From NCBI GenBank assembly GCA_900321005.1, contig ONUF01000021.1, positions 1 to 40,225 of the forward strand: a stretch of 40,225 nucleotides of DNA, in the 5' to 3' direction. Each line of letters starts with the position of its first letter. Within the stretch, counting starts at the first letter, position 1. Below the pieces are notes generated by a model. That model was not told where the DNA came from, ran no database searches, and saw only the letters and a list, made by a program, of their open reading frames with translations. This stretch comes from an uncultured Bacteroidales bacterium (GTDB lineage: Bacteria > Bacteroidota > Bacteroidia > Bacteroidales > Paludibacteraceae). Below are positions 1 to 40,225 of the stretch, one piece after another. The position numbers were made by a program, and so were the translations under genes.

Positions 1-78
1 AAAGCCGGCTGTCTTTTGGAATGTCCCTTTTTGACTTACCGAGACTGAGGGCAGGCGATAGACGCCCCGGTTGGTCAT
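1..78 (-). CDS. Partial ORF running off the left edge
   Basis: An ATG at 76-78 on the minus strand opens 26 codons (beginning MTNRGVYRLPSV) that leave the window without a stop. I do not recognise the product. The main support is a well-formed Bacteroidetes promoter at 104-134, whose -7 box ends 26 bases before this ATG. It has the same orientation as the accessory genes at 135-2478, so it may belong to the same mobile-element-like block, although it has its own promoter. Confidence 0.35.
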   Translation of the reverse strand, partial: MTNRGVYRLPSVSVSQKGTFQKTAGF

Positions 79-103
79 TATCCTATCTTTCCAAAAGACA
101 ATG

Positions 104-134
104 CAAAGGTACGAAAAATTTCCGACTTACACAA
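104..134 (-). promoter_or_regulatory. Promoter for the leftmost minus-strand ORF
   Basis: Minus strand: TACCTTTG (-7 box, 104-111) preceded by TTGTGTAAGTC (about 124-134). This fits the Bacteroidetes consensus TTG-N19/21-TAnnTTTG and partly the extended -33 form seen elsewhere in the window. It begins just where the gene at 135-374 stops. Confidence 0.55.
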
Positions 135-374
135 CTATTCGCTTTCGCAAATGGAATTGTACTTCCGCGGGCGTAAGTCATAGCCCGCATAGGCGCTCAA
201 TTCCTTTACTTCGTAGCCGTACAACCATCGCCGGTGGCTGATGTTCGTCCGCCGTTGCGGGTCTTTTCTGGTCCAGCCGTAGAGCAAGGTGTTGAGTCCT
301 TGCATTCCGACTTGCACACCGAGCACCTCATTCAGCCGCTCGGCGACTTCGATTTTACTGATGTGCTGCATCAT
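135..374 (-). CDS. Small unknown protein with helix-turn-helix-like N-terminus
   Basis: About 79 residues from ATG 372-374 (an in-frame ATG also exists at 387-389 and would lengthen the overlap with the upstream gene). The N-terminal stretch ISKIEVAERLNEVLG reads like a short helical DNA-binding segment; the rest is basic and aromatic (WTRKDPQRR, RRWLYGYEV). I do not recognise a family. The start overlaps the stop of the 77-residue gene upstream (TAA at 355-357), suggesting translational coupling. Its position at the end of the RepA-like operon suggests a mobile-element accessory protein; function is unknown. Confidence 0.5.
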   Translation of the reverse strand: MMQHISKIEVAERLNEVLGVQVGMQGLNTLLYGWTRKDPQRRTNISHRRWLYGYEVKELSAYAGYDLRPRKYNSICESE

Positions 375-588
375 AGGCTTCGGTAGCAATTTTCCACAGT
401 TGCTGACTGCTCTTCTTTGATCCGCTCTTGCGCATCTGAGCTACCATCTTCGTGATGGCACTGAACCGCTCGCGCTGTGCTATCATCGCAGCACTCGGCG
501 CCTTCGCCGGACCTTGTTTCTTACTCGGCAATGTGTGCATATACACCTTGCCCGATTTCTTCATCGTGCGGAAACAGTAGTTTCCCAA
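355..588 (-). CDS. Small basic protein, FR..KKSGKVYMHTLPSK type; start codon eroded
   Basis: 77 residues if read from TTG 586-588. The pattern is GNY-FR, then a basic GKVYM strand, then a P-rich link, then MIAQRERFSAITKMV. It resembles, by eye, the N-terminal layout of its upstream neighbour (561-860) and of the protein at 30645-31004: a short strand, FR or YAR, a second strand, a proline, then a helix with R-x-F-x-A. The frame stays open upstream (ISGRLGNY) to a TAG without any ATG, so the native start may have been lost; a palindromic repeat lies just upstream at 620-670. The C-terminal half is helical and Lys-rich. Function unknown; possibly phage- or element-derived. Confidence 0.5.
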   Translation of the reverse strand: MGNYCFRTMKKSGKVYMHTLPSKKQGPAKAPSAAMIAQRERFSAITKMVAQMRKSGSKKSSQQLWKIATEAYDAAHQ

Positions 589-860
589 GCGCCCCGATAT
601 GGACTATTTTGTTTATTTTCCGGCATGCTATGCCGATTAACGTCGTCTGTTGTGCGAGATGCCATCTCGCGTTTCCGTTTCCCTGCGTACTTAGCCGCAA
701 ACCGACGCTGGTTAGCCGCTTCGTCTTCCGTCTTGACGTGTTTCGATCGGTCAGGACATTTCTGTACGATCTGCTGACCTCTGTACTTCCGGAAGTAAAA
801 CCCGTCTTGCCGTAATTTGCCTCGTAGGCTGTCAATGGGAATGATTAATTCTACTTTCAT
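561..860 (-). CDS. Small unknown protein with a repeat-derived C-terminal tail
   Basis: 99 residues from ATG 858-860. Residues 1-65 (MKVELIIPIDSLRGKL, then FYFRKYRG, QKCPDRS, NQRRFAAKYAG) form a compact basic module that I read as related to the proteins at 355-588 and 30645-31004. From about residue 66 the reading frame passes through the two-hairpin palindromic repeat at 620-670 (translated as MASRTTDDVNRHSMPE) and then into the neighbour's DNA in another frame, so the last 34 residues look acquired, not ancestral. The gene is about 216 bases downstream of the RepA-like gene on the same strand. Function unknown. Confidence 0.55.
   Translation of the reverse strand: MKVELIIPIDSLRGKLRQDGFYFRKYRGQQIVQKCPDRSKHVKTEDEAANQRRFAAKYAGKRKREMASRTTDDVNRHSMPENKQNSPYRGAWETTVSAR
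620..670 (-). repeat. Two-hairpin palindromic repeat unit
   Basis: On the minus strand: GCGAG-ATGGCAT-CTCGC (654-670), a 17-base spacer beginning ACAACAGACGACG (637-653), then TCGGC-ATAGCAT-GCCGG (620-636). The same arrangement, with the spacer beginning ACAACAAACGACG and different but still paired stems, occurs at 31133-31183. It is transcribed and translated as the tail of the 561-860 gene. Confidence 0.75.
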
Positions 861-898
861 AATGTTTTGCTTATTCGTTGCTTTCTTTTTGCTGTTAA

Positions 899-976
899 AC
901 CCGCGACCATCTCGCGACCATTACGGACGTCTCTGTACGGTCCCTGTGTCGTCCATTGTGCAAGATGCCATCCGGC
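899..976 (-). repeat. Degenerate palindromic repeat copy
   Basis: Minus strand: GCCGG-ATGGCAT-CTTGC (960-976; stem now mismatched), spacer beginning ACAATGGACGAC (close to the 637-653 spacer), a further small hairpin around 925-942, then two direct copies of ATGGTCGCG (about 902-921). It lies in the 216-base gap between the RepA-like gene and the small-protein genes. Confidence 0.6.
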
Positions 977-984
977 GTTTGACA

Positions 985-1061
985 GGTCCCCCTATCGTTC
1001 TTTAGTACGTACGTTACCCCCCTCTATAGGGGGGCTAACAGTACTAAACGAACAGGGACCT
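985..1061. repeat. Long imperfect palindrome downstream of the RepA-like gene
   Basis: Arms begin GGTCCC (left, about 985) and end GGGACC (right, about 1061). Nested inside are TTAGTAC/GTACTAA, GTTA/TAAC and CCCCCCT/AGGGGGG around the centre near 1024. It lies 16 bases past the stop of the minus-strand ATPase gene, so it could act as an RNA 3' structure. There is no T-run, so it is not a canonical intrinsic terminator. Confidence 0.65.
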
Positions 1062-1076
1062 CGTCAAAAATGAGCT

Positions 1077-2189
1077 TTAGGGGCTTAGTTGGTAGCCGCT
1101 TTTGCCTTCGATTTCCGCCGGCTGGATTATCCCTTGCAGACGGGCTTCTTCTATTAGTTTGAACGCGAAGTTAAAGCTACGTACGTTGGCGACGTTCATA
1201 ATCACCTGACGTAATTGGGCAAGGCTCATCTCTTTCCCTCCTTGTAGTATATACCCGAACAACTTCGTCTTGTCAATCTTCCCGTCTGCTCCTACGTACT
1301 CGCCGTTAAAGCCTCCCTGCCGTCCTATATCCGCATGGCTGGCTTGCTCCGGTTCTAAACCGGCGGCGCACCCCACCGGCAACCCCTTCTTGTCCACGCA
1401 GAACTGGATCTTGTTCGGCATGTCGTATTTGCGCGTGGCCGTCTGCTGGATGCTGAAGATACGCGTCTCCGGATCTTTCTTGCATTCGTACGTCTCAAAA
1501 CTCTTGTTCTGAAGCTCTGTACCCAATGCCCCGCGAAGCGTCTTGTCCTCTGCCGCCTTGTTCTGGTGCAGTACGCATACGATGCAGGTCTTGTACTCCG
1601 ACGCCACTTTCAGCAACTGCCCGATCGTGTTCTGTGCTTCCTCGTAGTTGTTGATATCGCCTACCACGTCGCGTATCCCGTCGAAGATCACCAAGTCCGG
1701 CATACATATCGCTATCGCGGCTAACACCAGCGTCATGCGGTCTTGCCAACGCACCTGACGCAGGTTAAACACATGATACGCCTCGTCACTCGCCTCTGCA
1801 CCCGTCATCGCACCGATGCGGTCTCGCAGTATCTCATGCGTGCTGTCTGCACTCTGCTCCGTGTCTATCCACACCACCCGCAATGGCTTCTCCCGTATCC
1901 GCTTTAAACCAAGGAAGTGCCCTCCGTCCATTCTCCCCGCATTGTATGCGGGTTCTAGTTCGTTTCCTGCTCCGCGTGACAGCGCGGAGGTACCCGCCGC
2001 CGCCATCAGGATCGAGTTAAGGTACGTCTTACCGCTTTTCGCCTTACCGGTCACCGCTACCAGCTCACCCCGTGCGTAGCACGGCACACCGTTCCAGGTG
2101 TACAGAAACTCGTGCGGCGGAATCTCCGAACTGCTCGTGATACGTAACTTCTCTAACTGCTCGATAATCGTTAAATTCTCGCTTTCCAT
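1077..2189 (-). CDS. RepA-like AAA_25 ATPase of a mobile element
   Basis: 370 residues. Walker A GKAKSGKT is at residues 48-55; VVWIDTEQS at about 107-115 and the Walker B strand LVIFDG near 165 complete a RecA/KaiC-type fold as in plasmid RepA helicases and the AAA_25 ATPases common on Bacteroidetes mobile elements. The C-terminal part (LAQLRQVIMNVA, LIEEARLQGII) looks like a winged-helix replication-initiator domain. Residues about 67-91 are an extra loop right after the Walker A helix, encoded by palindromic repeat DNA (PAYNAGRMDGG). A -7 box lies 19 bases upstream of the start, and a frame-damaged helix-turn-helix gene precedes it. Probable role: replication or maintenance of an integrated element, inferred from family only. 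Confidence 0.75.
   Translation of the reverse strand: MESENLTIIEQLEKLRITSSSEIPPHEFLYTWNGVPCYARGELVAVTGKAKSGKTYLNSILMAAAGTSALSRGAGNELEPAYNAGRMDGGHFLGLKRIREKPLRVVWIDTEQSADSTHEILRDRIGAMTGAEASDEAYHVFNLRQVRWQDRMTLVLAAIAICMPDLVIFDGIRDVVGDINNYEEAQNTIGQLLKVASEYKTCIVCVLHQNKAAEDKTLRGALGTELQNKSFETYECKKDPETRIFSIQQTATRKYDMPNKIQFCVDKKGLPVGCAAGLEPEQASHADIGRQGGFNGEYVGADGKIDKTKLFGYILQGGKEMSLAQLRQVIMNVANVRSFNFAFKLIEEARLQGIIQPAEIEGKSGYQLSP
1919..1989 (-). repeat. Palindromic repeat inserted in frame in the RepA-like gene
   Basis: Minus strand: CTCCGCG-CTGTCA-CGCGGAG (1970-1989, 7-bp stem), then CCCGC-ATACAAT-GCGGG (1936-1952), then a tail GAGAATGGACGGAG. The second hairpin is identical to the one at 31235-31251, and 12 of 14 tail bases match its tail (GAGAGCGGACGGAG). 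Translated as SALSRGAGNELE plus PAYNAGRMDGG, with no frame disruption. Confidence 0.75.
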
Positions 2190-2207
2190 AGTCGTTTAAT
2201 TTTGGTG

Positions 2208-2215
2208 CAAAAGTA
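2208..2215 (-). promoter_or_regulatory. -7 box upstream of the RepA-like gene
   Basis: TACTTTTG on the minus strand, 19 bases before the ATG at 2189. No clear TTG -33 element is seen at the expected distance, so strength is uncertain. It lies just beyond the end of the upstream small gene. Confidence 0.45.
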
Positions 2216-2230
2216 CTGCTATTATTCGGA

Positions 2231-2478
2231 TTATGCGTTCCGCAGTTTTGGAACGGTCTCCGGATGGGAGGATTTCATGAACTGAACTGCCCGATATATA
2301 GTGCTTCTTGTTACGCAAAAATAGCACGACAGTTCGGTATAACTCATCGTGCTATGTTCGCAATAAAACTCGTAATACGCCATCCATTGCGGGTAATAGG
2401 ATGGCAAGCCGTACTCTCTGATAAGAATGCTCAGTTCTCCGCTTTCTTTTTTTTGAGCAGAAATTGATACTTGGTCAT
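2231..2478 (-). pseudogene. Small helix-turn-helix gene broken, or frameshifted, at an A8 run
   Basis: From ATG 2476-2478 the frame reads MTKYQFLLKKKK and stops after 15 codons. One base of -1 shift in the run of eight A (2447-2454) gives about 82 residues ending at TAA 2231-2233, including LIREYGLPSYYPQWMAYYEF and the helix-turn-helix-like stretch ELSCYFCVTRSTIYRAVQ. The coding-like frame is also open upstream of the A-run but has no ATG there. The sequence CTC AAA AAA AAG is a classical slippery context, so programmed -1 frameshifting, a phase-variable run or a sequencing error are all possible. It sits 41 bases upstream of the RepA-like gene and could be its regulator. Confidence 0.55.
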
Positions 2479-2510
2479 TGTTGTAAAATTTAGTTGGTTA
2501 TTTGACATCA

Positions 2511-2536
2511 AAAAAAGGAGCCCCGAAGGACTCCTT
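2511..2536 (-). terminator. Intrinsic terminator of the BspA-like gene
   Basis: On the minus strand AAGGAGTCC pairs with GGCTCCTT around a TTCGG-like loop (2515-2536), followed by seven T (2510-2516). It lies 47 bases past the stop codon at 2583. Confidence 0.8.
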
Positions 2537-2542
2537 CTGAAA

Positions 2543-2587
2543 ATTCTAACGTTTTAACATCTTAACGTGCGCTCAGCGCATCTTAAC
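2543..2587. repeat. Period-8 repeat (GTTAA core) at the end of the BspA-like gene
   Basis: On the minus strand three consecutive octamers, GTTAAGAT, GTTAAAAC and GTTAGAAT (2543-2566), follow another GTTAAGAT at 2580-2587. That last copy contains the TAA stop codon of the surface-protein gene. A small hairpin TGCGC-TCA-GCGCA (about 2568-2580) lies between them. The units resemble those at 32269-32308. Confidence 0.6.
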
Positions 2588-5500
2588 GCACTCTCAAGCC
2601 GGCAGCGTTGTAGATCGCGCCGTCGGGACGGAGGATGTAGAGGATGCCGTTATGCAGGATCTTCACGGCTGCCGGAGCGTTCGGACGAGTGAAGATCTCT
2701 TCAATGCCGGTGCCTTCGTTGTACAGTGCCCGGATGATGAGGTCGGCATGTACGTTGGTGTAGGAACCGCTCCAACCTGTGAAGATATATCCCTCACGAA
2801 CGGGGTCTTCCGGTGCGGTAGCCGAACCACCTGCATCCACGATCTCACATTTGAGGGTCGTCTCATCCCAGTCTATGAAGGTAACGAGGTACTGACCTTC
2901 TTTCGCGAACATCGCTTTTACGGTGAGGTTGCTTGTGACCTTGCTGAAGTCAGCACTCCAACCGGCGAAGGTGTATCCGCTGCGTGCCGGAACGGACGGA
3001 GCGACAGCAGCCTGTCCGTAGGTCACTTGCTGCGTAGCACCGAGTTGCGTACCGTCCCAGTTGAGGAAGGTGACGCTGTAGGTCATTGCCTCGTACTGCG
3101 CCTTGACGGTCATGTTCGCTACGACGCGGCTGAAATCCTTGTCCCAACCGGTGAAGGTATGTCCTTCGCGAACCGGTGTCTGCGATGGAGCGGCAGCAGC
3201 GCGGTAATCGACGTGCTGCAACTCGATCTCGCTGTCGTCCCAATCGACGAAGCGTACGGTGAAGGAAGCGTCCACATCATCGGTGATGGTGGCGAACCAT
3301 GTTGTCCACGGTGCTTTGTTATACGCATTCAGACTGCCTCTTGCTACATGGAGCGTCGCGTTGGATGCAATCATCTGGAAGGCGTTGGTCATAGCGATGT
3401 CGGGCATCATGTTCTCGCCGTTCTCGGCAATCTCCCAACCAATAGGCGGCTCCGGATTGTACATATATACGTTCGCCAGTTGCGGCATACTGCCTAACAT
3501 GCTCAGACCCTTGATCGACTTCGGCAGAATGAGTTTCTGCAAAGCGGAACACTCCTGGAACGCACCCGCCTTGATATACTGGATTCCGTTCTCCAACTCG
3601 ATCTCCGTCAAACCGCTGCATCCGGCAAAGGCCTGCTGGCTGAGGTTCGTCACGGTGCATCCCTTGGCAACCGCCGGAACGGTGATCTTGCCGGTCGTGC
3701 TTGCATCTACGGCAGGGTGCATAACGAACGGCAGACCGGTCACGGGATCCGGCATCATCAGTTGCTCCATATAACCATAGACTTCGCAGGTCAATGTCAT
3801 CGGATCGGTGATACGGAAGGTCATATCCACACCTTCAACGGTCTTGGCGGTAAAGAGTGCATCGTCCGTCACATGAACGATCAGTTTGCATACAGGCATC
3901 GAGTGTACCGCCTGATGGTCGTAATCATTCATACGGAAGGTGATGGTATCGTCGTACGGGTATGTTGAACCCATCTCCGGCTTGATAAAGAAGGCAGGCA
4001 GTGTCTTCTCTCCCTCGCCGCACGGATTGACTTGCAGCGGACCATGATGCATCACACTGATGCCGCCGTTGTAGTCCTCCGGCGTTACGACGAGGTTCAC
4101 CAGTTTGGCACTCTGGCCCTTGGTCATGGTAATCTCAGTGATGCCATTCTCAACAGCGATAGCCGTTCCTTGGATAACAGGCATGTAGTCGGTGCTGAAT
4201 ACTCCCAACATACACTTGCCGCTGACATCGGAACCGTCGGCAGCAGTAGCCGTGATAGTAGCGGCACCATAGTTATGGATAGTCACCAGACCATTGGCAT
4301 CCACCGTAGCCACATCGGCATCATCGGACGACCATGTTACCGCATTATTGTCCGCATTACCCGGAGTCACCGTCGCATAGCATTGGAAGGTCTTGGTACC
4401 CAGTTCTGCGCTTGGCACTTGTACACTCTTCACCTCCGGCGACACTTTCACGCTCACGGCATATACGATCGGCTCGAACTGCGCATGTACGGCGGTCTGC
4501 TTGACGATGCTGTCAAACGAGCAGTCCCAACCCATGAAACGGTATCCCTCACGGGTAGGATCAGCAGGAGCGGTTGCGGCTTGACCTGCCTCCACCGTGT
4601 CGCGTTTGAGCAATGTGTATTGCCCTGCGAACGTCTCAGAGGGCGTATAGAAGGAAACGATGTAGTTGGTGGTGAACTCTGCGCTCACGCTCACATCGCT
4701 TGAAACGGTCAGACCGGTGGACGGGTTGTAGTTATTCCATTTCTTGAGCCAGTAGCCGCTATACGGCACTGCCGTCAGGTGGATTGTCGTTCCTTCCGGT
4801 ACAGCATTCAGGTCGATGCCGCTTTCGTTCACTTTGATATAGCCGTTGTCCGCATCCCATGACACTTTATAGCGCGGACCGAGGTCGGCTACGATATTCG
4901 GGAAGTTCTGCCATCCTGCCGCATTCTGGTACTGAGCCAGCACACCGCTCTTGGTCAGCACATGCAGCGTCACGTTCTTGCCGGTAATCTCCGACCAGTT
5001 GAAGCTGTTGCTGCCGTTCAGCATCGGAGGATTCTCCGCATAACAATAGACATGTCCGCCGTTCTGGAACTTGAGGAACAGACCTCTGTCGTCAATCTGC
5101 TGCATACCTGCGCCGAGGGTGATTGCGCCTACCGAGGCGAAGTTATTGTCTCCCAAATAGAGACCGAATGCATTGGAGGCAACGGATGTGGTAGTCTTGG
5201 TGAACTCGATGTGAGCAACATACGGCATCCAGTCGTACCATGTATCGGAGTAGCTGTCTTGCCCTGTTGCAGCCTGCGCGGTAGGCATAGCACCGTTGCA
5301 GTTGATGGTCAGTTTCTGGTCGGAGCCTAACTCCCATGTGCCGTTGCTGCCAAGAGGACCGGAAACAGGGATAAGAGCCTCTGAGTAATCCTCGTCCGCT
5401 ACCACATTCATCCGGCTCCAGACAGGATTGTTGTATGTCGCATTGTAGCGGTTCACAAAGTCCGCCGGTACATGCAGGGTGATGTCGCTCAGTGTCAGAC

Positions 5501-8360
5501 CGCTGAACACATTGGAGTTATACTGGTTAGCAACTGTTGCAGGATAAGGAGATGACAGATAGATGTCCGTCAGTGCCGTGCCGTTGAAGGCATCGTTCTC
5601 AACGCTATGCAGCGATCCGTTGATACGGACGGTCTCTAAAGCAGTACAGCCTTTGAAAGCCTCGCTCGGGATAACATGACCCTTCACGCCATTCAGCGTC
5701 ACCTCTTTCAGACCCGTACAGCCGCGGAAAGCATTACCTATATACGCATTGCTGACCGTCACGCTCTCCAAAGCAGGGCAGTTGACGAATGCCACATTTT
5801 CTATCGTATCAACGCTCGGGAACTCGACCGTCTTGAGGGCGGTGCATTCCGCGAAACAGCGGAAACCGATGATGCGTGCGTTTGCCAGTTGAACATCCGT
5901 CAGAGACGTACATTGCTCGAAGCAACCGAGACTGCCATACTCACGGAACTCCTCTACATCGTTCAGAGGAACCTCCTTCAGTTTAGGACAGTTGCGGAAC
6001 GTACTGTAGAGCTTCTTTACAGAAGACGAGAAAGACACCGATTCGAGGTTAGGCAGATTGTTGAAACTGCGGTACAGCTCCGTCAGTTCGCCTAATACTT
6101 CTATCCGTTTGATTTTGCCGGCGTTTGTGCCCCAGTCGTGAACGGTATTCTGGTCTTGCAAACCGCTACCGGTCTCCAATGAGGAGCAACTGATGATCAT
6201 GGTGCTATCAGCATAGAGAATCCACATGCCGTTACCGAAAACATCTCCGGCTTCGATACTGCCGTGCTCACCAATATAATCCATCGAGAACAAATTCCAA
6301 TAGAGGGTGTTGGCATAAGTCACTACGGATGATTCCGGCACGTCGAGACTAACGGCTTTCTGACCCGTAGCAGCCGTAGCTCTGCGGGCTGCATATTTGG
6401 CTTTAGCTTTGGCAGGCGCGTTGTTGGACACGCGACCGAGACCGACGAAAGTCTGTGCGGTTACCGTAGGCGGTACAGCCGCTTTCACTGCCATAGCGTC
6501 CATCAGACCGCAATAATTGAAGGCTTTGTTGCCGATACTGCTCAGGTCCTTTCCGAATTTCACTTTCTCAAGAGACGAGCAGTTCTCAAAGGCTTGGTTG
6601 CCGATAGTCTGCACGCCCTCGGCTTTTACCTCCTCTATCTGGTCATTGTTCTTAAACGCATTCTCGCCGATTTCAGTCACGGAAGCGGGAACTACTACCT
6701 CTGCGATTTGCGACTCGCCTTCGTTTGGTGTAGCAAAAGCATTCTTACCGATACCTTGCAAACCTTCTTCTATAATAACTCTTTTAATATAATTACGGTA
6801 GAGATACCACGGCTGGTCACTTTCGTTGGCATAGTCCGGAAGTTTTTGGTCAAAAGATTTTCCACCTTTGACTATCAGCGTTCCTTCTGAATCTATCATC
6901 CATGTGCCATAACCTATTCCCCATGTTCCGCTAATAGGAAAAATCTTCGACTGATCCAATTGGAAAGAACTCCATGGAGCAGTGGTCATGTAGCCACCGA
7001 CATGTTCTCCACCGACATGTAGTATAGTATTAGCTGTCTTTGCTCCGGAAAAGGCATTGCCTGCTGTTGTTGGGACTGAGGTGGATACATAAATTTCTCC
7101 TCCATTTGCAAATGCACCTCGGAAAGCGTACTGACCGATACTTGATATGCTTCCAAATGTGATATTATTAATGTTGCAACCATCAAACGCATTGTCACCA
7201 ATAGTCTCTGCTTTGCTTAAATCTGCTTTCGTTAGGCATGTATTTGCGAATGCTCTTTTTCCTACACTTCTGGCATTTGCCATTTGATCAAATCTGGTAA
7301 AACGACTACACCCCTCGAATGCGCTTTCTCCGACATTTATCCAACTTATGAAAGAATTATACAGATCAATGGAATAGATATTAGATCCTTTGAAAGCATT
7401 TTTTCCAATGGTGTAACCATAAGGAGTGACATTATATATTTCGACCCATCGTATTTTGTCGCGGAACGAATACCATGGTTGATCAGTTTCGCTTTCAAAA
7501 TCTGGGATGCCGTTTTGTTGATAGTAATTTGCGAATATGTATAGTTTTTCCATTCCTTTTCTTGTGTCATCGAAATACCATTTCCAACCATCACCACCAA
7601 GAAATATTAATCCCCATGTATAACTTTTTGCATATGTGGAAATATATGACGGTAACTTTGCTGGAGGAACGATTACCTTAAGCCAACCTGATAGTGTTAG
7701 AATTCTCACTGTATTACCATTTGCATCAGTAGAAGAGACGGCTCCATATGGATTTTTGGTCACAACCATATTATTTAACCCGCTTGGAATCGTATTCCCA
7801 GATAAGACAATACCACCATCTTCAAGCCATAGAGAAGCACATTCGCAAAATGCATTTCTCCCTATAGACTGAATTACAGGAAGTTCTATCCGCTTAAGTG
7901 AACGACAGCGATCAAATGCATTCTCTCCAATAACAGTAACACGAGAGAAATCAAAATCTGTTAATCTCCAACAATCAGAAAAAGCTTCATCTCCAATTTC
8001 TACATTGTTGTTATTTCCAGCCTTGAATACGACTTTCTCCAGATTAACGCATCCTGCAAAAGCTCCATTGCCAATTTTCTTGACTTTAGAAGAAAGTTCT
8101 ATCGTTCTAATGCTATTAGAGGAACCCCACCATGGAGACATATTTTCCCATGCATTGCTTTGCCCACCAGCAAGATTTGTTCTTGCCGCCGGACGAGTGT
8201 TCGGAGAATTAGGAATAGTCTCCGCATCCACATATAGGACACCATTCTCAACCTTCCATGTACCACCGTTCTTGAACGTGCCGGACATGGTGTACTGACT
8301 GGCACTCACCGTCCATATAGCCAACAGGCTACAGACGACTAAAGTTAAAATTTTTCTCAT
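2583..8360 (-). CDS. Giant BspA-type leucine-rich-repeat surface protein
   Basis: About 1925 residues from ATG 8358-8360 (a second in-frame ATG is at 8364-8366). A signal peptide (MRKILTLVVCSLLAIWTVSA) is followed by several blocks of LRR_5 repeats (IGNGAFAGC, IGDNAFDGC, IGNQAFENC style) separated by W/G-rich modules containing DQPWY. Then come a divergent InlB-type repeat, a Flg_new/InlB B-repeat (EGYRFMGWD), a BIG2 Ig-like domain (VTWSSDDADVATVDANG), another LRR block and three further B-repeats near the C-terminus (GHTFTGWD, GYTFAGWS, GYIFTGWS). The tail (VKILHNGILYILRPDG) resembles Bacteroidetes type IX sorting tails. Expected to be exported and surface-attached, with adhesion-like function (inference). 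Codons for roughly residues 50-530 are much more AT-rich than the rest. Confidence 0.85.
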   Translation of the reverse strand: MRKILTLVVCSLLAIWTVSASQYTMSGTFKNGGTWKVENGVLYVDAETIPNSPNTRPAARTNLAGGQSNAWENMSPWWGSSNSIRTIELSSKVKKIGNGAFAGCVNLEKVVFKAGNNNNVEIGDEAFSDCWRLTDFDFSRVTVIGENAFDRCRSLKRIELPVIQSIGRNAFCECASLWLEDGGIVLSGNTIPSGLNNMVVTKNPYGAVSSTDANGNTVRILTLSGWLKVIVPPAKLPSYISTYAKSYTWGLIFLGGDGWKWYFDDTRKGMEKLYIFANYYQQNGIPDFESETDQPWYSFRDKIRWVEIYNVTPYGYTIGKNAFKGSNIYSIDLYNSFISWINVGESAFEGCSRFTRFDQMANARSVGKRAFANTCLTKADLSKAETIGDNAFDGCNINNITFGSISSIGQYAFRGAFANGGEIYVSTSVPTTAGNAFSGAKTANTILHVGGEHVGGYMTTAPWSSFQLDQSKIFPISGTWGIGYGTWMIDSEGTLIVKGGKSFDQKLPDYANESDQPWYLYRNYIKRVIIEEGLQGIGKNAFATPNEGESQIAEVVVPASVTEIGENAFKNNDQIEEVKAEGVQTIGNQAFENCSSLEKVKFGKDLSSIGNKAFNYCGLMDAMAVKAAVPPTVTAQTFVGLGRVSNNAPAKAKAKYAARRATAATGQKAVSLDVPESSVVTYANTLYWNLFSMDYIGEHGSIEAGDVFGNGMWILYADSTMIISCSSLETGSGLQDQNTVHDWGTNAGKIKRIEVLGELTELYRSFNNLPNLESVSFSSSVKKLYSTFRNCPKLKEVPLNDVEEFREYGSLGCFEQCTSLTDVQLANARIIGFRCFAECTALKTVEFPSVDTIENVAFVNCPALESVTVSNAYIGNAFRGCTGLKEVTLNGVKGHVIPSEAFKGCTALETVRINGSLHSVENDAFNGTALTDIYLSSPYPATVANQYNSNVFSGLTLSDITLHVPADFVNRYNATYNNPVWSRMNVVADEDYSEALIPVSGPLGSNGTWELGSDQKLTINCNGAMPTAQAATGQDSYSDTWYDWMPYVAHIEFTKTTTSVASNAFGLYLGDNNFASVGAITLGAGMQQIDDRGLFLKFQNGGHVYCYAENPPMLNGSNSFNWSEITGKNVTLHVLTKSGVLAQYQNAAGWQNFPNIVADLGPRYKVSWDADNGYIKVNESGIDLNAVPEGTTIHLTAVPYSGYWLKKWNNYNPSTGLTVSSDVSVSAEFTTNYIVSFYTPSETFAGQYTLLKRDTVEAGQAATAPADPTREGYRFMGWDCSFDSIVKQTAVHAQFEPIVYAVSVKVSPEVKSVQVPSAELGTKTFQCYATVTPGNADNNAVTWSSDDADVATVDANGLVTIHNYGAATITATAADGSDVSGKCMLGVFSTDYMPVIQGTAIAVENGITEITMTKGQSAKLVNLVVTPEDYNGGISVMHHGPLQVNPCGEGEKTLPAFFIKPEMGSTYPYDDTITFRMNDYDHQAVHSMPVCKLIVHVTDDALFTAKTVEGVDMTFRITDPMTLTCEVYGYMEQLMMPDPVTGLPFVMHPAVDASTTGKITVPAVAKGCTVTNLSQQAFAGCSGLTEIELENGIQYIKAGAFQECSALQKLILPKSIKGLSMLGSMPQLANVYMYNPEPPIGWEIAENGENMMPDIAMTNAFQMIASNATLHVARGSLNAYNKAPWTTWFATITDDVDASFTVRFVDWDDSEIELQHVDYRAAAAPSQTPVREGHTFTGWDKDFSRVVANMTVKAQYEAMTYSVTFLNWDGTQLGATQQVTYGQAAVAPSVPARSGYTFAGWSADFSKVTSNLTVKAMFAKEGQYLVTFIDWDETTLKCEIVDAGGSATAPEDPVREGYIFTGWSGSYTNVHADLIIRALYNEGTGIEEIFTRPNAPAAVKILHNGILYILRPDGAIYNAAGLRVR

Positions 8361-8386
8361 AAGCATTTTTGGCTGTTATATCCCAT
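8357..8386 (-). CDS. Possible 9-codon leader peptide overlapping the surface-protein start
   Basis: Within the conserved leader the minus strand reads ATG...TGA as MGYNSQKCL. Its TGA overlaps the ATG at 8358-8360 of the BspA-like gene in the arrangement ATGA. Such overlap can couple translation, but nothing here proves it is translated. The second leader copy at 9854-9901 encodes the same MGYNSQ before diverging. Confidence 0.25.
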   Translation of the reverse strand: MGYNSQKCL

Positions 8387-8412
8387 CGCCCCATCGGTTT
8401 TTAAGTTGTTTG
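8363..8412 (-). repeat. Leader repeat, copy 1 (5'UTR of the BspA-like gene)
   Basis: A 35-base stretch is identical to copy 2 at about 9857-9892, with further similarity on the AT-rich side; the core on the minus strand is GATGGGGCGATGGGATATAA. Here it lies immediately before the start of the surface-protein gene, so it is probably leader RNA. The two copies flank the ATPase gene in the same orientation. Confidence 0.8.
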
Positions 8413-8514
8413 TTAATATTGGTTGGTTAGTTGTTGTTTTGTAATTGCTTCAATATATATCAGCATATCGGATTACCTATCTGCACTAAAAATGTGCATA
8501 TTTTGCGGAATTAC

Positions 8515-8545
8515 TTGCATATATCATTTATTTTTACTACTTTTG
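8515..8545 (+). promoter_or_regulatory. Promoter of the DUF4143 ATPase
   Basis: TTGCATATATC (from 8515) and TACTTTTG (8538-8545), with 20 bases between the TTG and the -7 box. Start codon at 8615. A small hairpin TGCAC/GTGCA at 8482-8498 lies just upstream, in the divergent region shared with the BspA-like gene. Confidence 0.75.
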
Positions 8546-8614
8546 CAGCCGGAAATGCAAAATGTTGCAACAACTGAACATTTTTTACTTTACTTTTGAA
8601 CATTTTTATTCAAT

Positions 8615-9799
8615 ATGATACAAAGGTCTGAAATTAAGGAACTTACAGCAAGGTTGAAAGAGCCGAGAAAGTTCATTCAAGTGATCGTTGGTCCTCGTCA
8701 GGTAGGCAAAACAACGATGGTGACCCAAGCTATGGAGCAGCTGGACATTCCTCATCTGTTCTTTTCGGCGGATAATATCTACGCCTCTGACGAATGGCTG
8801 GCGGAGAAGTGGCAGTCTGCGCGGTTGATGGTACAATCCCGCCAACCGGAGCAACTGATTCTGATCATTGACGAAGTACAGAAAATCCCCAACTGGTCCG
8901 AACGCGTCAAGAAGGAATGGGATCTGGATACATTCAACCGTATGCCCATCAAACTGGTGCTTCTGGGTTCGTCCCGTCTGATGATCATGAACGGACTGAC
9001 AGAGTCCTTAGCCGGACGGTTTGAACTCATCCGCATGACGCACTGGACCTACTCCGAGATGCACGAGGCGTTCGGTTGGGATCTCGACACCTATATCTAT
9101 TATGGCGGCTACCCCGGTGCGGCAGAGATGATTGCTGACGAAGACCGATGGCGGGCGTATGTCGAGAATGCCATTTTAGAAGCCTCTATCAACAAAGACG
9201 TTCTGCAAACCAGCAATATCTACAAGCCCGCTTTGCTGCGCCAGTTGTTCACGATGTGCTGCGCCTACTCCGGTGAAGAGTTGTCATTCAGGAAGATGTT
9301 AGGCAACCTGCAGGAAGCAGGCAATGCCACTACGCTCGCCAACTATCTGCAACTGCTCGCGGAAGCCAATCTGGTATCGGGGTTGCAGAAATACGCACGC
9401 GACAAAGCACGCAAGTACAGCAGCACACCGAAACTGCAGGTGTTTGACAACGCGCTGATGAATGTCTATAACCAGACCACTTTTGGTTCCGTCCGGACCG
9501 ATGCCGCCCTGTGGGGACGGCAAGTGGAATCGGCGGTAGGCAGTTATCTGCTATCCCAGGCGGAGAAACACCGCATGCAGGTTTACTACTGGCGGGAGAA
9601 TAACGCCGAGGTGGATTTTATCCTCCAGCGCGGTCTGTCCGTAGTGGCGATAGAGGTGAAAAGCAACAACGCCCGCACCAACGCCGGACTGCATCTCTTC
9701 AGCAGCAAATACAAGCCGCTGCAAGCCTTTGTCGTAGGAAACGAGGGAATGCCTCTGGCAGATTTCCTGCAAACGGACTTGCGTCTCCTGTTTCGGTAA
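8615..9799 (+). CDS. AAA_14 ATPase with DUF4143 domain
   Basis: 394 residues. Walker A GPRQVGKTT is at residues 26-34, a Walker B-like strand LILIIDEVQ at about 85-95, and a sensor region LLGSSRLM after that. The C-terminal DUF4143 half ends in a PD-(D/E)XK-like pattern (AEVDFILQ then VAIEVKS, about 337-355). This family is abundant in Bacteroidetes and is usually encoded alone; its role is not established, although toxin, defence or regulatory functions have been suggested. The gene has its own promoter and a terminator and lies between two copies of a leader repeat, which suggests it arrived as a cassette (inference). Length is normal for the family. Confidence 0.85.
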   Translation: MIQRSEIKELTARLKEPRKFIQVIVGPRQVGKTTMVTQAMEQLDIPHLFFSADNIYASDEWLAEKWQSARLMVQSRQPEQLILIIDEVQKIPNWSERVKKEWDLDTFNRMPIKLVLLGSSRLMIMNGLTESLAGRFELIRMTHWTYSEMHEAFGWDLDTYIYYGGYPGAAEMIADEDRWRAYVENAILEASINKDVLQTSNIYKPALLRQLFTMCCAYSGEELSFRKMLGNLQEAGNATTLANYLQLLAEANLVSGLQKYARDKARKYSSTPKLQVFDNALMNVYNQTTFGSVRTDAALWGRQVESAVGSYLLSQAEKHRMQVYYWRENNAEVDFILQRGLSVVAIEVKSNNARTNAGLHLFSSKYKPLQAFVVGNEGMPLADFLQTDLRLLFR

Positions 9800-9820
9800 T
9801 CCAATATGTCAAAGAGCATT

Positions 9821-9846
9821 GCGGGTGCGTCGTGCCCGCGATTTTT
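9821..9846 (+). terminator. Intrinsic terminator of the ATPase gene
   Basis: GCGGGTGC-GTC-GTGCCCGC (9821-9839; GC-rich with two G-T pairs) followed by GATTTTTAT. It starts 21 bases after the stop at 9799. Confidence 0.7.
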
Positions 9847-9853
9847 ATATGAC

Positions 9854-9901
9854 GCATTTTGGCTGTTATATCCCATCGCCCCATCGGTTTTAAATTGTTT
9901 G
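9854..9901 (-). repeat. Leader repeat, copy 2, with no gene behind it
   Basis: Same orientation and 35-base identical core as copy 1 (8363-8412). Here it runs, on the minus strand, into the 3' end of the ATPase gene rather than into a surface-protein gene. A minus-strand promoter lies upstream at 10252-10282, so this copy may still be transcribed. Confidence 0.75.
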
Positions 9902-9994
9902 CTATGTTGATTTTGTTTGTTCAATCTTAATGGCAGGAACATATTGCAAAGCACAAACATACATACACAAAAAGCGTGAACTTTCGTTCGCTTC

Positions 9995-10132
9995 ATTTGA
10001 TTCTTCGAGGTCCTAGACTTACCTTAACAATTCAAATTTACGCACAGAAAACTCACGCATCTACGTGAGCGTGCATAAACCATAACTTGAATTGTTATTC
10101 TCTCGTAAACTTGTCTAGGGTTTCGAAGAATC
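9995..10132. repeat. 138-bp nested inverted repeat (candidate structured RNA or MITE)
   Basis: Nested pairings: TTGATTCTTCGA (9995-10006) with TCGAAGAATCAA (10121-10132); CCTAGAC (10010-10016) with GTCTAGG (10111-10117); TAACAATTCAA (10023-10033) with TTGAATTGTTA (10085-10095); GCAC (10040-10043) with GTGC (10069-10072); CTCACG (10050-10055) with CGTGAG (10062-10067). It lies downstream of the minus-strand promoter at 10252-10282. Either a small non-coding RNA or leader structure, or a miniature inverted-repeat element. Confidence 0.75.
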
Positions 10133-10251
10133 AAGTTGGCTTATAACGCTATTTTATGTATGTGGCGCAACGCTTCGCGCCTGTCATCCCATTTAACGTC
10201 TCAGATCTGACGCTCCCGATTTAACGTTCCGGAGAGGACGAATATCGGCTG

Positions 10252-10282
10252 CAAAGTTACGACTTTTTTACGACATACGCAA
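10252..10282 (-). promoter_or_regulatory. Orphan minus-strand promoter
   Basis: Minus strand TTGCGTATGTC (10272-10282) and TAACTTTG (10252-10259), the extended form shared by the best promoters in this window. It points into the 138-bp inverted repeat and leader copy 2; no intact gene follows. Confidence 0.7.
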
Positions 10283-10374
10283 GTTTTTTCACCTTTTTTT
10301 GCAAAATGAATTGTTTTTTGTTTTGTTAAACATTCATATACATACACAAAAAAAAATAAAATTGCAGAATTTTC

Positions 10375-10405
10375 TTGCATATGTCAGAAAAAAGCAGTAA
10401 TTTTG
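10375..10405 (+). promoter_or_regulatory. nadK: Promoter of nadK
   Basis: TTGCATATGTC (10375-10385) and TAATTTTG (10398-10405), 21 bases before the nadK ATG. Confidence 0.75.
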
Positions 10406-10425
10406 CGCCGCAAAATTGAATTGAT

Positions 10426-11319
10426 ATGACTATAGCCATATTTGGAAATGCAATGAAGTCCACGACCTTGCGCGAAGTGAGGCATATATTGGACTTTATG
10501 ACGGAGAAAGGCGTACATGTGCTTCTTTCTCAAGAGTTGCGGCAGGAGTTGGACCTGCGCGAGTACCCGGGATTCCCCGAGAACTGGGACGGAGACAAAC
10601 AGCCGGAGAACGTGTATGGCGAGCCCATCGACTTCGCGCTGTCGGTCGGCGGTGACGGTACATTCCTGACCACCGCCGCGGCGGTAGGAGACAAGAACAT
10701 ACCTATCCTCGGCGTGAACTGCGGACACCTGGGATTCCTCGCCGAAGTGCAGACGCAGGACCTGGATGATATCCTCCAAAAACTCGTAGCGGGCGAATAT
10801 ACGATCGAGCAGCGCGGTCTGCTTCATCTCACCGTGCTCGACAAAGACGGACTCCCCCGCGAGGGACTGATCCTGTCGCCTAACGCCCTCAACGAGATAG
10901 CGATCCTCAAGCAAGGTCTGACGAACATGTTGACCATCGAGACGAAGATCAACGGCGAGTTGCTGCACACCTACCATTCCGACGGTCTGGTCGTCGCCAC
11001 GCCGACGGGTAGTACCGCCTATAACCTCTCCATCGGCGGTCCGCTGCTTGTGCCGCAATCCCGCGGTATCATCCTCACGCCTATCGCGCCGCACAGCCTG
11101 ACGGTTCGTCCGATCATCATCCTCGACGAATGGAAGTTGGACTTCAAGATCAGCAGCCGCTACGACACGTACATGGTGTCGGTCGATGGCCGCAGTCAGA
11201 CGCTGAGTACCGACATGAGCCTGCATATCGAGCGCGCTCCGTACACCACGAAAGTGGTGCAGATAGGCGATAACAGCTTCTTGAAGTCATTGCAGAATAA
11301 GCTGAATTGGGGGAAGTAA
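10426..11319 (+). CDS. nadK: NAD kinase
   Basis: 297 residues. Phosphorylates NAD to NADP in the cytoplasm. The signature GGDG is at residues 75-78 (SVGGDGTFL), followed by GVNCGHLGFLAE and the substrate motif TPTGSTAYNLSIGGPL typical of bacterial PpnK. Length matches the family. ATG 10426 follows the promoter closely. The stop codon TAA at 11317-11319 is joined directly to a period-7 repeat that also supplies the start of lgt, so the two genes are probably cotranscribed. Confidence 0.95.
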   Translation: MTIAIFGNAMKSTTLREVRHILDFMTEKGVHVLLSQELRQELDLREYPGFPENWDGDKQPENVYGEPIDFALSVGGDGTFLTTAAAVGDKNIPILGVNCGHLGFLAEVQTQDLDDILQKLVAGEYTIEQRGLLHLTVLDKDGLPREGLILSPNALNEIAILKQGLTNMLTIETKINGELLHTYHSDGLVVATPTGSTAYNLSIGGPLLVPQSRGIILTPIAPHSLTVRPIIILDEWKLDFKISSRYDTYMVSVDGRSQTLSTDMSLHIERAPYTTKVVQIGDNSFLKSLQNKLNWGK

Positions 11320-11346
11320 TTGATGATTGATGATTGATAATTGATG
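11319..11346. repeat. Period-7 repeat (ATTG core) at the nadK/lgt junction
   Basis: Four heptads in exact register: ATTG-ATG, ATTG-ATG, ATTG-ATA, ATTG-ATG. The first begins in the last base of the nadK stop, and the last contains the ATG of lgt (11344). Confidence 0.85.
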
Positions 11347-12261
11347 ATTTTAGATTTTATTACGTGGAATGTTGATCCGGTGCTGATACACTTCGGTGAC
11401 GGGGGGATACGCTGGTACGGACTGTTATGGGCGATCGGGTTGTATGTCTGCTGGGCAATCAACGAACGGATGTACAAGCGCGAGCACTGTCCGGCAGAAT
11501 GGGCCGACCAGTTATTCTTCTGGATGGCAGCGGGCGTGATCATCGGTGCGCGAATCGGGCATTGTTGGTTCTATGAATGGCACGAATACGGCGAGCCCTG
11601 GCACCTCTTCGGATGGGAGTTCACCTACCGTAACCCGTATATCGAGCACCCCTTATGGCTCATCAAGATATGGGAAGGCGGGTTGAGCAGTCACGGCGGC
11701 GCGATAGGACTCATCATCGCGGCGATATTGCTCAATAAGTTCAAATACAGCCGCTATCCGCAGTTCGGCACGTCATGGCTCTGGATTCTCGACCGACTTT
11801 GCATAGGCGTATGTATCACGGGTGCGCTCATTCGATTGGGTAACCTGTTCAACAGCGAGATATACGGTGGTCCGACCGACCTGCCGTGGGGATTTATCTT
11901 TGTGCGCGACGGTCAGACGGTGCCCTGCCATCCGACGCAGCTCTATGAGATGCTGTACTGCCTGGTGGCTTTCGCCGTGACGCTGCCGCTGTACCTCAAC
12001 ACCGATGCGCGGCGACGCGAAGGACTGCTGCTCGGCGTGTTCCTCGAGATCGTGTTCGTGACGCGGTTCTGCCTGGAGTTTATCAAGAACGACCAAGAGG
12101 CATTCGAGGCAGACCACCTGCTGAACATGGGTCAGTGGCTCAGTCTGCCGTTTATATTGCTCGGTATCTTCTTGATAGTACGGGCATTTATCCGGCCGCT
12201 CTCGCCTGTAGTGGAGAAACAACCACAGAGTCTCGAACCTAAGTATCGAGACGTTAAATAA
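11344..12261 (+). CDS. lgt: Prolipoprotein diacylglyceryl transferase
   Basis: 305 residues from ATG 11344 (a TTG lies one codon upstream). Integral inner-membrane enzyme that transfers diacylglycerol from phosphatidylglycerol to the lipobox cysteine of prolipoproteins. The family signature GGLSSHGGA is at residues 112-120, preceded by GARIGHCWFYEW; several hydrophobic helices (WYGLLWAIGLY, FFWMAAGVIIG, FILLGIFLIV) span the chain. It serves the many lipoproteins in this window (for example 18460-19359, 21926-22486, 23646-24176). Its start codon lies inside the heptad repeat that follows nadK. Confidence 0.95.
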   Translation: MILDFITWNVDPVLIHFGDGGIRWYGLLWAIGLYVCWAINERMYKREHCPAEWADQLFFWMAAGVIIGARIGHCWFYEWHEYGEPWHLFGWEFTYRNPYIEHPLWLIKIWEGGLSSHGGAIGLIIAAILLNKFKYSRYPQFGTSWLWILDRLCIGVCITGALIRLGNLFNSEIYGGPTDLPWGFIFVRDGQTVPCHPTQLYEMLYCLVAFAVTLPLYLNTDARRREGLLLGVFLEIVFVTRFCLEFIKNDQEAFEADHLLNMGQWLSLPFILLGIFLIVRAFIRPLSPVVEKQPQSLEPKYRDVK

Positions 12262-12270
12262 AGTTTAATT

Positions 12271-12289
12271 GTTTTTATTCCATAAAAAC
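12271..12289. other. AT-only hairpin between lgt and fmt
   Basis: GTTTTTAT-TCC-ATAAAAAC lies in the 41-base gap. It is too weak for a normal terminator; no -7 box of the usual form is visible, so fmt is probably read through from nadK/lgt. Confidence 0.35.
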
Positions 12290-12302
12290 GTTTATAGGGT
12301 TT

Positions 12303-13244
12303 ATGACCAAGCAGGATCTTAGGATAGTTTATTTGGGCACGCCGGAGTTTGCGGTGGCGAGTTTGCAGGCGCTGGTAGAAGGCGGGTATAACGTCGTGGC
12401 GGTGGTCACGATGCCGGACAAACCTGCGGGGCGCGGGCATCTGGTGCAGTTTTCGGACGTGAAGAAATACGCGCTGTCGGTGGGTCTGCCGGTGCTGCAA
12501 CCCGAGAAGCTGAAAGACGAAGCGTTTATCGAAGCGTTGCGCAGTTACAAAGCGGACTTGCAGATCGTCGTAGCCTTCCGTATGTTGCCGGAAGTCGTAT
12601 GGGCGATGCCGCGCTTAGGCACGTTCAACCTTCATGCGTCCCTCTTACCCCAATACCGCGGCGCCGCGCCGATCAACTGGGCGGTGATGAACGGCGACAA
12701 AGAGACGGGTGCGACGACCTTCATGCTCAAGCATGAGATCGACACGGGCAACATGATCCTGCAGGAACGGATTCCTATCGGACCCGACGAGAATGTGGGT
12801 TCGGTGCACGACCGACTGATGGCGATGGGTACGAGTTTGGTGACCCGTACGGTCGATCTGATCATCGACTGCGAGAACAAAGGCATCGAAGTGCCGACGA
12901 CGCCTCAACCCGAGATCGCCGAACTGCGACCGGCGCCGAAGATCTTCAAAGAAGATTGCGAGATTAAGTTTGCGGAGAAGACCGCCGAAGAGGTACATAA
13001 CTTCGTTCGCGGACTAAGTCCCTACCCCGCGGCATGGGCGAAGCTAAGTATCAACGGCATCACTTTTGACAATGTCAAAATATATGCCGTTGAAGTTATC
13101 AGCAATCAGCAATCAGTTATCAGCTCAGGGAAGGGAGATATTGTTATTCCGTGCAAAGAAGGGGCGGTGCGGATTCTCGAACTGCAAGTGCCCGGAAAGA
13201 AACGAATGGACGTTCGTTCATTCCTGAACGGAATTCACAATTGA
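12303..13244 (+). CDS. fmt: Methionyl-tRNA formyltransferase
   Basis: 313 residues. Formylates initiator Met-tRNA. The N-terminal formyltransferase domain begins IVYLGTPEFAVASL; the signature HASLLPQYRGAAPINWAV is near residues 110-127, and the C-terminal tRNA-binding domain has NFVRGLSPYPAAW. Residues about 265-274 (ISNQQSVISS) are encoded by a period-7 repeat inserted in frame within the C-terminal domain, between AVEV and GKGDIVIPC. The surrounding sequence is normal, so the enzyme is probably functional. The stop TGA lies inside a second heptad repeat leading into the next gene. Confidence 0.95.
   Translation: MTKQDLRIVYLGTPEFAVASLQALVEGGYNVVAVVTMPDKPAGRGHLVQFSDVKKYALSVGLPVLQPEKLKDEAFIEALRSYKADLQIVVAFRMLPEVVWAMPRLGTFNLHASLLPQYRGAAPINWAVMNGDKETGATTFMLKHEIDTGNMILQERIPIGPDENVGSVHDRLMAMGTSLVTRTVDLIIDCENKGIEVPTTPQPEIAELRPAPKIFKEDCEIKFAEKTAEEVHNFVRGLSPYPAAWAKLSINGITFDNVKIYAVEVISNQQSVISSGKGDIVIPCKEGAVRILELQVPGKKRMDVRSFLNGIHN
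13096..13128. repeat. Period-7 repeat (TCAG core) inside fmt
   Basis: Heptads TTA-TCAG, CAA-TCAG, CAA-TCAG, TTA-TCAG, then CTCAG. Read in frame as ISNQQSVISS. Confidence 0.85.
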
Positions 13245-13260
13245 TGATTGATGATTGATT
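13240..13260. repeat. Period-7 repeat (ATTG core) at the fmt/HD-gene junction
   Basis: ATTG-ATG, ATTG-ATG, ATTG-ATT. The first heptad contains the fmt stop TGA (13242-13244) and the second the ATG (13251) of the next gene. Confidence 0.85.
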
Positions 13261-13808
13261 ATTTAGGACTCATTGATAAGTATTATGCGGAGGTGCCGGA
13301 ATTACGGCATATCCTCGTGACGCACAGCCGTCAGGTGGCGGACCGCGCGCTGAAGATCATCGACGCCCATCCGGAATGGGAGGCGCAGGGACTCGTCGAT
13401 CGGGCTTTTGTCGAAGAAGCGGCGATGTTGCACGACATAGGAATTATCTTCTGCAACGCTCCGAAGATCCACTGCAACGGTCCGCACAAATATATCGAAC
13501 ACGGGTTCCTCGGCGCGGAGTTGCTGCGCCAAGAAGGGTATCCGAAACATGCCTTGGTAGCCGAACGCCACACGGGCGCAGGTATCACGATTGAACAGGT
13601 AGAACGCGAAGAATTGCCGATACCCGAACGGGACTACTGCCCGCAGAGTCTCGAAGAGAAAATCATCTGCTACGCCGATAAATTCTACTCAAAGTCGCAC
13701 CTCGGCGAAGAAGTGAGTCTCGACAAAATCAAATACAACATCTGGAAATACGGCCACGAAGGCTATGTGCGCTGGCAACAACTCGTAGAGTTGTGCGGCG
13801 AGTTTTAA
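13251..13808 (+). CDS. HD-domain phosphohydrolase
   Basis: 185 residues from ATG 13251 (TTG 13248 is also possible). HD-superfamily pattern: H25 in THSRQVADRAL, the HD pair at residues 61-62 (MLHDIGIIF), a later GPHKYIEHG and ERHTGAG, and YADKFYSK as the distal aspartate region. These residues bind a metal pair in HD hydrolases acting on nucleotides or phosphate esters; the substrate cannot be told. Start codon supplied by a heptad repeat shared with the fmt stop. Its stop overlaps, by three bases, the stop of the convergent DUF3078 gene. Confidence 0.85.
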   Translation: MIDYLGLIDKYYAEVPELRHILVTHSRQVADRALKIIDAHPEWEAQGLVDRAFVEEAAMLHDIGIIFCNAPKIHCNGPHKYIEHGFLGAELLRQEGYPKHALVAERHTGAGITIEQVEREELPIPERDYCPQSLEEKIICYADKFYSKSHLGEEVSLDKIKYNIWKYGHEGYVRWQQLVELCGEF

Positions 13809-14968
13809 TGGAACTTATGCGCGAAACCGATGGATAGCAGTTCACGGAACTGTATCTTGGCGTGCGTGTCTCCGTCCAAGATGACGGAGGTGTCATAGCG
13901 AGGATGGAGCGTCAGTCGGGCCGAGAGCCAACGGTTGATGATGAAGTCGCAGTTCACCTCAAGGTCCAACTCCACGTAGTGATAGTTGGTGTACATAAAG
14001 AAGCGCGTCTCCATCGCGAACTCACGGACAGGTTTCCAGGTATATTCCAAACGAACCGACGAACCGATATTATGCAAGGTCTGCGTGCCGGCTATCAGAC
14101 CGTAGTCCGTCACGGCCACGCGCGCGGTATCCATAATATGTATCATCTTATAAGACAGCGGCGAGAAAGACACACTCAGTCCCGGCACGGGTTTGTAGTC
14201 CAAACCGAGCGCAGCATTGAAACGGAGCGGCGAGAAAGGTCCGCTCTTCATCTTCTTCGAGTTCGCCTTATAGGTCGGCAACAGGCGTGTCTCGAACTCC
14301 GCAGACACTGATCCGAAGAGTTTGGGCACGATGCGGTAGTTGGCTTTGGAATAGAGGCGTAGCAGGTCATCCGTGGTGTTGACCTTATGCAGCGTGTCCG
14401 CGGAGATTGTCGATCCGCCTGCGCGCCACTCGCCGGTGTTCTCCCAAGTGAAGCGCTCCGTGATATAACTGATATAGCCTTTGAGGATCGCGAGTCCGGC
14501 GAAGGATGACGAACCGCCTTGGTACCAGTTGGGCGTGACATAGTTCTGGGTGATCTGCACCATGACCGTCGCCTCGCGCCGCCACGGGGTCTTCATATCG
14601 CGTATCGAGCGCAGCACGTCGTTGCGGTCCTCCTCCTCATCCTTGATCCAGGATTTCTCGACTTGGATGGCAGGGATCTGCTCGACGGTCTTGATGACCA
14701 GTTCGGCATTCATCGCGCGCAGGGAGTCGATCTCGCGTATCTCCCGCTCGATAGAGTCGAGCGCCATGCGTTCGGCGATGGTCAGCGTGTCGATGGTGTC
14801 GTTCGCGTGCAGCTGCGCACTCTGCTCCGCAACCATGTCGAGCAACAGCAAGTCCATGTCCGCCGTCATCTTCTGGTCGTTAAGACGGAAGGTGTCGGTA
14901 TATAGTTGTTGCGCTGCCAGATTAGTGACAGCGCAAAGCAACAACCCTATGAGAATTTTAGTTTTCAG
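13805..14968 (-). CDS. DUF3078 outer-membrane-type protein; canonical start codon missing
   Basis: About 387 residues if read from CTG 14966-14968. The signal peptide KTKILIGLLLCAVTNLAAQ is intact only when the frame is extended to this CTG; the nearest standard start (TTG 14942-14944) would cut it in half, and a TGA lies at 14972-14974. The body is the Bacteroidetes DUF3078 family (ITQNYVTPNWYQGGSSSFAG, then beta-rich segments such as LFGSVSAEFETRLLPTYKA), probably an outer-membrane beta-barrel; function unknown. It follows secA on the same strand after a heptad repeat that seems to have overwritten the ATG. Confidence 0.8.
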   Translation of the reverse strand: MKTKILIGLLLCAVTNLAAQQLYTDTFRLNDQKMTADMDLLLLDMVAEQSAQLHANDTIDTLTIAERMALDSIEREIREIDSLRAMNAELVIKTVEQIPAIQVEKSWIKDEEEDRNDVLRSIRDMKTPWRREATVMVQITQNYVTPNWYQGGSSSFAGLAILKGYISYITERFTWENTGEWRAGGSTISADTLHKVNTTDDLLRLYSKANYRIVPKLFGSVSAEFETRLLPTYKANSKKMKSGPFSPLRFNAALGLDYKPVPGLSVSFSPLSYKMIHIMDTARVAVTDYGLIAGTQTLHNIGSSVRLEYTWKPVREFAMETRFFMYTNYHYVELDLEVNCDFIINRWLSARLTLHPRYDTSVILDGDTHAKIQFRELLSIGFAHKFH

Positions 14969-14978
14969 TAATCAGTAA

Positions 14979-14982
<4 letters not shown>
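14962..14982. repeat. Period-7 repeat (TCAG core) at the secA/DUF3078 junction
   Basis: Plus-strand heptads TTT-TCAG, TAA-TCAG, TAA-TCAG; on the coding strand CTGA-TTA, CTGA-TTA, CTGA-AAA. The first coding-strand CTGA contains the secA stop TGA and the last contains the presumed CTG start of the DUF3078 gene. Confidence 0.85.
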
Positions 14983-18317
<3,335 letters not shown>

Positions 18318-18325
18318 ATACTAAG

Positions 18326-18353
18326 TGGTCAGAATTCAGTATTCAGTTTTCAG
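18326..18353. repeat. Period-7 repeat (TCAG core) in the secA leader
   Basis: Heptads TGG-TCAG, AAT-TCAG, TAT-TCAG, TTT-TCAG, ending 9 bases before the secA start. On the transcript: CTGA-AAA, CTGA-ATA, CTGA-ATT, CTGA-CCA. The first two nearly match those at 37293-37306. Confidence 0.85.
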
Positions 18354-18373
18354 TTTGCACGCAAAATGCGGCG

Positions 18374-18404
18374 CAAAGGTACAACTTTTTTCCGACATAT
18401 GCAA
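18374..18404 (-). promoter_or_regulatory. secA: Promoter of secA
   Basis: Minus strand TTGCATATGTC (18394-18404) and TACCTTTG (18374-18381), giving a leader of roughly 50 bases. Confidence 0.8.
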
Positions 18405-18431
18405 GACAAAAATTGTGCCTGCGCCATTTTT

Positions 18432-18446
18432 CTGCCATTTTGGCAG
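18432..18446. other. Small hairpin after the esterase gene
   Basis: CTGCCA-TTT-TGGCAG, 14 bases past the esterase stop. No T-run on the minus strand, so a terminator role is uncertain. Confidence 0.35.
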
Positions 18447-18459
18447 GTTTTGAGAGCGA

Positions 18460-19359
18460 TTATTGCAGTAAAAACGTCAGCGGGATGGGCAGTCGAGCCT
18501 GCCAGTCATCTTCGCAATGCTTATGTCCCGGGAAGAAGCGATACTCGAAATGCGCGGAGTCCCATCCTCTGATCAATAACATTTCGTTGATAGCCGCTTG
18601 CGCCGTGCCATAGAACGCATCGAGTGTCTGGTCGCCCTGGTCCATGTACAGCTTTGCTGTATTGGGCGCGGGAAGATGGTTCTTGAGGTAGGTTCGGTAC
18701 GCCGCCATGACTTCTTCGGAAGGTTGGTCAGGACGCGGGTAAGCGAGCGTGCAATGCGTCGAGAGACAAGCCGCTCCGGCGAAGATCTCCGGGTACTTGC
18801 AGAGAGCATAGGACGAGATCAGACCGCCGCAACTGCTGCCCATTACCCAGGTATGGTCGCGGTCCGGATAGACCGCATAGGTGCTGTCTATAAAGGGCTT
18901 GAGTTCCTCTACGAGGAAACGCAGGTAGGCATTGCCTTGCGGTTTCCAGTCGGCATAGACGGGCGTGCCCTCCGGCAGATACTCGATGATGTCGTCGGGA
19001 CAGAACTCCCCGATACGCTCAGAAGTGTTGTCGATACCCACGACGATAGTCGGACGGATGCGACCGAGGGCGATGAGTGAGTCCATCGCTTCGTCGATAC
19101 CCCATTCCTGCTTATTCCACGACGTCGTGGCATCAAACAGCATCTGTCCGTCGTGCATGTAGAGCACATCGTACCGCTTCGCGGGGTCGTAGTCGGAAGG
19201 CGTCCATACACGCACCGTGCGGGCTGCAACGAACTGCGAAGGGAAGTCGGCGTAGGTGTCCAGATGACCGACCGATACTTGCGGCTCCTGCTGTGCCGCC
19301 TTATTGCATGCCGTCAGCGCGAGGGCTAAGAGGCAAAAAATGAATCCGTATTTTTTCAT
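18460..19359 (-). CDS. Esterase-family lipoprotein (alpha/beta hydrolase)
   Basis: 299 residues from ATG 19357-19359, chosen because the lipoprotein signal MKKYGFIFCLLALALTAC starts there (lipobox cysteine 18) and the promoter lies just upstream. Putative esterase family (as in ferulic-acid or enterochelin-type esterases): YDVLYMHDGQMLFDA, IVVGIDNT, nucleophile serine 176 in GSSCGG, late histidine in GHKHCEDDW. Expected to be anchored to a cell-envelope membrane and to hydrolyse an ester; the substrate is not deducible. Divergent from the diacylglycerol kinase-like gene with a shared regulatory region. Confidence 0.88.
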   Translation of the reverse strand: MKKYGFIFCLLALALTACNKAAQQEPQVSVGHLDTYADFPSQFVAARTVRVWTPSDYDPAKRYDVLYMHDGQMLFDATTSWNKQEWGIDEAMDSLIALGRIRPTIVVGIDNTSERIGEFCPDDIIEYLPEGTPVYADWKPQGNAYLRFLVEELKPFIDSTYAVYPDRDHTWVMGSSCGGLISSYALCKYPEIFAGAACLSTHCTLAYPRPDQPSEEVMAAYRTYLKNHLPAPNTAKLYMDQGDQTLDAFYGTAQAAINEMLLIRGWDSAHFEYRFFPGHKHCEDDWQARLPIPLTFLLQ

Positions 19360-19380
19360 GATTGTTTGTGTTTTGCGGGG

Positions 19381-19412
19381 CAAAGATAGTACAAAAAATT
19401 GACACCTGCAAA
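19381..19412 (-). promoter_or_regulatory. Promoter of the esterase gene
   Basis: Minus strand TTTGCAGGTGTC (19401-19412) and TATCTTTG (19381-19388). It is back to back with the plus-strand promoter at 19429-19459. Confidence 0.7.
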
Positions 19413-19428
19413 AAAAATGCTCAAAAAC

Positions 19429-19459
19429 TTGCATATATGCAATTTTTGTAGTAATTTTG
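19429..19459 (+). promoter_or_regulatory. Promoter of the diacylglycerol kinase-like operon
   Basis: TTGCATATATGC (19429-19440) and TAATTTTG (19452-19459). TTGCATATATGCAA is also a perfect 14-base palindrome. The transcript would carry a roughly 60-base leader. Confidence 0.75.
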
Positions 19460-19493
19460 TGCCCGAAATTTTAATTTTCCCTTTCCCTGTAGC

Positions 19494-19518
19494 GGTTTTC
19501 CCGCTCAACGGGAACACC
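19494..19518 (+). promoter_or_regulatory. Leader hairpin just before the kinase start codon
   Basis: GGTTTTCCCG-CTCAA-CGGGAACACC: a 10-bp stem with one mismatch, ending 6 bases before ATG 19525. It could restrict ribosome access; no known riboswitch is recognised. Confidence 0.55.
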
Positions 19519-19524
19519 TAGTGT

Positions 19525-20418
19525 ATGAAAAATATAGCTTTTATCATCAACCCCGTTTCGGGTTCGAAAGACACGCAGAAAGAGAAGCGTAAGTTGCCGA
19601 AAGTGATTATGCAGATTTTGGACGAGAGCCAATGGTTGCCGAACATCACGTTCACGGAGTATGCCGGTCATGCGACCGAGTTGGCACGCCAATATGCCCG
19701 CATGGGTTTTGACGCCGTGGTAGCAGTAGGCGGTGACGGAACGGTAAACGAGGTAGCGAGAGGTCTGAAGGACACGAAGACCGCCCTCGGCATCATTCCG
19801 ATGGGTAGTGGCAACGGTTTTGCCCGTCATCTGAATGTACCGATGCGTCCGCAGAAAGCGCTGGAGATGATCAACCATAGCGAACCAATCTCGGTGGACT
19901 ACGGTCTGGCTAACGGCAAGTTGTTTGTCAGCACATGTGGCACGGGTTTTGAGGCAATCGTAGCAGATAACTTCGCGGGCAGCAGCAAGCGCGGGTTCAT
20001 GACATACCTGCAGAACGTGCTCAAAGAGGCATTCTCGTACCAGCCGCAAAACTACCACCTCGTAGGGGACGGTATCGACGTGACGCACAAGGCGTTCTTG
20101 ATTACCTTCGCCAATGCGAACCAGTGGGGCTACGAAGCGATGATTGCGCCGAAAGCCAGTATCCAGGACGGCAAGATGGATATCATGTTGATGTCGAGTC
20201 ACGCGATTCTCGGTAGCGCTTCGTTGGCATTGCGCCTGTTTACCGGAAATATCGACGACAGCCATTTCATGGATACCATCCGTGCAAAAGAGATCACGCT
20301 GGAGCGCGAAGAGGCGGGACCGTTCCACATCGACGGCGATCCGGTGGAGATGGAGAAAGATATACGCATAAAAATTGTGCCCGACGGACTGCGCGTCCTC
20401 GCAGAAAAACGCTTCTAA
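19525..20418 (+). CDS. Diacylglycerol kinase-family lipid kinase
   Basis: 297 residues. DAGK catalytic fold: IINPVSGSKD at the N-terminus, nucleotide loop GGDGTVNE at residues 69-76, then MGSGNGFARHL, with FHIDGDPVE near the C-terminus as in the YegS/BmrU/DgkB group. It phosphorylates diacylglycerol or a related lipid at the cytoplasmic membrane face; sphingoid bases are an alternative in Bacteroidetes and cannot be excluded. First gene of the plus-strand run that continues with dut three bases after its stop. Confidence 0.9.
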   Translation: MKNIAFIINPVSGSKDTQKEKRKLPKVIMQILDESQWLPNITFTEYAGHATELARQYARMGFDAVVAVGGDGTVNEVARGLKDTKTALGIIPMGSGNGFARHLNVPMRPQKALEMINHSEPISVDYGLANGKLFVSTCGTGFEAIVADNFAGSSKRGFMTYLQNVLKEAFSYQPQNYHLVGDGIDVTHKAFLITFANANQWGYEAMIAPKASIQDGKMDIMLMSSHAILGSASLALRLFTGNIDDSHFMDTIRAKEITLEREEAGPFHIDGDPVEMEKDIRIKIVPDGLRVLAEKRF

Positions 20419-20421
20419 ACT

Positions 20422-20856
20422 ATGGAACTGAAAATCATCAACAAGAGTAAAAATGCGCTGCCGAAGTACGAGAGTGCGCAGGCAGCGGGAATGGATATAC
20501 GGTGTAACATCGACGAACCGATCACTTTGGCGCCGATGGAGAGACGATTGATACCGACGGGTTTGTTCATCGAACTGCCTGCGGGTTTTGAGGCGCAGAT
20601 ACGCCCGCGCAGCGGTTTGGCGCTCAAGCGCGGATTGACGGTACTTAACACGCCGGGAACGATTGATGCCGACTACCGCGGCGAGGTGGGTGTGATACTG
20701 ATTAACCTCAGCGGCGAACCTCAGACGATTGAGCCGGGAGAACGGATATGCCAAATGGTGATCGCCAAACACGAGACACCGGAGGTGGTCGAAGTGACCG
20801 AACTGAGTGATACCGAGCGCGGCGCCGGAGGGTTCGGGCATAGCGGGAGAAAATAG
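20422..20856 (+). CDS. dut: dUTP diphosphatase
   Basis: 144 residues, a normal homotrimeric dUTPase. Hydrolyses dUTP to dUMP. Conserved motifs in order: [44 protein letters not shown] and the C-terminal arm [11 protein letters not shown] that closes over the active site. Only three bases separate it from the kinase gene. In Bacteroidetes dut is commonly followed by a TPR protein, a DUF4292 lipoprotein and an EnvC-like protein, exactly as here. Confidence 0.96.
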
Positions 20857-20958
20857 TTTATCGCTTGTATGCTACTCTTCGGGATACCGGCCCCCTGCCT
20901 ACGAGTTTTGCCGTACCCCTACGCCAAAACATGCCCCCTCAGAGTACATACTTCGCTT

Positions 20959-21939
20959 ATGAATAGTAGCAAACAAATATTATTAATTCTCTGCTTGCTT
21001 TTCTTTCTTCCCGGGTTTGCCCGAAAGGGAGAGAAGAAAGAAGTGTTGACGACGGAGCAGGAGCAGCAGTTCACGTACTATTGGTACGCGGCGCGGCAGG
21101 CGCTGGAGGAGGATAACTACCCGAAGGCGCTGGTGCTGTTTGAGTTCTGCGACGCCATCAAACCGAATGACGGAAAGACGCTGGAGTTCCTCGGCATCCT
21201 CTACCACGCGATGAGACAGGAAGACCGAGCGATGGATGCCTTCAAGCGTGCTTTTGAGGCCGACCCGAGAGACTGTTGGTATCGATACAGTTCGGCGCTC
21301 TTGGAAGAGAAGACAGAAGAGGCTACGATAGAAGCCATGCGTGTGAGGGAGCGGGCGTTGAAAGAGAACCCAAAGGACGATGAACTCATGATGCGCCTAC
21401 AACGGGTGTATATCAGCCTGGGCGAATGGAAGAAAGCGCTGAAGATGCAAGATCAGATAGACGGTGTCAAAGGCTTCGACGCTTCAGGCGCAGTGACGCG
21501 CTACCGGCTGCTCCTCACGATGAAACAGCCCAAAAAGGCCTTGGCGACGATCGACAAGTACTTGGAACTTGACCCAACGGATCTGCAATTTCTGGTGTTT
21601 CGCGTAGAGGTGCTGGAGCAGATGAAGACCAAGCCGGCAGAACTGTATGCCGCGTACGACAAGATATTGGCGATATACCCCGGACATATCGGTATCCTGA
21701 ATAACTACGCGTACCACCTCGCAACGCACAAAGGCGACCTGCAGCGCGCGGAACGAATGAGTGAACAGACCATTCGCGAAGAACCGAACAATGCGGTGTA
21801 TCTCGACACCTATGGATGGATCTTGCACCTGAAAGGACAAGACGAGTTGGCGAAGTTCTATCTCAACCGCGCCCTGATCAACGCCCAAAACGAGGAGACC
21901 ACGAAAGAAGTACAGAAACATCTGAATGCGATTAAATAA
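20959..21939 (+). CDS. Tetratricopeptide-repeat protein with signal peptide
   Basis: 326 residues from ATG 20959, chosen because the export signal MNSSKQILLILCLLFFLPGF begins there; the same frame is open 90 bases further upstream, but that part is C-rich and not signal-like. At least six TPR-like helical pairs follow (ALVLFEFCDAIKPND, AMDAFKRAFEADPRD, ALATIDKYLELDPTD, AERMSEQTIREEPNN, LAKFYLNRALINAQ). Probably a periplasmic or outer-membrane-associated scaffold; a link with lipoprotein or cell-wall assembly is suggested by the conserved neighbourhood. The last 14 bases overlap the next gene. Confidence 0.85.
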   Translation: MNSSKQILLILCLLFFLPGFARKGEKKEVLTTEQEQQFTYYWYAARQALEEDNYPKALVLFEFCDAIKPNDGKTLEFLGILYHAMRQEDRAMDAFKRAFEADPRDCWYRYSSALLEEKTEEATIEAMRVRERALKENPKDDELMMRLQRVYISLGEWKKALKMQDQIDGVKGFDASGAVTRYRLLLTMKQPKKALATIDKYLELDPTDLQFLVFRVEVLEQMKTKPAELYAAYDKILAIYPGHIGILNNYAYHLATHKGDLQRAERMSEQTIREEPNNAVYLDTYGWILHLKGQDELAKFYLNRALINAQNEETTKEVQKHLNAIK

Positions 21940-22486
21940 ATACACAGTATTGGCCTGCGCCGCGTTGCTGTTAATGGCCTGCGGCACGAAGAAGAAAGCG
22001 GTCGGTGATCAGTCATCCGTCAGCGAAGCCGCTGCGCCCGCATGGCACACCTGTTTGATACAAGGAGCGCGGGCGACGGTAGCCACGAGCAACGACCGCG
22101 TGTCAGCGAGCGTGACGATGCAGACGGTGCACGACTCGATGATTGTCATCAGCGTCATGCCGCTCTTGGGAATGGAAATGATGCGCGTCGAAGCGACTCC
22201 GCTCGAGGTGATCGCTATTGACAAGTTGCACGGCCGCTATGCGAAAGCGACCTATGCCGACCTCAACCGTCGTCTGACACCTTCGCTCAACTGGGATGTG
22301 CTGCAACAGATTTGCACAGGCGAACTGCCTTTAGGCGAACAGAAAGCACGACTGATGTACACCTTCGGTGACCAGTTGATAGAACTGGTGATCGACTACC
22401 CCGCCCGCCAATTGGACGTGCCGGTGAAAGTGAACAACATACGACTCAACAAATATACGGAAGTAGATATCTCGAAATGGCTCTAA
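21926..22486 (+). CDS. DUF4292 lipoprotein
   Basis: 186 residues. Lipoprotein signal with lipobox LLLMAC (cysteine 19), then GTKKKAVGDQ. The body (ASVTMQTVHDSMIVISVMPLLGMEMMRVEATP, DYPARQLDVPVKV) matches the Bacteroidetes DUF4292 family, which has a LolA/LolB-like flavour, hence possible lipid or lipoprotein handling in the periplasm (family inference). Overlaps the TPR gene by 14 bases and the EnvC-like gene by 10 bases, implying translational coupling. Confidence 0.82.
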   Translation: MRLNKYTVLACAALLLMACGTKKKAVGDQSSVSEAAAPAWHTCLIQGARATVATSNDRVSASVTMQTVHDSMIVISVMPLLGMEMMRVEATPLEVIAIDKLHGRYAKATYADLNRRLTPSLNWDVLQQICTGELPLGEQKARLMYTFGDQLIELVIDYPARQLDVPVKVNNIRLNKYTEVDISKWL

Positions 22487-23661
22487 GACGATACATATGG
22501 CTCCTTTGTCTTTTGGCATTCGTCTTCTGCCCGCTATGGGCGGCGGATAGCGTGAAAGATCTGCAGAAGAAGCAGAAGAAACTGCAGCAGGAGATAGAGC
22601 AGACGAACAAGATGCTCAAGCAGACGAAGAAAGACGAGACGGCGACGCTGAACAAGTTGCAACTGACACAGCAAAACATCAAGAACCAGAAGAAACTCAT
22701 TCACACGCTCGACAATGAGATCACAGCGCTTGACCGCGAGATGAAGGTCTTGGGCAACACCCGCGATTCGTTGCAGCGCGTGTTGGAAGGGTATAAGAAC
22801 GATTATGCCCGGATGGTTCGGCAGACCCATTATGCCCGCCTGCAGCAGTCGCCGTTGCTCTTCCTGATGAGTAGCGACAGTTTTCAGCAGTTAGCCCGCC
22901 GCGCGCGATACCTGCAGGAGTTCGCACATTTCCGTCAGGAACAGGTGGCTCGTATCGAGCATACGCAAGCGGAAATAGACACGCAGAATAACCTGTTGCA
23001 GGCTAACAGGGATGACAAGAAACAGGCGCTGTCGAAGCGTAAGCGCGAGCAGGACAACCTCAAGCGCGACGAACGCAAGCAACAGACGATGCTGACGCAG
23101 CTCAAGTCCAAAGAGAAAGACCTCACCACGCAGTTGAACCAAAAGCAGAAGAAAGTGGCGGAACTGAACAAGAAGATCGACGACATGATCCGCAAACAGA
23201 CGGAGAAAGCGTCGAAGACCACGCTGACCAAAGAGCAGCAACTGATAGCCGGTGGTTTTGAAGCGAACAAAGGACGGTTGCCTTGGCCCGTGGAACGCGG
23301 CATGATAAGCGGTCATTACGGCAAGCAACAACACCCTGTCTATTCGCAGGTGACGATGGATAACAAAGGTATCTACATCCAGACGACAGCCGGCATGAGA
23401 GCCCGCGCGGTGTATAAAGGCGAGGTGACGAGTTGCTTCATGGTGGGCGGAACTTACGCCGTGATTGTTCAGCACGGTAACTACCGCTCCGTCTACTCGA
23501 ACCTCAGCAAACTGAATGTCAAGCAGGGCGACAAGGTGGATACCAAACAAGTGATCGGAACGATCTTCACCGACCCCGAACAAGACCAAAAGACGGAACT
23601 GTATTTCCAGATATACAAAGATAGAAACATTTTAAATCCTGAATTATGGATAGCAAAATAA
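22477..23661 (+). CDS. EnvC-like murein hydrolase activator (coiled coil plus degenerate LytM)
   Basis: 394 residues. Signal peptide MALRRYIWLLCLLAFVFCPLWA; long coiled coil from about 25 to 265 (repeated K/Q/L heptads, KKQKKLQQEIEQTNKML); C-terminal M23/LytM-type domain from about 280 (GHYGKQQHPVYSQV, YAVIVQHGNYRSVYSNL). The usual zinc ligands are not all present: the H-x3-D motif reads HPVYSQVTMDNKGIYI and the HxH motif reads YSNL. It therefore looks like EnvC, which activates amidases rather than cutting peptidoglycan itself. Starts within the DUF4292 gene and overlaps the next gene by 16 bases. Confidence 0.85.
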   Translation: MALRRYIWLLCLLAFVFCPLWAADSVKDLQKKQKKLQQEIEQTNKMLKQTKKDETATLNKLQLTQQNIKNQKKLIHTLDNEITALDREMKVLGNTRDSLQRVLEGYKNDYARMVRQTHYARLQQSPLLFLMSSDSFQQLARRARYLQEFAHFRQEQVARIEHTQAEIDTQNNLLQANRDDKKQALSKRKREQDNLKRDERKQQTMLTQLKSKEKDLTTQLNQKQKKVAELNKKIDDMIRKQTEKASKTTLTKEQQLIAGGFEANKGRLPWPVERGMISGHYGKQQHPVYSQVTMDNKGIYIQTTAGMRARAVYKGEVTSCFMVGGTYAVIVQHGNYRSVYSNLSKLNVKQGDKVDTKQVIGTIFTDPEQDQKTELYFQIYKDRNILNPELWIAK

Positions 23662-24176
23662 GTCGAGCGGCTCGACACCCGCTTATATTCATTGTCATCG
23701 CTTTTTTTGCCCTTGCCGGTTGCAAGCAGAATAACTGGATTGACTGGAAGACGCAGAACGAAATGTGGTTAACAGCCAACAAAGCCAAACCCGGCGTGAG
23801 GGTTACCGACAGCGGTTTACAATACAAGATCATCGCCGACCCCACCCCGCAAGATGCGGTACCGAACAGTACCAGTACGGTGACGTGTGACTACACGCTG
23901 AGTCTCATCAACGGCTATGTGGTAGAGACGGCGTACAACGCGTCGTTGTATCTGCCGCAGATGATACCGGGATTTACCGAGGGCTGCCATAAGATCCATA
24001 ACAACGGAGATATCGAACTCTATATCCCGGCATACTTGGGTTACGACCACGACAAATACACTTCGGGTTCGTACGGCGAGGCCGAAGGAAACGGTACCGA
24101 AGGAGGTACATACTTTATTCCGCCCTACTCGACCCTCATCTTCAAAGTTCATATATGCAGCGTCTCCGGCAACTGA
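23646..24176 (+). CDS. FKBP-type peptidyl-prolyl isomerase lipoprotein
   Basis: 176 residues. Lipoprotein signal with IAFFALAGC, then an FKBP fold: TDSGLQYKII, SLINGYVVETAY, LPQMIPGFTEGCHKI, LYIPAYLGY, and FIPPYSTLIFKVHI at the C-terminus. These correspond to the standard FKBP strands and the IPPxSxLxF motif. Likely a periplasm-facing folding helper. Several hydrophobic pocket residues cannot be checked by eye, so catalytic activity is unproven. Overlaps both neighbours (16 and 22 bases), so translation is probably coupled. Confidence 0.85.
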   Translation: MDSKISRAARHPLIFIVIAFFALAGCKQNNWIDWKTQNEMWLTANKAKPGVRVTDSGLQYKIIADPTPQDAVPNSTSTVTCDYTLSLINGYVVETAYNASLYLPQMIPGFTEGCHKIHNNGDIELYIPAYLGYDHDKYTSGSYGEAEGNGTEGGTYFIPPYSTLIFKVHICSVSGN

Positions 24177-24640
24177 TCATAGTAGCGATTTGCCTGGTGT
24201 TCTGCGGGTGCGAAGGCACCAATTTCAGCAGTGTTCCGCGTGTGGGGGTACGCATCGCCATCAATACGCGTGAAGGCGCTTTCGTCCATTTCCAACCGGA
24301 CTATACCGGTTCCTATGTGATAGTGAATAAAGACGGCTATTTCTTAAACGGAACTTATATTCAAGCGGCCAAAGCATTGGATATGTTCGGGTATGGGGGT
24401 GTACTTATTTATGTGACCATGTTCGGCTACATAGCGTTCGATTTAGCATGTCCTGATTGCGCTGCGCACGGTATGCGCAAGCCATGCGAAGTGAATGGAG
24501 GAGCAGTGACATGTCCGCATTGCGGGGAAGAATATATCGTCTATGACGGTTCGGGCATGCCCAATAAAGGCATCTCCAAAGAAGCGCTGTTACGCTTGAG
24601 TGTTCATCAGTCGGGAGACGTGATACAAATTAGTTACTAA
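24155..24640 (+). CDS. Lipoprotein with paired cysteine motifs (Rieske- or zinc-ribbon-like)
   Basis: 161 residues. Signal MQRLRQLIIVAICLVFCGC with lipobox cysteine 19. The C-terminal half has DLACPDCAAHG, PCEVNG and TCPHCGEEYIVYDGSGMP. The spacing is reminiscent of Rieske-type lipoproteins of Bacteroidetes or a CxxC/CxxC zinc ribbon; since only one histidine sits in the second motif, a classical 2Fe-2S Rieske cluster is doubtful. Probably envelope-located; function unknown. Begins within the FKBP gene and overlaps rimM by one base. Confidence 0.7.
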   Translation: MQRLRQLIIVAICLVFCGCEGTNFSSVPRVGVRIAINTREGAFVHFQPDYTGSYVIVNKDGYFLNGTYIQAAKALDMFGYGGVLIYVTMFGYIAFDLACPDCAAHGMRKPCEVNGGAVTCPHCGEEYIVYDGSGMPNKGISKEALLRLSVHQSGDVIQISY

Positions 24641-25029
24641 TGATTACAGACAAAGACCTGCTCTCTATCGGGCTTATCCGCCGCACGCGGTATAAAGACC
24701 TGCCGCCATTCGTGTTCGTGAAGCGCGACGGGCTTTTCGTGCCCTTCCGTTCCGAGCAGATCGCAGACTTGGTAGGCGAAGAAGGATTTGTGCTGCGGAG
24801 CGATGTGCAGGACGAAGGTGACGGTACGCTGACCTGGCAGGACTTGGTGGGATTTGAGATAGAGGATGACGGACGAGTGGTCGGAAGGATCGCGCAAGTC
24901 GATGAATCAACCATCAACACCTTAGCTATCTTGGAAGACGAGCGGATGATCCCGCTGCACGAAGATTTCATTATTGAGATAGACGAAGAAGCGCGTATTC
25001 TGCGCGTAAACCTGCCTTTTGAGTTATGA
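24640..25029 (+). CDS. rimM: Short RimM-like ribosome maturation protein
   Basis: 129 residues against about 170 usual for RimM. The C-terminal PRC-barrel half is good: LTWQDLVGFEIEDDG, GRIAQVDESTINTLAI, MIPLHEDFIIEID. The N-terminal RimM barrel is reduced: IGLIRRTRY runs almost straight into FVFVKRDGLFVPF, without the G-xxG-xxG region expected near residue 15. It normally assists 30S maturation with ribosomal protein S19. Either a compact natural variant or an internal deletion of about 40 residues. Its ATG overlaps the previous stop and its stop overlaps the next ATG (ATGA). Confidence 0.65.
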   Translation: MITDKDLLSIGLIRRTRYKDLPPFVFVKRDGLFVPFRSEQIADLVGEEGFVLRSDVQDEGDGTLTWQDLVGFEIEDDGRVVGRIAQVDESTINTLAILEDERMIPLHEDFIIEIDEEARILRVNLPFEL

Positions 25030-25583
25030 GAAAACGCACGACACAGGAGATGGGACGCTTAAGCGTTGCCGACTACCGCGCAGCCGACAAACTGCCGCTG
25101 GTGGTAGTACTCGACAATGTGCGTAGCCAGCATAACGTAGGGGCCGTATTCCGCACCGCCGACGCCATGCGTATCGAGCGGGTCGATTTATGCGGTATCT
25201 GTTGTTGTCCACCGAATCAGGAGTTGCACAAGACCGCGCTCGGCGCAGAAGAGACGGTGGAGTGGCGCTATTTCAAAGACACCTTGGAAGCAGTGCGTGC
25301 ACTGCAAGCGGAAGGCTATACCGTCTATGCCGTCGAACAGGCACACGACGCTTCGACACTGGAGGAAGTAGCCGAACAAATCATCAATCATCAATCATCA
25401 ATCATCAATTGTCCCAAAATCGCTGTGGTTCTCGGGCACGAGGTTTTCGGAGTGCAGCAAGAAGTGGTGGACGCCTGTGACGGATGTATCGAGATACCGC
25501 AATACGGAACGAAACACTCGATGAACGTAAGTGTGACGGCCGGTATTGTGCTATACAGACTTTCAGAAGCCCTGCGATCATGA
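25026..25583 (+). CDS. TrmH/SpoU-family RNA methyltransferase
   Basis: 185 residues. SPOUT fold with the three SpoU motifs: DNVRSQHNVGAVFRTADA, AVVLGHEVFGV, and IEIPQYGTKHSMNVSVTAGI. It transfers a methyl group from S-adenosylmethionine to a ribose 2'-OH of tRNA or rRNA; the exact substrate cannot be told. Residues about 119-128 (IINHQSSIIN) are encoded by a period-7 repeat inserted just before the second motif, in the linker between EEVAEQ and CPKIAVVLG. Joined to both neighbours by ATGA overlaps. Confidence 0.9.
   Translation: MRKRTTQEMGRLSVADYRAADKLPLVVVLDNVRSQHNVGAVFRTADAMRIERVDLCGICCCPPNQELHKTALGAEETVEWRYFKDTLEAVRALQAEGYTVYAVEQAHDASTLEEVAEQIINHQSSIINCPKIAVVLGHEVFGVQQEVVDACDGCIEIPQYGTKHSMNVSVTAGIVLYRLSEALRS
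25379..25409. repeat. Period-7 repeat inside the TrmH-like gene
   Basis: AATCATC four times in perfect register (25379-25406), then AAT; the reverse complement is the ATTG-ATG heptad of 11319-11346. Read in frame as IINHQSSIIN. Confidence 0.88.
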
Positions 25584-27004
25584 CCTTATTATCTCCCGCA
25601 AAAAATAAAGAAGTCGCTGTCGCGGCTATTCAAGCCGGCGCGGATGCCATCTACATCGGTGCCCCGGTTTTCGGTGCGCGCGAGAAAGCAGGAAACAGCA
25701 TCGAGGACTTGGCGGAAGTGGTGGATTATGCCCATACTTACGGAGTCCAGGTACTCGTGACCGTCAACACACTGCTGCATGAGGACGAGTATCCGCAAGC
25801 CGTACGGATGATAGAGGATTTACACCGCATCAGCGTGGATGCGCTGATTATTCAGGACTTGCATCTCTTGGATTTTGACCTCCCGCCTATTCGCCTGCAT
25901 GCCTCTACGCAATGTGACAACCGCACGCCGGAGCAGGTAGCCAAACTGAGGGACATGGGATTCAAGCGCGTGGTGTTAGCCCGCGAACTGAGTATCGACG
26001 AGATTCGGGCTATTCACGAAGCTGTGCCGGATATCGAGTTGGAAGCCTTCGTGCACGGCGCGCTGTGCGTGAGTTATTCGGGGCGCTGCTATATATCCGA
26101 AGTACTGGCTGGGCGCAGCGCCAACAGAGGTGCCTGTGCGCAGTTCTGCCGCATGGCGTATGACTTACTCGACGCCGAAGGAAATGAGGTGTTGGACGAA
26201 CAAGGCGAACCGATTCATCAGCGGCATTTATTGTCCTTGCAGGACTTGGACAGAAGTGCCTATTTGGCGGAACTGATTGAGGCCGGTGTGACGACCTTTA
26301 AGATCGAAGGACGACTCAAAGATGCGGAGTATGTAACGAATGTCACGGCGTATTACAGGGAGAAATTGGATGCCCTCACGCACGCTTTCCCTCATACACT
26401 CACTCGATCCTTCACGCCCGATCCCGAGAAGACTTTCCATCGCGGGGCGACAGATTATTTTCTGCACGGTCGTACGCGGCCTATGGCCAATTGGGACACA
26501 CCGAAGTCCACGGGCGAGTATGTCGGTCAAGTACTGGAAGTGCGCGGAAACACCATCCGCGTGCGCTTAGAACCGGGCATCGTGCTGCACAACGGCGACG
26601 GGCTGACAATCGGCAGCGAAGGATGTAATGTAAATGGTGTGGACGGAAGTCTGGTGAAGGTGAATAAAGTGATCAGTGGTCAGCCATCAGTAGTCAGTCC
26701 GCTATACCGAAATCTCGATGTGGAATTTATCAAGTCCCTGCATAGCGAGCGACGTATTCCGGTGGATATCGAGTTTAAGGAGACAGAAGATGGCTTTGCT
26801 TTACGGATCGGTGATAAAGAGCGGTCCTTCAGTTATCCGAAAGAACCCGCCCGCGATGCTCAGAAAGCGCTCGCGACGATCCGCACGCAGATCTCCAAAT
26901 TAGGGGATACACCTTATATAGCGCGTGACGTGCGCGTGGAGAGCCAACCGTATTTTATACCGATAAGTGTGTTAAATGAATGGAGACGCAATACGATCAT
27001 CTGA
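25580..27004 (+). CDS. Peptidase U32-family protein, C-terminally shortened
   Basis: 474 residues from ATG 25580 (ATGA overlap with the previous stop). U32 collagenase-like barrel: LLSPAKNKEVAVAAIQAGADAIYIG, RLHASTQCDNRT, then the family signature ELEAFVHGALCVSYSGRCYIS and NRGACAQFCRMAYDL with conserved cysteines. Bacterial relatives act in rRNA or tRNA hydroxylation or as proteases. Residues about 363-373 (VISGQPSVVSP) come from a period-7 repeat in the C-terminal half. The chain ends at FIPISVLNEWRRNTII, and the cysteine-rich end usually found on longer Bacteroidetes members is in a separate overlapping ORF. Confidence 0.88.
   Translation: MTLLSPAKNKEVAVAAIQAGADAIYIGAPVFGAREKAGNSIEDLAEVVDYAHTYGVQVLVTVNTLLHEDEYPQAVRMIEDLHRISVDALIIQDLHLLDFDLPPIRLHASTQCDNRTPEQVAKLRDMGFKRVVLARELSIDEIRAIHEAVPDIELEAFVHGALCVSYSGRCYISEVLAGRSANRGACAQFCRMAYDLLDAEGNEVLDEQGEPIHQRHLLSLQDLDRSAYLAELIEAGVTTFKIEGRLKDAEYVTNVTAYYREKLDALTHAFPHTLTRSFTPDPEKTFHRGATDYFLHGRTRPMANWDTPKSTGEYVGQVLEVRGNTIRVRLEPGIVLHNGDGLTIGSEGCNVNGVDGSLVKVNKVISGQPSVVSPLYRNLDVEFIKSLHSERRIPVDIEFKETEDGFALRIGDKERSFSYPKEPARDAQKALATIRTQISKLGDTPYIARDVRVESQPYFIPISVLNEWRRNTII
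26670..26697. repeat. Period-7 repeat (TCAG core) inside the U32 gene
   Basis: Heptads TGA-TCAG, TGG-TCAG, CCA-TCAG, TAG-TCAG. Core fixed, three variable bases all different. Read in frame as ISGQPSVVS. Confidence 0.85.
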
Positions 27005-27165
27005 TGACGTGCAAATACTGCCTGCTCTTTGAGTTGGGGCATTGCCGCAAGACGAACCCTTATCCAAAGGATAAGGAGCCTCGTTATCTGCGCTTGCGTA
27101 CAGGTCAGAAATTGGCGCTCCATTTTGATTGTAAACGATGTGAAATGACGATAGACCAAGTATGA
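26980..27165 (+). CDS. Detached cysteine-rich C-terminal module of the U32 protein
   Basis: 61 residues starting at ATG 26980 inside the end of the U32 gene, in another frame. Contains MTCKYCLLFELGHCRK, KEPRYLRLRTG and LHFDCKRCEM: a CxxC/C/CxxC pattern that in longer U32 proteins forms the C-terminal metal-binding end of the same polypeptide. Here the parent stops at 27004 and this module starts 25 bases earlier, so it is either a gene split by deletion plus frameshift or now a free-standing small zinc protein. ATGA overlap with the transporter gene. Confidence 0.65.
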   Translation: METQYDHLMTCKYCLLFELGHCRKTNPYPKDKEPRYLRLRTGQKLALHFDCKRCEMTIDQV

Positions 27166-28484
27166 ACAAGAATTCTTTCTCTTCGAAAATAGGCCTCATC
27201 ATGGCCGCGGCAGGCAGTGCCGTCGGTTTGGGTAACATCTGGAAATTTCCTTATATCGCCGGTGAGAACGGTGGCGGTGCATTTTTGATCGTGTACCTGC
27301 TGTGCGTGCTGTTGTTCGGCATGCCGCTTATCATGACGGAGTTCTTGATCGGTAAGCAGTCCGGCAAGAGTGCGTTCGGCGCGTTCCGCGAACTGAACGG
27401 CAATAATCGCTGGCAGTGGTTGAGTTGGCTATGCATGCTCACTTCTTTGCTCATCATGGGCTTTTATTTCGTGGTGACAGGTTGGTGCTTTAACTACCTG
27501 ACGGAAGCCTTCACGAACGTGTTCCAAGGCATGGACATGCATGAACTGACCGCGCATTTCAAACAGGTTTCGTCCAACACCCCGCGCATGCTTTTCTTCG
27601 GTTTTCTGCCGGTATTTCTGACAGCCGGTGTGCTGTGGTTTGATGTCAATAAAGGGATCGAACGACTCAGCAAAATCTTGATGCCGCTGTTGCTCGTGAT
27701 GATGTTTCTCATGGCCGGCAGAGTGCTGATGCTCGATAACAGTAATATCGGCATGCAGTTCTTCTTCCAAGCGGATTTCTCGAAGATCACGCCGACGGTT
27801 ATTATGGAAGCTATGGGTCAGTGTTTCTTCAGTCTCTCCATTGGTATGGGCGCGCTCATCACCTACGGTGCGTACATGCCGAAGACCCAAAATGTGACGC
27901 GTACATCGGTGGAAGTGATCCTCCTCGACACGATGGTTGCGCTGTTGGCCGGAGTGATTATTTTCCCTGCGGTTTTTGCCTTTGGTTTTGATCCTGCCGA
28001 AGGACCGCAACTGGTGTTCGTCGTTCTGCCGGCTATCTTCGAGCAAATGAACTTCGCATGGCTCAGCAGTGTGTTGTTCTTCGCCCTACTCTGCATCGCC
28101 GCGTTGACTTCGACGATCTCGTTGATGGAAGTAGCGGTAGCCTTCCTTTGCGAAGCAACGGAGCACACCAAACATCCGCTTGACCGCCGCAAGAGCGTGA
28201 TGGTTACATCAATCATTGTAATGGCTTTAATCGCCCTCTGTGTTTGTTGGGATTCGGTCTTCGGCGCGTTCGATGAGATTACAGCTTGCGTACTGATGCC
28301 CTTAGGCGCGATGGGCATGGCGCTCTTCGTCGGCTGGTGTCTGCCCAAAGACGGGCAGAAAGGCGTCTTCCATGCCGATAAAGGTATCAAGCGCTGGCTC
28401 CGCAAACTCTTCATCTTCTTCCTGCGCTTCGTCGTCCCCATCGCCATCCTCGTCGTCTTCCTGAATAGTTTAGGAGTGCTGTAA
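27162..28484 (+). CDS. Sodium-dependent transporter of the NSS/SNF family
   Basis: 440 residues with about eleven to twelve hydrophobic helices. The N-terminal signature SAVGLGNIWKFPYIAGENGGGAF marks the neurotransmitter:sodium symporter (LeuT-like) family: the GLGNIWKFPY helix 1 lines the sodium and substrate sites. Later ALTSTISLMEVAVAF matches helix 8. It probably imports an amino acid or related amine with Na+; the substrate is unknown. ATG overlaps the previous stop. Last gene of the run that starts at 19525; a terminator follows at 28512. Confidence 0.93.
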   Translation: MNKNSFSSKIGLIMAAAGSAVGLGNIWKFPYIAGENGGGAFLIVYLLCVLLFGMPLIMTEFLIGKQSGKSAFGAFRELNGNNRWQWLSWLCMLTSLLIMGFYFVVTGWCFNYLTEAFTNVFQGMDMHELTAHFKQVSSNTPRMLFFGFLPVFLTAGVLWFDVNKGIERLSKILMPLLLVMMFLMAGRVLMLDNSNIGMQFFFQADFSKITPTVIMEAMGQCFFSLSIGMGALITYGAYMPKTQNVTRTSVEVILLDTMVALLAGVIIFPAVFAFGFDPAEGPQLVFVVLPAIFEQMNFAWLSSVLFFALLCIAALTSTISLMEVAVAFLCEATEHTKHPLDRRKSVMVTSIIVMALIALCVCWDSVFGAFDEITACVLMPLGAMGMALFVGWCLPKDGQKGVFHADKGIKRWLRKLFIFFLRFVVPIAILVVFLNSLGVL

Positions 28485-28511
28485 ACCAAAAAATCTTTAA
28501 AAAAGAAAGAA

Positions 28512-28545
28512 AATGGCACAAATATTTGCATGTGTCATTTTTTTT
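28512..28545 (+). terminator. Terminator after the transporter, fused to the next promoter
   Basis: AATGGCACA (28512-28520) pairs with TGTGTCATT (28531-28539; one G-T pair), followed by a T-run to 28545. The right arm is also part of the -33 element of the promoter at 28525-28556. Confidence 0.7.
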
Positions 28546-28556
28546 GTGTACCTTTG
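28525..28556 (+). promoter_or_regulatory. Promoter of the DUF4160 remnant/DUF2442 unit
   Basis: TTTGCATGTGTC (28525-28536) and TACCTTTG (28549-28556). Shares bases with the upstream terminator. Confidence 0.72.
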
Positions 28557-28584
28557 CAGTCGCAAAGGTCAAACAAACACTATT

Positions 28585-28632
28585 ATGCCGGAAGTAAGTA
28601 GATTTTACGAATTGCCGCCATTAAAAGATTAA
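28585..28632 (+). pseudogene. 15-codon remnant resembling DUF4160
   Basis: ATG 28585 opens MPEVSRFYELPPLKD and stops at 28630-28632. MPxxSRFY is how DUF4160 proteins begin, and a DUF4160 gene normally precedes DUF2442 in toxin/antitoxin-like pairs. The last residues (PPLKD) could derive from the family's C-terminus, which would mean a large internal deletion. Possibly now just a leader peptide, since DUF2442 starts six bases after its stop. Confidence 0.5.
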
Positions 28633-28638
28633 CTATAT

Positions 28639-28887
28639 ATGATACCGAGAATTAAGTCATATCAGCCCCTTAAGGATTTTCAGTTACTCGTCTCTTTTGA
28701 TGACGGGAAACGGGTTCGTTATGACGTAGCTGAAGATATTGCTACGTTACCGGCTTTCCGTGACTTAAAAACGGAGCATGGATTGTTTGAAAATGCACAA
28801 TTGGACACAAGCCGTACGTGCATTTATTGGAACGATCAAATTGATCTCCCAAGCGATGCCATATACGAATATGGCGTAGCTGTGTAA
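28639..28887 (+). CDS. DUF2442 protein
   Basis: 82 residues. Typical DUF2442 layout: an N-terminal strand pair (FQLLVSFDDGKRVRYDV), a helix (LPAFRDL), then a C-terminal ARTCIYWNDQIDLPSDAIYEYG-type segment. DUF2442 proteins usually accompany DUF4160 or other small partners and are suspected antitoxin-like regulators; here the partner is reduced to the preceding 15 codons, so this copy is probably an orphan. Its own transcription start is given by the promoter at 28525-28556. Confidence 0.85.
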   Translation: MIPRIKSYQPLKDFQLLVSFDDGKRVRYDVAEDIATLPAFRDLKTEHGLFENAQLDTSRTCIYWNDQIDLPSDAIYEYGVAV

Positions 28888-28955
28888 CCCTTCGCTGGCC
28901 TTGACAGCGTAAAAAAGCAAGGGCATATTGAATTTCGCGTTTGCGATTTATTGGA

Positions 28956-29068
28956 ATCCTTGGAATGTGAGAAGTTTTAAAGATTCACTAATAATAAGTC
29001 GACAAGCGTCCATATTGTATATGGGCGTGACTTATCGGTGAATGGGCATTTCTCACAGCCTCAAGGAT
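28956..29068. repeat. 113-bp nested inverted repeat before the second LRR gene
   Basis: Nested pairings: ATCCTTG (28956-28962) with CAAGGAT (29062-29068); TGTGAGAA (28966-28973) with TTCTCACA (29050-29057); TTCAC (28984-28988) with GTGAA (29038-29042); ATAAGTC (28994-29000) with GACTTAT (29029-29035); CGTCCATAT (29007-29015) with ATATGGGCG (29019-29027). It ends 49 bases before the surface-protein start. Similar in size and nesting, but not in sequence, to 9995-10132. Confidence 0.75.
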
Positions 29069-29117
29069 GATAAGGAACGTCCATTTTTTGTGTATAACAG
29101 TTAAATATTTAATTATA

Positions 29118-30500
29118 ATGAAAAAATCTATCTTTCTTTTAATCATTCTTGCTTGCACGGTTAGTATGCAGGCGGCTGAGTACTTTAGAGCTACGAATGC
29201 TGAAGGTGTCGAACTAAGGTATCGTATTATCAATTCAAAGGAAGTGGCAGTAACTCCTGACATTACTACCAGTCATTGGGACAGCACCACGGTTAATTAT
29301 CCTAACATTCTATGTGATAGTATTCGTATACCGGACACGGTAGAATATAATGGTAATTCTTACATGGTTTTTGGTATTGACAGCTATTCTTTTGCGTGTA
29401 TGAAAAATGTGAAAAAGGTAATACTTCCGAAAACTATGCGTGCCGTTCCACCATTGGCATTTAATTACAATTCAGGAATAGAAGAAATTATTGTGGACGA
29501 AGAAAATCCGTATTATACAACAGTAAATGGTGTTATGTATACCAAGGATATGAAATGTTTGATTGCTTATCCGTGTGCGAAGCCTGACTCCGTATTTATA
29601 GTGCCGGAAGGTCCACAATCCGTAGGTGTGTATGCTTTTACATTGTTAAGAAATTTAAAAGACATCACTATGCCATTAACCTTAAAAACAATGGAAAATG
29701 GAGCAATGATTACCGGTAGTATTCAGCGCGCAGTATTTCAAGATAGTGTAACGATGTTTGAGTATGGAGCATGTTCTTTGTACGAAGCAGAAGAAATCGT
29801 GTTGGGCAACCGAGTAGATACATTTAATTCGCCAATAATTGCATTTTCTAAACCGATAACATTAACTTGCCGCACAATAACACCGCCTTACTTCCCATTA
29901 CAATCGGCAGAAGGCTCTCATCTTGGCGAATCCACGTTGCGTGTCCCTATGCAGAGTGTTGCCGCTTATCAGCAAGCCGAAGGATGGAAATTATTTGGCA
30001 ACATTGTATCTATAGAGCCGCCTGTTGTTACCGGTTTGGATAATGTGCAAGTGTCGTGGGTACAAAATTTCTCTGCAACAGGCTATGTCTGGATTCTCTA
30101 TACGGACGAGGCGCACACGCAGCGGTATATGACGCTTACCTTTGATGCAAACGGACATTTGACAGGTATTGACTTGGCGGGGAATCAAGCTCCAGCACGT
30201 GTACCGGCTTTGTATGAAGAGGACGAAGAAGACGCGACGCAATTCGCAGAGTATTACTCGTTTACGATTACAGGTCTCTCTGCGAACACGACCTATTATT
30301 TCGTCCGCCAGAGCCTGAACGGAACAGATGTTATTGACGAAGAGATGGGTTCTTTTGAGACGCTTTCGAGTGAACCCGAGGGATTAAAAGACAATGCGCA
30401 AAGCGACAAAGGACAATGCGTAAAGATGCTTCGTGACGGACAATTTTTTATTGAGTGTGGAGAAAAAACGTATTCCCCGAATGGGCATGAATTGAAGTGA
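29118..30500 (+). CDS. LRR_5 surface protein with sorting-tail-like C-terminus
   Basis: 460 residues from ATG 29118, chosen because the signal peptide MKKSIFLLIILACTVSMQA begins there (an ATG at 29067 lies in the inverted repeat). LRR_5/BspA-like segments (NVKKVILPKTMRAVPPLAF, NLKDITMPLTLKTMENGA), a Gly/Pro stretch, a fibronectin III-like domain (YSFTITGLSANTTYYF), and a tail VKMLRDGQFFIECGEKTY close to that of the giant protein at 2583-8360. Probably exported by the type IX route and displayed on the surface. The first 900 bases are clearly AT-rich, the last 400 normal for the window. No clear -7 box is visible. Confidence 0.82.
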   Translation: MKKSIFLLIILACTVSMQAAEYFRATNAEGVELRYRIINSKEVAVTPDITTSHWDSTTVNYPNILCDSIRIPDTVEYNGNSYMVFGIDSYSFACMKNVKKVILPKTMRAVPPLAFNYNSGIEEIIVDEENPYYTTVNGVMYTKDMKCLIAYPCAKPDSVFIVPEGPQSVGVYAFTLLRNLKDITMPLTLKTMENGAMITGSIQRAVFQDSVTMFEYGACSLYEAEEIVLGNRVDTFNSPIIAFSKPITLTCRTITPPYFPLQSAEGSHLGESTLRVPMQSVAAYQQAEGWKLFGNIVSIEPPVVTGLDNVQVSWVQNFSATGYVWILYTDEAHTQRYMTLTFDANGHLTGIDLAGNQAPARVPALYEEDEEDATQFAEYYSFTITGLSANTTYYFVRQSLNGTDVIDEEMGSFETLSSEPEGLKDNAQSDKGQCVKMLRDGQFFIECGEKTYSPNGHELK

Positions 30501-30510
30501 GGGGGGGGGG
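30501..30510 (+). repeat. Run of ten G directly after the stop codon
   Basis: G10 immediately follows the TGA of the LRR gene. Homopolymers of this length are prone to slippage, but here a length change cannot alter the protein. Confidence 0.9.
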
Positions 30511-30548
30511 CAATCAGATTGACTTGAAATAGAAGAAAAATGAATATT

Positions 30549-30591
30549 AATGACATTTCCGAAGACAATAATTTGGAAATGTCATTTTTTT
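30549..30591 (+). terminator. Strong intrinsic terminator fused to the next promoter
   Basis: AATGACATTTCC (30549-30560) pairs perfectly with GGAAATGTCATT (30575-30586), followed by a T-run to 30591. The right arm lies in the -33 element of the next promoter. Confidence 0.88.
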
Positions 30592-30603
30592 GCTGTATAT
30601 TTG
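30572..30603 (+). promoter_or_regulatory. Promoter of the small gene at 30645
   Basis: TTTGGAAATGTC (30572-30583) and TATATTTG (30596-30603). Confidence 0.7.
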
Positions 30604-30644
30604 CAGTCGATTTTGAAAAGTAACCATTTAACGCACGAAGAACT

Positions 30645-31004
30645 ATGAAAGTACAGTGGACAGGATTGGTGGATGACATGAAAGGGCATGTGGATAAGGA
30701 ATTCTACGCACGGCATATACCGGGGAACGGAGCATGGGCGGCAGTATGTCACAAGCCTGAATTGAGTACGGCAGAGAAGAAGAGACGTGCGGCGCATCCT
30801 ACGGCAAAGCAGTTTAGCGCTTATGTCGCGGAGAGTAAGGCTATCTTACGTGATCCTGAGCGCCGCGCGGCATGGCAGGCGAAATATGACGAGACCTTAT
30901 ATCGTGCGAAGAAATGGGGTAAGCCGGCTTACGGGCGGTTGTGCGACTATGTGCGGCACGAGGTGAGTGAGATGCTAAAGCGCGGCGAGGAAATTAAGCC
31001 GTAA
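30645..31004 (+). CDS. Small unknown protein, EFYARH type
   Basis: 119 residues. MKVQWTGLVDDMKGHVDKEFYARH, a strand with WAAVCHKPELS, then helices rich in Arg, Lys and Ala (PTAKQFSAYVAESKAILRD, RRAAWQAKYDETLYRAKKW). The order of strand, FYxR, strand, P-x-x-S and a helix with F-x-A matches the two small proteins at 355-588 and 561-860 by eye, suggesting one family; such short proteins are often seen near Bacteroidetes mobile elements. It has its own promoter and a hairpin after its stop. Function unknown. Confidence 0.65.
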   Translation: MKVQWTGLVDDMKGHVDKEFYARHIPGNGAWAAVCHKPELSTAEKKRRAAHPTAKQFSAYVAESKAILRDPERRAAWQAKYDETLYRAKKWGKPAYGRLCDYVRHEVSEMLKRGEEIKP

Positions 31005-31041
31005 AGGAATAGTTTTTCGGAAGTATATTGGAATGACGTTG

Positions 31042-31078
31042 GGGTGATCTTGGGCTGAGCAGCCTTTGATCACCCTTT
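31042..31078 (+). terminator. Nested hairpin after the small gene
   Basis: GGGTGATC (31042-31049) with GATCACCC (31068-31075), enclosing GGCTG-AG-CAGCC (31053-31064). Followed only by TTT, so a weak or Rho-assisted terminator. The right arm runs into tandem 11-mers. Confidence 0.6.
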
Positions 31079-31101
31079 CAGCACCCATTGAGCACCCTTT
31101 G
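31069..31101. repeat. Three tandem 11-mers
   Basis: ATCACCCTTTC, AGCACCCATTG and AGCACCCTTTG stand head to tail. They overlap the hairpin at 31042-31075. Confidence 0.6.
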
Positions 31102-31132
31102 GGATAAGGCGGAAACCTGCTGGAAAGGAGGA

Positions 31133-31251
31133 CGCGGATAGCATCCGCGACAACAAACGACGTAAACCGGCGTGCAATGCCGGAGAATGGACATACAAGA
31201 CCCGCATACAATGCGGAGAAATAGACATACAAAGCCCGCATACAATGCGGG
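31133..31251 (+). repeat. Array of four mini-hairpins with constant loops
   Basis: CGCGG-ATAGCAT-CCGCG (31133-31149), CCGGC-GTGCAAT-GCCGG (31167-31183), CCCGC-ATACAAT-GCGGA (31201-31217), CCCGC-ATACAAT-GCGGG (31235-31251), separated by 17-base spacers (the second and third contain AGACATACAA or GGACATACAA). Homologous units occur at 620-670, 960-976 and inside the RepA-like gene. The array lies in the 560-base gene-free stretch before dapB. Confidence 0.8.
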
Positions 31252-31364
31252 GAGAGCGGACGGAGATAGGCCGCCTCACAGACGGGACGACGACGCCAAT
31301 GCTACACCCGCATTGAGCCCGAAGCGGGCGGGGCGACGCGAAGCGGCGGACGCGAGGGCGAATC

Positions 31365-31385
31365 GTCCTCGCGCGGAGCGAGGAC
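31365..31385. repeat. 8-bp-stem hairpin in the same gene-free stretch
   Basis: GTCCTCGC-GCGGA-GCGAGGAC. GC-rich, no T-run, bordered by GGCG/CGCC. Probably part of the same repeat cluster, which extends from about 31133 to 31410. Confidence 0.6.
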
Positions 31386-31465
31386 AACGAAGGCCTAAAC
31401 CGCCTATGGCCGAGTTCCAAAGAAATGTGGAAAAATTGACGGAATTGGGTGATTTTAGAGAAAAG

Positions 31466-31498
31466 AATGGCATATGCTTGCATATGTCATTTATTTTT
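31466..31498 (+). terminator. Terminator-like hairpin fused to the dapB promoter
   Basis: AATGGCATATG (31466-31476), loop CTTG, CATATGTCATT (31481-31491; one G-T pair), then TATTTTTT. No gene ends just upstream, so it would stop readthrough from the repeat region. Confidence 0.72.
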
Positions 31499-31508
31499 TG
31501 TAATTTTG
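31478..31508 (+). promoter_or_regulatory. dapB: Promoter of dapB
   Basis: TTGCATATGTC (31478-31488) and TAATTTTG (31501-31508), 56 bases before the dapB ATG. Confidence 0.8.
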
Positions 31509-31564
31509 CGGCCGATTTTGCGCGCTCGCACAAAAGCGCGTACGCATATACACAGGAAAAGAAA

Positions 31565-32281
31565 ATGAAAAACGAAGTTAATCGTGCCCCTGTGGCTAAG
31601 AAGATAGCACTGATTGGATATGGGAAGATGGGGCATATGATTGAGCAGATTGCCCTGGAGCGAGGTCACGAAATAGTCGGGATTATAGACCCGACATTGG
31701 TGATTGGTGATTGCTCATTGCTAATTGATTTTAATAGTGAGGCTTTCCGGAGCGCGGATGTGGCGATTGAGTTCACGACACCGGCGACAGCCAAGGAGAA
31801 TATTTTACGCGCGTGGGCGCAGGGCGTACCGGTGATCTCCGGTTCCACTGGGTGGAGACCGGAAGAATTGGAAATTGGAGATTGGAAATTGGAGATTGAA
31901 AGTAGCCGCGTTGTCGTAAAGGACGAAGCGGGGAAGGTGATGCTTGTGTGGAGCAGTAATTTCTCTGTAGGCGTGAATATCTTCTTTGAGATGAACAAGT
32001 GGTTGGCGGAGAAGATGGAAAAGCAGCCGCAGTATACGCCTTCTATCACCGAGACGCATCATATTCACAAGTTGGACAAGCCGAGCGGAACGGCGAAGAC
32101 CTTGGCGGAAGCAATCGGCAGGGACGTGATGATAGAATCGATTCGCGAGGGAGAAGTACCGGGAACGCATGAAGTGATGTGGGACAGCGAAGAAGATACG
32201 ATCGTTATTACGCATATCGCCAAAGGTCGCAGAGGATTCGCGCTTGGCGCAGTACTGGCTGCGGAGCAGTTAAACCGTTAA
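31565..32281 (+). CDS. dapB: 4-hydroxy-tetrahydrodipicolinate reductase
   Basis: 238 residues from ATG 31565; the same frame is open far upstream through repeat DNA, but the promoter at 31478-31508 rules out an earlier start. Lysine and diaminopimelate pathway reductase. Nucleotide-binding IALIGYGKMG near residue 15; catalytic/substrate motif ETHHIHKLDKPSGTA near 160. Two period-7 repeats are inserted in frame: residues about 44-56 (LVIGDCSLLID) after the second strand, and about 100-113 (ELEIGDWKLEIES) in the following loop. Both lie outside recognisable active-site motifs. The last residues QLNR and the stop come from a third repeat. Confidence 0.94.
   Translation: MKNEVNRAPVAKKIALIGYGKMGHMIEQIALERGHEIVGIIDPTLVIGDCSLLIDFNSEAFRSADVAIEFTTPATAKENILRAWAQGVPVISGSTGWRPEELEIGDWKLEIESSRVVVKDEAGKVMLVWSSNFSVGVNIFFEMNKWLAEKMEKQPQYTPSITETHHIHKLDKPSGTAKTLAEAIGRDVMIESIREGEVPGTHEVMWDSEEDTIVITHIAKGRRGFALGAVLAAEQLNR
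31696..31730. repeat. Period-7 repeat (ATTG core) inside dapB, first
   Basis: Five heptads: ATTG-GTG, ATTG-GTG, ATTG-CTC, ATTG-CTA, ATTG-ATT. Only the three non-core bases vary. Confidence 0.88.
31867..31901. repeat. Period-7 repeat (ATTG core) inside dapB, second
   Basis: Five heptads: ATTG-GAA, ATTG-GAG, ATTG-GAA, ATTG-GAG, ATTG-AAA. Same total length (35 bases) as the first. Confidence 0.88.
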
Positions 32282-32308
32282 ACTGTTAAATCGTTAAATT
32301 GTTAAAAT
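32269..32308. repeat. Period-8 repeat (GTTAAA core) at the dapB/lepB junction
   Basis: Five octamers: GTTAAA followed by CC, CT, TC, TT and AT. It includes the dapB stop TAA (32279-32281) and the first bases of the lepB ATG (32307). Confidence 0.88.
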
Positions 32309-33638
32309 GAAATCATTCAAGGATAGAATTAATGAAGTGACGCGCGGAGGATGGATTCGCGCAGGAATTTGGGGCACGCTGTATGTCGTGTTCGTCTTTT
32401 GGGTTGCATGGGGCGACTGGAAGAGTTTGGGTTGGCTGGTGTTGCTCCCGCTGATTGTGGATGCGTTTACGACGAAGTATATCAACTATAGCTGGTGGCG
32501 CAAGTACAAAGATACCAAACCGGCGTTGTACACGCTCTGTAGTTGGATTGACGCGATTGTCTTTGCGCTGGTAGCCGTATATTTCATCAATCTGTATATT
32601 TTCCAGAACTACCAGATACCCTCTTCGAGTTTGGAGAAGACCTTGCGTGTGGGCGATTTTCTGTACGTGAGCAAGATGGCCTACGGTGCGCGTGTGCCGC
32701 AGACACCGCTGTCGATGCCGCTGATGCAACATACGTTCCCTGCTTGGCTCGGTGGCGGCAAGAGTTATTTGGACAAACCGCACTGGGACTACAAGCGTCT
32801 GGCAGGTTGGACCAGTCCGCAGAAAGGCGATATCGTGGTCTTTAACTTCCCTGCAGGCGACACGGTTTGCACGAAGATGCAGAACCCTGACTATTACACG
32901 CTGCGTCATTACTACGGCGAGGCGCTCATCAAGAACCGCAAAGATGTGTTCGGCGAGATCATCGTTCGGCCCGTGGATAGAAGAGAGAACTACGTGAAGC
33001 GCTGTGTCGGCACACCGGGAGACAGTCTGCGTATCATTGACAATGTAATTTATGTGAACGGCGAACGCGAACCGGAACGCGAAGGATTACAGTTGAACTA
33101 TTTCGTGCAGACAGACGGACATTTGTTCAGCGCGAAGTACTTGGAGAAACTCGGTATCAGTCTCGCCGACCGCGTGCAGGTAGATGCCACCACCTGGCAC
33201 TTCCCTTTGACGCAGGCCATGAAGACAGAGATCGAGAAGAATCCGCATGTGCTGGCGATCGCTATCGAGCCCGAGGAACAAGGTGGCGCCGTGTATCCGC
33301 TTGGTCATAACGAGTGGACACGCGACAACTACGGACCGATTTATATTCCGAAAAAAGGCGATCGGATTTTGATTACCGAAGAGAACTACTGGATTTATAA
33401 GCGCATCGCCGATGCGTATGAGTTCAAGCCGATCGCGATAGGCGAGGAGTATGAGTTTGAGATGGATTATTACTGGATGATGGGTGACAACCGCCATAAC
33501 AGTGCCGACAGTCGTTTCTGGGGTTTTGTGCCCGAAGACCACGTGGTCGGACGACCGGTATTCGTTTGGTTGTCGCTGGACAAAGACAACCACAAGATTC
33601 GTTGGAACCGTTTGGGACGTAAAGCGACAGGAAGATGA
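32307..33638 (+). CDS. lepB: Signal peptidase I
   Basis: 443 residues, long as usual in Bacteroidetes. Removes signal peptides at the periplasmic face. Two N-terminal hydrophobic segments (WGTLYVVFVFWVAW, LGWLVLLPLIVDAF) and a third before the catalytic region; catalytic serine in QIPSSSLEKTL, lysine in RRENYVKRCVGTPGDSL, and the late box MMGDNRHNSADSRFWG. An insert between these boxes (about residues 250-360) is typical of the phylum. The start codon is formed by the period-8 repeat; the stop overlaps the next ATG (ATGA). Confidence 0.95.
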   Translation: MKSFKDRINEVTRGGWIRAGIWGTLYVVFVFWVAWGDWKSLGWLVLLPLIVDAFTTKYINYSWWRKYKDTKPALYTLCSWIDAIVFALVAVYFINLYIFQNYQIPSSSLEKTLRVGDFLYVSKMAYGARVPQTPLSMPLMQHTFPAWLGGGKSYLDKPHWDYKRLAGWTSPQKGDIVVFNFPAGDTVCTKMQNPDYYTLRHYYGEALIKNRKDVFGEIIVRPVDRRENYVKRCVGTPGDSLRIIDNVIYVNGEREPEREGLQLNYFVQTDGHLFSAKYLEKLGISLADRVQVDATTWHFPLTQAMKTEIEKNPHVLAIAIEPEEQGGAVYPLGHNEWTRDNYGPIYIPKKGDRILITEENYWIYKRIADAYEFKPIAIGEEYEFEMDYYWMMGDNRHNSADSRFWGFVPEDHVVGRPVFVWLSLDKDNHKIRWNRLGRKATGR

Positions 33639-34150
33639 TTTTACCTACCGCCTATTTGCCACCGCTGTCGTACATGCAGGCGCTGATGAGCGAGCCGGCC
33701 ATGATAGAAGCAATGGAGACATTCGAGAAGCAGACTTTTAGAAATCGGTGTCTGATTCGCGATGCGAAAGGAGAGTTGGTGAGACTGACCGTTCCGGTGG
33801 GCAAAGTGGAACATAAACAACTAACACGCGACATACAGATCAGTTACCAGACGCGGTGGCAACACCAACACTGGATCACACTGGTCAGCGCGTACCAACA
33901 CACACCGTACTTCATGTACTTCGCCGACTACTTGCGGCCGTTCTACGAAAAAGAGTACAAGTGGTTGTTGGACTTGAATGACGAGATGAACGCCACGCTG
34001 GTGAGCCTGCTGCGCAGGGAAAAGCCGACTTCAGTTATCAGCGGTCAGTTATCAGCTCGCACGGAGGACTGGAGCGGACAAATCTGGACAGATAAACATC
34101 CGTGGCAAACGGAATTGAGTATATTAGATACATTATTTGATGAATATTGA
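33635..34150 (+). CDS. WbqC-like family protein
   Basis: 171 residues. WbqC-like pattern: TAYLPPLSYMQAL at the N-terminus, RNRCLIRDAKGELVRLTVPV, and WQHQHWITLVSAYQHTPYFMYFADYLRPFYE. Members are often near polysaccharide or amino-sugar genes and are thought to be transferase-like, but no reaction is established. Residues about 132-141 (SVISGQLSAR) come from a period-7 repeat inserted between LLRREKPT and TEDWSGQIW. Overlaps lepB by 4 bases and ilvE by 11. Confidence 0.85.
   Translation: MILPTAYLPPLSYMQALMSEPAMIEAMETFEKQTFRNRCLIRDAKGELVRLTVPVGKVEHKQLTRDIQISYQTRWQHQHWITLVSAYQHTPYFMYFADYLRPFYEKEYKWLLDLNDEMNATLVSLLRREKPTSVISGQLSARTEDWSGQIWTDKHPWQTELSILDTLFDEY
34029..34056. repeat. Period-7 repeat (TCAG core) inside the WbqC-like gene
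   Basis: Heptads ACT-TCAG, TTA-TCAG, CGG-TCAG, TTA-TCAG. In frame as SVISGQLS. Confidence 0.85.
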
Positions 34151-35144
34151 TTGGAGTAGTTTGGGATTTCATTATACCGAACCCGAGTATATCGTTCGGG
34201 CGGGGTATCATGACGGCAAGTGGGAGGAACCCTATGCCACGAAAGATAAGTACCTGCACTTACATGTGTCGGCTACTTGTCTGCAATACGGACAAGAGGC
34301 GTTTGAGGGGTTAAAAGCGTTCCGCGGCATCGACGGTAAGATTCGTATCTTCCGCTGGAGAGAGAATGCGAAACGCATGGCGAAGAGTGCCGAAGGACTA
34401 TTCATGGCACCAGTTCCGGAGGAGTTGTTTGGCAAGGCGATTCACATGGCGTTAGAGAAGAACCTCGACCTCGTTCCGCCTTACGGCACAGGAGCTACGC
34501 TGTATTTCCGGCCCTTGCTGATTGGCACGACGCCGCGTTTGGGGGTAGGTCCGGGAAAGGACTTTGAGTTCATCGTCATTCCTTCGCCTATCGGACCGTA
34601 CTACCCGGGAAAATTCCATTGCACGACCTTTATCGTCAATCGCTATGTGGACCGTGCGGCGCCTTACGGAACAGGTCAATTCAAGGTGGGAGGCAACTAC
34701 GCATCCTCATTCAGGGCTACCGAAGCGGCACATATGATGGGTTGCGACTGCCTGTTCCTCGATGCCAAGCAACATAAGTTCATCGACGAGTGTTCGGCTG
34801 CGAACTTCATTGGCATAAAGGGCAACGAATATTTAACACCGAAAAGCAGCGCCATTCTGCCGAGTATCACGAATGACAGTCTGATGACGCTGGCTCGCGA
34901 GATAGGACTGAAAGTGACGCGCAGAAAGATACGCTTGGAGGAGTTGGCCGATATGAGTGAAGCCGCAGCGTGCGGCACGGCGTGCGTCATTTCGCCGATC
35001 AACAAAGTGGTGGACACGGAGAAAGGCGTTACCTACTCTTTCGGCGACGAACCCGGTCCGGTATTAACCAAACTCTACCACGCACTGAAGGATATTCAGT
35101 ACGGAAGAGCGGAGGACAAGTACGGATGGTGTGAAATAATTTAA
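34140..35144 (+). CDS. ilvE: Branched-chain amino acid aminotransferase
   Basis: 334 residues from ATG 34140 (a TTG one codon earlier). PLP-dependent fold type IV enzyme, final step of Val/Leu/Ile synthesis. Motifs: LQYGQEAFEGLKAFRG, FRWRENAKRM, LYFRPLLIGT, and the PLP lysine region FKVGGNYASSFRA followed by FIDECSAANF. The length fits bacterial BCAT group members of the long type. Overlaps the WbqC-like gene by 11 bases. The 15-base gap to the symporter gene has no promoter. Confidence 0.94.
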   Translation: MNIDWSSLGFHYTEPEYIVRAGYHDGKWEEPYATKDKYLHLHVSATCLQYGQEAFEGLKAFRGIDGKIRIFRWRENAKRMAKSAEGLFMAPVPEELFGKAIHMALEKNLDLVPPYGTGATLYFRPLLIGTTPRLGVGPGKDFEFIVIPSPIGPYYPGKFHCTTFIVNRYVDRAAPYGTGQFKVGGNYASSFRATEAAHMMGCDCLFLDAKQHKFIDECSAANFIGIKGNEYLTPKSSAILPSITNDSLMTLAREIGLKVTRRKIRLEELADMSEAAACGTACVISPINKVVDTEKGVTYSFGDEPGPVLTKLYHALKDIQYGRAEDKYGWCEII

Positions 35145-35159
35145 AAAACCAAAATAATT

Positions 35160-36701
35160 ATGTTTAAGAATCAACCAAAAGGATTATTTGCGCTCGCGCT
35201 GGCGAACACCGGCGAGCGTTTCGGCTACTACACGATGTTAGCCGTCTTTGCGCTGTTCTTGCGCGCGAACTTCGGTCTGTCTGCAGGTGCGGCAGGTGCT
35301 ATCTATTCGACGTTTTTGGCGTTTGTGTATTTTCTGCCGTTGATCGGAGGTATCATCGCCGACAAGATCGGTTACGGTAAGTGCGTGACGATCGGTATTA
35401 TTATCATGTTCCTCGGCTACGTACTGCTGGCTATTCCTATGGGTGGCATTGAATACGGTAGTACGGCTGTGGCCATGACGGGAATGATCGGTGCGCTGGT
35501 ACTGATCTCCTTCGGTACAGGTTTGTTCAAAGGCAACCTGCAGGTGATGGTAGGTAACTTGTATGACGATCCCGCTTATGCCGAGCGTCGTGACGCAGCC
35601 TTCTCGCTGTTCTACATGGCGATTAATGTAGGTGCGATGTTCGCTCCGACAGCCGCTGTGAAGATCATGGCTTGGGCTCATGAGTCGCTGGGTGTAAGCG
35701 TGAATGACAGTTACCATTTTGCGTTCGCTGTAGCTTGTGCTTCGTTGGTACTGAGTATCGCGATTTACTACGCTTGCCGTCCATGGTTCAAACATGTGGA
35801 GAACACGGCCAAGCAAGCTGCTGCAAGCGGTCAGAAAGTAGAAGAGTTGAGTCCCGAGCAGACGAAAAAACGCATTGTAGCGTTGTGTTTGGTATTTGCT
35901 GTGGTTATCTTCTTCTGGATGGCTTTCCACCAGAATGGTTTGACATTGACCTATTTCGCCGATAAGTTTGTGAATCCTATCATAACCGGTACGCAAACCA
36001 TGGCCTTTAATATCTGGAACCTTGTGCTGGTAGCTATCGGCGTGTATGGTTTGTTCGGTATCTTCGGCGAAGGTTCTGCTAAATCAAAATCTATATGGGG
36101 AGTTGTCACCGCAGCTGTTATCGGCATTTTGGCTATCCAATATGCACATCACCCGGCAGAGATGCACATCTCCGCTCCTATTTTCCAACAGTTCAACCCG
36201 TTCTATGTGGTGGCTTTGACTCCGGTGAGCATGGCTATCTTCGGTGCGCTGGCAAAACGCGGTAAAGAGCCGAGCGCTCCGCGTAAGATTGCGTATGGTA
36301 TGTTGGTCGCAGCCGCAGCATATGCGGTAATGGCTTTCTGCTCGGTAGGTCTGTTGACGCCGAACGCACAAGAGGCTGCTTTGGAGGCAGGCGAGAGCCC
36401 GCTGATGGTCAACGCGAATGTGCTGATTGGAACATACCTGGTTCTCACCTTTGGTGAGTTATTGCTCTCGCCGATGGGAATCTCGTTCGTCAGCAAAGTA
36501 GCTCCCCCGCAGTACAAAGGTATGATGATGGGTGGCTGGTTCGTTGCTACCGCACTCGGTAACTTCCTTGTATCTGTCGGTGGTTTCCTCTGGGGCAACC
36601 TGCCGTTGTGGCTCGTATGGAGTGTATTCATCGGAGTATGCCTCATTGCCGCTATCTTTATGTTCGCGATGATGGGTAAATTAGAAGACGCAACGAAATA
36701 A
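35160..36701 (+). CDS. Proton-dependent oligopeptide symporter (POT family)
   Basis: 513 residues, about twelve to fourteen hydrophobic helices. The ANTGERFGYYTM stretch is the ExxERF-YY proton-coupling motif of helix 1 of POT/PTR transporters; the second signature FGTGLFKGNLQVMVGNLYDD and the FSLFYMAINVGAMFAP helix are also present. Imports di- and tripeptides with protons across the inner membrane. Preceded by ilvE with a 15-base gap; a 28-base gap follows. Confidence 0.92.
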   Translation: MFKNQPKGLFALALANTGERFGYYTMLAVFALFLRANFGLSAGAAGAIYSTFLAFVYFLPLIGGIIADKIGYGKCVTIGIIIMFLGYVLLAIPMGGIEYGSTAVAMTGMIGALVLISFGTGLFKGNLQVMVGNLYDDPAYAERRDAAFSLFYMAINVGAMFAPTAAVKIMAWAHESLGVSVNDSYHFAFAVACASLVLSIAIYYACRPWFKHVENTAKQAAASGQKVEELSPEQTKKRIVALCLVFAVVIFFWMAFHQNGLTLTYFADKFVNPIITGTQTMAFNIWNLVLVAIGVYGLFGIFGEGSAKSKSIWGVVTAAVIGILAIQYAHHPAEMHISAPIFQQFNPFYVVALTPVSMAIFGALAKRGKEPSAPRKIAYGMLVAAAAYAVMAFCSVGLLTPNAQEAALEAGESPLMVNANVLIGTYLVLTFGELLLSPMGISFVSKVAPPQYKGMMMGGWFVATALGNFLVSVGGFLWGNLPLWLVWSVFIGVCLIAAIFMFAMMGKLEDATK

Positions 36702-36729
36702 TCGTTCGCACGAAGTAAGATAAGAAGTA

Positions 36730-37296
36730 ATGGAAGAAGTAATTAAATATTTTGAATCGCTCGAGGAGCGGATCGCTACCTTGGAAGCCGAAATGGCTTC
36801 GTTAGAGGCCGAATTGGACGAACTCAAGAGTCGTCCTGCGCCCGAGCCGCAGGTGATCGAAAAAGAGGTGGTCAAAGAAGTGGTAGTAGAAAAACCGGTG
36901 GAGGTGATCAAGGAAGTAGTTGTGGAGAAGCCGATAGTTGAGCCGGAGATTCCGGAAATACCGGCTGAACCGGAGCCTGCGCCAGAGCCGGAGCCCGTAA
37001 AGGAGGAGTCGCAGCCTGAGCCCGAACCCGTCAAAGAAGAAGTTGTTTCGCCAAAGGCGGCAGTGTACGGAAAAGCCGTAAGCGATATTCGTCAAGCGAT
37101 CTCGTTGGGCGACCGCTTCCTATACCAACGCGAGTTGTTCGGTCAGAACGCCGAACTGATGCAGCAAACGCTTACCAGACTCAATGAGTTGGGTTCGTTC
37201 GACGAGGCTGTCGCGTACATCAACCGCTTCGGATGGGATACCGAGAGTAGTACCTATCAGCAGTTTATCGTTACCCTTCACCGCCGTTTTGGCTGA
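36730..37296 (+). CDS. Coiled-coil, Pro/Glu-rich protein with conserved C-terminal domain
   Basis: 188 residues. Residues 1-35 are a short coiled coil (YFESLEERIATLEAEMASLEAEL); about 36-110 are a low-complexity Pro/Glu/Val linker (VVEKPVEVIKEVVVEK, EPEPAPEPEPVK); the C-terminal 75 residues (DIRQAISLGDRFLYQRELFG, LNELGSFDEAVAYI, FGWDTES) form a helical domain common in Bacteroidetes. No signal peptide. Function unknown. The TGA stop is inside the period-7 repeat that also starts rsmI. Confidence 0.78.
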   Translation: MEEVIKYFESLEERIATLEAEMASLEAELDELKSRPAPEPQVIEKEVVKEVVVEKPVEVIKEVVVEKPIVEPEIPEIPAEPEPAPEPEPVKEESQPEPEPVKEEVVSPKAAVYGKAVSDIRQAISLGDRFLYQRELFGQNAELMQQTLTRLNELGSFDEAVAYINRFGWDTESSTYQQFIVTLHRRFG

Positions 37297-37313
37297 AAAC
37301 CGAATACTGAATG
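37293..37313. repeat. Period-7 repeat at the junction before rsmI
   Basis: CTGA-AAA, CCGA-ATA, CTGA-ATG. The first heptad holds the stop of the upstream gene (37294-37296), the last ends with the rsmI ATG (37311-37313). Closely matches the coding-strand heptads of the secA leader. Confidence 0.8.
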
Positions 37314-37979
37314 CTTTACATCGTTCCGACACCGGTAGGCAACTTGCAGGACATGACGTTTCGGGCTATCGAGACGCTAAAAAACGTGGACCTCATTTTG
37401 GCAGAAGACACCCGCACCAGCGGTATTCTCCTGCAGCATTTTGATATCCACACGCCCTTAAAGTCGCATCATAAGTTCAACGAGCACGAGACGAGCGCGG
37501 ATATCGTCGAGCGCCTGAAAGCCGGCGCAAATATCGCGCTGATCTCCGATGCCGGCACTCCGGCTATCAGCGACCCCGGGTTCTTCCTGGTGCGCGCCGC
37601 CTCCGAAGCGGATGTCGAGATTCAGTGTCTGCCCGGTGCGACGGCTTTTGTGCCCGCCTTGGTGGATAGCGGACTGCCGAACAACCACTTCTATTTTGAA
37701 GGCTTCCTGCCGCAGAAGAAAGGACGCCAGACGCGCTTGCAGTATTTGGCGACATTGGATGAGACCTTTATCATCTATGAGTCTCCCTTCCGTTTGGTCA
37801 AGACTCTGGAGCAGTTAGCGGCAGTGTGCGGCGAAGAGCGGAAAGCGTCTGTGACGCGCGAGATCAGTAAAGTGCATGAAGAGACGGTGCGCGGCACGCT
37901 CGCCGAACTGATCAGTCATTTCAAACAAACACCGCCAAAAGGCGAAATAGTCATTTGCGTAGCAGGACTTGAAGATTGA
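37311..37979 (+). CDS. rsmI: 16S rRNA (cytidine-1402-2'-O)-methyltransferase
   Basis: 222 residues. Tetrapyrrole-methylase fold: YIVPTPVGNLQDMTFRAIETL at the N-terminus, LILAEDTRTSGILL, ALISDAGTPAISDPGF, and LPGATAFVPALVDSGLPNNHFYFEGFLP, all diagnostic of RsmI. Uses S-adenosylmethionine to modify C1402 of 16S rRNA. Slightly shorter than the E. coli protein, as is common in this phylum. Start codon provided by a period-7 repeat; 6 bases separate its stop from the flippase gene. Confidence 0.95.
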   Translation: MLYIVPTPVGNLQDMTFRAIETLKNVDLILAEDTRTSGILLQHFDIHTPLKSHHKFNEHETSADIVERLKAGANIALISDAGTPAISDPGFFLVRAASEADVEIQCLPGATAFVPALVDSGLPNNHFYFEGFLPQKKGRQTRLQYLATLDETFIIYESPFRLVKTLEQLAAVCGEERKASVTREISKVHEETVRGTLAELISHFKQTPPKGEIVICVAGLED

Positions 37980-37985
37980 TGCTTT

Positions 37986-39446
37986 ATGAGTGAGATGAAA
38001 TCCTTGGCGAAGGACACCGCCATCTACGGACTGAGTTCGATCATAGGCAAGTTTCTGAACTACCTGTTGGTTCCGCTGTACACCTACGTGCTGGCGCGAA
38101 CGAGTGACTACGGTATCGTCACGAACTTATACGCCTGGACGGCACTTTTACTGGTACTCCTCACCTACGGTATGGAGACTGGTTTCTTCCGTTTTGCCAA
38201 CCGGGAAGACTACGATGCCCGGACCGTCTATAAGACAGCCTATATTATGTTGCTCATCAGCAGTGCGCTGTTTACGATGCTCATCGTCATCTTCCATCAG
38301 CCTTTAGCGAATGTCCTGGGTTATCCCGACCATTCGGAGTTTGTGGAGATGATGTTTGCCACTGTTGCCGTCGATGCCTTTGCGTCTATCCCGTTTGCGT
38401 ACCTGCGAAACCAAAAACGACCGATTCTCTTTGCGGCACTCAAGTTGCTTTTTGTGCTCCTGAACATCGGCTTTAACATCCTCTTTTTGGTTGTCCTCGG
38501 CAAGAACGATGTGTTCTATGTGTTCCTGAGCAACCTGTTGGCCACCACGATTCAGACGCTATGTTTATTGCCTTTCACTATGCCGAAAGGCGGGCATTTT
38601 GACGGTGTGGCGCTCAAAGAGATGTTGCGGTATTCCTTGCCGCTCTTGGTGCTCGGCGTAGCCGGCATCATGAATCAGACCTTGGACCGAATCCTCTTCC
38701 CATACCTCTATCCGTACGACGATGCCGAGGCACAGTTGGGTATCTACGGTGCGTGCTTCAAAGTCGCGATGGTGATGATGATGTTCACCCAGGCATTCCG
38801 GTATGCGTATGAACCTTTCGTGTTCTCCAAGCATAAAGACCGGAACTCCGTAGAGGCCTACGCGGATGCGATGAAGTACTACATCATCTTCTCGTACCTC
38901 ATTCTGCTGGGCGTGATTTTCTATCTGGATATCTTCCGATACATCATCTCCAGCGCCTATTGGGAGGGACTGAAGATTGTACCGGTAGTGCTGTGGACTT
39001 ACGTCTTCCAAGGTATTTATTTCAACCTCAGCTTCTGGTACAAACTGACGGATGAGACCAAGTGGGGCGCGTATTTCTCGCTCATCGGTTTGATTATTAC
39101 CCTCGTACTACAGATCGTCGGTGTACCGCGTATAGGCTATTGGGCAAGTTGCGGCAGTAGCCTTGTTTGTTACTTCGTAATCATGCTGCTCTCCTATGTC
39201 ATCGGTCAGAAGAAAGCACCAATCCCGTACGACCTCAAGTGTATCGGCCAATACACGGCGCTGACGCTCGGGCTGCTTGCGGTTTACTATGCGCTACGCC
39301 TCTATTATATCCACAACATATGGATCCTTATGGCTATCGGCACTGTACTGATCGGCCTTTATCTGTTTGTATTAACCCGTAAAGATTTTCCTATACAAGA
39401 TGTTCTCAGGAATCGTAGAAACCATGGCTCAGGTCGTAAAGATTGA
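37986..39446 (+). CDS. Polysaccharide flippase-type membrane protein
   Basis: 486 residues with about fourteen hydrophobic segments. N-terminal KDTAIYGLSSIIGKFLNYLLVPLYTYVL is typical of the Wzx/MurJ-like multidrug/oligosaccharidyl-lipid/polysaccharide exporter superfamily. The usual role is moving lipid-linked sugars across the inner membrane; substrate unknown. No sugar-transferase cluster surrounds it, so it may serve a general pathway. The last 47 bases overlap the riboflavin synthase gene, whose ATG lies inside this frame. Confidence 0.88.
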   Translation: MSEMKSLAKDTAIYGLSSIIGKFLNYLLVPLYTYVLARTSDYGIVTNLYAWTALLLVLLTYGMETGFFRFANREDYDARTVYKTAYIMLLISSALFTMLIVIFHQPLANVLGYPDHSEFVEMMFATVAVDAFASIPFAYLRNQKRPILFAALKLLFVLLNIGFNILFLVVLGKNDVFYVFLSNLLATTIQTLCLLPFTMPKGGHFDGVALKEMLRYSLPLLVLGVAGIMNQTLDRILFPYLYPYDDAEAQLGIYGACFKVAMVMMMFTQAFRYAYEPFVFSKHKDRNSVEAYADAMKYYIIFSYLILLGVIFYLDIFRYIISSAYWEGLKIVPVVLWTYVFQGIYFNLSFWYKLTDETKWGAYFSLIGLIITLVLQIVGVPRIGYWASCGSSLVCYFVIMLLSYVIGQKKAPIPYDLKCIGQYTALTLGLLAVYYALRLYYIHNIWILMAIGTVLIGLYLFVLTRKDFPIQDVLRNRRNHGSGRKD

Positions 39447-40023
39447 GACCGAGCAAACCAATAAACATTTCACGCTGCGCAACCCCTTCGGGGAACCGCT
39501 GTCAATTGATCAGTCGATCGCCCATAACGGCGTGTGCCTGACGGTCGTGAAGATCGAAGGCGACCTTTACACTGTGACGGCGATGCAGGAGACACTGCGT
39601 CTGACGAACCTCGACCTGTTGCAAGTCGGAGACTTCGTGAATGTAGAGCGCTCGATGCTGATGGGCAACCGTCTGGACGGACATATCGTACAAGGTCATG
39701 TCGATCAGGTGGCGCGTTGTATTGAGGCTAAAGAGACCGACGGAAGTTGGTACTACCGTTTCGAGTACGACAGTACCCGCGAAATGATCGAACGCGGATA
39801 TTTCTGCGTGGACAAAGGTTCGGTAAGCATCAACGGTGTGAGCCTGACGGTGTGCGAACCCGACGTGAAAGGGGACAAAGGTTACGTGTCCGTGTGCATC
39901 ATTCCTTATACGCACGAGAACACCAATTTCAAATATATTGAGGTAGGTACCGTGGTGAACCTCGAGTTCGACATCCTCGGCAAGTACCTCTCGCGTTATG
40001 CAGCAATATTAAATCAAAAATAA
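39400..40023 (+). CDS. ribE: Riboflavin synthase, alpha subunit
   Basis: 207 residues. Two tandem lumazine-binding barrels: MFSGIVETMAQV, NGVCLTVVKIEGD and VNVERSMLMGNRLDGHIVQGHVD in the first, then GYFCVDKGSVSINGVSLTVCE in the second. Converts two 6,7-dimethyl-8-ribityllumazine into riboflavin. The second repeat ends AAILNQK, a normal length. Starts inside the flippase gene and is followed after one base by an FKBP-type gene. Confidence 0.95.
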   Translation: MFSGIVETMAQVVKIETEQTNKHFTLRNPFGEPLSIDQSIAHNGVCLTVVKIEGDLYTVTAMQETLRLTNLDLLQVGDFVNVERSMLMGNRLDGHIVQGHVDQVARCIEAKETDGSWYYRFEYDSTREMIERGYFCVDKGSVSINGVSLTVCEPDVKGDKGYVSVCIIPYTHENTNFKYIEVGTVVNLEFDILGKYLSRYAAILNQK

Positions 40024-40024
40024 T

Positions 40025-40225
40025 ATGGATCAAAACAGTTTATCTTATCAATTAGGTCTCTCCGTGGCGCAGTACTTGATGCAATACGGAGAGAAAGAAC
40101 TCAATTACGATGAGTTCAAAGCGGGCATCGAGTATGTGATGAAGGTGTCCGGTGAGGCAAAGGCCGCAGGGGAGCAATTCCTCGCAGAAAATGCTTTTTT
40201 TAATGATGCGGCGACCACCGAGAGC
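40025..40225 (+). CDS. FKBP-type peptidyl-prolyl isomerase, N-terminal part
   Basis: 67 residues before the window ends: MDQNSLSYQLGLSVAQYLM, YDEFKAGIEYVMK and GEQFLAENAFF then TTES. This is the helical N-terminal dimerisation domain of FKBP/Mip-type isomerases, with the catalytic domain expected beyond the edge. No signal peptide, so cytoplasmic. Starts one base after the ribE stop. The FLAENA box is normally followed by charged residues; here it runs into FFND at a stretch of seven T, worth noting but not evidence of damage. Confidence 0.75.
   Translation, partial: MDQNSLSYQLGLSVAQYLMQYGEKELNYDEFKAGIEYVMKVSGEAKAAGEQFLAENAFFNDAATTES

What the first reader, a model, noticed from the sequence alone, without database searches (positions are those of the whole stretch)
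11319..37313. A family of exact period-7 repeats: a fixed 4-base core plus three variable bases, at 11 loci
Eleven loci consist of three to five heptads in strict register. In one group (13096, 14962, 18326, 26670, 34029, 37293) the core is TCAG or its complement CTGA; in the other (11319, 13240, 25379, 31696, 31867) it is ATTG or its complement. The core is almost invariant while the three remaining bases differ even between adjacent units (for example TGA, TGG, CCA, TAG before TCAG). Simple slippage would copy all seven bases, so something preserves the core only. Cyanobacterial STRR heptamers are a known parallel, but core-plus-variable heptads in both genes and operon junctions are not something I know described. 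Possible explanations: tandem sites for a protein or RNA-binding factor, or a generating mechanism with degenerate templating.
Basis: partly seen in the sequence, partly recalled or inferred. Interest (0 to 1): 0.88.

Follow-up and report, generated by a model that had tools for sequence, protein, structure and literature searches.

The report
Seven-base repeat arrays with species dialects
A group of gut bacteria carries many short seven-base repeats whose four-base core stays nearly fixed while the other three bases vary, and related species often carry differently spelled repeats, or none, at the same places, which suggests a fast process that keeps rewriting these spots rather than fixed control signals.

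Summary
In detail: 10 of the 11 window loci hold at least three exact cores at period 7, against a mean of 0.01 in 200 Markov simulations; 37293 has one imperfect core. In a 408-kb sample of this genome, period 7 dominates (76 loci with a 4-mer four times, 0 in one Markov copy). Core columns mostly differ far less between adjacent units than variable columns. The two groups share the register AYTGNNN.

The decisive finding is comparative. At the window's sites, 106 comparisons with same-genus species give 71 without a period-7 array, 32 with a different core and 3 with the same core. Like heptads recur within a genome more than between genomes, and among arrays 1-3 kb apart. Several families end at a fixed phase. 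Inside genes, CTGA arrays are all antisense, hence free of their TGA stops. Short arrays alternate (ABA 54 of 110), which plain 7-nt slippage does not predict.

Best reading: fast-turnover minisatellites written in 7/14-nt steps by short-homology re-priming and tolerated at gene junctions and protein loops. The mechanism is inferred. Close precedents exist (TAACTGA, Xanthomonas GGGANTN, Nostoc trnL heptads): a new variant of a known kind.

The parts
11319..11349 (+). (ATTGATG)(ATTGATG)(ATTGATA)(ATTGATG)ATT at the NAD kinase / lgt junction; by alignment its last ATG is probably the start of lgt
   Evidence: 15 same-genus species at this site: 4 other core, 11 without a period-7 array
13094..13123 (-). 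(CTGANNR)4 CT inside fmt (methionyl-tRNA formyltransferase), antisense to the gene, ORF open
   Evidence: 16 species: 8 other core, 8 none; 38 named loci with >=80% identical fmt (partly the same genomes): 13 with a period-7 array of 6 families
13240..13263 (+). ATTGATG ATTGATG ATTGATT ATT at the junction of fmt and an HD-domain gene
   Evidence: 15 species: 3 other, 12 none
14960..14982 (-). (CTGANNN)3 CT at the secA stop codon, sense orientation
   Evidence: 13 species: 3 other, 10 none
18324..18353 (-). (CTGANNN)4 CT just upstream of the secA start, sense orientation
   Evidence: 9 species: 2 other, 7 none
25379..25409 (-). (ATTGATG)4 ATT inside a SpoU-type rRNA methylase gene, antisense
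   Evidence: 14 species: 9 other, 5 none
26668..26697 (-). (CTGANNN)4 CT inside a U32-peptidase gene, antisense
   Evidence: 16 species: 2 same core, 2 other, 12 none
31696..31730 (+). five ATTGNNN units inside the dapB ORF, sense, ORF open
   Evidence: 2 species: 1 other, 1 none
31867..31901 (+). alternating ATTGGAA/ATTGGAG units (then ATTGAAA) inside the dapB ORF, sense, ORF open
   Evidence: nearly identical array at the same place in one other species, G048
34028..34055 (-). (CTGANNN)4 inside a WbqC-like gene, antisense; no CT tail
   Evidence: 2 species: none
37293..37313 (+). CTGAAAA CCGAATA CTGAATG at the end of one ORF and the start of a tetrapyrrole-methylase-family gene; two relatives have 15 bases less here

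Best explanation
The arrays are fast-turnover minisatellites, not fixed signals. A DNA-synthesis event at a permissive place (gene junction or protein loop) adds roughly 15-35 bases in steps of 7 or 14: the growing end re-primes on a match of about 3-4 bases (in this genome RYT followed by G), so the core is required and the bases between are not. Arrays, or short stretches of them, already in the genome act as favoured templates for new ones, mostly within a few kilobases, so each species develops a dialect. Selection only filters the result: no in-frame stop codons and kept frame inside genes, freer elsewhere. Recombination between species exchanges the alleles. SHOWN: core/variable structure, period 7, dialects, local similarity, phase-locked ends in several families, replacement at orthologous sites, stop-free orientation of CTGA arrays in genes. 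INFERRED: re-priming / template switching, and the absence of a required function.
For: Core mismatch rates mostly .00-.07 (fourth base of ATTG .18) against .22-.40 in the variable columns (sixth column of ATTG .07). Ends phase-locked in this genome: of 35 CTGA arrays 32 match C and 32 match T one unit after the last core and 2 match G, with little signal one unit upstream; similar two-base tails in GGTT, AGTT, CTTT and AATG. Like heptads within a genome .134 against .067 between genomes, beyond 500 label permutations; arrays 1-3 kb apart are alike .317 against .165 permuted (1 of 300) here and .199 against .105 (0 of 300) in five other genomes, with no excess beyond 10 kb. At orthologous sites: 71 none, 32 other core, 3 same of 106. 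Unit indels (7 and 8 nt) and whole-array replacement among four species pairs at 93-96% aligned identity. Inside genes CTGA arrays are 18 antisense, 0 sense. A clean empty site at 37293: 15 bases added after GGCT. ABA order in 54 of 110 short arrays (p = 0.0008), not produced by the detector.
Against: No excess of shared unit order between arrays in the sample, so copying of whole arrays is not seen; but only about 19% of the genome was sampled. Net lengths of the fmt loop (21, 24, 27, 30, 33, 36 or 72 nt against 9) are not all 9 plus a multiple of 7, so extra indels or another event are needed. The phase lock is not general: AATT and ATTT families show none, and ATTG taken over all loci is less sharp. 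Local similarity is not significant below 1 kb (37 and 33 of 300) and weak at 3-10 kb (31 and 8 of 300), and could equally come from imported DNA (one search shows mosaic genomes). Three same-genus genomes showed no array in 15-35 kb each (G012, G054, G055). In this genome alone ABA is 10 of 24. No enzyme is identified. CTGA arrays recur in 117 of 296 Bacteroidota genomes, against 66 for the reversed pattern (the 66 counted by me from the table), so some cores are favoured beyond drift of dialects.
Confidence: 0.42

Rival explanations
1. Plain local slippage: any chance 7-base duplication expands by polymerase slippage, mutation decays the units, and a composition bias makes the cores look alike.
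For: Heptads are reported as over-represented among bacterial simple repeats and were attributed to polymerase slippage (PMC4679880 and PMC4692102, passages, both citing an earlier survey). Unit-sized indels occur. Units inside one array are more alike than units of different arrays. The de novo detector gave lag1 > lag2 > lag3 in 57 arrays of six or more units, though it selects for adjacent identity. At 13240 a relative without an array has a near-unit sequence.
Against: The variable columns are the same ones in all arrays of a family taken together, whereas mutation would hit all seven. Cores are shared across loci in a genome-specific way. Four-unit arrays show adjacent units less alike than next-nearest ones (Hamming 1.343 against 1.041). 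Steps of 7 inside core genes pass through frameshifts.
Confidence: 0.22
2. The arrays are selected binding or leader elements: unstructured A/T-rich stretches between stop and start codons that act in translation or bind a protein such as S1 or a cold-shock protein, as MacGregor proposed for TAACTGA.
For: Of 16 CTGA arrays at gene junctions in the sample 13 lie in the sense orientation, and 6 of the 16 have an ATG within 6 bases after the last full unit (my counts). The heptads are A/T-rich.22-.36 GC. TAACTGA repeats sit upstream of start codons in Maribeggiatoa (PMC4679880).
Against: 19 of 35 CTGA arrays in that list lie inside genes. Orthologous sites in same-genus species mostly lack a period-7 array or use another core. 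Several cores per genome. Only a weak trend to low structure (.41-.45 of letter permutations are less structured.5 expected).
Confidence: 0.18
3. A dedicated template-copying enzyme (reverse transcriptase with an A-B-A' RNA template, telomerase- or DRT10-like) writes the arrays.
For: DRT10 makes short tandem-repeat DNA from an A-B-A' template, with A of only 2 nt in two systems (PMC12632851, passages); the arrays here have the form A-B-A with A = RYT. The own genome has one RVT_1 match, 32.6 bits.
Against: RVT_1 is not found in G051, the densest of the seven larger samples (97% complete), nor in G003, G006, G017, G048; 11 of 41 genomes have one. The model could miss divergent enzymes. A fixed template would not give variable B segments and several cores per genome. 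Ku has no match in 41 of 41, so Ku-type end joining is not needed either.
Confidence: 0.07
4. Imported DNA: each array was acquired with a recombined segment from another species, so dialects reflect donors and no local generator works in this lineage.
For: Close species are mosaics with locally divergent blocks; local similarity up to a few kb.
Against: Only moves the origin to another species; CTGA heptads occur across 56 of 140 genera sampled in the phylum; at the fmt site no array among 13 is within one base of the window's unit.
Confidence: 0.1

Closest known systems
TAACTGA direct repeats (MacGregor 2015, PMC4679880)
   Same: Tandem heptamers, two to six copies in the type genome, at operon junctions before start codons and, in reverse orientation, inside ORFs; the heptamer also repeats in Cyanobacteria and five Bacteroidetes including Paludibacter. 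TAACTGA is one spelling of CTGANNN.
   Different: There one exact heptamer dominates and single-base variants are rarely repeated; here three positions vary, several cores coexist, and orthologous sites mostly differ in core between species.
GGGAATC / GGGANTN heptads of Xanthomonas (Rehm 2015, PMC4692102)
   Same: Core-plus-variable heptads, 186 and 183 loci per genome, four units commonest.
   Different: G-quadruplex core, 89-93% intergenic; one motif in both species.
Cyanobacterial heptamers; Nostoc trnL P6b classes TDNGATT and NNTGAGT (PMC4476775)
   Same: Degenerate heptads and a documented shift of heptad class at one site.
   Different: One intron stem-loop under structural pairing; here many loci.
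Constant-size, variable-sequence tandem repeats of Bacillus, 52 and 20-21 nt (PMC8161180)
   Same: Several species-specific families of one fixed unit length in a genome, with short characteristic words.
   Different: Other unit lengths, Firmicutes.
DRT10 / telomerase repeat addition (PMC12632851)
   Same: A-B-A' logic of repeat addition.
   Different: cDNA, not chromosomal arrays; fixed template; no RVT_1 found in five array-rich genomes here.

Membership tests
Heptamer simple-sequence repeats (LSSR / STRR class) | Tandem units of exactly 7 nt above chance | tested here: met
   period 7, four copies: 76 loci against 0 in one order-2 Markov copy; 86 arrays against 1 in one order-3 Markov copy
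TAACTGA repeats (MacGregor) | One exact heptamer repeated, related heptamers rarely so | tested here: not met
   29 CTGA arrays hold 25 distinct inner units, CTGATTA commonest; several cores per genome
[quoted passage not shown]
   16 of 35 CTGA arrays at junctions, 13 of these sense; 19 inside genes, all antisense (greedy ORF calls, my count)
Xanthomonas GGGANTN heptads | G-tract core able to form a quadruplex | tested here: not met
   none of the 50 commonest 4-base cores printed contains GGG
Simple slippage microsatellite | Adjacent units most alike, mutations spread over all positions | tested here: not met
   against this, (detector that selects for adjacent identity) gave lag1 > lag2 > lag3, and one search finds no alternation in 20 long arrays
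Telomerase/DRT10-like writing | Reverse transcriptase present in array-bearing genomes | tested here: not met
   no RVT_1 in G051, G003, G006, G017, G048 (75-98% complete drafts; divergent enzymes could be missed); the own genome has one weak match
Binding-site array | A protein that binds the core and a phenotype on removal | not testable with these tools
   needs experiment

The most novel reading that the evidence does not exclude
A dedicated and still unknown DNA-writing process in Bacteroidota builds short arrays of a fixed 7-nt (or paired 14-nt) unit at unrelated sites, with a programmable core that is set per genome and changes between sister species while the intervening bases stay free: a generator of species-specific repeat dialects.
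Probability: 0.13. Interest if true: 0.85.

Novelty: new variant of a known kind. Interest (0 to 1): 0.6.

Why it matters
Why heptads dominate bacterial simple repeats has, in the papers seen, only a guess (length of DNA in contact with the polymerase). A genus in which array density runs from none seen to several hundred per Mb, with many orthologous sites, visible replacement between close species, and separable core and variable positions, makes the question testable. The arrays also lie inside core genes (fmt, dapB) and beside others (secA), so they are a source of protein-loop and gene-spacing change.

Tried and rejected
Considered and rejected: chance; coding constraint alone (codon shuffles); assembly artefact as sole cause (arrays keep frame and recur in drafts from separate projects); reverse-transcriptase writer; Ku end joining (0 of 41). 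DinB-type polymerase is found in 33 of 41 genomes and not in G022, dense in a 10-kb sample, so no clear link. Low secondary structure as the selected trait: weak. Intact copying of arrays between loci: no excess of shared unit order. A first lag analysis on de novo arrays pointed the other way; I trust the latter because their detector ignores the variable bases and was checked on simulated arrays, but both are reported. One search shows no alternation in the 20 arrays with six or more inner units, and 10 ABA of 24 in the own genome alone.

Dropped rows: three CTGA runs that are also ATTGCTG arrays stay in the 35; one search excluded runs dominated by that spelling. G021 was left out (7 arrays). 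In one search one array (L179) has TCAG cores like the window's, although its consensus unit differs by more than one base. One search covers 20 + 20 fetched stretches, counts only period-7 arrays scoring 8 or more (8-base repeats count as none), and sites 31696-37293 had only 2 alignable species each.
Full report
WHAT IS THERE. The window is contig C39 of a 2.12-Mb draft genome (78% complete). Its closest named relatives are metagenome-assembled Paludibacteraceae / uncultured Bacteroidales, many with titles that name ruminant gut samples. All 11 loci were read; ten have at least three exact cores at period 7 and one (37293) has an imperfect middle core. Against order-3 Markov sequence the window's 10 runs compare with a mean of 0.01. 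In 408 kb of this genome 76 loci have a 4-mer four times at period 7, with none in one order-2 Markov copy; periods 4-6 and 8-21 give 0-6. A second period scorer finds 86 period-7 arrays against 1 in one order-3 Markov copy, with smaller excesses at 8 (20 against 3), 9 (19 against 1) and 11 (19 against 0). Codon-preserving shuffles of 318 ORFs keep 2.8 of 50 matches on average.

ANATOMY. Adjacent-unit mismatch by column is .01 .01 .03 .18 | .24 .07 .28 for ATTG and 0 .02 .07 .04 | .25 .40 .22 for CTGA. The variable bases are not random: after ATTG mostly A/G/C, then T/A, then G/A; after CTGA rarely G first, and A/G last. In this genome the ends are phase-locked: of 35 CTGA arrays, 32 match C and 32 match T one unit after the last core but only 2 match G, while upstream there is little phase signal beyond a purine at -1 in 28 of 35. 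ATTG arrays end ATTT in 15 of 31. Across 573 array contexts, families such as GGTT, AGTT, CTTT and AATG show the same sharp start and two-base tail, but AATT and ATTT do not, and ATTG over all loci is less sharp. Four units is the commonest size for the two families here (22 of 35 and 16 of 31, minimum three); by length, four and five are equal (184 each of 521) over all loci.

UNIT ORDER. Among 110 distinct arrays with three inner triplets of two kinds, 54 are ABA, 30 ABB and 26 AAB (p = 0.0008 against one third; in this genome alone 10, 8 and 6). Mean Hamming distance is 1.343 for neighbours and 1.041 for next-nearest units in 194 four-unit arrays (0 of 300 permutations reach either); simulated random-order arrays give nearly equal thirds through the same detector. 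In the 123 five- and six-unit arrays only the lag-2 excess is clear (1 of 300; lag 1 39 of 300), and the 20 longer ones show nothing. Seven-base slippage predicts the opposite; a 14-base step would fit. A detector that scores adjacent identity gave the slippage-like order, which I attribute to its selection.

PLACE AND ORIENTATION. By greedy ORF calls (no gene finder), 19 of 35 CTGA arrays lie inside genes, all antisense; 16 lie at junctions, 13 in the sense direction, 6 of the 16 with an ATG within 6 bases after the last full unit (counted by me). At least 30 nt inside ORFs of 120 aa or more, CTGA arrays are 18 antisense and 0 sense; ATTG arrays are 11 and 5. Sense arrays such as 31867 keep their ORF open. 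This looks like a filter against stop codons and frameshift.

DIALECTS. In samples of 174-408 kb from six same-genus genomes the commonest heptads differ: ATTGNNN and CTGANNN here; AATTAAR and ATGGNAA in G051; ATTTATG and GGTTACG in G006; ATTGGTG in G003. Pairs of arrays in one genome are alike in .134 of cases and pairs from different genomes in .067; 500 label permutations never give such a difference, though the effect is small in G017 (.066 against .053). Arrays 1-3 kb apart are alike about twice as often as permuted; below 1 kb the excess is not significant, at 3-10 kb it is weak, and beyond 10 kb there is none.

TURNOVER AT ORTHOLOGOUS SITES. At the window's 11 sites, 106 comparisons with same-genus species give 71 without a period-7 array, 32 with another core and 3 with the same core. 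At the fmt loop, 38 named loci with fmt 80% identical or more show 13 period-7 arrays of six families, none within one base of the window's unit (one, L179, does carry TCAG cores), 8 short loops without insert, and 17 others with 8-base repeats or non-repeat inserts. Among four pairs with 93-96% identity over aligned bases, arrays are replaced, gained, or differ by single 7- or 8-base units. One retained case: the alternating array at 31867 is nearly identical in G048. The clearest empty site is 37293: two relatives read GGCT|AATGC where this genome has 15 more bases. Array density is 206 per Mb in named loci of close relatives, 156 in the next group and 23 in the most distant Bacteroidales loci fetched; among same-genus genomes it runs from 0 (G012, G054, G055, 15-35 kb each) to 786 per Mb (G022, 10 kb). 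In the phylum, (CTGANNN)4 occurs in 117 of 296 genomes and 56 of 140 genera; the reversed pattern occurs in 66 genomes by my count of the table.

MECHANISM. Position-specific freedom, phase, dialects and replacement are shown. I infer iterative re-priming on a 3-4-base match in steps of 7 or 14, with nearby arrays as favoured templates, and selection as a filter only. Against this: no shared unit order between sampled arrays and net lengths that are not all multiples of 7. Import of DNA from other species would also explain local dialects, given the mosaic genomes. A reverse transcriptase seems not to be needed: RVT_1 is not found in array-rich G051, G003, G006, G017 or G048, although the own genome has one weak match; Ku has no match in 41 of 41.

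WHAT IS KNOWN. TAACTGA repeats (PMC4679880; abstract, passages, sections 8, 10, 15, 24 read), Xanthomonas (GGGANTN)n with four units commonest (PMC4692102; passages and section 10), Nostoc trnL classes TDNGATT and NNTGAGT that shift at one site (PMC4476775; passages), constant-size variable-sequence repeats of Bacillus (PMC8161180; passages), DRT10 (PMC12632851; passages). PMC4853749 (passages) reports TAACTGA in Thiomargarita. I found no paper on heptads that differ between species at orthologous sites genome-wide, or on unit alternation, in the listings of searches; the library holds open-licence papers only. Hence: new variant of a known kind.

Noticed in passing
window 31056-31101 and 31164-31250: An 11-nt tandem repeat (4.2 copies) and a 34-nt repeat (2.6 copies) just before and at the start of the dapB ORF; the DapB_N domain begins only at residue 144 of that ORF, so the true start is probably internal.
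   Followed up: no
window 32269-32306: An 8/16-nt repeat (GTTAAACC) at the end of dapB and before the next gene; 8-base arrays also occur at orthologous sites elsewhere.
   Followed up: partly
fmt loop in L164, L169, L172, L189, L194: The same insertion site holds a C-rich stretch, in several cases followed by its near-complement (as in CCCTCCCTGAAGGGAAGGGAG of L189), instead of a heptad array: another kind of insert uses the same place.
   Followed up: no
L183/L189, L182/L185, L191/L194, L177/L180: Close species look like mosaics: long near-identical stretches broken by short highly divergent blocks in genes, suggesting recombination between species.
   Followed up: no
G235 (phylum search): One Bacteroidota genome has 627 matches of (CTGANNN)4 and none of the reversed control.
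   Followed up: no
U32-peptidase gene in G051 and G052: The orthologue shows one in-frame TGA and one TAG within the aligned stretch in these two genomes.
   Followed up: no
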